Below, in pieces: positions 1-64,000 of a stretch of 64,000 nt of DNA. The position numbers and the translations under genes are program-made. The notes beneath the pieces are model-generated. The model had not been told where the DNA came from and searched no databases. It worked only from the letters and a program-made list of their open reading frames with translations. The stretch comes from Rugalucina vietnamica (Eukaryota; Mollusca; Bivalvia; Lucinida; Lucinidae), in the NCBI GenBank assembly GCA_964017185.1, contig OZ024883.1, positions 39,114,395 through 39,178,394 on the forward strand. Direction: 5' to 3'. Numbering within the stretch: position 1 is the stretch's first letter; each line of letters begins with the position of its first letter.

Positions 1-509
1 TTTGTTTGGTCCCCCAAAAATGATTGTGTGGGGCAAGTTGTTCAATCTCAAAACAGTAAAATGGCACATAAAACCCCTAAAATTACCAAATGATAGTTGT
101 AAAATCAAAATTAAAAATTCCTGCATGCGAACCGGAAGTACAGCAAACATATATAAATGCATTTGTGTTTGTTTTCTATGCTGTTTGAATGAAATTTTCA
201 AAGCCAGCGGTTAATTTTTCGAAAATGCGAATTTTCAAAATTTTGTAAAAACTCCAAATTTCCTAAAATTCAAAATGTTTTATTGCTTTTCCGTTACTGC
301 CATGATACAGATCACATGTACAATGAAAACACATTGAAAATTTTCATTGGTAATCATTTTTTTCTCAAAAACTGCAATTTTACACTTTTTGCCCCCAAAA
401 GTTTGCATTATCATCCACATTATTGAAATTGCTGCAGAGTCAAAGATTTGATATTGGAATTCACCAAACGTAATGTTAGTAATCAATATAATTCACTTAA
501 TCATAAAAA
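1..509. other. No recognised element
   Basis: AT-rich sequence without gene, repeat or regulatory signature. Confidence 0.4.
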
Positions 510-1854
510 ACTAGAAAAAGTGCCTTGAGAGGCACGTATACCCCCGGCTGGTAGCCACAAAGCCCCCTCCCTACCCCCTACCTAGACAACCCTGCACATG
601 CTCACCTCTGACATTGAACCTCAACCCCCCAATGAAAGACAGTACCCTTATCAAGTACACTTTAGAAATAAGCACTGTACAGCACATTGCATACAAACAT
701 GGGGGAGTGGTGTTTTAGAATGACAGATCTATTTTAGAGCAGTATACAGAGCTGGCGTGTATACTCAATCTAGGACATAATCCACGGACATTATGGGTCA
801 GGTCCTCAGTCCTAGATTGGAATGAAAATAGAGTGTCATTCTTAAAAAAAAATAAAATAAAAAAAATAGAGTGTCATTCTTAAAAGAAAAAAAAAAGAAA
901 AAAAAAAGAAAGAAAAAGAAAAAAAAAAAAAAAAAAAGGCCCTTGGGTCTAACCCTTATGTGGTACCTATGATGTTGTAAGTATGAATGCTTTCTGACAA
1001 ATGGTTGTCAAGATATAGACCTACAGAATATTAATCTTCAAGTTGGTAAATATTCTGTATTTTATAAATGTGTCCTAGATTTTGACCTCCAGCCCCACCC
1101 CTAGAGTTTGGTGCCATGGAATTTAATTCAACCCTAAAGGGTATCTATGATCCAAATAGGAATACATTCCTATAAGTCTTTGTTAATATATGAACTTAGA
1201 GAAGAAAAAACACTTTGTAAATAGCACATTTTCAAGGTGACCTAGATTTTGAACTCTAGCCCCACCCCCCGAGCATGTACCCTCAGGTCTGAACTCACGG
1301 AAACAAAACAAACCTCATAGAAACCTAAAGTCCAAATATGAATGATTTCTGAAAATTGGCTCATGAGATATACACCATTAGAGAAACTTTAACCAAAACT
1401 TTGACGCAAATTAAAGGTGACCTAGATTTTGACCTCTAGCCCCACCCCCAGGCATGGACCCTGGGGTCCGAACTCTTGGAATCAAAGCTAATCCTATAGG
1501 GTACCTAAAGTCCAAATATGAATGATTTCTGATAAATGGTTCTCGAGATATACACCACTAGAGAAACTTTAACCAAAACTTTGTCGCAAATTAGAGGCAT
1601 GGGCATGGACCCTGGGGTCCGAACTTATGGAAACAAGGAAAACCCTATAGGGTACCTATGGTCCAAATATGAATGGTTTCTGACTATAAATGCATGAGAT
1701 ATACACCACTAGAGAAACTTGAACCAAAACTTTGACGCAAATTCTACTGAACGAACGAACGAACGAACGAACGAACAAACGAACATACGAACGGACGAAC
1801 GGACAAACGGAAAAGCGAAAACTATATACCCGTCGGCATAAATGCCGGGGGTAT
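510..1854 (-). mobile_element. Bivalve repeat with TATACCCCCGGC ends, copy A
   Basis: One end holds CTAGAAAAAGTGCC and GTATACCCCCGGC, the other CGAACGAAC repeats and CGGCATAAATGCCGGGGGTA. The interior repeats a module of about 130-230 bp around GACCTCTAGCCCCACCCC. No coding frame. An inverted relative is at 10032-11306. Confidence 0.65.
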
Positions 1855-2545
1855 AATAACAAAAACAGGGTGGTGCAAGATTTTTGGTTATCAGTATATA
1901 TTGTTATGCATGACAAACAAAATCGGGACTACAAGCATAGAGCTAGGTTAGGCCCACAGGCTGTTTACAACATACACACCGTCTTTGTACATGCTATTCC
2001 AGTATTTTTAAGCCAGATACTGACAGCATTTTTTAAAAAACTGTAAAACAACCAGTTACATGTATTTCAAAGGCGGTTTTAAACATTCGAGATTTAAACT
2101 TTCGTTGCCGAAATATGTCATGGCATACGATAAATCGGGATTATATTTAAAATAGGTCTACATATGTCTCAATATAAGGCATCATGTGAAAGTACCTACC
2201 CCTGCCGACTAGAAAACCTGACAACGTGACCTGTGAAAGTAGACATAGCAACAGATTTTGGTTTCCCCTTTGAGGAAAAGTAGGTAAAATAGTGTTATTG
2301 ATAGAAATAGAACAATCAAGAAGAAGAGCATCGATCCTGTATGTTTTTCTATCTATATGTAGCGAAGGACATTTTTCAGTGAGATGCAAAACATAGGGCG
2401 TGCATCATTTCCCTCCAATGCTATACTAAAGCACATCAACTACAGCAAACCTTCGTTACTGGTCGGTAACGAAAGTTTTAACAGCAGTTTTTCGGGCTTT
2501 TGAGCTTCTGGAGGTGTTTCTGTTGTCGACATTAATTCAAATAAG
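1855..2545. other. No recognised element
   Basis: Unique-looking sequence between two repeats; short frames only. Confidence 0.4.
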
Positions 2546-3060
2546 AGCTGTCGCAGGACAGCGTAGCTCGCCTGACTTGTGCTTTGTCACTAAACTTATC
2601 AAAATCTATGACCCATGACCTTGACCTCAAGGTCGCTCAGGTGGGTTGTGATGGTACAGCATAAAATTTCAGACCAATATCCACAAACATGCAAAGTTCA
2701 ACATAGAGATATATAGACTTCAAAAATCTTTAACCCAAAACTTTAACCAAAAATTTCTAAGGCCATGACCTTGACCTGAAGTTCATCCAGGGTGGGTCAT
2801 ATTGGTACAGCATAAAACTTCAGACCAATATCTACCAACACGCACAGTATCAACTTGATCAACCTACATGTTCAAGAGATATAGACTTCTAAAAACTTTA
2901 ACCGAAAACTTTAACAAAAAAATTCTCTAAGTCTGTGACCTTGACCTCAAGGTCACTCAGGGTGGGTCATGATGGTACTGCATAAAACTTCAGACCAATA
3001 TCTACCAACATGCAAAGTATCGACTTCATCCATCAACAATTTCAAGAGATATAGACTTCT
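2546..3060 (+). mobile_element. 5' part of AGCTGTCGCAGGACAGCG-ended repeat
   Basis: The end AGCTGTCGCAGGACAGCG at 2546 is the inverse of the end seen at 52103-52120. Three degenerate modules of about 150-170 bp follow (near 2612, 2762, 2934), each with CCTTGACCT...AAGGTC and CAGACCAATATC. Confidence 0.55.
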
Positions 3061-3790
3061 AAAAACTTTAATGAAAAAGTCACTAGAGCACGAAATATAG
3101 GTCAAGGTCACTAGATCAATGTGGGTGCAAAGTCGGGACATCGAGGAGAAGCCATATGCAAGGTTTGATGGTTGTAGGCTTTATAGTTGATGAGATATTA
3201 AGGGTTGGCTTAAAAAATGACAAAGTCACTGGAGCATGAAATATAGGTCATGGTCAGAAGGTCAATGTGGGTGCCGAGTCTGGACATCGAGGAGAAGGCA
3301 TATGCAAGGTTTGATGGTTGTAGGCTTTATAGTTGATGAGATATTAAGGGTTGGCTTCAAAAAAGACAAAGTCACTAGAGCATGAAATATAGGTCAAGGT
3401 CAAGGTCACTAGGTGAATGTGGGTGCCGAGTCGGGACATCAAGGAGAAGTCATATGCAAGGTTTGATGGTTGTAGGCTTTATAGTTGATGAGATATTAAA
3501 TGTTGGCTTCAAACATGACAAAGTCACTAGAGCACGAAATATAGGTCAAGGTCACTAGATCAACGTGGGTGCAAAGTCGGGACATCGAGGAGAAGCCATA
3601 TGCAAGGTTTGATGGTTGTAGGCTTTATAGTTGATGAGATATTTAGGGTTGGCTTAAAAAATGACAAAGTCACTGGAGCATGAAATATAGGTCAAGGTCA
3701 GTAGGTCAATGTGGGTGCCGAGTCGGAACACCGAGGAGAAGCCTTATGTAAGGTTTGACAGTTCTAGGCTTTACAGTTGATGAGAAACTA
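3061..3790 (+). repeat. 146-152-bp tandem array, five units
   Basis: Units start with AAAGTCACT at 3076, 3222, 3368, 3520 and 3666 and carry GAAATATAGGTCAAGGTCA and TTTGATGGTTGTAGGC. It probably belongs to the element starting at 2546. The short frames over it are repeat products. Confidence 0.75.
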
Positions 3791-4000
3791 ACACAGCATC
3801 TGAGCATTGTACAAAGGTGTCCTAGATATTGACCTCTAGTCCCGCCCCCAGGCATGACCCCACGGGTCCCTTCACACTAAATCACAGAGGACCCTCATAT
3901 GTAGCAATGTTCCAAATATGAATGATTTCTGGTCAGTGACTATTAAGATATAACAATTTTAAAAACTTTAACCGAAAGTGTGACGCGGACGTAAACGTTC
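3791..4000. repeat. Fragment related to the 510-1854 repeat
   Basis: TTGACCTCTAGTCCCGCCCC and TCCAAATATGAATGATTTCT match the internal module of copy A. Both termini are missing. Confidence 0.5.
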
Positions 4001-4207
4001 AGTCCGCTAAATGAGGGTCTGGATGGGGTATAATGATTAAAGAATAATGGCCAAAATTTTTTAATGAGAGTGAATAATGAGCAAAAAATTTAATGATTAG
4101 TGAATAATGAGGTCCTAAAGAATAATGAATAAATGTATTTTTTAATGAATAGCAGAATAAGGGTGGGTGCGCATGCGCACGTTCGTGACGCTTCCTGTTT
4201 TCAGGAA

Positions 4208-4843
4208 CCTATTTTGGACTAAATTCTAAATTTAGCCACCCACCCCACACCTGAGGTGATGATCAGAAATTGATCGACTCAGTATCAGAAGATAGATAAA
4301 ATAATGATTCGTGAATAACATGATTTTAAAGAATAATGAATATAGCAAAATTTGGATCCAGATTTTGCTATATTCATTATTTTTCAAAGTCCACAATAAG
4401 TGTCAACCTGACCCTTTTTGTCCAATATTTTTGCCCAATCATTTATTACTGTAATCAACTGAGTTTCACAACTATGCTATTTCCTGAATGCATGCTGTTT
4501 GTCCGACAAAAGATTATACTGGTCAAGATGACCCATGATATTTGAGCAGACAATATGTTCTAGAAGTTTGCAAGGAACACAAGTCAAAGAAACTGGGCGG
4601 TAATTACAAGCAAGGGACCTGTCACCTTTCTTGAAAAGTGGACAAATATTAGCAAGTGACCATTCCTTGGGGATTTCACCCGTATTGATTGACTGGTCAT
4701 CTATACCTTGTAAATAGTTTTAATGGTCCACCCCAAATGTTCTTATTTCCCTTGACTAAATTCTAAATTTAGCCACCCAAGGCACCCCACACCTGAGGTG
4801 ATGATCAGAAATTGATCGACTCAGTATCAGAAGATAGATAGAC
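4208..4843. repeat. About 90-bp direct repeats flanking a LINE relic
   Basis: The block from CTAAATTCTAAATTTAGCC to ATCAGAAGATAGATA occurs at 4208-4297 and 4754-4843. The second copy has about 5 extra bases (AAGGC). The region just before and into it (4020-4350) is AT-rich with many GAATAATGA motifs. Confidence 0.65.
4378..4692 (-). pseudogene. LINE reverse transcriptase fragment
   Basis: Reading the minus strand gives a run typical of non-LTR RT: GEIPKEWSLANICPLFKKGD, then NYRPVSLT, then LLSDKQHAFRK and SCETQL. An in-frame TAG follows the HAFRK motif and another stop falls at the expected DFEK site, so it is dead. The motif style is Jockey/CR1-like. It sits between two direct repeats at 4208-4297 and 4754-4843. 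Confidence 0.8.
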
Positions 4844-5478
4844 ACACGATCACTGAGTCACTAGTCAACCGGAAGCCAATAGATCCTTGACTGTGAAGCG
4901 GCAAACACAAATTTCAGAGGGGCCCATTTAAAGACAGAATTCATTTAATGTAAGACAAACAACTGTCAGGGATTGTTATTTATTTAGACTGTTGTCTTAT
5001 GCGTCATGCATCTCAGAGTCATGCATGCAGCTGATATATTTCAAGGTCTGAAATTCAGAAAATGGCAAGAGCCAAAATGATTCCCAATCAAATATTTTAT
5101 CCCAAATATTGTGCACCAAACTGACAGACAATTGTTATATCAAAGTGTACAGCTTTTACATAAATATTTGATAAGAAAATTAAGTTTTTAAACAACCTAA
5201 GTGGTAGTTCTACGAAAACAATGGTATCGTCAGAACTTGCGTTGTCACGCACATACGATTTTACGCGCAGTACATTACGGCTGGATATTTTGAGAACGTG
5301 ACACTGTATTACGTCATCGCTTTCTGTTTATTTACACTGACGATGACTTTAAGCAACTGCGATAAAATATGTGAAAAATTTAGCTTGCAACGGTAAATTT
5401 CATACAATTTCAGCGAGGTTAGAAAATGCTATTTTTACCAACTCCCTTTTGTCCCTTTCTTAAAATCCCTCGCATTTC
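4844..5478. other. No recognised element
   Basis: Unique-looking AT-rich sequence up to the hAT target site. Confidence 0.4.
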
Positions 5479-5486
5479 CTTAAAAA

Positions 5487-6527
5487 CAGTGCTCCAGATA
5501 GCGTCCGTACAGCCATAATTTACGGACTTAATTTTCGCAGATACGGTAGAAATTGAAATTTTGTCAGTACCAAAAACGGGAACGAAATGACAGATACGGT
5601 TGGGTTACGCTTATTGACCGTAACCTTAACTCATTATCCCCCGAGTGCTTCTAATTTGAGGCAGATATTATTTACAGGGCTTCCCGAGTGCCACGAAAAG
5701 TCGTTACATACGATTGGTCCACAAAATACGAATTTCTAGCTTTGTTTAAATTTCAACCAATCAAATTCGCGCTTACATCGGTAGTTGGCATATTTTACTA
5801 CAAAGAAAACGAAAGTAGAACATTTGTTTCCGGAGTTAAATGCAAGTAAACAACGATGGAAAACGGTGAAAATCTAGGGGTTTTAAATCGTTATTGTACA
5901 TACTGGTGACACGCCAAATTCACAAAATTCCACCATGTATTTAAGCTGATACATCGCTTTGAAACCAGAGAATTAAAGTAACTGATTGTACCCACCATGA
6001 GCACCCGACTACCCAGCCGTCCATGCTCCAACTTGGGTCACCCATCCAGCCACTAACCAAGCTCAACGTTGCTTAACTTGCAACAATATCCAGACACACT
6101 ACCCGTCGCTGTAAAAGCTAGCTCATACAGCAAGGCTGTATATGTGTCTGATATACCTGTGGCACCCCAGCCACTACAGTATGTAGCATTTTCATATCTA
6201 TCTAAGGTCAATAAGGGGAAAGGTTGTGCATTGGACGCTGACACTTTGTCAAGACTTGCAAGTCTTTATGAGCCAATGTACTCCCCCACCTTCCCTTTTA
6301 CTTCTGTCTTGCCCATATCTTTCAATAGGCCTGGGTTATTAAGGAGAGGGTAAAGAACAAAATGCAAAATACAGGGGAACCTATGCCCAAATTTTTCACA
6401 GGGTTGGACTTGAAAAAGTCTTTTCGTGGGCAAATAGAACAGGTACTGAAACCGAAATCTGGATACTGATTGGCTTAAATTTTGACCAGTACCGTACTGA
6501 TTGAGAAAAAAATTCTCTGGAGCACTG
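5487..6527. mobile_element. Non-autonomous hAT element with 8-bp target duplication
   Basis: The ends are CAGTGCTCCAGA and its inverse TCTGGAGCACTG. The 8-mer CTTAAAAA flanks both sides (5479-5486 and 6528-6535). An 8-bp duplication with CAG-type ends is the hAT signature. There is no transposase frame. A 94-codon open frame from 6069 to 6353, with an alternative TTG start and no recognisable domain, lies inside and could be captured host sequence. Confidence 0.75.
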
Positions 6528-6535
6528 CTTAAAAA

Positions 6536-7084
6536 GCAGTAAAATTGTTCTCTGACTTCTGTGTCTGCTCCCGCCATATGTCGTCTTCAAGGTCTCATCC
6601 GGGTTACATGACCCTGATAGCCTCATTATAATATTTTCACTGTATAGGACATGTTACACGCTAATTTTATTTTATGAGCGGTACCTGGTCATCTCGCCCC
6701 CATGGGTGCTTCTTTAGTGTATTTTGTTATGCAACTGGCTATGTGAGGGCATTAATGCCCATAATCACCTACAGCAATTGGCATCTGCCCATCAGAAAGT
6801 GAAGGAGATGAAATGCTCTATAAGAAAGATAACCAGGAATTATGGAGTTCCAGCAGCTTCTTAGAGAAACAGATTGACAGGCCATGTTAATCCAGAGGGA
6901 AACAAGTCAATTTGTTCAAGATAAAAAATAAATGAGCCAATTGCTTTTTGTTCATTAAATTTCACCTTTTTATGAAACTTTGTCATCTACTCAATAATTT
7001 CCTTTTCATCCGACTACTTGCAGCACAGTTACATTGAGAAAAACGCTATTTTTAGAAAGTGCGTGATTTCTTATGACGTTTTTC
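6536..7084. other. No recognised element; possible promoter region
   Basis: Between the hAT and the candidate leader exon. No clear TATA box or other core promoter signal. Confidence 0.35.
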
Positions 7085-7205
7085 ACAAGTTATGGAATTT
7101 GGGTAGCCCAAAGAAAACATGGCTTCCGCGGTAGGGAATCATTGATAATTTGTGGCAATCTTTGTAAATAAACAAGTAATCGCACAGCATTTAACAGACA
7201 AAAGG
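7085..7205 (+). other. Candidate 5' untranslated exon of the ligase gene
   Basis: Exon 1 has an acceptor 3 nt before its ATG, so a leader exon must lie upstream. Here a non-repetitive stretch containing GGCTTCCGCGGTAGGG ends in a consensus donor, AAAAG|GTAAGT, at 7206. A short ATG frame in it stops after eight codons. The 5' limit is arbitrary. This is inference from position and splice signal only. Confidence 0.3.
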
Positions 7206-7463
7206 TAAGTGCATAACTTTCTTTGTTGTTCTGCAAACAGAAATATTAGAGCATATGTGCGTGAAAACCCATATCGCCGGGATATATAACATGCCCATAA
7301 ATGAAGACTAGTTTATGGGTGCCAATAAAGTTTTTTCAATGTTATGCTGTTGCCCTTCATTTTTACTCATTTTTCATTTGAAAAAAGAAGTACTAAAAAC
7401 TTTATTTATGCCAGTGAAAGGCATGTCAAATGTTGAAATAGTTTTCAGAGATCAAAATATTTT

Positions 7464-8261
7464 TTACTTTGTGTGGTTCGGACTTTCGGAAGGAGAAAAG
7501 CATCCAAAAATGTTAATGCATTGCTTGCCCCAAGCTGGACACAGCTCTTTCTTTCTTGCATGATGTCTTCTGCAATACATACACGGTTTGTCTACATTTT
7601 CCGTTTTCCATGCTGGCCTTATGTCAGTTGGACACTTGTTGGGTTTTATGGATATTTTAGCTATTTCATCTTCAGCACTTTGCAATGTTTTCACTTGCTT
7701 TGACGATTGTTGGTTTGTTCTACAAATGTCAATACAAGTCATCAGTGTAAGCTTTTGCATTTTGTAACAGTTTCTTCTTTGTTGAATTGTCATTGATACC
7801 TATCACAATGCGATCTCTAATGAGGTTGTCCTCTAGTGTTCCGAAATTGCAGGTTTTGGCCAGGGTTCTGATAGCTTTTAGATACAAGTCAAACTTTTCT
7901 CCTGGCTCCTGGTTCCTAGAGTTAAATTTATTCCTTTCGTAAGTCTCATTAGTCTCACCAACGCAATAAGTTTGGAATTTGTTTAAAATTTCTGACATGT
8001 CATTTTTCTTTTCAGCTGGGAGGGGCAAACTGTCGTAATTTCAATGCCGTCAGGTCCTATACAGGTGAGGAATGTTGCCGCTCTCTTATCATTGCCCATA
8101 TCAATTAAACCCGATGCAATTTCATAATTTTCCCAAACTCTTTTGAACCGTTTCCAGTTATGAGCTAAATTGCCACTCAAGTCCAATTTCCCAGGAAAGG
8201 GTATTATTGATGGCACTTGTTTCGGTATTGCTGCTGGAGCAGCGTCCTCTTCGTCGCCCAT
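7464..8261 (-). pseudogene. Ty3/gypsy-type gag relic
   Basis: Three overlapping minus-strand reading frames (8261-7983, 8028-7729, 7793-7464) read in order as a retrotransposon capsid. There is an N-terminal GKLDLSGN...NWKRFKRVWENY stretch, a middle with EPGEKFDLYLKAIR, and a zinc-knuckle-like end with CMYCRRHH and CPAWGKQC. Frame changes near 8030 and 7750 break it. No protease, RT or integrase follows and no LTRs were seen. It lies between the candidate leader exon and exon 1, on the opposite strand. Confidence 0.75.
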
Positions 8262-8400
8262 TGTGTGACGTTGTATGCAAAAGGTCTATCAACTTCCGGC
8301 CGTTCCGGGTCGCGAAAATATGTGATATTCACAAGGTCCTTGCAATATCTCCTATTCCAATGCTTGTATCAATGTCTTGGCACAAGACGCATGTCCTTTA

Positions 8401-8714
8401 TGCACCAGTCATTTGCAACCACGGCCCCCTCGGGGCCGGGAATAGCGGGGGCATAGCCGGGCTTAACTGCAGGGTTTTGACTTCAGCATTGTCCCCGCAG
8501 TGCCGTGGAATAGCAGGGGTTTTGATTCCTATCCCAAAATGGCCATGAAAATTTACATTAACCTGCCGGGATTTGAGCGGGGACTTTGGCAGAGCTTTGA
8601 CCATAAGAGTATCCCTGCAGTGCTGGGCATATGCCCGGGCTTTGGAAAGAGAAAAGTCAATATCCCCGCTATTCCCCGGCCCCGAGGGGGACGTGGTTGC
8701 AAATGACTGGTGCA
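8401..8714. mobile_element. Harbinger-like MITE with about 50-bp TIRs
   Basis: Nearly perfect terminal inverted repeats begin TGCACCAGTCATTTGCAACC (8401-8450) and mirror at 8665-8714. TTA flanks both sides (8398-8400, 8715-8717), matching the 3-bp TWA target of PIF/Harbinger elements. The interior is GC-rich. Open frames on both strands here are by-products of the repeat. Confidence 0.7.
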
Positions 8715-8959
8715 TTAGATGTCTAGAAGACCATTCTGACACCATATATCGTGATTAGGCTGGAAATAACTGCAATTAAGCCACTTTTATGCTTCAGTTT
8801 TATTAAGCCTGAGAATCCAAATCGTGACTATTGACATGAACTCCGTAGAAGGTTCTACGAGATACCGTTACAGTAGGCTTCTTCATTATGCATTTTGTAT
8901 ATTTTTCAATCCTTCATCTCATATATGCAAGCTGAATAATCAAAAAGAGAGAAACATAT

Positions 8960-9155
8960 GAGCCGCCACATGGGAAAAACCAACAATCTACCTAGGCGAA
9001 AACAAAGGCCTTTGTTTTCACTACTTGGATGGTGCAATTCCTCTTCTACTTAAATCCGAAATTTCAAGCTTCTAGCTCTTTTCTGTGCTTGTACAGGTTG
9101 GTTTGTGTTGGACCCGTTCGGAAACCACAATGTTGGTTTTCCCACGAGGCGGCTC
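8960..9155. mobile_element. GAGCCGC palindromic MITE (shortened copy)
   Basis: Ends GAGCCGC and GCGGCTC, interior GTTGG...TTTTCCCACGAGG. The central palindrome of fuller copies (GATCAGCTTCGCGG type) is deleted here. The flanks AAACATA and TATGTTT are themselves mirror images. Confidence 0.65.
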
Positions 9156-10031
9156 ATATGTTTGTATGTGGTTGGAATAATGAGTAAAGAATATTATGAT
9201 CATAAGATAATGAATAAAAGGGATAGTTTCATTTTCAAAAATGTGATTATTTTGTTCCTGGTCGCTAAACTGCAAATAATTTTGTAGTGTCCGCAACAGC
9301 ATTTACTCCAGAAACCAATGGTCATCTCACAGATAATTGCTATGTATGTGCTGCAATGGCACGTATGTGCTGCAATGGCACAACTAGCTGAAACAACACA
9401 GCCAATATTTTGTGCGTGAAGTAAAAGTTTTGCATCAGGGCTTTTTCTGACCTTTTTGAGAAATTTTTGGTACCTATGAAATTGGGAAAAAAATTGTGTG
9501 ATTTTGGGAAAAAATAGTGCAATTTTGAACAAAATTGGGAAAGTTTACCTTTTTATATTCGGATTTTTCTGCTAATTGGGAATGTTCCAGGTCAATTGGG
9601 AATTATTTCAGCCAATTGGGAAAAAATTTGGTACAGGAAACCGGACCCAGTTTTGTATAGAGTAAAAGCCATGTGCATGTAGCAGCAAAAAGAGTGTGTC
9701 CGCAACGCTGTAGTGTCCGCAACGAAAAGGAATACTGCATAAAATGAGACCATTAAGTAAGATAATTTTGGAGTATAGAAATTTACAAACAGCTTTTATC
9801 TTTAAAAATCACCAAAAAATAAATCCAAATGCACAATTTTAGTTGTTATGATGGTATAACACCTGCTTTTAAATACATTATTATTGTTTTTGACAGAGCA
9901 GCCAGACAAAACTAGTTGAAAATTGTCGTTTTGTGACAGTTTTAAAGGTATTTTATTTGAGTACGCATAAAACCAAAAACTGTTTGCCTACCACTGATTT
10001 TTACTGCAACATATGTACAGGTCAGTATTTT
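9156..10031. other. Degraded sequence with small duplications
   Basis: TATGTGCTGCAATGGCAC is tandemly duplicated at 9343-9381, GTGTCCGCAAC occurs three times (9287, 9697, 9713), and AATTGGGAA words cluster at 9480-9630. Confidence 0.4.
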
Positions 10032-11306
10032 TATACCCCCGGCATTTATGCCGACGGGTATATAGTTTTCGCTTTTCCGTTCGTATGTTCGTTCGTTCGT
10101 TCGTTAGTTCGTTTCTTCGTTCGTAATTCCGGAACGTTCGTAGAATTTATGTCAAAGTTTTGGTTAAAGTTTCTCTAGAGGTGTATATCTCATGAACCAA
10201 TGGTCAGAAACTATTCATATTTGGACCATAGGTACCCTATAGGGTTTGCTTTGTTTCCATGAGTTTGGACCCCAGGGTCCGTGCCCGGGGTGGGGCTGGA
10301 GGTCAAAATCTAGGTCACCTTTAAAATGTGCTGTTTACAATGTTAATGTTTCTTCTCTTAAGTTCATATCTTAACAAACAATCATAGGAATGTATTCTTA
10401 TATAGTTCATAGATACTCTTTAGGGTTTGCTTTCATATTCAATTTCACCAAATCCTGGTTACCGTCCCCAGGGGTGGGGCTAGAGGTCAAAATCTAGGAC
10501 ACATTTTTATATGATATATACCATGATAAACTTTCTGTAAGTCTGTTTTCTTGAAATCCACTAAGTCTTGCCAGAACGCATTCATACTTAGACCATAGGT
10601 ACCATGTAAGATTCAGACTCTAGGGTCTATGTGCGGGGGGTGGGGCTAGAGGTCAAAATCTAGAACTTCTTTAATAATTGTATTTTCTGTACTTTTTTTT
10701 TACTATCATGTTAAGAAATCATTCATACTTGCCCCATAGGTACTCTATAAGGTTTGCCTTGTTTCTAATGACATTAGACACTAGGGTACATGCTGGGGGT
10801 GGGGCTAGAGGTCAAAATCAAGGACATCTTAATTTTTTTTTTTTTTTTTTTTTTTTAAGAATGACATTCTTATTTCATTTCAATCCAGGACTGAGGACCT
10901 GACCCACAATGTCCGCGCTTATGTCCTAGATTGGGTATACACGTCAGCTCTGTATACCGCTCTAAAATAGATATGTCATTCTAAAACTACACTTCCCCAT
11001 GTTTGTATGTAAAGTACTTTACACTGCTTATTTCTAAAATGTACTTGATGAGGGTGCTGTCTTTCGTTGGTGATGTGAGGTTCAATGTCAGGGGTGAGCA
11101 TGTGCCGGGTTGTTTAGGTAGGGGGTAGGGAAGGGGGCTTGGTGGTTTCTAAAATGTACTTAATAAGGGTACTGTTTTTCGTTGGTGATGTGAGGTTCAA
11201 TGTCAGGGGTGAGCATGTGCCGGGTTGCTTAGGTAGGGGTAGGGAAGGGGGCTTGATGGCTATCAGCCGGGGGTATACATGCCTCTCAAGGCACTTTTTC
11301 TAGTTT
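10032..11306 (+). mobile_element. Bivalve repeat with TATACCCCCGGC ends, copy B
   Basis: It begins TATACCCCCGGCATTTATGC, then TTCGTTCG repeats and three or four degenerate modules with GTGGGGCTAGAGGTCAAAAT, then a T-run, and ends GGCACTTTTTCTAG. It is the reverse-oriented counterpart of copy A. A segment near 11035-11260 is itself tandemly duplicated (GATGTGAGGTTCAATGTCAG twice). Confidence 0.65.
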
Positions 11307-11403
11307 ATGCGTACAGAGCGAAAAATTGTGCATTCATGTGCAGTGCACGCATCCGACGTTATCTATGTTGCTGCCTATTGACTTAGACAACAATTTATTT
11401 ACA

Positions 11404-11790
11404 TATGAGAAAACCGATCTTCGGGGTTTCCGACCAGGTCTGACACAAACCAACCTGTACAGTCTAAGAAGAAAGTTAGAATCTTGAAATAGAGGAAAAA
11501 TTGTACTATCCGAGCAGTGAAAACAAAGGCGCACAAAGTTATTGCACTGCTGATCTGCGTTTTTGTTTTGGCATTGGCAAATATCCAGTTTTCTCATGAT
11601 GTGCAGTTCACAGTAACTGCGAAGCTGATCAGCGCTTTTGTTTTGGCTGCATGGATAGTACACTACCTTTTCTTCCTAAATCTGAAATTTCAAGCTTCTA
11701 GCCATCTGATATTATAGCTGACCTACACAGGCCGGTTTGTGTCTGACCTGTTCGCAAACCACATTGTTTGCTTTCTAATGATGCACCTTA
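11404..11790. mobile_element. GAGCCGC MITE, two merged or rearranged copies
   Basis: GAGAAAACCGATCTTCGGGG and CTGACACAAACC mark one copy. GAAGCTGATCAGCGC and GGCCGGTTTGTGTCTGACC mark a second in the other orientation. It ends just before ligase exon 1. Confidence 0.55.
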
Positions 11791-11811
11791 TTATACTGAT
11801 TTTATTGACAG

Positions 11812-11914
11812 ATCATGGAGAAGAAAACTTGTGTTATTTGCGAAAAGGTTATCCGTCCTGCACAGCAGTTATTGGTCTGTCAGTGTACAAAGCATGTTCA
11901 CAGGATTTGTACGA
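11812..11914 (+). CDS. Ligase exon 1: first half of PHD finger
   Basis: The acceptor is TTTATTGACAG, followed by 3 nt of leader and then ATG at 11815. It encodes Cys6-x2-Cys9, Cys22-x-Cys24 and His29-x2-Cys32, the first six ligands of a C4HC3 PHD finger. The donor is GTAAGT at 11915 and the exon ends in phase 1. The acceptor directly before the ATG implies at least one upstream untranslated exon. Confidence 0.8.
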
Positions 11915-14900
11915 GTAAGTATTTTCTGAAGACCAAAAAAAAAATGGAGTGTCTGATGATTATTGAGCCGTGTCATGAGAAAACAAACAATTTGCATAGG
12001 CAAAAACAAAGACGCAGATCGCAGTTACCGCGAAGCTGATCAGCTCCTTTGTTTTTGCTACTCAGTACAGTCCCCCTTCTTCTTAAATCCAAAATTTCAA
12101 GCTTCAGCCATCTTGTACAGCTTGGTTTGTCTTGGACCTGTTTGAAAAACACATTGTTGGTTTTCTCATGACTCAGCTCAAATGGAGTGAGGGATAATCA
12201 GGTGATAATTATGCCCCCAACTTTGAAAAAGTTGATAGGGCATATTGCTTTGGGCTTGTCCGTGTGTCTGTGCATCCGTGTGTCCGCACTACTTTTTTCT
12301 TAACTTTTAAACAGTGGATGCTAGTGTCTTGAAATTTCATATATGGATTCCTCGTGAAAAAAAAGATGACCCGTATTTTTTTCTTTTCTGAGTTATGCCC
12401 CCTTTCTGAATTATCTCCCTTTGAAAAAAAATCTTGAAAATCTTGTGTGCAAGATATCTCAAAAAGTATTTGAGCTAGTGCTTTCATATTTGGTATGCTG
12501 ATTGGGGCCAAGGAGTAGATCACCTGATTAACTTTTGAGAACTTTTTGCCAAAATTTAACAAAATTATGGAATTTTGAAAAGTTATCAATTTTACCACTA
12601 TCAGATTTAAGTGTGCATCTGTTATCACTGTTAGTCCTCAAGTTTGCTATTTGTGCCCAGGTCAACTCTGTTTGCTTACATGATTTTCAAAAATAATGAA
12701 AAAACTGTGCCAGGTTAGTGGCAAGCATACAGTTGGGGGCATAGTGTTTTACAAACACTTATTTCTAGTTCTGCTTATTGCTTCATAAAAACTTATGTTG
12801 TAGGTACTAATTTTATAGAATTGACTCAGTTCTTTTGGGAGTTAACATTTTGAACATAGACATGCAAGCGCTGCTCCCTATTCTTGTTATGACCAAAGCT
12901 ATGTATAAAGACAAAGCCAAAACACAATGTTTTTAATGGCTGTTTGAGACAAAACAACAATAAAAAAAAAACATGTTTTTATTTGGTTAAGGCAGTTGTT
13001 GTTTTAAATCTTTTGCTCAGCCCACCATGATTTAAGTAATGGTATGAGTCAGATTTGTGCCGGACGCTGTGACAGCGTTTGTTGTATTGCTGATATTATT
13101 TGAGCCGCATCATGAGAAAATCAACAATCCAAAAGCGCAGATCAGCTTAGCAGTAACTGCGAAGCTGATCAGTGCCTTTGTTTTCACTACGGGGATAACA
13201 CAATTCCTCTACTTTCTAAATCCAAAAGTTTCAGCCTCTAGCCATCTTCTGAGCTTATACAGCTTGGTTTGTGTCAGACCAGTTTGGAAACCACATTGTT
13301 GGTTTTCTCAGACAGGAGGCGGCTCATATCGTTTACCTCTATGGTTTTGATAATTGCAGGTATGACACAGGCTGAATACAGAAAGTTAAAGAAAGGTGAG
13401 TCATTAGGCCAAACAATTATAATGTAGAAGCGCGGTAGCTCAGTGGTAGGGTTTCAGATTCGTGAGTGGGGAATCTTGATACTTGGCCCCGAGGTTATAA
13501 AACTTTTTTCAAACTCAGCTCAGCTGAGCATGAAATTTCAGCTGCTCATAAATGTTAAAATTGTCAAAATTAGAGGAAAATTCTGGTTCAAAACCAAAAA
13601 ACTAGTAATTTATCCTGCTCATAAATGTTAAAATGCTTGGCATTTTAACATTTATGAGCAGGATAAATTTTAGTCTCAGCTGAGTTGAGCATGAAAAAAG
13701 TTTTATAACCTCGGGGCCTGTTGTGTTTTGTCTTTGAGCTAATTGAAAGATCCTCTGAGTACAGTAGAGGGAGCGCGGTGGCCTAGTGGTAAAGCTTCAG
13801 ACTGGCGTCGAGAGGTCCTGTCTTCAAACTAGGGTGCTTCGTTGTGTTCTAGATCAAGTTACATTTACTCCCTTAAATTACTGGTTTACACACCCAGGAA
13901 GCTGCGGCTAACCTATCACAAACGCCAGGGCCCAGTTGTTCAAAATTAACGACATTGTTAATTAATGATTTGTCAAAATTTCGAACATGAATTTTACACA
14001 TACTATTACTTTTTGTTGATAAAATGTGAGAGTCCTTTGCCATGCAAAGGATTCTCACTTTTTATCAACAAAAAATAACAGTAAATTTGCTTATGTAGTC
14101 GGCATTTACCTAATGAGTTGAGGTCTTAACGATGACATTAAGCTAACAAAGTTTTGAACAACTGGTCCCTGGAGTAAGAAGACATGAAATCAGTGGTACA
14201 TAGTTCTCATCAAAATTTGTGTTTCCAACTGTCAAATTATAAAAGGGAAACAAATAATAGGAAAAGACCCAGGGATTTTTTTTTTGCGGGGGGGGGGGGG
14301 GGGGGGAGGGGTTGGGGCGAAGGGGTCTTAGGGCCTTTATGACTAGGAAAATGAGTGATGTAAACTCCAACTCTTAGAAATTTTCAGAATAATAAATAAT
14401 AATAATCTTTGTTGAAAGTCACTTCATATTTCAACAATCAACATAAGCTCTGTAGAGCTTTTATTGCGACTATTTTAAGAACATATGTACACTATATACA
14501 TTGATCTGTGGAAATGTGACTTGCTCAAGGCCACAACAGATGACGCCCTGGACGGGAATCGAACCAGGGACCCTTCGGAACAAAGTCTAATACGCTACCG
14601 ACTGTGCCAGCCTGCTCCATGTTCATCTACCAAGTATTATTGGTCATTTTTGTCAGGTTAAAGATCACCAGAAGGAGTGACTAGATACATGTACACTAAA
14701 GGGCGCAGTGAGAAGTATGATTAGGCTATGCAAACACGTGTACAAGTAACTAAGCTATAATGCATGAGCCGTCAATAGGTTGTTACACCGGCCACAGCTG
14801 TCTATTAGATAGCATATTTGCTTTGCAAGCAGGAGGTTGCAGGTTTGATACCTGCCTGGGCCCAGTTGTTCAAAACTTTGTTAGCATAACGCCATCGTAT

Positions 14901-15979
14901 AGATCTCAACTTGTTAAGTAAATGCAGACTACATAAGCAAGAACGCTGTTATTTTCAACGGATTCTCACATTTTTTCAACAAAAAATAACAGTGTATTTG
15001 TAATATTGCCATTTGAAATTTTAACGCATCTTAACGTCAGCATTAATTTTGAGCAACTGGTCCCTGGTATATGCAATCATTGTTATAGACTGTGCTTTAT
15101 TTTTCAGAAGAACGACTAGATGTATGGAAATGCAGTTTATGTGAAGGTAGGTATCATATGAGTTTAAAAATGTAAATAAGGGTGGTCGGGTGGGAATATG
15201 GGCCCCCGCCTATTGGGGCCTAAACTACGCTACTGGCTGATCAGCTGATAACTGGTTAACCGCTCAGAAGGTCTGAGCCTGCCCAGGAAAAGTGGTTCAA
15301 GTCAATCCATCCATGCATACATGTATAAGCCTTATTGATTAAGATAGGTGATTATTTGAAGCACTTTTTGGATGTATACTCCTGTGCCACAGATGAAAAT
15401 TGGGATGTTTTGAAATATGAAACCATGGCTAATCTAATTATGGGAGAGGGAATATCCGCTTCTAATCTAAGTTTAGACTATGCTCTTTATCTTAGCTTTA
15501 ACACTTTATCCTGTCAGCGTAGGTGTTGAAAGATCAATAACAGAACTAAACAAACCATGAACAATCCTTTTGTTTTCATCTGAGGCCCAAGAATTTTTAA
15601 CACATATAATTATATTATCAAACTTTGTTACAATGAATCAGAAAACGAAGAGATATATATAATGACAGAAATTAAAACATAAAGAAAAAAAGGCCTTTGT
15701 CATTCAGTTTGGATTTCTATGTGAGCTGCTTCATGAGAAAATATTTGTATTTATTTATTTTTTTTTGTGATCTACCATAGAGACTCACGCCAAGAGTATG
15801 CAAAAGTGGGCGGGATTTTCCCTATACTACATGTTGTACTTTTACTAGATGCTAGTAACCAAGTAGCATATAAGCTTATATGCCACTTGCAGTAACTGAT
15901 AAGCCGTAAGTCCTATAGGTGGATCAGCTCTGACACAAACTGGAAAATAAAGTGCCGATCAGTGGTTTTGTTCTTGAGA

Positions 15980-16013
<34 letters not shown>

Positions 16014-19000
16014 GGGTGAGGCACCTCATAAAATTATAAAATTATGTACCTCTGAAATAGGGATTATCTAATTATGTTCAAGACATGAGATATTCTAGTA
16101 GACATCTACATTCGTTTGAGAGAATAAGTCTTTCAAAAGGAAAATTGTCATCATTCCCATTTTTTTGGCACTGATCAAAGTCAGTCAACAACAAACCACA
16201 GGACCAATGGTCCTGTAAATGCTCACCTGAAATCTGCTGAATATACCATAAACATGTTTAAATGTATTGGTATTTAACCCCAGTGCAGGGGCAGATGAAG
16301 GCCGTGGGCCATTTTTCTTTTTTTCAGAATAATCAATATTCTGTCCGTTTGTCAATTTCCTGCTGGTTTTCCCCTTCAAATGACATTTTAACAGAATTCC
16401 CCCCATTCAGTGCATAGGCAACCAATGCTGAACTTGCCATAAACCAGGTCAAGGTCATCACAGGGTCATGCTTTATATATATATATAAATTGTAGTACTT
16501 TAGCCATCGATGCCACACACCAAGTTTCATTAAAATCAGCCCATTGGTTTCAGAGAAGATGATTTTTGAAGGGTTTTTACCATATATGGGCATGGCAGCC
16601 ATCTTGGTCATGTGGCCTAGATTATTAATATACACATTGGTTCTCCCATCCTAAAGATGCTTCACATAAAATTTGGCCTTAATTGGCTAAGTGGTTTCAG
16701 AGGAGAATATGTTTGAATATTATGGTAATATACATGTATATTGCCTCGGGGTGGGGGCATATGTGTCCTTGGATCTATTTTGTTTTCAGAATCATTAATA
16801 TTCGGTCTTACTGCCCATTTCCTGCAAGATTTTCACTTCAAATGACTTTTTCAAAGTTTTCCCAATTCATTTGCATTGGCGACCTATGTTGACCATGTCG
16901 TAAAATAAGTCAAGGTCACCACAGGGTCATGATTCATGTATACATTGTAGTACTGTAGTCATCGATGCTTCATCAGGGATCTCACTAGGATTTTGAAAAC
17001 AGGAGTCCGGGACTCCTCCAAAAGAAAAAGTAGGAGTCCCAGACAAAATTTAGGAGTCCCACTATAGAAACTCAATTACAATCCTAATTTTTTCAACCAA
17101 ACAAATCATAATTATTTTACCTCTTTATAAACAGGGTTTGGGGCTTCTATTTCTTAAGACAATAATATTGACCACGCCATTTGTCAAAACCTTACTCTCA
17201 CCTGATGGTATAAAATGACATGCTATCAATTGTAGAATTGGTTAAATTAAACATTCTTAGTAGTGTGGTTACACTGGTTAGGAACATGGGGGGGGGGAGG
17301 GGGGGGTGCAAGAAATGTGTGTAATGCACTCCAAAATTAGCTCTTTTTGTAGACAAAGCCTTTCTGTGACATCTGTCTATCATATAATGTTAGGTGTATA
17401 TCATTTACTTTCGCCTGTTCAGTAATGAGTTTGGGGTCAATGAGGGGTGACCCCTCAAAGGCTGGATTTCCTACTGTCAATTTGGTAAGAATGATAAAAT
17501 TGGCTTGCATTCTTCATTACTAAAATATGGACACTAAACCTCTTTTGAACACTTTAAACAAAGTTTTACCAACAAATTATGAGTGAGAGGCAACAAGAAC
17601 AAACAAATAATCACGATTTTTCCATTTATTCTAAAGTCGCGAAAACTAATGACATTTCAAAAATCGGTCCAAAAGTATAAAAGTTTTGCTTTTTTTGTAA
17701 TTGTTTATGTAATTCAATTGATCTTTAAATGAAAATCGCTGGGGTTTCACAAGATTTTATGACTGTTTAAGACTTAATTGTTTTATTGTAGCTGACCGAT
17801 CAACCGTAACATGTTTAGACAAAGACACGTGTTTTGAACGCGACCGTCATATTGATTAGACGCCGGAGGCGTGAAACTTTATAGCATGTCTAATTTGCAT
17901 TTGGACAACACTGTTAATTTGAGTAATCCTTATCTTGATTGGAGATAATTGATTCTTGCAGCTAATAAACAACAAAGCCAAGGTTTTGGGACGTCTCACG
18001 GCGAAAAAATCTTGCGTCCCGGGAATCATCTCTTGGCAGAATTATGCGTCCGAGCACGAGTTTTCTCGTCCCAGGACGCCGAATCTGGCGTCCTCGAGAT
18101 CTCTGCTTCATGCCAAGTTTCTTTTAATTCGGTCCACTGGTTCCGGAGAAAAGGATTTTCGTAAGGTTTTTACCATATATGGGCATGGAGGCCATCTTGG
18201 TCATGTGACCTAGATTATTTATATCTACATTGATTCCCCTATTCTATAGATGCTTCACATAAAATTTGGCTTTGATTGACCAAGCCTTAATTGGCTAAGC
18301 GGTTTCAGAGGAGAAGATGTTTGAATATTATGGTAATATACAGGTATAATGCCCCGGGGTGGGGGCAGACGAGTCTCTGGGGTCCAATTTTTTCAGAATC
18401 ATTATTATTCAGTCCTACTGCCCATTTCCTGCAAGATTTTCACTTCAAATAACTTTTTTAAAGTTTACCCGATTCAAATGCATTGGCGACCTATGTTGAC
18501 CTTGCTGTAAAATAGGTCAAGGTCATCACAGGGTCATGATTTATAAATACATTGTAGTACTTGAGACATCCATACTTCAGGCCAAGTTTCGTTGAAATCG
18601 GTCCACCGGTTCCAGAGAAGAAGATTTTTGAAGGGTTTTCATGGCAGCCAGCTTGGTCATGTAACCTGAATTATTTATATATACACATTGGTTCCCCCTT
18701 CCTATAGATGCTTCATATAGAACTTGGCTTTGATTGGCCTGGCGGTTTCAGAGAAAATCTTTGGAAATGGTGGACGACGAAGACGGACGTACGGACGGAC
18801 GCTGGGTGCATTCTTATCCTATAAGCTCACCTGTGAACTTTCGGCTCATGTGAGCTAAAAATGTGAGTTTAAGCCAGAACCTGAGAAACCTATAATGAAT
18901 AAGACTGGAGCAATTTCGAAATATTATGTGAAGAAAGTATTTTGTCTGTCAAAAGAACAGCTGTGATGAGCGTGAATATGTTTGCAATTGGAGTTTCCCA

Positions 19001-19341
19001 CTTTTCTGGGGGGGGGCTGACCAAATTGATTTTCAAAAAATGTGACTAAGCCAGGACATGAGAAATCTATTATCTATTATGAGAAATCTAGTATGACGTC
19101 CACAAGCAAACTGTGATGGTGTGTTATCTGGACATTAAGAGAGAAAATGGAGGGAATATCAGCTTGTTACATCGAAAACTAAAGCAATGGTGAGCAGGAC
19201 AACCAATTGGCATAGTACAAAAGTATATATACTAAACTGCAAAAGAAATGCAATATTTTGCATACATGTTGTGTTGTACGTGATCCACATAGAGAGCATA
19301 TTAAGAAGCCAAATTTTATATACATAAACAGTACAACAACT

Positions 19342-19390
<49 letters not shown>

Positions 19391-22300
19391 AAATGCAGAA
19401 AGTATGCACATGCATATGTATTGAAATTCTCAATATTGAAAAAAGGCCACCTTAATATCTTTATAGACTCGGATCAGCGTTTCATTTTGTCTGATCAGGC
19501 TGTGCATCCACTGTTTCATTTTGAAACAAAGTGGAAATCAGATATTGAAACAAACAACAATTATCTTCTTTATAAGAATTTATTGTGGCAAGCTAAATGA
19601 TTAAGAAAAAAAAGACAGACTGGCGAATATTTAGCTGAGCAGTGCAGAGCGCAAGATAAGTAAAATATTTTTGAATGTGGATATAGTTTACTGTCAGATA
19701 TTTTTACCTTTCAAAAACATACTTTTGCATTCTGAAACTACAAACTGTAATTAATGTTATGATACTGCTTTATTTTTTTTTTTATAAAATAAGTCACACT
19801 TATGAAAGAGAGTTTGTAAAATATCATGTTTGTTTGGCTTTATCAGTTGCCATTTTCATGCAGTCAAGATTCTGTTACATGGGGTATAATAAAATACATT
19901 TTAGTGGTCCTTCTTTTTCACTTTTCTGAATTTAATTTTCTGTAGTCTTTATTGGCTTATGTAGGGATTCTTTATGAGTGAAAACTTTAAATTCGCAAGG
20001 CAACAAATTCACAGATATTCACAATTAATTACACGCAATCATTTCCGAACTAACAGTAATATACTTTCAAGGGAGCATGGTGGACTGGTGGTCCACCATC
20101 AGGGTTTCGATCCCCATGTACATGGGGCGCTATGTTCTCATTAATGCAAGGCACATTAACACACTCGAGTACTGGTCAATACACAGGAAGCAATGTCTCT
20201 ATCTACTAGGACATAACTGAAAATTGTTTACTTGGGCGCTAAACCTCACAACAAACAAACAAAATGAGGCTAGTGTGAATACCCACTTTGATGGAAATAG
20301 CTGCCCACCTAGATCACCTTGCATAAAACCTTATTAAAAGGATCATTTGATATTGGTTATCTTTTTTGTTTGCTGACAGGGCCTATTCCTATTCTTGTAC
20401 CTTGCTTTTAAATACTAGACAATATTTACCTCTATGTAAGATTTCATTACACCCCCTGTACGATTATAATTGTTGCTGGCGGACTTGATTTATTTGACAA
20501 TTAAAACATTGGGTTGAGAAAACCTATCTTAAAGCTTCAGAACAGTTAGTTACAAAGCATCCTGTATAACATGAAGGCTACTATGGCACTAGGTTCATTT
20601 GATTGAGAAACCAACATATCATGGTAGCAAAAATGAAAACTCATTCTTTGCACTTGTCCCAAAAAACTTAAAAGTACACTATTATAACATTTTGTTGTTG
20701 TTGTTTTTTTTCACCCACATCTCTCTAAAGCATGCTGATAAGACAGCCAGTGTTTCAGTTTGCAAACTGAGAGAGAATACAGACTATATTTACAGCAGAC
20801 GCCTAATTCTCATGAATCTATAAATATCACAAGGTTACTTGCTTCAGTTCAGCAGAGACCTAAAGCGTGGCCTAGGAGTATGTAATGACATCCTAAAATT
20901 GATAAAAGTCCTATAAAAGGGAATCAACGTCCCGACATGACCACAGCTGTTGACTGGGACGTTAAAGCAGCAATTCAAACAAAATGCAAATAAAATATTA
21001 CTCAGTTGATTCAATATAATTCAGAAGCCTCCATGGTGCAGTGGTTAAGTCACATGCTTTGTAAACCAGGGGTCGCATGTTCGATCCCGGGCTTTTCCAG
21101 TCTGTCAGATGAGACATTAAACTGAGGCCCTGTTTCCATATGACCTTTTCTGTTGGTGGGCATTAAACTCCAAATCAATATGAGCTGTGACGCGAGAAAA
21201 CCAGTCTTCTGGGTTTCTCACCAGGTCTGACACAACCCGAGCTGTACAAGCTCAGAAGATGGCTAGAAGCTTGAAATTTTGGATTTAGGAAGAGGAGTAG
21301 TGAAAACAAAGGGGCTGAACAGAATTTAATTGCTCAGAATTATGTTTATGTGGATCTTAACAAATTTTACACATTCTCAGTTGACTATTTTAAAAACACT
21401 GTGAAGGTGCTAACTTTAAAATCAAGCAGGACATTTGTTTGTCATCCAAGGCAGGGTCCAGCAGCAGTAACTAGTGATAATGTAGCATCATCTGCTTCTT
21501 CCAGCCATAATACAATAACTGTGACCTCCAGTCATGCACCTGGTATCTTTACAAGTTCTAATATACAACAGCATGTTGTAGCATCATCCAGACTGGTAGC
21601 TATTTCCACTGTACAACAGCCAAGTTTGGAAACAGCAAGACCGATAGCTAGTTCCACTGTACAGCCAAGTGTGGTATCAGCAAGACCCATAGCTAGTTCC
21701 AGCGTACAACAGCCAACTGTAGCATCTCCCAGACCGGTAGCTAGTTCTAGCTTTCAACAGCCAAGTGTAGCATCATCCGCACAAGTAGCTAGTTCCAGTG
21801 TACAACAGTCTAGACCGGTAGCTAGTTCCAGCATACAACAGCAAACTGTAACATCAGCCAGGCTGGAACCTTGTTCAGTTCAGAGGAAAAATGTTGAGAC
21901 TATCAGCAGAGGTAAGTTCCTTTTTTTTTGTCTATTCACATGTGTTTAAAACATTTTTTTTCCCATTCAGATTGTGCTTAATCAATTTGCTGTACAAAGT
22001 TTTATCTGCATTATACATATAATATAAGAACACCAAATTGTAGGCTTTTTAGCTCACCTGAGCCGAAGGCTCACAGGTGAGCTTATAGTATACCCATGCT
22101 CCGGCGTGATCAGTAACTGATCGGCTGTGCAGTTACTGATACATGTATTCACTATTCAGTATTTACTGATCTTTACTGTGACTTTGAAAAATTTTGCATG
22201 ACTTTTTTTGTAAATTTTCTACCTCCGAATTATGAATATTATCTTGAACTCATGCAGTCTTTTACACTAAATGTTAGATTTTATAAGCAAGTAACAGATA

Positions 22301-25195
22301 CATAAATATTGGCCAACTTAAAGTTCGCATGACTTGTTTTGCAAATTTTCTACTTCCGAATTATAAATGCTATTTTGAACTCATGCTTCCAAAGGATCAA
22401 ACCTTTATATTTTATTTGACACTAAATGTTAGGCTTTATAAGCAAGTAACAGATACATAAATAAGGCGCCACATGGGAAAACCAACAATCTGCATATGCG
22501 AAAACAAAGACGCAGATCAGCTTCGCGGTAACCGCGAAACTGATCAGCGCCTTTGTTTTCGCTACATGGATAGTACACTCCCTCTTCTTCTTAAATCCAA
22601 AATTTCAAGCTTTTAGCATGGTTCTGTCACTGTACAGGCCGGTTTGTGTCGGACCTGTTCGGAAACCACATTGTTGGTTTTCCCACGAGGTGGCTCAAAT
22701 ATTGGCCAACTTTAAGATCTTGCCAACATTTCCAAACTAACAGTCATCTACTAAATTAAAGGAATTATTTCATTGTATTTCCAAGGGTCCATAGAAATAC
22801 AGGGGCTGCTTGTGCTTCCGGGCAAAGCTTATAAACCACTGACTCAACATCTGATTACTGGTTATTAATCACTCAGAAAGTCCGAGTCTGGCTTCAAGTC
22901 AAACAATCCATACATACAAGCCTCTTTGGTTTACTTTGGTCCTTATCTTTTTCAAGCACATTTTGGGTGTCGACATCCTAAAGTTGGGTAGAAGTCCCAT
23001 AAAATGGAGGCAATATCTCGATATGAAAAAAAAAACTTGCAGTAAATATGCAAACAGAATGAAGATTTTGAGACCAAATTATTATTATGATATTTAAACA
23101 TCTTCTCTGAAATGGCTTGGCCAGTCAAAGCCAAACTTTATATGAAGCCAAAAATGAATTTAGATATAAATAATTCAGGTCGCATGCCCATATATGATAA
23201 AAACCCTTCAAAAATCTTCTTCTGAACCGGTGGACCAATTATGTAGCATCATCTGCTTCTTCCAGCCATAATACAATAACTGTGACCTCCAGTCATGCAC
23301 CTGGTATCTTTACAAGTTCTAATATACAACAGCATGTTGTAGCATCATCCAGACTGGTAGCTATTTCCACTGTACAACAGCCAAGTTTGGAAACAGCAAG
23401 ACCGATAGCTAGTTCCACTGTACAGCCAAGTGTGGTATCAGCAAGACCCATAGCTAGTTCCAGCGTACAACAGCCAACTGTAGCATCTCCCGGACCGGTA
23501 GCTAGTTCTAGCTTTCAACAGCCAAGTGTAGCATCATCCGCACAAGTAGCTAGTTCCAGTGTACAACAGTCTAGACCGGTAGCTAGTTCCAGCATACAAC
23601 AGCAAACTGTAACATCAGCCAGGCTGGAACCTAGTTCAGTTCAGAAGAAAAATGTTGAGACTATCAGCAGAGGTAAGTTCCTTTTTTTTTGTCTATTCAC
23701 ATGTGTTTAAAACATTTTTTTTTCCCATTCAGATTGTGCTTAATCAATTTGCTGTACAAAGTTTTATCTGCATTATACATATAATATAAGAACACCAAAT
23801 TGTAGGCTTTTTAGCTCACCTGAGCCGAAGGCTCACAGGTGAGCTTATAGTATACCCATGCTCCGGCGTGATCAGTAACTGATCGGCTGTGCAGTTACTG
23901 ATACATGTATTCACTATTCAGTATTTACTGATCTTTACTGTGACTTTGAAAAATTTTGCATGACTTTTTTTGTAAATTTTCTACCTCCGAATTATGAATA
24001 TTATCTTGAACTCATGCAGTCTTTTACACTAAATGTTAGATTTTATAAGCAAGTAACAGATACATAAATATTGGCCAACTTAAAGTTCGCATGACTTGTT
24101 TTGCAAATTTTCTACTTCCGAATTATAAATGCTATTTTGAACTCATGCTTCCAAAGGATCAAACCTTTATATTTTATTTGACACTAAATGTTAGGCTTTA
24201 TAAGCAAGTAACAGATACATAAATAAGGCGCCACATGGTAAAACCAACAATCTGCATATGCGAAAACAAAGACGCAGATCAGCTTCGCGGTAACCGTGAA
24301 ACTGATCAGCGCCTTTGTTTTCGCTACATGGATAGTACACTCCCTCTTCTTCTTAAATCCAAAATTTCAAGCTTTTAGCATGGTTCTGTCACTGTACAGG
24401 CCGGTTTGTGTCGGACCTGTTCGGAAACCACATTGTTGGTTTTCCCACGAGGTGGCTCAAATATTGGCCAACTTTAAGATCTTGCCAACATTTCCAAACT
24501 AACAGTCATCTACTAAATTAAAGGAATTATTTCATTGTATTTCCAAGGGTCCATAGAAATACAGGGGCTGCTTGTGCTTCCGGGCAAAGCTTATAAACCA
24601 CTGACTCAACATCTGATTACTGGTTATTAATCACTCAGAAAGTCCGAGTCTGGCTTCAAGTCAAACAATCCATACATACAAGCCTCTTTGGTTTACTTTG
24701 GTCCTTATCTTTTTCAAGCACATTTTGGGTGTCGACATCCTAAAGTTGGGTAGAAGTCCCATAAAATGGAGGCAATATCTCGATATGAAAAAAAAAACTT
24801 GCAGTAAATATGCAAACAGAATGAAGATTTTGAGACCAAATTATTATTATGATATTTAAACATCTTCTCTGAAATGGCTTGGCCAGTCAAAGCCAAACTT
24901 TATATGAAGCCAAAAATGAATTTAGATATAAATAATTCAGGTCGCATGCCCATATATGATAAAAACCCTTCAAAAATCTTCTTCTGAACCGGTGGACCAA
25001 TTATGTAGCTAAGCATTGGGGACTAGAGTTCTACAATGTATATATAAGTCATGACCCTGTGACGACCTTGATATACTTCTATGCATTTGAATGGGGATAA
25101 CTTAAAATGTCATTAAAAGGGAAAACCTTGAAATGGACAGAATATTTATGATTCTGAAAAAATGGCCCTAGGCCTGTCCAGGAGCTATATACATG

Positions 25196-25250
<55 letters not shown>

Positions 25251-28200
25251 CTTTATTTAAAGAGGAAGCTCAGTTGGACAAGTCCAATCTTCCCTGGGGT
25301 CCTCTATTCAACATACATATACACACAATGGTACAAACAATAATTTACATATACATACATAAAATACATGTGCAAGAAAGGCCTTAGTGATCATTTTGTG
25401 TGCAAAGCCATTCCCGATACCTCTTTTTGAAGAGAGTAACTGAGTCACTCTGCTTAATATTTTCTGGAATAGAATTCCAAATTTTAGATCCGGAATATGA
25501 CGTACTTCCATCTGGATGCGTATCTTACCAATATATGATTCATTGTTATTGACCTCCAGTCATGCACCTGGTATCTTTACAAGTTCTAATATACAACAGC
25601 ATGTTGTAGCATCATCCAGACTGGTAGCTATTTCCACTGTACAACAGCCAAGTTTGGAAACAGCAAGACCGATAGCTAGTTCCACTGTACAGCCAAGTGT
25701 GGTATCAGCAAGACCCATAGCTAGTTCCAGCGTACAACAGCCAACTGTAGCATCTCCCAGACCGGTAGCTAGTTCTAGCTTTCAACAGCCAAGTGTAGCA
25801 TCATCCGCACAAGTAGCTAGTTCCAGTGTACAACAGTCTAGACCGGTAGCTAGTTCCAGCATACAACAGCAAACTGTAACATCAGCCAGGCTGGAACCTA
25901 GTTCAGTTCAGAAGAAAAATGTTGAGACTATCAGCAGAGGTAAGTTCCTTTTTTTTTGTCTATTCACATGTGTTTAAAACATTTTTTTTCCCATTCAGAT
26001 TGTGCTTAATCAATTTGCTGTACAAAGTTTTATCTGCATTATACATATAATATAAGAACACCAAATTGTAGGCTTTTTAGCTCACCTGAGCCGAAGGCTC
26101 ACAGGTGAGCTTATAGTATACCCATGCTCCGGCGTCCGTCGTCGTCGTCCGTCGTCGTTCACAGTTTCAAAGGTCTTCTCCTCTGAAACCGCTTGGCCAA
26201 TCAAAGCCAAACTTCATGTGGAGCATCCTTAGGAAGGGGGAACGAAAGTTTATATAAATGGTCCAGGTCACATGACCAAGATGGCCGCCATGGCTATAAA
26301 TAGCAAAAACCTTTAAAAATCTTCTTCTCCAGAACCAGTGGGCCGATTTCCACGAAACTTGGTATGTAGCATCAAGGACGCGGGCCCATCATAGTTTATA
26401 TAAATCATGACCCTATGATGACCTTGACCTATTTTAAGGCAAGGTCACCTTAGGTCGCCAATGCATTTGAATGGGAAAAAATGGTAAAATGCTATTTAAT
26501 GGGTAAAACTTACTGGGAATAGGCAAATGGACAGAAGATTAATGTAAATTAAAAATTTTAGCCCCTGGGGGGTTGTCTGCCCCTGCCCCGGGGCTATATA
26601 CATGTATATTTCCATAATATTGAAACATCTTCTCTCCTGAAACCGCTTGGCCAATCAAAGCCAAACTTCATATGGAGCATCCTTGGGAAGGGGGAAAGAA
26701 AGTTTATATAAATGGTTAAGGTCACATGACCAAGATGGCCGCCATGGCTATAAATAGAAAAAAACCTTTAAAAATCTTCTTCTCCAGAACCAGAAGGCCA
26801 ATGATTTTGAAACTTGGTGTGAAGCATCAGTGACTGGAGCTCTACAAAGTTTATATAAATCATAACCCTGGGATGACCTTGACCTATTTTACGGCAAGGT
26901 CAACATGGGTCGCTCATGCTTTTGAATGGGGAAAAGTGTTAAAATGTCATTTGTAGGGAAAAACTTGCAGGAAATGGGCAAATGGACTTAAGATTGATGA
27001 TTCTGAAAAAATTTGGACCCCAGGGGTCTGTCTGCCCCCACCCCGGGGCAATATACATGTATATTACAGTGATATTGAAACATCTTCTTCTCTGAAACGG
27101 GTTGGCCAATCAAAGCCAAACTTTATGAGGAGCATCGTTAGGAAGTGTATAAATGTACAAGGTCACATGACCAAGATGGCTGCCATGGCTATAAATAGCA
27201 AAAACCTTTGAAAATCTTCTTCTCCAGAACCAGAAGGCCTATGATTTCGAAACTTGGCATGAAGCAGCAGGCAATGGAGCTCTACTAAGTTTGTATAAAT
27301 CATGACCCTGGGATGACCTTGACCTATTTTACGGCAAGGGAAACTTAGTTCACTAATGCATTCGAATGGGAAAAAATAGTAAAATGGAATTAAATGGAGG
27401 AAACTTGCTGGGAGTATGCAAATGGACAGAAAAAATATGTTTATGGAAAAGAATTTGACCCCACGAGGTTGTCTGCCCCCGCCCTGGGGCTATATACATG
27501 TATATGACCATAATATTCAAACATCTACTTTTCTGAAACCGCTATACCAATAAAAGCCAAACTTTAAGTGGAGCATTGTTAAGAAGAGGGAATGAAAATT
27601 TAAGGTCACGGTCACATGACCAAGATGGCTGCCATGGCTATAAAAATCTTTTTCTCCAGAACCAGAAGGCCTATGATTTTGAAACTTGGCATGAAGCATC
27701 AGGCAATAGAGCTTTATAAAGTTTATATAGATCATGACCCTTGGATGACCATGACCCATTTTATGGCAAGGTCAACTTAAGTCACATATCCCAGATTTCA
27801 GGTGAGCGTTTATAGGACCATTGGTCCTCTGGTTTAATCAAAGTTTTGAAGTCACGAAAATAGCCAAAATAATTGGTAATGAGCTTCAAAATGCATACAC
27901 GCCAAACGAAGTGAGAAAATGTAATGTTCCATTGATTTACAAGCTTTACAATTTGTTTGTCCTTGATGATTCATTGACTAGTTAGAGATTCACCACGAGG
28001 ACCAAACAACTAACTAAATATCGTGAACCACTGCAGAAGATGAGGGTGAGGTTAGGGCCCTGTAAAACAGGTTTAAGCCCCCCCCAGTAATTTTATATTA
28101 CTGATCGTTCCAAGGCGATACTTCTGGTGTGGTTCTAAATGTTAGTCGAATTTCTGTGCTGTTTGAGCCTCATGTACGTTTTCATATTTTAGTTCAGTTC

Positions 28201-31200
28201 AGGTAACTGAGTGGCCACCTAATGGGGAATAGCTGCTCACTCGGCTTTTTATATGCTTTCCTTATATAAGTACCTAATTGTCTTTTTAGTTATTTCCCAC
28301 CCCTCGGTTTATGGAGTGGGAATTTCTTTCTGATTGCACCATTTCCTGATCATTGCCTACTTGTACCTTTTTACCTGATTTTTATTGACCAAATCTTTAT
28401 ATCTAAATATTCTGTAAGCATCTCTAATTGTGTTTACTGAGCCTAGAACATATGAACGTACACCATCTCTGCTAATACCCATGTTTTGTTCCAGATTGGA
28501 AGTACATGTGTTGTAATGTCCATGGTTATGCCAGGGAAACCAAAAAGTTACCAGTTGTTGAGATGGTACCATGGCCTTTCCACAAAGTCATCAAACATTT
28601 GATGCCTTTGAAAGTATTAGGTATGTAGGGTCATGGGAAAAGTACAAAATTGAGCTGCGACATGAGAAATCCAACATTTGTCATAGGCGAAAACAAAGGC
28701 GCAGATCAGCTTTGCAGTAACTGCGAAGCTGATCAGCGCCATTGTTTTCGCTACACAGATAGTACAATTCCTCTTCTTTCTAAATTGAAAATTCCCTGCC
28801 TGTAGCCATCTTCTGTGCTTGTACAGCTCGATTTGTGTGGGACATGTTTCGGAAACCACATTATTGGATTTCTCATGACGCAGCTCAAATATGCCTACGA
28901 TGATAATTAGCCCTCATCAAAACCAGCTGATCATTAGTTGACATTCATTATAAGAATGATTTTTTTGTTGATTTTATCAATGTGTTAACTCACAACTGAA
29001 TACAGTATGGTCAGATACTGTAAGTTTTGTGTTCCTTTGATTTCCAGAGACTATAGGTGGTTATGGTTGGATCAGGACCGGAATGTTGTCGTTATGTAAA
29101 GTTTGTGTTTGTTGAATTTCCAGAGGCTATAGGTGGTTATGGTCAGATAAGAAACAGAACTCATTTCTTCAGCCTCGGCACGGCTGAGAGGAACCTATAC
29201 AACAGTAAACCAAGGTAGGTCTGAGACAACTGGAGGGTGTGTGGGTATGGTGGGAGATGGTGGAAATATGAGCCGCGACGCGAGAAAACCGGTCTTTGGG
29301 GTTTCCGACCAGGTCTGACACAAACCGGCCTGTAAAGTCACAGAAGCAGGCTAGAAGCTTGAAATTTCGGATATAAGAAGAAGAGCGATTGTGCTATCCG
29401 TGTAGCGAAAACAAAGGCGCTGATCAGCTTTGCAGTTACTGCGAAGCTGATCTGCGCCTTTGTTTTCGCATAGGCAAAAATCTGGTTTTCTCATGACGCG
29501 GCTCATTTAGTACGGGGAGGATAACGGGACATTGCCAAAATAATAAAAGTAAATGTAGACAATGATCACGAAATGGCTCAATCAGAAAGAAATTCTCACT
29601 CCAAAAACCGAGGTGGGAAAAGAACTAAATTAACATTTAGGTTTTATACTGAGAAAACGAATCGTAAGCCGAGTGAGCAGCTATTTCCCAATAGGTTACC
29701 ACTAAATTAAACACTTAGGTACATATATTGAGAAGACATATCATAAGCCAAGTGAACAGCTATTTCCCAATAGGTGGCCACTCAGTTACCCAAACTTACC
29801 TAAAAATATGAAAAGGCACAAGGTACAAACAACACAAAAATTCAACACCATAACATAAAACCATATCAATAACCAGTTTCGCTACATGGATAGTACGTAC
29901 AATCCCTCTTCATACTAGATACTAAACAACCAAAAGTTCAAGCTTCTAACTATGTTCTGTGACTGTACAGGCTGCTTTGTGTCGGACCTGGTTAGAAACG
30001 CAGATTGTTAGCTCACCTGAGCGGAAGGCTCACACGGTGAGCTTATAGGATGGCCATGTTCCGTTGTCCGTCCGTCATCATGGTCCACAATTTCAGAGAT
30101 CTTTCCCTCTGAAACCGCTTGGCCAATGAAAGCCAAACTTCATATGGAGCATCCTTAGGAAGGGAAAACAAAAGTTTACGTAAATGGTCTAGGTCACATG
30201 ACCGAGAAGGCCGCATTGGCTATAAATAACAAAAACCTTTAAAAATCTTCTTAAGAACCAGAAGGCCTATGATTTTGAAACATGGCATAAAGCATCCAGG
30301 AGAGGAGCGCTACAAATTTTTGTAAATCATGACCCCGGGATGACCTTGACTTATTATACGGCAGGGTCAACATAGGTCGACCATGCATTTGAATGGGGAA
30401 AATTGTCAAAATGTCATTTGACGAGAAACACTTGAAGGAAATTGGCAAATGGACTTAAGGTTTATGATTCTAGAAAAATTGGACTAGATGGGCTGGTCTG
30501 CCCCCCAACACGGGGCAATATACATGAATATCACAATAATATTCAAAGATCTTCTTCTCTGAAACTGCATGACCAATCAAAGCGAAAGCAAAATTTGATA
30601 TGAAACATCTATAGGAAGGAGGGACCAATGTGTACATAAATAATCCAGGCCACATGACCAAGATGGCCGTCATGTCCATAAATGGTTAAAACTCTTCAAA
30701 AATCTTCTTCTCTGGAACCGATGGACCAATTTCAACAAAACTTGGCATGTAGCATTGTGGACTAGAGTACCACAATGTATACATAAATTATGTCCCTGTA
30801 ATGACCTTGACCTATTTTACAGCAAGGTCAATATAAGTCACCCATGACCATTATAGTGAAACAAGTTCAATGGTATATCATATGTCCCAGTCTCCCAGAT
30901 CTCAGGTGAGCGTTTACAGGACCATTAGTTGGTTTTCTCATGCAAAGACTCATGTTATTCTGATGATATTTGTTTCAGGCATGTTGCAGAAAAGCTCTAC
31001 CAGGTTATACTCAGGTAAACTTATTTTTGAAATGTCAACAAAAAGTCCAACAAAGTTCCTGAAACTAAAGTCAGTCTGAGTCATACACAAATAAAGTTAG
31101 AAGTAATCTTAATTAACAGTGCAAACTTGTCCGGTATTTACTTTTCATTTCATAATACACGCCCATGCAATATACAGAGATTTTTAAGTTGGAAAAAATG

Positions 31201-34200
31201 AAAATTTTCGGTTGAAATTTTTCGTTATTTTTCTTATTTTTGCTCAAAACATAGATTGTGGGTACACGTTAGAACCGCCTCAGGGAGGCGGTTCTAACGA
31301 GAACCCACAGTCTATGTTTTGGAGCAAAAATAAGAAAAATAGGTATACCACTGCATACCCCAGTTGTACTATATAAAAGTGGGGTTTAAGGGGGTATACA
31401 TTACAGGGACATGTTTTCCTGATGTATCCAATGTTACCCCATATTGGCTTCTTCAGGGTTATAGTAAACAAGTACACGCAATCTTTGATAAATATGGTAA
31501 TGAAATAGTTTAGGCCTATCACAGGTCATTGACGCTTACTCAATAATGTATACTGATTGCTAAAATAACTCCCATTTGCCCCAAAGTCTCGTTCTAGCTG
31601 ACATCAGCTAGAATCACTAGATTTAAATGTAGATCCACAGGTCATTGACACTCTATAACCATAAAACAGTCTAAATAGCCAAAACGATTTTGGCTATTTA
31701 GACTGTTTTATGGTTATAGAGCGTCAATGACCTGTAGATCTATATTTACTTTTATTAAGTTCCATCTGACGTTTGAACTTAGAAATATCTGGCCGGAGGT
31801 TAAAAAAATTTTCATGCTCCCTTCAGCTGAGCATAAAATTTAAACTGATCATAATTACTGAAATATCCCACTTTACCCAAATGAATAGAAATTTCTGACT
31901 TAGGTCACCAAAGACTAATTTATCCTGCTTACAAATGATAAAATGCCAACCATTGTTGGCATTTTAACTTCTATGAGCAGGATAAATTTTAGTCTCGGCC
32001 GAGTTGAGCATGAAAAAAGTTTGACTGCCTTTCTGGTGTTGAAGAATCTGAATGCTGGACTGCTGGTTGCCTCAACACAGAGCTGCACACTGACTGACTT
32101 GTTGATGTCTCAGTCCTATGCCTGCCAAGGATTTAAAGAGCTGCGCCATGAGAAAAACGGATTTTTGCCTATACAAAAACAAAGGCGCAGATCAGCTGTG
32201 CAGTAGCTGCACAGCTGATCAGCGCCTTTGTTTTCGCTACTAGGATAGTACAATTCCTCTTCTTCTTAAATCCGAAATTTCAAGCTTCTATCCTGTTTCT
32301 GTTACTGTACAGGCCGGTTTGTGTCAGACCTGGTTGGAAACCCTGAAGACCGGTTTTCTCACGTCACGGATTAAAAGTAAACTGGACTGTCTCTGTATAA
32401 AACATAGCTGTTTACAGGAGGGTGGGGTTGGAGTGGAGGGGTGGGGTGTCTCTGGGTTGGATAAAAATCACTTGAAATAGCAGGTGACTGTCATGATATG
32501 AGCTGCCTCATGGGAAAACCAACAATGTGGTTTCCGAACAGGTCCGACACAAACCACACTGCACAGTAACAGAAGACAGCTAGAAGCATGAAATTTCGTA
32601 TTTAGGAAGTAGAGGGATTGTACTATCCGTGTAGCGAAAACAAAGGCGCTGATCAGCTTCGCGGTTACCGTGAAGCTGATCTGCGCCTTTGTTTTCGCAT
32701 ATGCAAATTGTTGGTTTTCCCACGAGGCGGCTCATATGATCATAGCTGTTTGCTGGGATGTTACATGTCATTTAAACCAAAATTATTCTGTGAAATTTCT
32801 GAAATTGTTAATACGAATTGTGTTATGCACCAGTTATTTGTATCCAACACCAGTCCCATAAAGACCATGTAGATCCTGGTTTTGACTAACATTCTTCTCT
32901 GGGCCCTGTTGTTCAAAATTAATTGTGTCGTTAATTTCAAATGGCAGTATTACAAAAAACACTGTTACTTTTTGTTGAAAAAATAAAAGAATCCTTTGCA
33001 TTGTAAACCATTCTCACATATTTTCAACAAAAAATAACAGTGTATTTGCTTTTGAAGTCGAAAAATAGTTAACAAATTGAGGGCTTAATGACAGCTTTAA
33101 GCTATCGAAGCTTTGAACAACTGGGCCCAGAGTGTGGGGTAAATCTAGTATGTACACAGTTCAACCTCATTATATCACGTCTCGTTATAACACGGTTTTC
33201 AGTATAACACGGCCATGTCATGCCTCCCAAATGATTATTTTTCAATTGTTCATATAGTGAATAACATCGTTTTAACACGGTTCACTTAAAACACGGTCTG
33301 TTTCCGTGGACCCCAAAGATAGCATTACAATGAGGTTGTACTGTACACAATATAATGAGGTTGTACTGTACACATTATAATGAGGTTGTACTGTACACAA
33401 TATAATGAGGTTGTACTGTACACAATATAATGAGGTTGTACTGTACACAATATAATAAGGTTGTAATGTACACAATATAATGAGATTGTACTGTACACAA
33501 TATAATGAGGTTGTAATGTACACAATATAATGAGGTTGTAATGTACACAATTCTATGTATACACAAAGTAGCTAAGAAATGAAAACATAGCAGACTGCAA
33601 GGGACAATAGCTTGGGTTTTACCAGCTGACAGTCCCCTATTGAGCCGCGTCACAAGAAAACTGAATTTTTGACTAGGCAAAAACAAAGGCGCAGATCAGC
33701 CGTGCAGTTACTGCACGGCTGATCAGTGCCTTTATTTTCGCTACACCCATTGAACAATTCCTCTTCTACTTAAATCTGAAATCGCAAGCTTATAGCCTTT
33801 TCCTTTGACTGTACAGGCTGGTTTGTGTCGGACACGATCGGAACTCCCCAGAAGTACGGTTTTCTGGTGTAGTGGCTCAAATGACTTGTGCATTATTAAA
33901 AGTGTAATATGCATTTTCAGATTTTGTATTGAAGACAAGTCTACATATCAGACAGACGACTTTCCTATAGGGTGTGTTAGGGTGAATAACAAATGGGTTC
34001 CACTTCAGGTGAGATTTGGTAGATGAGCAACGACGAGAGAAGACTGGTCCCGAGGTTATAAAGCTTTTTTCATGCTCAGCTCAGTTGAGACTAAAATTTA
34101 TCCTGCTTATAAATGTTAAAATGCCAACAATTGTTGGCATTTTAACATTTATTAGCAGGATAAATTACAGACTTTGCTTATCTAAACCTGAATTTTCAAC

Positions 34201-37200
34201 CAATTTTGATTATTTCTGTACTTATGAGCAATTTAAATTTCATGCTTAGCTGAGCTGAGCAAGAAAAAAGTTTTATAACCTAGAGGCCAGCTCCTACATA
34301 AACTGGTCTGTACAACCACAAAAGGCTAGAAGCTTGAAATAGATTTAAGAAGAAGAGGGATAATACTATCTGTGTAGCAAAAATAAAGGCGCTGATCAGC
34401 TGTGTAGTTTCTGCACAATTCTGTTTAAAATTAGCTCATAATAAACCAATTAAATTTACATACGCATATGAATTCATGTTTTGTTGGTTGGGAAATATTT
34501 GTGAAAACTTTAATTGTTGCGAATTTTCCTGACTTTGTTTCTTTGCAAATTCAAAGTTCTAGCTAATAAAGACTTACTATAAGCTTCGTAGACTGCAGGA
34601 GTACTCGCTTCCGAAGTACTAAATTCCTATAATAAAAGTCACACAAAAACAAGAAGTAAACTCATTTAATAAAAGTCACTCAAAAATTCATGAATTTACA
34701 TTATTTAACTGATAATATTGAATAAGATAGAAAAATTGCCGTAAAAATGCTTTTCTGTTGTAAAACAATAATTCAGTAATATGTATATACACTTAAAGAC
34801 AAAAGCAACACAGCACTTGGTTAATCTTATGTAACTCAGAAATGGCCGATTCAAATTATCAGATGCTGTGTCAGCACATAAGATTTTAATCTGTTGTAAA
34901 AAATAACTCAGTAATTTTTGTATATAAAAGCTCTTTAGTGAACTGGAATTTGATATTACGAATGCATGTCTTGTATTGCAGCCAGTTGCCATTGGGTGTA
35001 AGACGAGAAGTATCGGTCACCCGGTAGACATCACCTCGTATACTGACCTGAAAGGTACCAACTCAGTCCATGTCCAGTGGAATCACGACAATAATAAGGT
35101 AAAACACGAAATTGTGGATTTAGAAATGAGAGGAATTGTACTATTCATGTAGCGAAAACAAAGACGCTGATCAGCTTCGCAGTGACTGCGAAGCTGATCT
35201 GCGGCTTTGTTTTCGCATAGGCAACCAGTCTTCAGGGTTTCTGACCAGGTCCGACACAAACCGGCCTGTGCAGTCACAGAAGATGGCAAGAGGCTGGAAA
35301 TTTTGGATTTAGAAAGTAGAGGAATTGTACTATCCATGTAGCGAAAACAAAGGCGCTGATCAGCTTCACAGTTACTGCGAAGCTGATCTGCGGCTTTGTT
35401 TTCGCATAGGCAACCAGTCTTCAGGGTTTCCCACCAGGTCCGACACAAAGCCGCCTGTGCAGTCACAGAAGATGGCTAGAGGCTGGAAATTTTGGATTTA
35501 GAAAGTAGAGGAATTGTACTATCCATGTAGCGAAAACAAAGGCGCTGATCAGCTTCGCAGTCACTGCGAAGCTGATCTGCGCCTTTGTTTTCGCATAGGC
35601 AAAAATCAGGTTTTCTCATGATGCGACTCATAAGGTAAAACATTACAAAAACGTGTCCATACAATACACTGAGACTTTTTCAGCTGTAAAAATTAAAAAT
35701 TTCATTGGAAAAATTTTGATATTATCCATATTTTTGCTCAGAACATTGATTGTTGGTACCCACAATCTATGTTTTGGATCAAAATTAAGAAGATTAGATA
35801 TACCTCTTTATACTGATATTTTACTATGTGAAAGTGAGATATAAGGGGGTATTCATTGCATGTACATGTTTGCATGATGATATCTCTTCATTTTAAACCA
35901 TTTTTGAGCCGCCGCATGGGAAAACCAACAATCTGATTTGGCAAAAACAAAGGCGCAGATCAGCTTCGCTGTAACTGAAGCTGATCAGCGCCTTTGTTTT
36001 TGCTACATAGATAGTACAATCCCTCTTCTACTTAAATTCAAAATTTCAAGCTTCTAGCCTGCTTCTGTGACTGTACAGGCTGGTTTGTGTCTGACCTGTC
36101 AAAAACCCAAATTGTTGATTTTCTCACGCACAGGCTCATTTATGATTTTGGTTCGATCCCGGGCTTCTCCAGTCTTAAAACTAAATGACTTATGCTGTTA
36201 AGTTGGGCATATTACACAAAATCAACCAACCAACCATTTATGACGAACTGGCTTGCCATTCATTATCATGATTGCATGAGCCTAGTGTCATTTTAAGGGG
36301 TGGACAACAAACCGACTCATAAAAAATAAACCTGGAATTATACTATATGTATTTATCTAAGAAAAATAAAGATCAGCTTAGCTTCACTTAGCTGAATATT
36401 TTGCCAGTTTTAATGTAGCACAATTTTAACATATGCTGAAATTGGTTCTCTTAATGGAAGTTGCTCATATCATATAAGATATTTCAATTTTTACAGTATC
36501 ATTTCATTTTAATCACTGTATCTTTCATCTAGCGGAATAATTATTTATAACTTTGATAATTCTTACCATATATTTTGCTTTTTCTCTGAACTAAATTATG
36601 CATTTTACAATTGTTAGACGCTAATGACCCATTAGGGTTGACGCGTCGTTAAACATCAATCAATCAATCAATTTTTACAGAGCCATTGTTTGACAATAGA
36701 GTTTGTGGAGAAGTTGACCCCAGATGATCTGATCAAAACGTTGATGTCGCGGCAGTATCAACACCCCCACCACACTAGAGATCTTAGTAAGTATTCCAAA
36801 GACCAGGATTTGCTATGTAAACGAGGATTAAAACAAAATAACCAAAAAATCTTAAATTTACCAAATATCTTAGTAATACCACTTTTAGGCAAAGCTCACA
36901 CCTGATAATGGTTATATTCATTCAACAATGTCTACTCTTTTTGAAATGTATGGTTTTTGAATAGTACTACTTGTACTTTTGGAATCTTTTATTGCCAAAG
37001 TGTAGGAGCAACTAGCAGAAAACACTTTTTTTCGGCACACACAATGGGCATTCTTTCAACAGGTATAACTCAAAATTAAACCTGGCCACGAGGTTATAAA
37101 ACTTTTTTCATGCTCAACTCAGCTGAGACTAAAATTTATCCTGCTCATAAATGTTAAAATGCCAACAATTGTTGGGATAAATTACCAGTTTTTGAGGTTT

Positions 37201-40200
37201 GAACCTGAATTTTCCATTTATTTCGACTATTTCAGCATTTATGAGCAGTTGAAATTTCATGCTCAGCTGAGCTGAGCTTGAAAAAAGTTTTATAACCTCG
37301 GGGCCAGGTGACCCCAATTTTTTATTTGCTCAATACAAAGAAAACATTCTAAAGTAGCTTCAAAATGAAAATAAGAAAATTTTATCGAGCCGTTAAAATT
37401 GTCTTTGGGGTGGGTATCATCCTTAAATCTAAATTTTCAATTTCTAGCCTGCTTCTGTGACTATACAGGCTGGTTTGTTTGGTTGATTGGGGTTTAACGT
37501 CCCACCAACAGCTAAGGTCATATGGAGATGGGACCTCGGTTTATAGTCCCATCCGACGGACTGGAGAAGCCCGGGATCGAACCTGCGACCCCTGGTTTAC
37601 AAGGCGAGTGACATATCCACTGCACCACGGAGGCTTCTACAGGCTGGTTTGTGTCAAACATGATCAGTAACCTGTGTGTCTGGCTTTCTCCTGTCACAAC
37701 TCAAATACCTCAAACGAATCAGCATTCTGACAGGAACCTATCTGCTGCCAACAAACAGACACACATTCATTGGTGGAGCAGTTGATCCGGTGTGCCGTCA
37801 TTGTTGACTTGAAGACAAAGTCTTGCTAATGTTAGAGGTGCTCATGTAAAGAAGAAGGAGAATACACAAGAAGGCGCCATGTTTCAGTTTTCAAAATTTG
37901 TTTATTTCATGTGTTTTTCAGTTAGGAAACAGTTGAAGAGTGATGATGGTGATAACGACCTATGTACAACTAATATCAAAGCCTCACTGATGTGTCCTGT
38001 AAGTTTGTGTATATGCAATATTGGCTAGAACTTGAGACTGGATGTCAGTCACATATGAGCCGCGACACGAGAAAACCGATCTACGGGATTTCCGACCAGG
38101 TCCGACACAAACCGGCCTGTACACCCACGGAAGAAAGCTAGAATCATAAAATTTTGGCTGTATGTAAAGGAGACATTGTACTATCTGAGTAGCGAAAACA
38201 AAGGCACTGATCATCTTTGCAGTTACTGCGAAGCTGATCTGCACCTTTGTTTTCGCATAGGCAAACATCTAGTTTTCTCGCGTCACGGCTCATATATACC
38301 ATCTTACACCTTATATATAGTATAATGGGTACAGGGTCAATCAATCTTGGATTTACTTTGGTCAGATTCAACCTGAGACTGTGGAATTAGCTGCCCTTGA
38401 GTGTCTGAAAAATCCCAATAGAAATACAATTGGAAAATGTTTTGACCATTCTTGTTTTACCTGTTGGTTCTCAGGTGAACGATCCAAGCTCTTTGAGCTA
38501 CTTTTTAAAGCTGTGAAAAAAATCTAAATGAAATGGACATGTTTTTGAAACAAGATTTTGGGCAGAGTGAAAGAAGTGGTTAAACAGAGTAGATCTGTTG
38601 CATCTGTACATAGGGAAATATAGTTAACAGTAAATTAATGTTTACAGTAAATGCATTTTTAGCTCACCTGAGCCGAAGGCTCACAGGTGAGCTTATAGGA
38701 TAGGCAGGCATCCGTCGTCGTCCGTCGTCCGTCGTCGTCGTCCGTCCACAATTTCAAAGGAGAATATTTCTGAAGCTAGTAGGCCGATCTTGATCAAATT
38801 TAATGTGAACCATAATTGGGTTCGGGGATTGATGGCATTAGGTTTTGGAGCAGATTGTATCAAAATTGTGGTTTCCATGGCAACAGATAGGTCCCATAGA
38901 CTTACAATGGGAAAAACTAAAAAAATCTTCTTCTCTGAAACCACTAGGCCCACAGCTTTGATATTTAGTATGTAGCAATGGCTAATGGTCCTCTACATAA
39001 ATTGTGCCATTCATGCCCCTGGGGTCAAATTTGGCCACGCCCCGGGGGTCGATAGTCTCCATAGACTTACTATGGGAAAAAAAATCAAAAATCTTCTTCT
39101 CTGAAACCACAGGGCCCACAGCTTTGATATTTGGTATGTGGCAATGGCTAATGGTCCTCTACATAAATTGTGCCAGCCATGCCCCTGGGGTCAAATTTGG
39201 CCACGCCCCGGGGGTCGATAGTCTCCATAGACTTACAATTGGAAAAACTTAAAAAAATCTTCTTCTCTGAAACCACTAGGCCCACAGCTTTGATATTTGG
39301 TATGTAGCAATGGCTAATGGTCCTCTACATAAATTATGCCATTCATGCCCCTGGTGTCAAATTTGGCCACGTCCCGGGGGTTGATAGTCTCCATAGACTT
39401 ACTATGGGAAAAAATTAAAAAATCTTCTTCTCTGAAACCACTAGGCCCACAGCTTTGATATTTGGTATGTAGCAATGGCTAATGGTCCTCTACATAAATT
39501 GTGCCAATCATGCCCCTGGGGTCAAATTTGGCCACGCCCCGGGGGTCGATAGTCTCCATAGACCTACAATAGGAAAAAAACTAAAAAAATCTTCTTCTCT
39601 GAAACCACCAGGCCAACAGCTTTGATATTTGGTATGTTGCAATGGCTCATGGTCCTCTACATAAATTATGCCATTCATGCCCCTGGGGTCAAATTTGGCC
39701 ACGCCCCGGGGGTTGATAGTCTCCATAGACTTGCTATGGGAAAAAAATAAAAAAATCTTCTTCTCTGAAACCACAGGGCCCACAGCTTTGATATTTTGTA
39801 TGTGGCAATGGCTAATGGTCCTCTACATAAATTGTGCCAATCATGTCCCCGGGGTCAAATTTGGCCACGCCCCGGGGGTTGATAGTCTCCATAGACCTAC
39901 AATAGGAAAAACTAAAAAAATCTTCTTCTCTGAAACCACTAGGCCCACAGCTTTGATATTTGGTATGTAGCAATTGCTAATGGTCCTCTACACAAATTGT
40001 GCCATTCATGCCCCTGGGGTCAAATTTGGCCACGCCCCGGGGGTTGATAGTCTCCATAGACTTACAATGGGAAAAAAAATAAAAAATCTTCTTCTCTGAA
40101 ACCACTAGGCCTACAGCTTTGATATTTGGTATGTAGCAATGGCTAATGGTCCTCTACATAAATTGTTCCATTCATGCCCCTGGGGTCAAATTTGGCCAGG

Positions 40201-43200
40201 CCCCAGAGGTTGATAGTCTCAATAGACTTGCTATGGGAAAAAAATCAAAAATCTTCTTCTTTGAAACAACAGGGCACACAGTTTTGATATTTTGTATGTG
40301 GCAATGGCTAATAGTCCTCTACATAAATTGTGCCAGCCATGCCCCTGGGGTCAAATTTGGCCACGCCCCGGGGGTAGATAGTCTCCATAGACTTACAATG
40401 GGAAAAACTAACAAAAATCTTCTTCTCTGAAACCAAAAGGCCCAGAGCTTCTATATTTTGTATGTAGCAATGTTTTGTAGTCCCCATTATAAATTGTGCC
40501 AGTCATGCCCCTGGGTCAAATTTGGCCATGCCCCGGGGGTCAATAGTGTCCATGCATAGACTTTCATTGGTCGATTCTCAATTAGTTTAAATCTCATGAG
40601 CTTACAATGTGATAATCTCTCAGGTGAGCTACAGGACCAATGGTCCTCTAGTTACAATTAATGCATGTTTACAGTAAGTGCATGTTTACAATTAGTGCAT
40701 GTTAACAGTAAATGCATGTTTACAATTAGTGCATGTTAACAGTAAATGCATGTTTACAGTAAATTCATGATTGTAATTTCATTCTAGATTGGTAAAGGAA
40801 GGATGACTTATCCGTGTGTGGGGAGTGACTGTAACCATGTACAGTGTGTGGATGCAATGACTGTTTTACAGATGAACAAGAACAAAGCAGCCTGGAAATG
40901 TCTCATCTGTTCTAAGCCTATACCGTTTGACGAACTTAGGATAAATGGGTAAGAAGCATCAGTTGACAGGTGCTGTTTTTCAAGCCTTACTGGGAAAGTT
41001 CATTTGTCACAAATGCGCTAAGGTTATAGATTAAGACAATGGTAAAAGACCTGAAATTCCCTTCTATAAATTCAAATTCAGGGATAAGTATACTCAACAA
41101 GACTTCTCAGGCTATAGGGATATGAGCCGCGTCATGAGAAAACCGGATTTTTGCCTATGCGAAAACAAAGACGCAGATCAGCTTCGCAGTTACTGAAGCT
41201 GATCAGCGCCTTTGTTTTCGCTACACGGATAGTTCAATTTCTCTTCTTCTCAAATCCGAAATTTCAAGCTTCTAGCCTGTTTCTTTGACTGTACAGACCG
41301 GTTTATGTCAGACCTGGTTGGAAACCCCGAAGACCGGTTTTCTTGCGCCGCGGCTCATTATATGATATGCTCAATTATTACATGTTATCAGGTTTTCATT
41401 ATAACACAGCCATAAAACAAAATCCCAAAATGACCTGTAATGTGTTCATTTAAGGAACCTCATTCTAACACTTATATCACTGTCTATTTCTTTGGACCTC
41501 AATGATAGCATTACTATGAGATTGACCTATATCAAATGAGCCGCATCATGAGAAACCAGATTTTTGCCTATGCCTTTGTTTTCGCTACTCTGATAGAACA
41601 ATTTCTCTTCTTCCTAAATCCGAAATTTCAAGCTTCTAGCCATCTTTTTGTACAGCTCGGTTTGTGTCAGACCTGGTCAGAAACCCTAAAAACTGGTTTT
41701 CTCACGTCGCGTCTGAAATGAAAAACACCCCCATGCAATATACAGATTTTCTTCAGCTATAAAAATTTAGAGTTTTCAGTTGAAAAATTGTCATTTTCTT
41801 ATAAATGCTGATAGCATAGATTGTGATACACATTTGAAGATGAGACGGCTCTGACATGTACCCACAATCTAGGTTTTGGATCAAAAATGAGAAAAAAAAT
41901 GTATACCCCTGTAACCTGTTTTACTATACAAAAATAGCGTGTAAGTGGGTATTTATTAGATGTTTGTGTTATGTTGCAGATATTTCATGGAGGTTCTGAG
42001 CAATATTAAAGATGATGTTACAGAAGTGGAATTAGACTGTGAAGGCAACTGGAAGATACCCACGCCTGAAAAGGAAAAAGAGAATGGTCGGTATCTTAAA
42101 ATACTGAGCCGTTGTATGAGCCGCATCATGAGAAAACCAGCAATGTAGTTTTTGAACAGGTCTGACACAAATCGAGATGTACAAGCACAGAAGATGGCTA
42201 GAGGCTGGTAATTTTAGATTTAGAAAGTAGATGAATTGTCTTCCCGAGTAGCGAAAAAAAAGGCGCTGATCAGCTTCGCAGTTACTGCGAAGCTGATCTG
42301 TGCCTTTGTTTTCGCATATACAAAACATTGGTTTTCCAGTGAAATGGTGTATCTCTTCAGGATAGTACATCCGTAAAATGTACCCCCCCCCCCCTACACC
42401 TTAGACTAGCAGTTAGTGCGTCTGAATGACACACCAGAAGTGTAAGCTCCATCCTGACATGACTAACTATTGTTGAGTGGGACATTAAACAACAACAAAA
42501 TCTGAAATGGGAGTTTTAGGATAGTGATAAAGCATTTTGAAGATTTATGCTCCTAACTTTAAATAAGAATGGGAAAAAATTTACTTTTTGTTGAAATGAT
42601 TTATTATGCCCCCAAGTTGGAAGGGCAGATTGCCTTTGGCTCGTCTGTGTGGGTGTGCGTTAGTCACACTTTCATTAAAATTGAAACTTTTAAAGGATAT
42701 ATTCTAGGTTAAGTTTAATTTACATATTGCTCATGAAAAAATAATTGACATGTCAGAGTTATGCCCCTTCTTTGAAATATGCGGCTTTGAAAGTCAATTT
42801 TCAGTGAAAATGATCATATAAACTGTGCCATTTTAGGGCCAAGCATATGGTTGGGGGCACCGTGTTTTACAAACACATATCTGTAGTTTTTGTTTCATTT
42901 TCAGATGATGCCGTAGACACATTATGCGAGTCCATGACCGCCATCGATCTAACAGAATCTGACAATGAAGAAAATACACCTGTGTCTCCTGTCAAGCTGG
43001 TCAATGCTCCCCTCTCTGGCAAACTTGTGCGAGGATCTGACAAAGTTGCTCCCCTTGGGGACAATACTGGTCTTCTTAATAGGGCTAGTCATTTAGTGGA
43101 TTCTGTCACGTCGATCGTTCGGTCTGTCATAGGCACCAGCTACAATCAGACCACGTTGACTAACACTCATCGCAACAATAATCACTCGAGAAACCACAAC

Positions 43201-43518
43201 CAGAGGCCATATGAAAGAAATTGGAATGGAAACAGGCATCACTTGTCAAACTGGAATAGAAACTCTCCACGAAGAAACAACCGCACAAACTCGCCACGAA
43301 GGAACTTTAACTCTCCACGGAGAAATTTCAATAATCGTCCCTATAACAGCAATGCCAGGAACTGGTTTGACTATAACTCGAGTCGGGGTAACACTGGTTA
43401 CTCTTCATGGAATAACCATCACTCCAACGGGAACAATAACTACAATCAGTCAGGGTATAGGAATTACAGGACCAACACTTACAATTTGAACTACAACACT
43501 TATACCAGTAATTACTAG
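11815..43518 (+). CDS. PIAS/SIZ-like SUMO E3 ligase with N-terminal PHD finger (14-exon model)
   Basis: The predicted protein transfers SUMO from the E2 Ubc9 to nuclear substrates; this role is inferred from the family. Coding exons: 11815-11914, 13360-13395, 15108-15146, 21381-21911, 28495-28620, 29124-29214, 30979-31014, 33921-34008, 34982-35098, 36681-36786, 37922-37998, 40788-40948, 41980-42086, 42905-43518. Every internal boundary is AG/GT, all phases agree, and the total is 2,229 nt (742 aa). PHD is residues 6-57, Ser/Val/Gln repeats about 95-230, PINIT-type about 250-430, SP-RING about 448-500, SUMO-interacting motif 552-561, and an Asn/Arg/Tyr-rich tail from about 627. No SAP domain is visible; it could lie in an unseen upstream exon, since exon 1 opens only 3 nt after its acceptor. 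PINIT to SP-RING colinearity with animal PIAS is strong. The link from the PHD exons through exon 4 rests on phase and absence of stops, so it is less certain. Confidence 0.85.
11966..12175. mobile_element. GAGCCGC palindromic MITE
   Basis: GAGCCGTGTCATGAGAAAAC to TTTTCTCATGACTCAGCTC in ligase intron 1, with the central GATCGCAG...GCGAAGCTGATC palindrome. Confidence 0.65.
12209..12769. mobile_element. TTATGCCCCCAA repeat
   Basis: It begins TTATGCCCCCAACTTTG and ends GTTGGGGGCATAGTG followed by TTTTACAAACAC. Non-coding, in ligase intron 1. A shorter relative abuts exon 14 at 42600. Confidence 0.6.
13102..13331. mobile_element. GAGCCGC palindromic MITE next to exon 2
   Basis: GAGCCGCATCATGAGAAAAT to GGAGGCGGCTC, with the central AGCTTAGCAGTAACTGCGAA palindrome. 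It ends about 29 bp before exon 2. Confidence 0.65.
13360..13395 (+). CDS. Ligase exon 2: PHD middle helix
   Basis: A 36-nt microexon between acceptor TAATTGCAG and donor GTGAGT, phase 1 in and out. It encodes MTQAEYRKLKK, the helical stretch seen before the last Cys pair in many invertebrate PHD fingers. A palindromic MITE ends only about 30 bp upstream. Confidence 0.8.
13431..13770 (+). mobile_element. tRNA-like SINE interrupted by a GGCCCCGAGG MITE
   Basis: GCGCGGTAGCTCAGTGGTAG at 13433 resembles a tRNA A box. The MITE at 13484-13721 (ends GGCCCCGAGGTTATAAAAC, arms around AGCTCAGCTGAG) splits it. SINE-like GTTGTGTTTTGTC continues after 13722. Confidence 0.5.
13773..13924 (+). mobile_element. 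tRNA-derived SINE
   Basis: GGGAGCGCGGTGGCCTAGTG gives a tRNA-like A box and CCTGTCTTCAAACTAGG a degraded B box. The body includes GTGTTCTAGATCAAG and CCCAGGAAGCTG. Not a functional tRNA. Confidence 0.55.
13925..14171. mobile_element. CAGGGCCCAGTTGTTC palindromic MITE
   Basis: Ends CCAGGGCCCAGTTGTTCAAA and TTTTGAACAACTGGTCCCTG, with inner inverted arms around AGAGTCCTTTGCCATGCAAA. Relatives are at 14862 and 32894. Confidence 0.65.
14388..14618 (-). mobile_element. tRNA-derived SINE with AAT-repeat tail
   Basis: Read on the minus strand: GGAGCAGGCTGGCACAGTCG (A box) and GGTTCGATTCCCG (B box), body, then a TTATTATT tail lying at 14388-14410 on the + strand. A G-run of about 19 lies upstream at 14288. 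Confidence 0.6.
14862..15069. mobile_element. CAGGGCCCAGTTGTTC palindromic MITE beside exon 3
   Basis: CTGGGCCCAGTTGTTCAAAA to GAGCAACTGGTCCCTGG. It ends 38 bp before ligase exon 3. A tRNA-like stretch with GCAGGTTTGATACCTGC precedes it. Confidence 0.6.
15108..15146 (+). CDS. Ligase exon 3: end of PHD finger
   Basis: A 39-nt exon with acceptor TATTTTTCAG and donor GTAGGT, phase 1 in and out. It encodes ERLDVWKCSLCE: the Trp two residues before the Cys54-x2-Cys57 pair is a PHD hallmark and completes the C4HC3 set. A MITE ends about 39 bp upstream of the acceptor. Confidence 0.8.
15147..16195. other. Intron 3 start, no recognised element
   Basis: AT-rich sequence with a run of about 30 A at 15982-16012. 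A short frame at 15335-15529 has no known domain. Nothing else recognisable. Confidence 0.5.
16196..18857 (-). mobile_element. AGCTCACC-type long repeat (reverse), with inserted TIR element
   Basis: On the minus strand it starts TTTTAGCTCACATGAGCC (from about 18857) and ends CAGGTGAGC then AGGACCATTGGTCC (16196). Internal modules of about 400 bp repeat CAGAGAAGAAGATTTTTGAA, GGTCAAGGTCATCACAGGG and CCCCGGGGTGGGGG. The 16974-18105 element splits it. Confidence 0.65.
16974..18105. mobile_element. TIR element inserted in an AGCTCACC-type repeat
   Basis: Ends are CAGGGATCTC and its near inverse GAGATCTCTG. CTTCAT flanks both sides and the host repeat continues across the gap (GATGCTTCAT...CTTCATGCCAAG). 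Subterminal runs repeat AGGAGTCCC on the left and GGACGCC or GTCC on the right. It is probably a hAT-type non-autonomous element, but only 6 bp of duplication is visible. Confidence 0.55.
18858..20065. other. Intron 3, simple repeats only
   Basis: A T-run of about 43 at 19344-19386 is the main feature. No coding or mobile signature recognised. Confidence 0.5.
20068..20275 (+). mobile_element. tRNA-derived SINE
   Basis: GGGAGCATGGTGGACTGGTG then GGGTTTCGATCCCC (B box), body with CCAGGAAGCAATGTCTC type sequence, ending in CAACAAACAAACAAA. Confidence 0.55.
20276..21022. other. Intron 3, no recognised element
   Basis: No gene, repeat or regulatory signature recognised. A SINE-tail-like CATGACCACAGCTGTTGACT then GGGACGTTAAAGCAGCAATT occurs near 20935-20975. 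Confidence 0.45.
21027..21180 (+). mobile_element. tRNA-derived SINE (GCCTCC type)
   Basis: AAGCCTCCATGGTGCAGTGG (A box), GTTCGATCCCGGGCTT (B box), then a body ending GGTGGGCATTAAACTCC. The same family is at 37479 (minus), with pieces near 36155 and 43560. Confidence 0.65.
21183..21330. mobile_element. GAGCCGC MITE, 5' half
   Basis: GAGCTGTGACGCGAGAAAAC to AGTGAAAACAAAGG, truncated at the central palindrome. It lies about 50 bp before exon 4. Confidence 0.6.
21381..21911 (+). CDS. Ligase exon 4: Ser/Val/Gln tandem peptide repeat linker
   Basis: A 531-nt exon. The acceptor TTTTACACATTCTCAG was chosen because it is the only good AG found that gives phase 1 in the open frame; the donor is GTAAGT at 21912. 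It encodes a linker with degenerate 13-15-residue repeats around the core RPxASSSVQQPxVAS, so it is probably disordered. From 21481 the exon lies inside the duplicated block, so copies of its 3' part recur at 23242 and 25550. The 5' boundary is the least certain in the model. A single-base difference makes Cys here where copies 2 and 3 have Ser. Confidence 0.65.
21481..25003 (+). repeat. Tandem duplication of about 1.76 kb, containing exon 4
   Basis: Copy 1 is 21481-23241 and copy 2 is 23242-25003, offset 1761 bp and almost identical by eye. Each holds the 3' part of exon 4 with its GTAAGT donor, a truncated AGCTCACC repeat, a GAGCCGC MITE (22467-22697, 24229-24459) and a second AGCTCACC fragment. 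The native exon-4 acceptor lies outside the unit, so copy 2 has a donor without its own acceptor. Confidence 0.85.
23242..23672 (+). pseudogene. Duplicated exon 4, copy 2 (acceptor lost)
   Basis: The frame encoding the ASSSVQQ repeats is open through to the GTAAGT donor at 23673. It lacks sequence upstream of 21481 and so the normal acceptor. Best in-frame AGs give phase 2, which would not join phase-1 donors in frame. One Arg codon is changed to Gly (CCCGGACCGG). Confidence 0.6.
25199..25549 (-). mobile_element. LINE 3' end with (TAA)n tail
   Basis: The minus strand encodes SGSKIWNSIPENIKQSDS followed by LFKKRYREWL and a stop at 25386-25384. This is the usual C-terminus of non-LTR ORF2 (WNxLPxxI...FKxxLKxxL). 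The 3' UTR follows and ends in an ATT-type repeat tail (25199-25248 on the + strand). It is 5'-truncated exactly where duplicated exon-4 sequence begins at 25550. Confidence 0.75.
25550..26135 (+). repeat. Third partial copy of the exon-4 block
   Basis: It matches from TGACCTCCAGTCATGCACC through the exon-4 repeats and donor (25938) into the AGCTCACC repeat, then diverges after GCTCCGGCGT. It shares two base differences from copy 1 with copy 2. The peptide frame is open. Its left edge is the LINE 5' truncation point. Confidence 0.8.
26078..27837 (+). mobile_element. AGCTCACC-type long repeat, full copy
   Basis: Starts TTTTAGCTCACCTGAGCC, ends CAGGTGAGCG then AGGACCATTGGTCCTCTGG. It contains about four modules of 400-450 bp, each with CAAGATGGCCGCCATGGCTA and CTTCTTCTCCAGAACCAG. 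No coding frame. Confidence 0.7.
27838..28494. other. Intron 4 end, no recognised element
   Basis: Low-complexity and unique sequence. The only recognisable text is CACTCGGCTTTTTATATGC and CCCACCCCTCGGTTTATGG, echoed in reverse near 29570-29790, so a dispersed repeat is likely. Confidence 0.4.
28495..28620 (+). CDS. Ligase exon 5: start of PINIT-type domain
   Basis: 126 nt, acceptor TTTTGTTCCAG, donor GTATGT, phase 1 in and out. It encodes residues 236-277, including LPVVEMVPWPFHKVIKHLMP, which resembles the LPFYDVL...L segment opening the PINIT region of animal PIAS proteins. Confidence 0.8.
28652..28888. mobile_element. GAGCCGC palindromic MITE
   Basis: GAGCTGCGACATGAG to CTCATGACGCAGCTC in ligase intron 5. 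AAT flanks both sides. Confidence 0.65.
29124..29214 (+). CDS. Ligase exon 6: PINIT-type domain
   Basis: 91 nt, acceptor GTTGAATTTCCAG, donor GTAGGT, phase 1 in and 2 out. It encodes residues 278-308 with THFFSLGTAERNLYNSK. A partial copy of its acceptor and first 26 nt lies 76 bp upstream at 29048. Confidence 0.8.
29272..29508. mobile_element. GAGCCGC palindromic MITE
   Basis: GAGCCGCGACGCGAGAAAAC to TTCTCATGACGCGGCTC in intron 6, with the central GCTTTGCAGTTACTGCGAAG palindrome. Confidence 0.7.
30009..30928 (+). mobile_element. AGCTCACC-type repeat nested in a GAGCCGC MITE
   Basis: It starts TTAGCTCACCTGAGCG and ends AGGTGAGCGTTTACAGGACC. The MITE body precedes it (29876-30008, CTACATGGATAGTAC...GCAGATTG) and its end resumes after it (TTGGTTTTCTCATGC, 30930-30953), showing insertion order. 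Confidence 0.65.
30979..31014 (+). CDS. Ligase exon 7: PINIT-type domain microexon
   Basis: 36 nt, acceptor TTTGTTTCAG, donor GTAAAC, phase 2 in and out. It encodes RHVAEKLYQVIL, leading into the RFC motif formed with exon 8. It corresponds to the strand before RFC in PIAS proteins (VQVQLRFC). Confidence 0.75.
31160..31400. mobile_element. TGCAATATACAG palindromic MITE
   Basis: CCATGCAATATACAG, then CATAGATTGTGGGTAC and its inverse around GAACCGCCTCAGGGAGGCGG, ending GGGGTATACATTACAGG. Relatives are at 35650-35880, 41728-41965 and 59643-59862. Confidence 0.6.
31795..32018. mobile_element. GGCCCCGAGG-type MITE (diverged)
   Basis: Arms TTTCATGCTC...CAGCTGAGCA and CTCGGCCGAGTTGAGCATG around TTATCCTGC and AATGCCAACCATTGTTGGCA. 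Outer ends are decayed. Confidence 0.5.
32140..32371. mobile_element. GAGCCGC palindromic MITE
   Basis: GAGCTGCGCCATGAGAAAAA to CGGTTTTCTCACGTCACG, with central GATCAGCTGTGCAGTAGCTG palindrome. Confidence 0.6.
32500..32734. mobile_element. GAGCCGC palindromic MITE
   Basis: TGAGCTGCCTCATGGGAAAA to CCCACGAGGCGGCTCA, flanked by TA on both sides. The peptides it encodes on either strand are by-products. Confidence 0.7.
32894..33131. mobile_element. CAGGGCCCAGTTGTTC palindromic MITE
   Basis: CTCTGGGCCCTGTTGTTCAA to TTGAACAACTGGGCCCAGAG, perfectly mirrored at the tips, with inner arms around AATCCTTTGCATTG. Confidence 0.7.
33157..33340. mobile_element. TTCAACCTCATTATA MITE
   Basis: Starts ACAGTTCAACCTCATTATAT and ends with the near inverse ATTACAATGAGGTTGTACTG. 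Inner motifs TATAACACGG and TTTTAACACGG. A partial relative is at 41380-41530. Confidence 0.55.
33335..33555 (+). repeat. Minisatellite of about 26 bp built from a MITE end
   Basis: Roughly eight units of AATATAATGAGGTTGTACTG plus TACAC, directly continuing the right end of the neighbouring MITE. Long minus-strand frames here are translation of the array. Confidence 0.75.
33643..33878. mobile_element. GAGCCGC palindromic MITE before exon 8
   Basis: GAGCCGCGTCACAAGAAAAC to TTTTCTGGTGTAGTGGCTC, with central GATCAGCCGTGCAGTTACTG palindrome. Ends about 42 bp before exon 8. Confidence 0.65.
33921..34008 (+). CDS. Ligase exon 8: PINIT core with RFC and DxFP motifs
   Basis: 88 nt, acceptor GCATTTTCAG, donor GTGAGA, phase 2 in and 0 out. 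It encodes RFCIEDKSTYQTDDFP followed by CVRVNNK. The pattern RFC-x-D-x-S-x-Q-D-x-FP-x-VxVN is diagnostic for the PINIT domain, which contacts substrates in PIAS and Siz ligases. Confidence 0.9.
34024..34440. mobile_element. GAGCCGC MITE with GGCCCCGAGG MITE nested in it
   Basis: The outer MITE starts GAGCAACGACGAGAGAAGAC and resumes at 34290 (CTCCTACATAAACTGGTC...GCTGATCAGCTGTG). The inner element 34045-34288 has ends GGTCCCGAGGTTATAAAG and CTTTTTTC arms, with AATGCCAACAATTGTTGGCA at its centre. Confidence 0.6.
34982..35098 (+). CDS. Ligase exon 9: PINIT signature
   Basis: 117 nt, acceptor TTGTATTGCAG, donor GTAAAA, phase 0 in and out. It encodes residues 350-388. The segment HPVDIT at 362-367 stands where human PIAS has RPINIT, so the name-giving motif is degenerate. 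The Val-Gln-Trp at the end matches the ITVTW strand of PIAS. Confidence 0.85.
35100..35632. repeat. Three tandem GAGCCGC MITE bodies
   Basis: The module ATTTAGAAAGTAGAGGAATT...GCTGATCTGCG...CCAGGTCCGACACAAA is repeated about every 178 bp (near 35110, 35310, 35490), ending CTCATGATGCGACTC. The 127-codon minus frame over it is a by-product. Confidence 0.65.
35650..35880. mobile_element. TGCAATATACAG-type MITE (diverged)
   Basis: CCATACAATACACTGAGAC, GCTCAGAACATTGATTG and its inverse, ending GGGGTATTCATTGCATG. Confidence 0.5.
35907..36147. mobile_element. GAGCCGC palindromic MITE
   Basis: GAGCCGCCGCATGGGAAAAC to TTTTCTCACGCACAGGCTC in intron 9. A short SINE piece (GGTTCGATCCCGGGCTTC) follows at 36155. 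Confidence 0.65.
36681..36786 (+). CDS. Ligase exon 10: PINIT to SP-RING linker
   Basis: 106 nt, donor GTAAGT, phase 0 in and 1 out. It encodes residues 389-423 with FVEKLTPDDLIKTLMSR, matching the YLVRQLTSSELLQRLK helix of PIAS. The acceptor ATTTTTACAG directly follows a CAATCAAT tail that looks like the 3' end of a SINE. Confidence 0.85.
37084..37306. mobile_element. GGCCCCGAGG palindromic MITE
   Basis: CCTGGCCACGAGGTTATAAA to TTTATAACCTCGGGGCCAGG with AACTCAGCTGAG arms. In intron 10. Confidence 0.65.
37479..37637 (-). mobile_element. tRNA-derived SINE with 15-bp target duplication
   Basis: On the minus strand: GAAGCCTCCGTGGTGCAGTG (A box), GCAGGTTCGATCCCGGGC (B box), tail GGTGGGACGTTAAACCCC. 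TACAGGCTGGTTTGT flanks both sides (37464-37478, 37638-37652). It landed in a GAGCCGC MITE, pieces of which lie at 37440-37463 and 37653-37703. Confidence 0.85.
37922..37998 (+). CDS. Ligase exon 11: entry to SP-RING
   Basis: 77 nt, acceptor TGTGTTTTTCAG, donor GTAAGT, phase 1 in and 0 out. It ends in IKASLMCP, matching VRVSLxCP of PIAS; Cys448 is the first conserved Cys of the SP-RING. Confidence 0.85.
38056..38293. mobile_element. GAGCCGC palindromic MITE
   Basis: TGAGCCGCGACACGAGAAAA to TTTTCTCGCGTCACGGCTCA with TA on both sides, 57 bp after exon 11. Confidence 0.7.
38664..40653 (+). mobile_element. AGCTCACC-type repeat with 166-bp tandem array
   Basis: Starts TTTTTAGCTCACCTGAGCC and ends CAGGTGAGCTACAGGACCAA. 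Between lie about ten to eleven units of 165-167 bp, each with CCCCTGGGGTCAAATTTGGC and CTTCTTCTCTGAAACCAC. It sits within a minisatellite of TGCATGTTTACAGTAAA (38625-38660 and 40660-40770). It fills most of the intron before the SP-RING exon. Confidence 0.8.
40788..40948 (+). CDS. Ligase exon 12: SP-RING (MIZ) zinc finger
   Basis: 161 nt, acceptor TTCATTCTAG, donor GTAAGA, phase 0 in and 2 out. Visible residues are Cys459, Cys464, His466, Cys469, then Trp485, Cys487 and Cys490, with LQMNKNK and KPIPFDEL in the family positions. All conserved ligands are present, so an active SUMO ligase fold docking Ubc9 is expected. It lies just after a 2-kb array-bearing element that fills most of the preceding intron. 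Confidence 0.95.
41122..41357. mobile_element. GAGCCGC palindromic MITE
   Basis: GAGCCGCGTCATGAGAAAAC to TTTTCTTGCGCCGCGGCTC in intron 12. Confidence 0.7.
41537..41715. mobile_element. GAGCCGC MITE, internally deleted
   Basis: GAGCCGCATCATGAGAAACC, then TTTTTGCCTATGCCTTTG where the central palindrome is missing, to TTTTCTCACGTCGCGTC. Confidence 0.6.
41728..41965. mobile_element. TGCAATATACAG-type MITE beside exon 13
   Basis: CCCATGCAATATACAG, CATAGATTGTGATACAC and its partial inverse, ending GTAAGTGGGTATTTATTAG. It ends about 15-18 bp before exon 13. Confidence 0.55.
41980..42086 (+). CDS. Ligase exon 13: SP-RING C-terminal helix and strand
   Basis: 107 nt, acceptor GTTATGTTGCAG, phase 2 in and 1 out. 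It encodes YFMEVLSN and a GNWK segment, matching GLFMEIL and GTW in PIAS after the RING. The donor is a weak GTCGGT, chosen because it fits the phase of exon 14. Confidence 0.8.
42117..42345. mobile_element. GAGCCGC palindromic MITE
   Basis: TGAGCCGCATCATGAGAAAA to ACATTGGTTTTCCAGTG, about 30 bp after exon 13. Confidence 0.6.
42395..42499 (+). mobile_element. Degraded tRNA-derived SINE
   Basis: CTAGCAGTTAGTGCGTCTGA is A-box-like; the tail TTGAGTGGGACATTAAACAA with CAACAACAAAA is SINE-type. Confidence 0.45.
42600..42885. mobile_element. TTATGCCCCCAA repeat abutting exon 14
   Basis: TTATGCCCCCAAGTTGG to GGTTGGGGGCACCGTG and TTTTACAAACACATATCTG. It ends about 20 bp before the exon 14 boundary. 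Confidence 0.6.
42905..43518 (+). CDS. Ligase exon 14: SUMO-interacting motif, Asn/Arg/Tyr-rich tail, stop
   Basis: Acceptor TTTCATTTTCAG, stop TAG at 43516. It encodes residues 539-742. AIDLTESDNEE at 551-561 is a SUMO-interacting motif (hydrophobic core followed by acids), placed after the SP-RING as in PIAS (VIDLT-acidic). From about residue 627 the sequence is rich in Asn, Arg, Tyr, Ser and His, with repeated NSPRRN units near 659-680, and resembles prion-like RNA-binding tails. The upstream ATG at 42847 lies in the intron and is not the start. Confidence 0.88.
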
Positions 43519-43520
43519 TA

Positions 43521-43590
43521 GCCTCTCGGGAGTAGTGGTCTTGCCATTTGACACAGGTTGTTGGTTCGATCCCGGGCTTCTCTAGTTTGA
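43521..43590 (+). mobile_element. SINE fragment in the ligase 3' UTR
   Basis: AGCCTCTCGGGAGTAGTGGT and GTTGGTTCGATCCCGGGCTT are degraded A and B boxes of the GCCTCC SINE family. It begins 3 nt after the stop codon. No AATAAA polyadenylation signal was found in the next 1.5 kb. Confidence 0.5.
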
Positions 43591-43689
43591 AAGTATTCAC
43601 ATGACTTTATTTGGCGAATTTTCTATTTTCAAATGATTAGGGAGTTGTTGAATTTGTAAGCGAGAAGACGTTGAGACTATAAACAGTCT

Positions 43690-44310
43690 AGTCCAGGATG
43701 GAAAACCATCCAAGCCAAAAATGTCCTTTTAGATGAAAAACCTAGTCCTTTTTATAGTTTCAATTTGCATGGGTTTTCTTTCCAATTAGCCTTTTTTTCT
43801 AAACTTTTGAATGTTTAACCATCTATTTTCATTGCATATTTTGGATAAAACAAACAACTCCACAACTACATTTTTGATGGCAATAGGTAATGGTTAAAAT
43901 AGTATGAGCCGCATCGTGAGAAAACCGGATTTTTGCCTAGGCGAAAACAAAGGCGCAGATCAGCTTCGCGGTAACCGCGAAGCTGATCAGCGCCTTTGTT
44001 TTCGCTACTCGGATAGTACAATTCCTCTTCTACTTAAACCCGAAATTTCAAGCTTCTAGCTCTTTTCTGAGCTTGTACAGGCCGGTTTGTGTCGGACCTG
44101 GTCGGAAACCCCGAAGACCGGTTTTCTCGCGTCGCGGCTCGTATAGTTTTTAAAATGCATAACTAAGCAGAAAAAATCATTATTCTACATGAATAACAAC
44201 ATTAGAATATAGACAATCATCAATGAACGGACCTAGTTACTAATGCATCCAAATTTAAACTACGCTTTATCCAAAAATTCATATTTTTAGCTTGGATGGT
44301 TTTCTGTGCT
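43690..44310. mobile_element. Inverted-repeat pair around a GAGCCGC MITE
   Basis: GAAAACCATCCAAGCCAAAA at 43701 and its inverse TTTTTAGCTTGGATGGTTTTC at 44286 suggest a TIR element. A GAGCCGC MITE at 43903-44142, with a nearly perfect central palindrome (AGCTTCGCGGTAACCGCGAA), sits inside it. Confidence 0.5.
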
Positions 44311-44975
44311 GTACAAATGATAAAGCTTGTAGTGTTTTTAATAGCACAAATCATCAGTTTTAAATACAACATATTTCAAATGTTAGCAGAAATAAGTTCT
44401 TGTGAACATATACTAAGCGCCAGTGAAAAGTTACCAGTAAATAAGGTTCAATTAACATACGACAGTATTTGATTCATTTTGAAAAGACAACTGCTGATAC
44501 TTCAGCATTCATCTTCATGGCATTTATGCCATCCGTCATCGCTTTTGGAAAAGGTGCTCATCACAGCTGAAAAGATTATATGCAATGCTTGACAAATGTC
44601 AGAAGCTTCCATTGAAATGTATGGAGAAATGCAAAATTTGGGTACTACCTAAAAGTAAGATTCTCTATTCCGGCAGTCGATGGAAAATTTTAAACCAATT
44701 TGGTGGCATTTTCACTGAGGGTATAAGAGGCATGAGAAGACATGACGACTTGTTAAAATAGGGCTTTCTAGCTCTAAAAAAATCAGAAAATCACAGATTG
44801 CACGTGGTGGTGCACGTGCACCATAGTTCCAGGGCTAGTGGAACTGTTGCTAAATCAATTTGCTGTTGTCCAGAATCATGAATGAATTTTCAATGTTTGA
44901 AAAAAAAAAAGTTTATATTTTTCAAAATATCGAAATTTTAGTGGTGGTAATTTTGCATTGACACTGAGTATATAT
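44311..44975. other. No recognised element
   Basis: AT-rich sequence with short frames only. A small palindrome GCACGTGGTGGTGCACGTGC occurs near 44800. Confidence 0.4.
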
Positions 44976-44977
44976 GA

Positions 44978-45195
44978 ACTTAAAGTATAGATCCAAATAC
45001 ATATAACCATTTATAGATCCAGAAGTATAGATCCAAATACATATAGAAGTATAGATCCAAATACATATAAAATACATATAGAAGTATAGATACAAATACA
45101 GATACAAATACATATAGAAGTATAGATCCAAATACAAATACAGATACAAATACATATAGAAGTATAGATCCAAATACATATAACCAGTTATAGAT
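44978..45195. repeat. Minisatellite of about 23 bp
   Basis: Repeats of AGTATAGATCCAAATACATA with shorter variants. Minus-strand frames over it (repeats of YLYLDLYFYM) are by-products. Confidence 0.7.
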
Positions 45196-45235
45196 CATAG
45201 CAGTTATACTGGTTTTAAAACTAGTTTAATACTTG

Positions 45236-45469
45236 AGCCGCCTCATGGGAAAACCAACAATGTGGTTTCCAAACAGGTCCGACACAAACCGGCCTGTACA
45301 AGCACAGAAAAGAGATAGAAGCTTGAAATTTCGGATTTAAGTAGAAGAGGTATTGTACTATCCGTTTAGCAAAAACAAAGGCGCTGATCAGCTTCGCGTT
45401 TACCGCGAAGCTGATCTGTGTCTTTGATTTTGCCTATGCAGATTGTTGGTTTTCCCATGAGGCGGCTCA
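45236..45469. mobile_element. GAGCCGC palindromic MITE
   Basis: GAGCCGCCTCATGGGAAAAC to TTTTCCCATGAGGCGGCTC; ACTT flanks both sides. Confidence 0.65.
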
Positions 45470-45518
45470 CTTGTAAGAAGAGTTTATTGTGTTAGAAAGC
45501 TTTGCTAGCTAAACAAAG

Positions 45519-45746
45519 TTAACTCATTTGAGACTGGCGTCCCTTTTATGGGAAAAAGGCAAACAGCACAGCCCCAGATGTGAAGTCGCAGAATGCAGCA
45601 TTCCCATCTGGGGCTATTCTGTTTACTTTACGAAAATTCATCAAAAATGGGATAAAAATTAAAATCACTCAAAGCGCCCCTAATAATGGAAGTGGACTCT
45701 TCCAAATGATAATGATGGGAGAATCCATTCGTCAAGTATGGGTTAA
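45519..45746. mobile_element. TTAAC-type hairpin MITE, copy
   Basis: It begins TTAACTCATTTGAG and ends ATGGGTTAA. A central hairpin has arms AGCCCCAGATG and CATCTGGGGCT. The same element recurs at 57186 (split) and 61044. Confidence 0.65.
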
Positions 45747-45799
45747 CTTGATCCGGTGATGTTAGTGTTCAGCTGATCTGCTGATTAAAATTTTCAGTG

Positions 45800-46757
45800 C
45801 TTTTTAGCTCACCTGTGCCAAAGGCTCATGAAGTGAGTTTAAAGAATAGCCATACTCCGTCCATCATCCATCCAAATCCAAATTTCATGTGAACCCTCGA
45901 TTAGAAGGAGGAATGAATGTTTGTGTAAATGATCCAGGTCACATGACCAAAAAGGCCACCATGCCACTAAATAGCCAAAACCTTATAAATGTAGTTTGAA
46001 GAGGGAAAACTCTTCAGTCATTCATTGGTAAAACCAGAAAGTAAATTCGCAAATGGATAGAAAGTTAATATTTTAGAAAACATTATCTAGCCCAGAGTGT
46101 TATGTGCTTCTACACTTGGTCTACACCTGTTCATGAGCATAAGATTTATATTAGTTGGCTAGTCAAGGCAAAGTTTCATGTAAAGCTTCCATAATCATTT
46201 ACCATATGACCCCCTGTTGTAATTATTTTAGCCCTGGGTCAATGTAGAACATGTATAAAATTTTTTCATAGCAACAAATATATATGAACCTAAACACGAC
46301 AAAATGTACCTTCTGACATTACCAGTAGAAAACTGCTTAAAAGTGGAAAACTCATATGATATATGTTTTAGAAATAATATTTTATTTGTAATATTTGAAC
46401 ACTGGGCTATCGGTTAAATGAGTTTTAAAACATATTCATTTTCAATAATTGGAGTTATAAACATAATTTTCCTATGTCTGTTATCAAACGGTAACCATAA
46501 CAACCACAGAGTCACAAATATAGACAAAATAATTTCGACAAATTGCCTGTAAGGATGTTATGCTTTTATCCAAACAATAGGTTATAGTCAATGCTTAAAA
46601 ATTTTTAAGCAAACTCCTTGAGTTTGTAGGCACTATGAAGCAGCAGAAATGCATTTCTAATACTCAAAAAATGTCTGAAGGTACATTTTCTTGTGTTGTG
46701 GCCTATATCAATATCAAGTCTCTGTTGAGCATTTACGGGACCAATGGCTCTTTAGTT
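45800..46757 (+). mobile_element. AGCTCACC-type repeat, diverged
   Basis: TTTTTAGCTCACCTGTGCC to GAGCATTTACGGGACCAATG. Internal modules are decayed. Confidence 0.5.
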
Positions 46758-46781
46758 TGTACATAAACAAAAACATTATAG

Positions 46782-47040
46782 GTGGCCCCCGTGGCCTAGT
46801 GGTTAAGAGCACTGATATTTCATTACTGCACTTAATCATTCGATCATCTCACCGCTGTGTCTGGTGTGGGTTCGAGCCCGGCTCTGGCCACATATGAGAC
46901 AAGCCAAGTTCTGCTTGCGGGTGTGTCAGGTGGTTTTTCTCGGGGTTCTCCCGTTTTCGCCTCACCTACTGATTGGCCCGTCTCATATGAGCTGAAATAA
47001 TCTTGAAAGGGATGTCTAAAAAAAAAACAAAAAAAAACAG
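46782..47040 (+). mobile_element. tRNA-derived SINE with 8-bp target duplication
   Basis: GTGGCCTAGTGGTTAAGAGC (A box), GTGTGGGTTCGAGCCCGG (B box), body with GGTTTTTCTCGGGGTTCTCC, and an A-rich tail. CATTATAG flanks both sides (46774-46781, 47041-47048). Confidence 0.8.
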
Positions 47041-47048
47041 CATTATAG

Positions 47049-47600
47049 TCATGCATGTTTGAAGTTTTGTACTTTTACAAACACCTTGGGCCAAAAGGAA
47101 TCTTTACACTTCAGATTGATTTACAGTTGTTTGTCAATAGTGCTTTTCAAGTATAGTGCAATTACTTTGACCGTGCCTGTTGACCGCATGTGATAAAGTT
47201 TTGTAAACACTAGAAAATGAACACCGGTTTGTTTTACACATTTTCCAGTGCCATGTGAATCTTGTAGTCATATATTGTTTACCATCATAGAGAAAACACT
47301 ACTTTGAAGCAGTACCATCAACAAATCTATGTCAGAGGTAAACCAGCATGGTCAAAGAAATTGTGCTATAAACTTATATGAATTTGTTCACCATGTGAAT
47401 ATTGAACAATGTCCACAATTTGAACTGATATGAATTTGTTCACCATGTGAATATTGAACAATGTCCACAATTTGATAGTTTTATTGATTTGCATAGCATC
47501 TAGCAACATATATGTTTATCTAGCCGCTGCATTTTGTGGTTTGGTGTAGATTTTAAAAGCAAAGTATGATTCAGGTGAGCTACGCTGTCCTGATTGGTTT
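47049..47600. other. Mostly unique sequence with a short tandem duplication
   Basis: A 47-bp unit with ATGAATTTGTTCACCATGTG is present twice at about 47380-47475. Otherwise nothing recognisable. Confidence 0.45.
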
Positions 47601-47679
47601 GATTATTGTGTAACGTCCCATTCAACATTTTTTCAGTCATGTCCAGATGGAGCAATGTCTTCCTGGGTATTATCCAGTT

Positions 47680-49000
47680 TTTAGCTCGACTGCACGAAGT
47701 GCATAGAGCTATTCAAGTATTGCAGCCACCCCGGTCCTTCCCGTTCCCGTGCGCGTCACACTTGCGTTAAAGTTTTCTAGAAGTCCATATCTTGACAACC
47801 ACTCATCAGAAAGGATTCATACATGGACCATAGATACCCTGTAGAGTTAGCTTTCATTCCATGGCATCGGGCTCCTGGGTCCAGGCCAGGGGGTGGGGCT
47901 GGAGGTTAAAATCTAGAACACCTTCAAAAATGGCAATTCTTATGTTAAAGTTTTCTAGAAGTTCATATCTTGACAACCACTCATCAGAAAGGATTCATAC
48001 ATGGACCATAGATACCCTGTAGAGTTAGCTTTCATTCCATGGCATCGGGCCCCTGGGTCCAGGCCAGGGGGTGGGGCTGGAGGTTAAAATCTAGAACACC
48101 TTCAAAAATGGCAATTCTTATGTTAAAGTTTTCTAGAAGTTCATATCTTGACAACCACTCATCAGAAAGGATTCATACATGGACCATAGATACCCTGTAG
48201 AGTTAGCTTTCATTCCATGGCATCGGGCCCCTGGGTCCAGGCCAGGGGGTGGGGCTGGAGGTTAAAATCTAGAACACCTTCAAAATGGCAATTCTTATGT
48301 TAAAGTTTTCTAGAAGTTCATATCTTGACAACCACTCATCAGAAAGGATTCATACATGGACCATAGATACCCTGTAGAGTTAGCTTTCATTCCATGGCAT
48401 CGAGCCCCTGGGTCCGGGTCAGGGGCTGGAGCTTAAAATCTAGAACACCTTCAAAAATGGCCATTCTTGCATTAAAGTTTTCAAGAAATCCATATCTTGA
48501 CAACCACACATCAGAAAGCATGGATACTTGGGCCATTGCATGGCATCTGATCCTTGGGTGCATGCCAGGGGGTGGGGCTAGAGGTTAAAATCTAGAACAC
48601 CATTAATATTAATGGCTTTTGTGTGATATAGTATTCTAGAAGTCTATATCTTGAAAACCTTTTATCAGGGGGCTTTCATACTCAGACCATAGTACATAGG
48701 TACCTTGTAGGGTTGAGTTCCATTTCATGGCATCGGATCTCTGGGTCCATGCCTTGGGGTGGGGCTAGAGGTTAAAAATTAGAACACTGTAAAAAGTAGA
48801 TGTACTGCTGTGTAACTTTTACTAGGAGTCCATATCTTGACAACAACTTATCATAAAACGTTCATACTTCATACACTTTAGGTTCCATGACATCGGTCCT
48901 CTGGGTCAGAGTCAGGGGTGTGGGGCTAGAGGTCAAAATCTAGAACTCTCTGATTTTTTTTCTTTTTATTTCTTAATAGAAACAACTTAGGAAGATGATT
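47680..49000 (+). repeat. 178-bp tandem array in a bivalve repeat
   Basis: Units with TTCTAGAAGTTCATATCTTG begin near 47775, 47953, 48131 and 48308 and are nearly identical, followed by three or four diverged ones. Each ends in GGGGCTGGAGGTTAAAATC, related to the 510-1854 repeat module. Left edge TTAGCTCGACTGCACGAAG. Confidence 0.75.
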
Positions 49001-50931
49001 GGTCATTCATCTTTTGATGTTTCGACACTGACTTGTGTGTCATGACGGTAAGGGTCAATTGACCTACTTTCCATGGTTCAGTGATTTTGCCTTATATCTT
49101 AACACTCAATTAATATATTTTCTTACTTCTTTCAGATTATGAGTGAGTAGGACCAGACCTTTGACCCCAATATACTTATAGGTCAATGTGACCTAATTTC
49201 ACGGTTCAATGATTTTGCCTTGTATCTTGACACTCAATTAGTATATTTTCATACTTTTTTCAGATTATGAGTGAGTATGACCAGACCTTTGACCTCAATA
49301 TACTTATAGGTCACTGTGACCTAATTTCATGGTTCAGTGATTTTGCCTTATATCTCGGCACTCAGTTGGTTTGATGAACAAACTTCTTTCACACGATGTT
49401 TGTGTATGACAAGACCTTTGACCCTAAAGTAGTCCAAGGTCATTATGACTTAATTTCACGGTTAAGTGAGTTTGCCTTATATCTCGGTACTCAATTGGTG
49501 TATGAACATACTGTTTTCACGATATGTTTGCGTATGACAAGACCTTTGACCCTGAGGTATTCCAAGGTCACCATGACCTAATTTCATGGTTCAGTGATTT
49601 TGCCTTATATCTCGACACTCCGTTGGTATTTTTTCTTACCTTTTTCAGATTATGAATGAGTATGACCAGACCTTTAATCCAAACGTACAAAGGTCACTAT
49701 GACCTAATTTCATGGTTCAGTGATTTTGCCTTACATCTAGGCACTCAAGTGGTTTATGAACAAACTTCTTTCACACTATGTTTGCGTATGACAAGACCTT
49801 TGACCCTAAAGCAGTCCTAGGTCAATATGACCTAATTTCATGGTTCAGTGATTTTCCCTTATATCTCGGCACTCAATTGTAGTGGTGAAACGATTCATCG
49901 ATGCATCGGTGCATCGCGATATGCAGAACAGCGATACACGTATCGATACACGTGGTGCCGTATCGATACGTTGAACGCTTCTATTCAGGCTTTTGTGTTC
50001 GCTACATCCGTTTGTCCCGTCTGCAAAATGACATTTTTCAAAGCGCATTTCATTGGATTAGCGAAGACTATAAATATATATGTATCCAGGGGTCCAGTTA
50101 CTGGGCTCTATGGCGAAAAATACTGCCGAAAGTTGGGAGATTTCGCCTTAGAGAAGTCGACTTGCCCTATTTTTTCACTTGTTTGATTGTTTACAGCTCT
50201 CGAATAACGCCAGTTTTTGCCCACGGTGACACAGCTGATTGTCAAGTGACATTAAACAGATTACCTTTATTGATTAATCCCTATGCAATTATCGGATAAT
50301 TGCCTCAATAAACAACACATGCACCTTTGATCATTATTTCACGCCGACATGTATATAGGCAAGTGTCAGCCGATTCGTCACCAATGCTGATTGGCTAATT
50401 AGCGTCACGTGTCGAAAGCAACTTTGACAAGGGGCAGTTCAGGGGGCGGAGTCATGAAATATTGAATAGAATAGAAGACACGAAACAGTGATTTAATAAC
50501 TGCAAATTATTAATCTGTTGGCCTTTGATCGAGACTTTGGGAGAAACGGTCGCCGTGAAACTGTTTCGTTTTTATGAGCAAAATATATTACAACTGTCTA
50601 TTAGCCGCATTTTTTACATCCAATAGGCCTGTAATTGTGTTTCCTTGCAAAAATCCTGATACATATGCATTTTCCAGGCTTAAATTGCCAAAGAAACGCT
50701 GTATTTTTATGTTGAAATTTTGGCTGCCATAAACGCTATTGTTGTATTATATTATCCTCCTTTAGTGGCACACCTCAAACTGGAGTCTTCTCCATAGAGA
50801 CTTACTTACAGGGACTAGTATGATAATAATGCCTCACCAATCACTGTATTTACACTCAACTCATAGATGTTGGATGTTGACCCCTCTCTGTCCTCTCCCC
50901 ACCACACCCCTCTCCTACCCCCCCCCCCCCC

Positions 50932-50998
<67 letters not shown>

Positions 50999-52130
50999 AT
51001 TTAATGGGCTACAAGAAAAACACAACTGATATAAATGTTACTTGGGCCACTGGAACTTAATTAAATTTTAGGAAGTGAGTGTCCAGCACTGAAAGGGGCC
51101 ATTGATCTTTATCGATGAGTAGTCAAAGTCACTTCTCTCTATTTTTAAATACAGAGAAATCTGTGAGCGTTACTAACTAACCACTGTGATTTAAACATAA
51201 ACTGCCAAACAATAATGATAACCTCTTTACTGCAGTTTTCGGCTGCAGAGACTTTGGGAATTCATATTAATATTTTTTTGGGATTTTTTACCTGAAAATT
51301 GGGAAATTTTACACATTTTTCAATAGGGAAAGGGTCCGGTAATCGGCCCCAAAATCAGCGAAGGAAACTCCCTGGTAACCCACATTCAAACAGACACACT
51401 TCTATAACATTTAGGTTCATTTTTTATATATTGATTTCTGCAGTCATTTTACCTCCAGCGAGCACTTCATAATAATACCGATATATCGTGATACGTATCT
51501 TATCGGTTTATCCGTATCGCGATACGTATCGTATCGGATGACAGCCGTATCGTTACAGCCCTACTCAATTGGTATATGAACATACTTCTTTCACAGTATG
51601 TGTGCGTATGAAAAGACCTTTGACTGTAAAGTATTCCCATGTCACTGTGACCTAATTTCATGGTTCAGTGACTTTGCCTTATATCTCGACACTCAGTTGG
51701 TATTTTTTCATACTTCTTTCTGATTATGAATGAGTATGACCAGACCTTTAACGCAAACATACTTATAGGTCACTATGACCTAACTTCATGGTTCAGTGAT
51801 TTTGATTTACATCTCAACACTCAATGGGTATATGATCATATTTCTATCACATTATGAGTAAGTATGACTAGACTTATAGGTCAGTGTGACCTAATTTCAG
51901 GGTTCAGTGATTTTGCCTTGTATCTAAGCACTCAGTTGATATATGAACACACTTCTCTCACAATATGAGTGAGACCTTTAAATCTTAGGTAGTTATAGTT
52001 AAATTTCATGGTTCAATGATTTTGCCTTATTGCATCATGGCAAAGAGATGTATGAGCATAATGCTTTGGGTTACTTATGTTTGACAAACGTCAGAAGCAG
52101 TCGAGCACGCTGTCCTGCGACAGCTCTTAT
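49001..52130 (+). repeat. About 128-bp tandem array, interrupted by a hAT, with terminal CGCTGTCCTGCGACAGCT
   Basis: Units carry GGTCACTATGACCTAATTTC and TTCAGTGATTTTGCCTTATA, about ten copies on both sides of the 49880-51563 insertion. The right end CGCTGTCCTGCGACAGCT (52103-52120) is the inverse of the left end of the 2546 element. Confidence 0.7.
49880..51563. mobile_element. Non-autonomous hAT element inside a tandem-array element
   Basis: It starts TAGTGGTGAAACGAT and ends with the inverse of TAGGGCTGTAACGAT, flanked by the perfect 8-mer CTCAATTG at 49872-49879 and 51564-51571. The subterminal regions are dense in GATACG/CGTATC palindromes. It contains a C-run then A-run then T-run at 50918-50995. 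Open frames at 49848-50299 are short and unlike transposase. Confidence 0.8.
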
Positions 52131-53100
52131 CTTTTGTCCAGTTACTGGTCTTCTTGACTCTCAGGTGAGCAATCGTTGCCCTTTGAGCTACTTGTTAACA
52201 GTAAAGGCATGAGAAGAAAGGAAAGTAAAACTGCTTATGTACAAACTTGTTGTTCATCATTTATCTACCATAAATTATTCAGAAACCCCAGTGATGTAGT
52301 GGTTAACCTATTTGAAATAATGGGCATGGTGCTCGAACACTAGCTTCTTCAGTCTTTTCAAGTGAGACTCTTGTCCTGTCCCCAGATGACCGTAGACGTT
52401 AGTGGCTAGTGAGAGTTGGGGTATTTTCACATACACGAATATGGTCAAACTTTTTAAAATCCAATCCTCTGCTGCTGTTACAAAGGTTGTATAAACAATG
52501 ATGACAAAGTGGCAACAGTTTATAGCCATTTTAAACGGCATGTATATGGCAATGCACAGAAAATATGTAATGGATTTTACCACAACGATTGTCTGCACCT
52601 CTCCTTGGCAATGTACATATATTACGTGTCACATGTCACATAGGTAGATTTATTCGGGACAAATTAATGCAGGTCACAGGGAGACGACAATGAACAATTA
52701 CTCAAAGCATTTGTCTTGCTTGAAACCGCTAGACAAATCAAAGCAAAAATTATGTGAAACATATGAAACTTGTACAATCAGATGATCATGTGAAACGTTC
52801 TGTAGTAAGGCTAGGGTAGTGATATCATTTCAAGTCTGCGAGATGAACGCCAGCAATGCAATGACGTCACCAGCGGACGACCTGGGACCGCAGAACACCG
52901 AGGGATTGTGCTCATTTTGCAACACACTTAAAACAAACGCCGTCACTCGATGTTCAAATAAGAGCGCATTTTGGACACGAAAACATAAACCCTTTGGGAA
53001 AGGCCCCTTTGAAAAACAGTAAGGGACATGAACTTTAGTATTGGCAGTTGGTTATGGCAGAATTTACTAAAGACAGCGTTCAACAGTCGCAGGAGGTTGT
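52131..53100. other. Intergenic, degraded repeats
   Basis: Contains a decayed SINE-like piece (CAGTGATGTAGTGGTTAACC near 52292). A frame at 52819-53022 with CSFCNTLK has no recognised family. Confidence 0.4.
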
Positions 53101-53175
53101 ATGCCCTTCGGCTTATGTAACACACCAGTGGTATTTAAACGGCTGATTGAAACAGAACTTGCAGGCCTCCATTGG
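53101..53175 (+). pseudogene. Ty3/gypsy reverse transcriptase scrap
   Basis: The frame from 53101 reads MPFGLCNTPVVFKRLIETEL then AGLHW. MPFGLCNxPxxFxRLxE is the conserved palm segment just before the YxDD motif in Ty3/gypsy RT. The frame continues to a stop at 53197 without YLDD, and nothing RT-like was recognised upstream. It is a fragment of about 25 codons. Confidence 0.75.
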
Positions 53176-53930
53176 CAGCCAGATGGTTTAGCATACTAAT
53201 GCCCAAGATGAGACATGAGGAGCCGTGTATGATCTGACAGTGACTTCGTTTTTGTGGTTTATGTTTTGCCAACACGCCGTCAGTGCAGTGAGAAAGCCAC
53301 TGAATCACAGTGCACTTACAAAGAGCACCGCTTCGAGAGTGCGGTGAATCGACCCAAAAAGGACTCCACAGGAGCGCGGTACTGATCGCGGTTTTGTTCA
53401 CTATACTTTGCAGTTCTCACGGCGCTCTGGATAATTTAAGAGCTCCGTGCAAACGACTCTTGGTCGGACAAGAGTTTTATAACCGATGATCATAAAATCA
53501 TTTTTAAATGTGATAAAATTATTACACATTTGAATTGGGAATGTAATATGTCTAATATACTTTTGATGCTTATATCATTGTTACCTCCAAAGTGGCTTAT
53601 TATTGTTAAAGTTGCACATCTGTTGTTTTATTTCCATTTTAGAGAATGGTCGATCCGTCCAGTTTACGTCTACTTTTGAACGAACTTGGCCCAGTAAAGT
53701 GCGTTTTACGGCTCTTCGACTTAACATATCGTGTCACGCTGATCAAGTCAATCATACTTTTTTCGTATTCAAAAATTATTATTAAATATTTATCATATAT
53801 CGACAGGGTTCTATTATAATTGATAGGCGTTATTTCCATTTTGTTTCTAGAATGGGTCATTATTTAACCTAAATGTTTGGTAACAACAAAAATATCGAAT
53901 TTCAATTACTTATTCAATTTGGTAAAAATT
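53176..53930. other. Intergenic, nothing recognised after the RT scrap
   Basis: Short frames on both strands, none with a family signature. Confidence 0.4.
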
Positions 53931-54167
53931 GAGCCGCGACGCGAGAAAACCGGTCTTCGGGGTTTCCGACCAGGTCCGACATAAATCGGCCTGTACAGTT
54001 ACAGAAGCAGGCTAGAAGCTTGAAATTTCGGATTTAAGAAGAAGAGGAATTGTACTATCCGTGTAGCGAAAACAAAGACGCTGATCAGCTTCGCGGTTAC
54101 CGCGAAGCTGATCTGCGCCTTTGTTTTCGCCTAGGCAAAAATCCGGTTTTCTCACGATGCGGCTCAA
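53931..54167. mobile_element. GAGCCGC palindromic MITE
   Basis: TGAGCCGCGACGCGAGAAAA to TTTTCTCACGATGCGGCTCA with a nearly perfect central palindrome (AGCTTCGCGGTTACCGCGAA). AAT on both sides. Confidence 0.75.
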
Positions 54168-54397
54168 ATGGAAGACATGAAAATGAGCCACATCAAGAAA
54201 AAACAGTTACTATATAAAGTGCTTTCTTGCATTGTTTGCTATTAAAATCCAGCTAAAATCCTTAAAGTTTGGGTAACTAGGTGCTTTTAACCAGCGCGCA
54301 AGGAAAAATCGTTTATAGACCTTTCTTTTGCTACATGGCGTTCGAGAGCAACTTTCTTACGACCGTTGCATTGCTTCAGACGTCAATCAAATAATAA

Positions 54398-54636
54398 TTG
54401 AGCCTGTGCGTGAGAAAACCAACAATTTGCATGGGCGAAAACAAAGACGCAGATCAGCTTCGCGGTAACCGCGAAGCTGATCAGCGCCTTTGTTTTCGCT
54501 ACACGGATACTATGTTTCCTCCTCTGCTTATACCCAAACTTTCAAGATTCTGGGTTTCTTCTGTGAATGTACAGGCTGGTTTGTGTTGGACCTGGTCGGA
54601 AACCCAAATTGTTGGTTTTCTCATGCACAGGCTCAT
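54398..54636. mobile_element. GAGCCGC palindromic MITE in a palindromic target
   Basis: TGAGCCTGTGCGTGAGAAAA to TTTTCTCATGCACAGGCTCA. The flanks CAAATAATAAT and TTATTATTTG are mirror images. Confidence 0.7.
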
Positions 54637-54784
54637 TATTATTTGTTCTGACGTAAGGACCAGATTTTCAATAATACTTTTTTCAATAAAATAGGTTAAT
54701 CAAGGCGACATCTAAAACATATGTAACAAAGTTTGAACAGTAAAAATATTATAATAATTACATTAGCAAAATCAATTACTATAT

Positions 54785-54967
54785 GAGCCGCGTCGTGAGA
54801 AAACCAACAATGTGGTTTCCGAAAAGTTCCGACAAATTAGGCTGTACAGTCACAGAAGCAGGCTAGAATCTTGAAATTTCGGATTTAAGAAGAAGTGTAC
54901 TATCCGTGTAGCAAAACATTTTTTTTCGCATGTGCAGATTGTTGGTTTTCTCATGAGGCGGCTCATA
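54785..54967. mobile_element. GAGCCGC MITE, internally deleted
   Basis: GAGCCGCGTCGTGAGAAAAC to TTTTCTCATGAGGCGGCTC. The central palindrome is missing. Confidence 0.6.
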
Positions 54968-55245
54968 TGATAAGTTCTTTCAAGTGTATTTTCAAAAGAA
55001 AAGACAAATTGCACTGGCTGTTGTCCACACAAATGCAAAAATTATTTTAATTTTCAATTAACTTTCTTTCGTTTTCTGTCTGTTGTATGTATATTATTCT
55101 TAAAATTGTTCTATGTATATCATTGTGAGTCCGTATGACATGCTTATCAGATCGATGTATGAATATGGTGTTTTATATGGACCCAAACATCCCAATTAGA
55201 CGGAAGTCCCAAGACGAATTAAACTTGCTTCAACTTTTACTTCAT

Positions 55246-55720
55246 ATGTAGCTCACCTAAGCCGAAGACTTAATTTTGGATATTCCGCCCTCGTATTTTC
55301 GACAGATCTTTTGCGTTTGAATTTCTCTTAGATCCTTGTCTGATCAGTTTTCATAAGTGGTCTCTTTTTTGCGCAAAGATGTTTGCAGATCATAGTGGGC
55401 GCCGATTTTGTAAACTCGGCTTTGTTTATTTTCGCGAGAGCAAAACATGTAATACTTACCGTTCAAGGACAGAGGCTGTGGAACGTCGCATTCGTAACAA
55501 TATCGCCGACGCATATACGAAACTTCATATTAGCATGCATTAACATTCCACGTCGCATCAATAATCACGATTAACAGTTGGGTCCCCGTGATACTTTCCA
55601 CTATCAGAAAGCGAGAAACATAACATTTAAATTCATTTGCTTAAATTCTTTATCCGCATGCTTAACCTATCTTAATGACAGTTTGATAGTTTTCAGGTGA
55701 GCGATTGTAACACAGATAGA
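55246..55720 (+). mobile_element. AGCTCACC-type repeat remnant
   Basis: GTAGCTCACCTAAGCCGAAG at the left and CAGGTGAGCGATTG at the right, with unrelated sequence between. Confidence 0.4.
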
Positions 55721-56137
55721 TTCGTGTAAAGTGCTAGTGTACTCACATGTAGCACGATGTAGGCCATAATATCGCCGTTTCTACCGTTATCAGATTGAAG
55801 GAACACTGTGACAAGTTGTCTATCTCTAGATTATACAGCCATATGCACTCGACGACATTCTAGGCAGGGTATAGTAAGGTGGTCTAGGTAGTTTAGGCCT
55901 TCAACAAATCTTTTAGCCATAAACTCATGTAGCAGCAATTGTATTGGTAGCTTACCCTAAACGGGACATTCCAGTCAGCGTTGCGTGAAACAGGACGCCA
56001 GCTGATATCGCCCAAACCCTGTAGACGGCCTTGCGGCGTGGATGAATGGTTTTAAGGACTCGTCACACAAGCGATTTAGTTCCACGACGTAGATTTGCGC
56101 AGACTTGCGTTTTACTATAAAAACTAGTTATTTAATG
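55721..56137. other. Intergenic, no recognised element
   Basis: Nothing supported. Confidence 0.4.
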
Positions 56138-56151
56138 TTTGGGCGCGTCGT

Positions 56152-56360
56152 TTGTTTGTTTGTTTGTTTTGAAGCTTAACGTCCCAGTCAACAATTTTTC
56201 AGTCATGTCGGGACGGAGCCATCGCTTCCTGGGTTTTAACCAGTACTCTAGGGAGTTAATGTGTCTTGCTCAAGGACACAACACGGTGACCCTTGTGGGG
56301 ATCGAACCCAGGACCTCTCGATTCGGAGTCCGATGCTCTACCACTAGGCCACCGCGCCCC
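56152..56360 (-). mobile_element. tRNA-derived SINE with 14-bp target duplication
   Basis: On the minus strand: GGGGCGCGGTGGCCTAGTGG (A box), GGTTCGATCCCCAC (B box), body, tail of CAAACAAACAAA. TTTGGGCGCGTCGT flanks both sides (56138-56151, 56361-56374). Confidence 0.85.
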
Positions 56361-56465
56361 TTTGGGCGCGTCGTGCCGATCCGGTGTGGGTTCGAGGCTG
56401 CGCGCGGGGTCACTGATGATGTAGGACTATAAGAATCTTACCGTTGATGAGTGTCAGGTATGGGT

Positions 56466-56549
56466 AGACAAATCTGTCCTGGGGGTCACAGTTTGGCATC
56501 ACGAGCCTCGTGATGCCAAACTGTGACCCGAGGGACAGACTTGTCTATC
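56466..56549. repeat. Near-perfect 40-bp-arm hairpin
   Basis: GGGTCACAGTTTGGCATCAC followed 4 nt later by its inverse GTGATGCCAAACTGTGACCC; the arms extend outward to GACAAATCTGTC and GACAGACTTGTC. Confidence 0.75.
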
Positions 56550-57185
56550 CATTACACGCATGATAGATTCTTTTTCGTGCACGCCTTAGATTTTCATACT
56601 ATTTACCTATGCTACAATCGCAGCTGATCAGCGCATTTGTTTTCGCTCTACGTGGATAGTACATTTGCTCGTTCTGCTGACTAACATGGATTCGCTGAAT
56701 GCTACACGTCGGTTCCTCGTCCCACTTCCGTGGGGTATGACGAAACGTCATATTTATCGTGTCGACTGTTGTTGCGCCTGCAAATAGTCTTCCAGAGTCA
56801 TGTTAGTTGGTGACTATTTTTAATCATTGTACTTTCTAAATTCATTAATAATTAAGATATTGGCCTATGAACATTGTACTTCTATCACAGCACTACAGGG
56901 CATTGACGTAAAATATGTACGAGCAAAATAAATGATAAACTACCCAGTGAGCGATTCAGAACTTGAACTGTGATTCTTAAAGCATTGGCAGTTATTTATT
57001 ATTCTACAAATTACATTTAAAACATAGAGAGAGAGAGGGGGCGAATATCAGTTAAGGTTCCGAGCCTATCCAGAAAAGAGTGGTCAAGTCAACACGTCCA
57101 TACTCATAAACCAAGGCCCAAAATCGTTCCCTAAAGGCGTCGTCACACATTAGCGAAAGTACCTCGACCTAGACTTGGCCCTATT
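56550..57185. other. Intergenic, MITE fragments
   Basis: A GAGCCGC MITE scrap (GCAGCTGATCAGCGCATTTG near 56611) and CTAACATGGATTC / GAGTCATGTTAG inverse arms (56680-56810) of an unnamed element. Confidence 0.4.
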
Positions 57186-59517
57186 TAACCCTTTAATGAC
57201 GAATGGATTCACCTATCATCATCATTTGCACGGGTGGTAATCAGGGGAACTAGCTCCAAAAAGAGTCAACGAGATTTTGTTCCCTCGACACATCCGGGAA
57301 CACACGAGCTAGTCCTCTCGACGGAAAACAGTAAACAAAGGTATGTCTCGAAGCATTTTATCAATATTTATTTCTTTATAAGCTGTCTGCTGCAAAATCC
57401 GGCAATGGTAGTCTGTGTAGATATGATTTAACTCCACTCGCTGATAGGATTGGTCCTTGGAATATGTACGGTGCGAATATGATTGTAAAAGAGCGTTGAA
57501 GACACGAAATGAAAATATGTCAACACGAAGATTTGGGACCACTATTTTTTTATTTTTCGTCAAACATATATCCTTCCAATCGCATGAAACATCATCCCTG
57601 ATAAAACTAAGCCCCTGAAACCATATAAAAGCAAAATAATCCGGTGGAAACATTGTTTTGGGAGGATATTGACTAAATTATCTTCCGAGCTAGTCCTCTC
57701 GACATGGAGCTAGGTGCCTCGTCAAGGAGATAGCACCCTCGTTGAGGTTTTACTGAGTCAAAAATGTCATTTCATGATACCTGTAGTTCCTGGTTTTAGC
57801 ACCACAAATAGGAAATGATCATAAATTGTATACACAATTAGCATGGGCCATGATGGTATACTATTTTGTAACTTGGACATTATGATTTACAATATAAATA
57901 TCACGAGAAATTGGATAGTTAACTGCAATTTTACAGATGTTTTACAGATGTTAACCGTTTCATAACTCACAGCAGACCACAATTCATTATGCTACTGTAT
58001 TATCTAAAACATACGAACGAAACTTACAACACATTACGAAAACACGCCTATACAAAGTACAGCGATTTGTCATAAGTAAAAATGAAAGTTTCAGTTGAAA
58101 ATTCGTATTATGTTGTTTTTTTTTTCCTTTGCCATTTTTGCAGTTAATGTGCACGATGTGCTGTTTTAATTGGAAATAGTAGAATTAATCGAACTTGCCA
58201 CGCATTCTTCATAAAAGTATAGCTTTTATCAAAATAGCGGCTTTTTGCGATTTTTGCGCTAATATTAAAAGACCCTACACTATCGTTTCCGTGTCAATTT
58301 TGAATCGAAGGCGCTCTGTTACCATTTTTCTGTGAAGAATATCTAAAGATGAAATTTGAAGCCTCCAAAGCTATATTCACTTTTGTTTTTTGGGCCAAAC
58401 TTTTACTGATCAGCGAATTTTGGGCCAAAATTTTACTGATTAGCGATTTCAGAGGTACCCCATTGAAACCCTCATATAAGAGGTTTGTGTACAAGGAATA
58501 CTAGACGAAATGTTCGGTCGGTGTTCCGTGATACATGCTTTCTAGGAGTGAACGAAGTACCGAAGTGTAGTGGAGTGCAGATTAGCCAGCTGATCTATCG
58601 ATCGCCGATTTGGGCGTCAACAAAATGCATCAACGGGAAGAGGGGAGCATAATTTAAAGAAATCGATTGAGTAGATTCAAACAGAGATCAGCTGGCTAAG
58701 ATGCACCCCCGTTACACTTCGGTGGCTCGTAAAAATATTTGCACAGAGGCACCACGCACGGAAGACCGACGCGAGGATTCCGTCTAATTCCAACATTAAA
58801 ACCTCAACGAGGGGGCTATCTCCTTGACGAGGCACCTAGCTCCATGTCGAGAGGACTAGCTCGGACGGTAATTTAGTCAATATCCTCCCAAAACAATGTT
58901 TCCACCGGATTATTTTGCTTTTATATGGTTTCAGGGGCTTAGTTTTATCAGGGATGATGTTTCATGCGATTTGAAGGATATATATTTGACGAAAAATGAA
59001 AACATAGTGGTCCCAAATCTTCGTGTTGACATATTTTCATTTCGTGTCTTCAACGCTCTTTTACAATCAAATTCGCACCGTGCATATTCAAAGGACCAAT
59101 CCTATCAGCGAGTGGAGTAAAATCATATCTACACAGACTACCATTGCCGGATTTTGCAGCAGACAGCTCATAAAGAAATAAATATTGATAAAATGCTTCG
59201 CGACATACCTTTGTTTACTGTTTTTCCGTCGAGAGGACTAGCTCGTGAGTTCCCGGATGTGTCGAGGGAACAAAATCTCGTTGACTCTTTTTGGAGCTAG
59301 TTCCCCTGATTACCACCCGTTATTTGGGTGAGTCCTCTTTCATGTTTAGGGGCTTCAGGTAGGATTTTCAAATTTCATTCCATTTTTCGTTTAATTTACT
59401 CTAAGCAAACAGAATAGCCCCAGATGGGACGCCGCGTTTTGCGGCGTCACATCTGGGGCTATTCTGTTTGCCTATGTCCCATAAAAAGGACGCCAGGCTG
59501 ATATGGGTTAATTGGGC
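57186..59517. mobile_element. TTAAC-type hairpin MITE, split by the foldback element
   Basis: Compared with the intact copies at 45519 and 61044, the left part (57186-57229, GACGAATGGATTC) and the right part (59321-59517, with GCCCCAGATG arms around GCGGCGTC) are one element interrupted by the foldback insertion. The ends are TTAACCC and GGGTTAA. Confidence 0.6.
57230..59320. mobile_element. Foldback element with about 520-bp inverted arms
   Basis: The left arm (57230-57751) starts CGGGTGGTAATCAGGGGAAC and is repeated in reverse at 58799-59320, with only a few differences by eye. The loop is about 1.05 kb and includes a smaller inverted-repeat unit near 58555-58730. ATTTG flanks both sides. 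The host hairpin MITE (TTAAC type) is split by the insertion. Mirror frames such as MFPPDYFAFIWFQGLSFIRD occur in both arms, with no known domain. Confidence 0.7.
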
Positions 59518-59642
59518 ATTGACCATTGCTCGGGATATCGAAGCACTGGGATGTCCACTGTTGGGATATAACCGGACAATGGCCATCGCTGTTTACCGAG
59601 ACTTTAAGCAACAACGTGAACAAACAAAAATTACGAAAATAC

Positions 59643-59862
59643 GCCCATGCAATATACAGAAAATCTAAAATTTCATTTCTAGAATTTTTCTGATATTTTT
59701 CTTATTTTTGCTCAAAACATAGATCGTGGGTACACGTTAGAACTGCCTTGCCGAGCAAAAATAAGAAAAATAGGTATAGTTCTACCCCTGCATACCCCAG
59801 TTTTACTATATACAAAAGTGGGGTTTAAGGGGGTATACATTATACGGACGTTTTCCTGATGA
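59643..59862. mobile_element. TGCAATATACAG palindromic MITE
   Basis: GCCCATGCAATATACAG, ACATAGATCGTGGGTACAC, ending GGGGTATACATTATACGG. The inverse arm is partly deleted. Confidence 0.55.
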
Positions 59863-61043
59863 ATTCGGTAAACCGAAGCGTTTGGCAAGGTTCACTTTGA
59901 TGACTATTGATGATGAATAAAATGTAGATCTAACAAAGAATATTATCTTAACATGATATGAATTTTAATAGACTATAAGCAAAACGGGTCATTTAAATTT
60001 TATGGCACACAACGGGGTTTCAATATTGATCAGAGCATGTCAATCAAACAGAAATATTGACAGCCAGTTGACGCTCATCAAGCAAAGTACTTTAGCACAA
60101 ACGTGCACGTCAATAGATATATCAATTCTTGCTTTTAACTCTTATCAGCAAACCGCATCGTCCGTGGTTATAGAGGAAGCTTAGGACGGGCAGCCAGTGT
60201 CTTTTGTGTTGTCATATGAAATGGCTTACACAACCCGCGCCATTCTACAAAAAGAGCGAAACTGCTGCTCAATACATCTTTACAAGTTGGCTTCTTTAAA
60301 AAGAAACCAATGAAAAGGTCAGCAGCCGTTTGTTATAAGACATATTCCCTTTTGCTCTAAATTTCAGTGTTGTTGATTCTCTGGTTCGTCATTAATTTCG
60401 ATTCTCATACATTTCAGTTTCGTTTCCTATACATGAATGTCGTTTCTTGTAATGAAGCTTGACCAGTGTGTGTATCTGTTGCTCAAGGCAATGACAAAAT
60501 TTTTTGATGTTATGGAATCAAAGCCGATACTAAAGGGAGCACGATTACAATCAATTGTAGAAAATCATTTTGCAGTGCAATCAATTTGTGACAGAATTCT
60601 GAATTTTGACCTGTGCCACACTACCAGAAACAGACCCATAGTGCGATGTGATGGACTAAAAGTCAGCCATATAGAGTTTCTGTAGTTTCTGTACCCCTCG
60701 TCAGGGTATATACGATGTAATCCTAGATGCGCTATGATAAGCAGTCACCACGACCGAGATTGCTTGCTAGATATTTACCGCTATTTGACGGGGAGTGTCA
60801 ACAATTGATAAATTAAATTGATTGTGGTGAACTGTCTAGTCCCTATAGACGGGTTCACTAGTTTTTAGTAAGCGCTTTATGTGACAAAACGCGTAATTGA
60901 GGGAGAGCAGTCGATCATGGGTACAATTTTCTTCATATTCAAAGTAAACACTGTGGAAAAGGTCCTGAGGGACCTTTTCCAATAATAGCACCATCTTGTC
61001 TCCTCTCCGTAGGGAGTACAACACCACCCTCGCTATTTGTTCA
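59863..61043. other. Intergenic, no supported gene
   Basis: An 82-codon frame at 60437-60685 has no recognised family and no clear splice or promoter context. Confidence 0.4.
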
Positions 61044-61259
61044 TTAACTCATTTAAGCCTGACTTCCCTTTTATGGGACATAGGCAAACAGAATAGCCCC
61101 AGATGTGACGCCACAGAACGCGGCGTCGAATCTGGGGCTAATCTGTTTGCTAAAACGAAAATCCATCGAAAAATGGGATAAAACCTAACGCCCCTAGAAT
61201 GAAAATGGACTCACCCAAATGATAATGATGGGAAAATCCATTCGTCAAATATGGGTTAA
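61044..61259. mobile_element. TTAAC-type hairpin MITE, copy
   Basis: It begins TTAACTCATTTAAGCC and ends ATGGGTTAA, with hairpin arms CAAACAGAATAGCCCCAGAT and its near inverse around GACGCC...GGCGTC. Confidence 0.65.
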
Positions 61260-61800
61260 ACTGTACAGAACATTGCGTGTCGGAGCTGATCCGACTTCCC
61301 AAACACGGCCCATTTGAACGATTGACAAAACACTGACATCATCGGGTGAAAAAGTCGGGTCTGGTACATTCCATTTACTGAAATCCATCTCAGATCAGCG
61401 GGCTGATCAATACGGAACACGTGTTAATTGATTATCAATAATTAAATCGGACGTAAAAATTGTGCTGGGCGCATTTATACTGTATGTAGTAGTATTTTTG
61501 TTTTGTTTTTCATTCAGGATTTGTTTTGAAATCTATATATTTGTTTTTAAATCTATCTTTGTTTGTTTAAAACAAAATAAAATACAAATTTAAAGAAAAT
61601 GCATTAAATAAGATATCTTAAGTTTTTAAGCACACGGACACGAAGCGTTTGTCCGTTTGGAACTGAATCTGTAAAGATTCGAGAAGAGGATTCTTATATT
61701 ATATACAGGCGCATACTAGTAGATCGGCAAGTGAGCCTTGCGGTGTCATGTCGATGTTCGCATACAAACATGGATGTCAAATGCAAAACAGCTGCAAAAT
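61260..61800. other. Intergenic, nothing recognised
   Basis: AT-rich; no supported feature. Confidence 0.4.
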
Positions 61801-61804
61801 AAGA

Positions 61805-62192
<388 letters not shown>

Positions 62193-62381
62193 AGTTTTCT
62201 CAAAATGCTTTTAGGGTATTCTGGGTGCACAGTTTGAGTTTTTTTACACGTTTTCAAGTTTAAAGTAACAAGTTTTACTGTGAAAATGGTTTTGAAAGAC
62301 CGTAAGCTACACTTAAGTGTTACTGGTTACTGTATCTGTATAAAACATCAACAAAATCTCAGAGATTGTTTTTCGTTTTAG

Positions 62382-62447
62382 ATGCTGCAGCAATGAAGAC
62401 AGGGATATTGTTACTGGTCGTTTCGACCTGTCTTGTCAGCGGCGAAG
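62382..62447 (+). CDS. First coding exon of a secreted or membrane protein (partial gene)
   Basis: The acceptor TTTTTCGTTTTAG is followed by 11 nt of leader and ATG at 62393. The open frame encodes MKTGILLLVVSTCLVSGE and then a split codon at donor GTAGGC (62448), phase 1. Basic residue, hydrophobic core and small residues before Gly-Glu make a typical signal peptide. An exon holding only the signal peptide, ending in phase 1, is a common layout for extracellular modular genes. No further exon was recognised in the remaining 1.5 kb, so the mature product is unknown. Confidence 0.6.
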
Positions 62448-62485
62448 GTAGGCTGATTATAGCCCCCCCCCCTGCTGTAACAAGC

Positions 62486-63093
62486 CTTAAGCCCCTATCT
62501 CACTGGAATGCGACACTGACTGGTGACTAGTTGGCGACTATTTCGCGACAAAGCTAAACGATATACACGCAACTTTCACGTCACATTCTCATTTAATCCA
62601 GGCATTTATGCGAGAATTTCGCATTTTGCATATTTGTCTCACGACTGTCGCGCGATGGTACACTCGTGAGAGTGTCTCACGACGTTATAATTACGAATGT
62701 CGCTTAAATTTATTTTGCTCGTAAGACAGTCGCACGAATGTCGCTTAAGTTTTTTCGCCCGTGCTGGATAGTCGCGAGTTGTTCACATGTTTTCTCAAGA
62801 CGGTCGTGCGACATTCGTGCGAGTTGTCGGAAATTTGAAGCATTGAAAATTCGCCAACTTTTCACGGCGACAGGTTCGCGAGTTTGCGAATATTTTGGCG
62901 AGTAAATTCGCAGAACATTTTTCAGCATGATTAAAACTTAAAATTTCTTCGCGAATGGTTGGCGACTAGTTAGCGACACATAAACATCCGCACGATTTGG
63001 TACGAATGAGTCCCTTTGGTGTACGACAGTTTCGCGACTTAGTTCGCAAAACAGTCACGTGCAGTTCGCATGCCAGTGAGATACAAGTTTAAG
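62486..63093. mobile_element. CTTAAGCCCCTATCTCACTGG TIR element in intron 1 of the second gene
   Basis: Left end CCCCTATCTCACTGGAATGC and right end GCATGCCAGTGAGATACAAG are inverse. The interior is rich in TCGCGA and GTCGC words. No transposase. It begins 38 bp after the donor of the signal-peptide exon. Confidence 0.65.
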
Positions 63094-64000
63094 GGCAGTT
63101 CATTATACAATTGTAAAATAATGACACGTTTTTATCTATATGATTTTATTTTTGAGACATAAAGTATGATGATTTGAAAGAAAAAAAAATGCGTTGAATT
63201 GTTGGACGGCGCGCGCTGGCTCGATCGTAAGCGAGTCACACACTGCGTAATGAAGCGGATCCGCGACCCAGAACAGTCTGTTTCTTAAAAATTGTGATAT
63301 TTCAACGACCACACTTCCGCTTCTTCTGATTCTAGTTGGATTCTAGTTGGAAAGGATCTCTACTGATAAGATGAGAAAAGTTCCTGAAAGCCTAAAATCG
63401 AGTTTGGTATATACGTATGTGAATTGTATAAAAACTGATTTGGCGTCAAAGACGAAAAGGTGGAGATAACTCGTGTGTTTTTTTTTTTTACCTATCAAAA
63501 TATTCACAATTTCTTTTTTTTTTTCATTTAGTAGAGTTGCTTATGTAATCCCGTGGCCACTTTTTGTTAATCAGGGTTTCTATATACCAAAATGTTCGGT
63601 TTGATGAGTAGATTTCAAAAATGTTTCCTGCCATTTTTTCTGTTGACTTTCAAGGTCAAGGTCAAAGGTCAAAGGTCACGGCTATTAAATATATAGGGCA
63701 TATGACTATATCTTAATTTATGACCGATCTTCCATGTGAATCTGCTGCAAACTGGAAAATATCGAAAGTAAATACATTTTAGCAATTGGCGAGTGCAATT
63801 TCCAAATGACCTTGACCCCTCTATTTGAAAGGTCAAGGTCATTTACCCAAAATTTGCCCCAAAAGAACGCAAAATACGCAAAATAACTGCGCGCGTGCTA
63901 CAATAGGCATGAGGGAGGTTGAATTCAAGACCTTTAATATGGTAGGTATTCTTGTAGGGTTCGATATATATGTAAGTTGCAGCGATCCACCAAATGAGTT
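63094..64000. other. Intronic or intergenic to window end
   Basis: A cluster of AGGTCA words (GGTCAAGGTCAAAGGTCAAA near 63652 and AAAGGTCAAGGTCATTTACC near 63829) suggests another array-bearing repeat fragment. No exon recognised. Confidence 0.4.

Follow-up and report, generated by a model that had tools for sequence, protein, structure and literature searches.

A predicted PIAS-family SUMO ligase led by a Pygopus/LINE-type PHD finger in the bivalve Rugalucina vietnamica

The window, a 64,000-nucleotide stretch of the genome of the lucinid bivalve Rugalucina vietnamica, in good probability carries a duplicated protein-coding gene for a SUMO E3 ligase of the PIAS family, in which no SAP domain was found and a PHD finger of the Pygopus/LINE type stands first. 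The gene is constituted of 14 exons on the + strand between 11,815 and 43,518 (Table 1), separated by 13 GT-AG introns. As proposed in the initial annotation, the splice phases match and 742 codons are read in a single frame, the sole stop being codon 743. From its N-terminus, the predicted protein is composed of the PHD finger, a linker rich in Ser, Val and Gln, a PINIT domain, an SP-RING and a tail rich in Asn (44/204 residues) and Arg (21/204). An acceptor-like CAG located at 11,809-11,811, directly 5' of exon 1, suggests an additional 5' exon. At the other end, the nearest AATAAA/ATTAAA hexamer 3' of the stop is 2.1 kb away, which counts against the gene model.

Table 1. Exons of the predicted ligase gene and truncated copies of exon 4 (positions in the window)
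Feature	Position	Strand	Content
Exon 1	11815..11914	+	Residues 1-33, with start codon and the first six of eight PHD ligands
Exon 2	13360..13395	+	PHD loop, residues 34-45; counterpart in C12 duplicate
Exon 3	15108..15146	+	Last PHD ligands, WKCSLC, residues 46-58; counterpart in C12 duplicate
Exon 4	21381..21911	+	Ser/Val/Gln-rich linker, residues 59-235, without Met
Exon 4 copy 2, truncated	23237..23672	+	1.76-kb tandem duplication; without original acceptor
Exon 4 copy 3, truncated	25547..25939	+	Without original acceptor
Exon 5	28495..28620	+	PINIT region begins; join seen in C11 retrocopies
Exon 6	29124..29214	+	PINIT; join seen in C11 retrocopies
Exon 7	30979..31014	+	PINIT; join seen in C11 retrocopies
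Exon 8	33921..34008	+	PINIT (RFC, DDFP); following intron common to ordinary PIAS gene
Exon 9	34982..35098	+	PINIT (HPVDIT); following intron common to ordinary PIAS gene
Exon 10	36681..36786	+	PINIT end; following intron common to ordinary PIAS gene
Exon 11	37922..37998	+	SP-RING start (SLMCP); following intron common to ordinary PIAS gene
Exon 12	40788..40948	+	SP-RING zinc ligands C-x-H ... C-x-x-C
Exon 13	41980..42086	+	SP-RING C-terminal part (DVTEVELDCEGNWK)
Exon 14	42905..43518	+	IDLTESDNEE, presumably SIM-like; Asn/Arg-rich tail; stop TAG

The ligase core was identified by both of its domains. The PINIT domain, first recognized from RFC, DxFP and HPVDIT, scores 47.6 bits against a Pfam cut-off of 27 (E 2.9e-12), and the zf-MIZ model reaches 56.2 bits against 33.5 (E 3e-15). 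The SP-RING has its full set of ligands, as had been read from the letters, with C-x-H and C-x-x-C aligned with those of PIAS2/3 and Siz1/2. The best PDB matches of the core are PIAS3 (2.7e-44) and PIAS2 (1e-43), followed by yeast SIZ2 (1.6e-29) and SIZ1 (6.2e-22). Over 201 common columns, identity amounts to 36.8% with human PIAS3, 35.3% with human PIAS2, 30.8% with yeast Siz2 and 28.4% with yeast Siz1, human PIAS3 and PIAS2 being 78.6% identical over the same columns. At the 49 columns where the two human PIAS agree, the two yeast Siz agree and the groups differ, the core shows the PIAS state 18 times, the Siz state seven times and neither 24 times.

The genome searched (1.09 billion bases, 47 contigs) also includes an ordinary PIAS gene on contig C8 near 39.32 Mb, with four exon rows 53-74% identical to human PIAS3 and an SP-RING exon represented by two rows that run into intron (34 and 44%). 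The introns E8/E9, E9/E10, E10/E11, E11/E12 and E12/E13 stand at the same place and in the same phase in both genes, i.e., all five that are comparable, as read by eye and, for E12/E13, from the donor side only. From the PDB ranking, the identities and this intron agreement, the ligase core is therefore, at the sequence level, a divergent PIAS paralogue. No relatives of it were detected in viral and bacterial contig collections. A zf-MIZ search of the genome, with 150 of 159 candidates scored, returned at least ten places, nine of them above cut-off. Another PIAS-like SP-RING is located on C8 near 35.81 Mb, and a pair of zf-MIZ rows at G000:C3:56,056,763-56,057,512, one of them under cut-off, is perhaps an additional SP-RING gene.

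The window protein has PINIT and SP-RING in common with animal PIAS1-4 and the pearl oyster PmPIAS, its comparable introns agree in place and phase with those of the genome's own PIAS, and the SIM-like IDLT is presumably common to it and animal PIAS as well. It differs from PIAS1-4 by the divergence of its core from human PIAS3, by its Asn/Arg-rich tail and by a PHD in place of a SAP, which was not found. PmPIAS is reported to have SAP, PINIT, RLD, AD and S/T regions (PMC7960669), so that an S/T-rich region there contrasts with the Asn/Arg-rich tail here.

The claim of a complete C4HC3 PHD finger over exons 1-3 was borne out, as all eight ligands are present (C6, C9, C22, C24, H29, C32, C54, C57). 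The finger is nevertheless unusual in the C-x-C spacing of its second cysteine pair (C22, C24), and its Pfam PHD score is under the gathering cut-off of 24 bits, at 21.9 for the 58-residue piece and 12.4 (E 0.17) for the full protein. Searched against the PDB with phmmer, it matches Pygopus at 5.1e-7 across the finger, exon 1 alone reaching just 0.046. An AlphaFold2 model of the finger was uninformative (pLDDT 49.5). Because chance alone could also build a finger out of three short exons, a control was run in which exon 1 was held fixed and the target was set after the Pygopus match was already known. In the real 9.1-kb region, the chain of exons 2 and 3 ranks first of 35 two-exon chains with a score of 35. 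None of 200 first-order Markov sequences reaches this score (maximum 30; 95 of them yielded no chain at all), nor does any of 60 sequences in a stricter run.

A second full gene is located on contig C12 (about 29,997,903-30,043,136). It keeps all 14 exons in order, on one strand and in phase over 45 kb, with an open frame of 717 residues. This frame holds if exon 4 ends at the donor GTTAGA, which was positioned by homology and is weaker than GTAAGT. About 12.9 kb of both loci chain in order at 89.5%. Exon 1 and its 20-nt flanks are identical at 140/140 nucleotides, and the PHD at 58/58 residues with one silent and no replacement change. This identity may come from local conversion instead of selection, since the absence of replacements accompanies only one silent change. 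Identical residues number 180/188 in PINIT, 112/115 in the SP-RING and 196/204 in the tail, and 121 of 152 aligned codons in the linker. Across PINIT plus SP-RING, dN/dS is as low as 0.13, and in the linker (exon 4) it rises to 0.82. Judged on both loci, the architecture is real and present in two genes of this genome. Upstream of exon 1, blocks between 7,283 and 10,032 (for example 7,283-7,515, 8,872-9,362 and 9,661-9,869) are 93-98% identical to sequence upstream of the C12 gene and are perhaps 5' exons or control sequence.

Besides this duplicate, contig C11 carries two intronless copies (L003 and L004, at 20.107 and 20.114 Mb) that are 6.8 kb apart and truncated at both the 5' and 3' ends. 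Each includes all ten joins from E4/E5 to E13/E14, both lack the 30 nt directly after E5/E6, and in-frame stops are present. They look like one retrotransposed mRNA that was duplicated later. Because they begin within exon 4, they document how the ligase part is spliced and carry no information on E3/E4. The join of PHD to ligase is thus a predicted one, which the C12 duplicate and the open frame make very likely.

That exons 1-3 form a small PHD-only gene, adjacent to a PIAS paralogue starting at an undetected exon, is quite improbable. The intron between exons 3 and 4 is indeed 6.2 kb long, the spliced C11 copies stop short of the E3/E4 join, and eleven AATAAA/ATTAAA hexamers lie in between, although chance in AT-rich DNA would yield as much. 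Two separate genes would, however, have to account for the order, strand and phase retained in the C12 duplicate, for every join from exon 1 to exon 5 being in phase 1, and for an exon 4 devoid of Met, the first Met after the PHD being residue 240 in exon 5.

Other copies of the gene are partial. Two copies of exon 12 (L006 and L007, C15:37.126 and 37.149 Mb) are separated by 22 kb, and no further exon of the gene was found within the 80 kb scanned. In the window, exon 4 and its downstream sequence are duplicated in tandem almost unchanged at 21,480-26,270, with a 1.76-kb step and a partial third copy, and these copies could be either genuine or an assembly effect. A fast and triplicated exon 4, the stops in the C11 retrocopies and the isolated exon 12 copies on C15 would suit a decaying pair of recent ligase duplicates under relaxed constraint, perhaps non-functional. 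Such decay has little chance of being the right account, as both full genes are open from start to stop and their core is constrained. A duplicated, protein-coding ligase gene is still the preferred reading.

The nearest relatives of the finger are found in Pygopus and in LINE-type frames. Among 17 PDB matches at E up to 10, Pygopus supplies nine, including all of the top nine, and SIZ1 none. In pairwise comparisons against shuffles, which took in seven of 18 fetched genomic fingers (L030-L047), Pygo1 reaches a z of 16.9, six LINE-type fingers lie at 11.8-15.9, one other ORF is at 13.3 and a PHF20 piece at 1.9. SIZ1 PHD pieces from Arabidopsis and rice, which as used missed the first ligand, give -0.2 and 0.6, i.e., not above background. 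A tree of 13 PHD sequences was rejected as a guide to origin, with supports of 36-66 at the relevant nodes and SIZ1, on a branch of length 4, set among LINE fingers at support 36.

Over 100 Pygopus/LINE-type fingers are present in the genome. With human Pygo1 as query (150 of 1,103 candidates scored), the genome's own Pygopus was retrieved at 57% as a separate gene on C8 near 9.86 Mb, together with at least 149 further rows at E <0.001, many in frames of 1,000-1,300 residues. Searched with the window finger (150 of 393 candidates scored), the genome returned at least 145 rows with E no higher than 10. Two strong ones are the window gene and the C12 duplicate, and six more among those listed are at E <0.01; the remaining rows are weak, with 26-42% identity, and 26 of them belong to 1,234-residue open frames. 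The fingers L030-L047 are of one type and stand in long intronless frames, with a 2A-like NPGP just 5' of the finger in 14 of 18. In the sole LINE frame scanned, the PHD is above cut-off and endonuclease matches (1.3e-5 and 3.7e-5) are slightly below theirs. From this layout, we take frames with NPGP, PHD and endonuclease to be CR1-like LINEs.

The window finger scores 42.4 bits with both the best LINE finger (41.5% identity over 53 residues) and human Pygo1 (its top PDB hit, with 39% identity across 54 residues), and 32.3 bits with the genome's own Pygopus (29.6%). It does not retain the EVND motif, Y341, W366 and E360 of Pygopus. LINE-type fingers for their part are intronless, have a C-x-x-C spacing and, in five of six compared, a W at the pocket-divider, whereas the window finger is interrupted by two introns. 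One LINE group (L043, L044, L045 and L047) shows an H at this position, like the window finger. Since the finger is equally near to LINE fingers and human Pygo1, nearer to both than to the own Pygopus, and one LINE group has the same H, the evidence leans to the LINE finger pool of the genome as the likeliest source from which the PHD would have been gained.

The combination of a PHD with PINIT and SP-RING is otherwise that of plant SIZ1, for which a SAP and a PHD that recognizes H3K4me3 are described (PMC6954211). Inheritance of the PHD from an ancestor common with SIZ1, with loss in other animals, could draw on this co-occurrence, on the depth of the core (36.8% to human PIAS3, 30.8% to yeast Siz2) and on a LINE finger of the same type that reaches rice SIZ1 weakly in the PDB (E 0.4), far below Pygopus in first place (3.4e-8). 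It is nonetheless hardly credible. Indeed, the window finger is not placed between SAP and PINIT as a SIZ1-type PHD would be but stands first in a protein where no SAP was found, SIZ1 is absent from its PDB matches, and the SIZ1 pieces, which show no alignment above background, contrast with the z of 11.8-16.9 for Pygopus and LINE fingers. Because of these values, an independent gain is the better fit. Of the two origins proposed in the initial annotation, ancient retention of a SIZ1-type PHD is thus not supported, and convergent gain, from the Pygopus/LINE type, is favoured.

Reading of chromatin marks by the ligase had also been proposed. In the literature, Y341, D352 and W366 are cage residues of Pygo1 and E360 mutants bind at background level (PMC2726290), whereas in Pygopus W to E abolishes histone binding and, in the fly protein, W to F weakens H3 binding, which persists (PMC3851687). 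In the window finger, Y341, D352 and W366 correspond to K4, P15 and H27, and E360 to Q23, the positions being counted by hand and Y341/K4 lying just beyond the printed alignment. As Y, D and W are replaced by K, P and H, the sequence does not support H3K4me reading. Reading of some other mark is possible by analogy with the W to F fly Pygopus that still binds weakly. Should the protein be produced, the finger would, with reasonable probability, serve for docking without reading H3K4me, and this is the reading preferred here.

No significant SAP match was obtained in the window with SAP queries, used without a positive control (lowest E 0.19 with tblastn and 0.52 with phmmer); the search did not reach the N-terminus of the ordinary PIAS. 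Two weak matches on the gene strand lie upstream, at 8,298-8,363 (E 0.19) and 3,430-3,549 (E 0.37), and both are unmatched in the 12.9 kb upstream of the C12 gene. An additional 5' exon could encode a SAP. Within this scope, the description as a PIAS-like ligase led by a PHD is supported.

Structures of Siz1 and PIAS proteins show SUMO-loaded Ubc9 and the substrate held by SP-RING and PINIT. By analogy, these two domains of the window protein are predicted to do the same, SUMO then being transferred from Ubc9, while the IDLT motif would hold SUMO. The PHD would take over from the SAP in anchoring the ligase to chromatin or to a partner protein, by another route than the usual H3K4me cage.

A more specific scenario, tentative and on balance unlikely, is that a SAP-less PIAS captured the PHD of a CR1-like LINE, that introns were gained and the H3K4me cage lost, and that the finger steers SUMO to partners shared with LINEs. 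The host would thereby turn a retrotransposon-derived piece into a means of marking the complexes of retrotransposons or their chromatin. Capture is the better supported step of this scenario, and steering is speculation. The SUMO pathway is tied to transposon silencing in animals, and the gene may represent the recruitment of a LINE domain into this pathway.

No animal PIAS with a PHD appeared in the literature found, which consisted of titles and beginnings of abstracts and left preprints and most subscription papers outside its scope. The pairing of a PHD with a SUMO ligase is known in plants; a PIAS-like animal ligase with a Pygopus/LINE-type PHD is a new, predicted form. If the joined protein is made, a PHD and a SUMO ligase were brought together on two or more occasions, with PHDs of different types, and such recurrence suggests a benefit from the coupling as such.

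In the rest of the window, Rfam and tRNA scans gave no match, and Pfam found nothing above cut-off in ten ORFs outside the gene. Two tandem arrays are nested in introns, one at 26,174-27,776 (unit of about 455 bp, 3.6 copies) and the other at 38,886-40,553 (unit of about 331 bp, five copies). A foldback repeat whose arms resemble AAACAAAGGCGC(A/T)GATCAGC accounts for 44 arm matches between 11,549 and 56,642, where none are expected. By our own count, these arms form 19 facing pairs, 15 of which are inside the PHD-PIAS gene.
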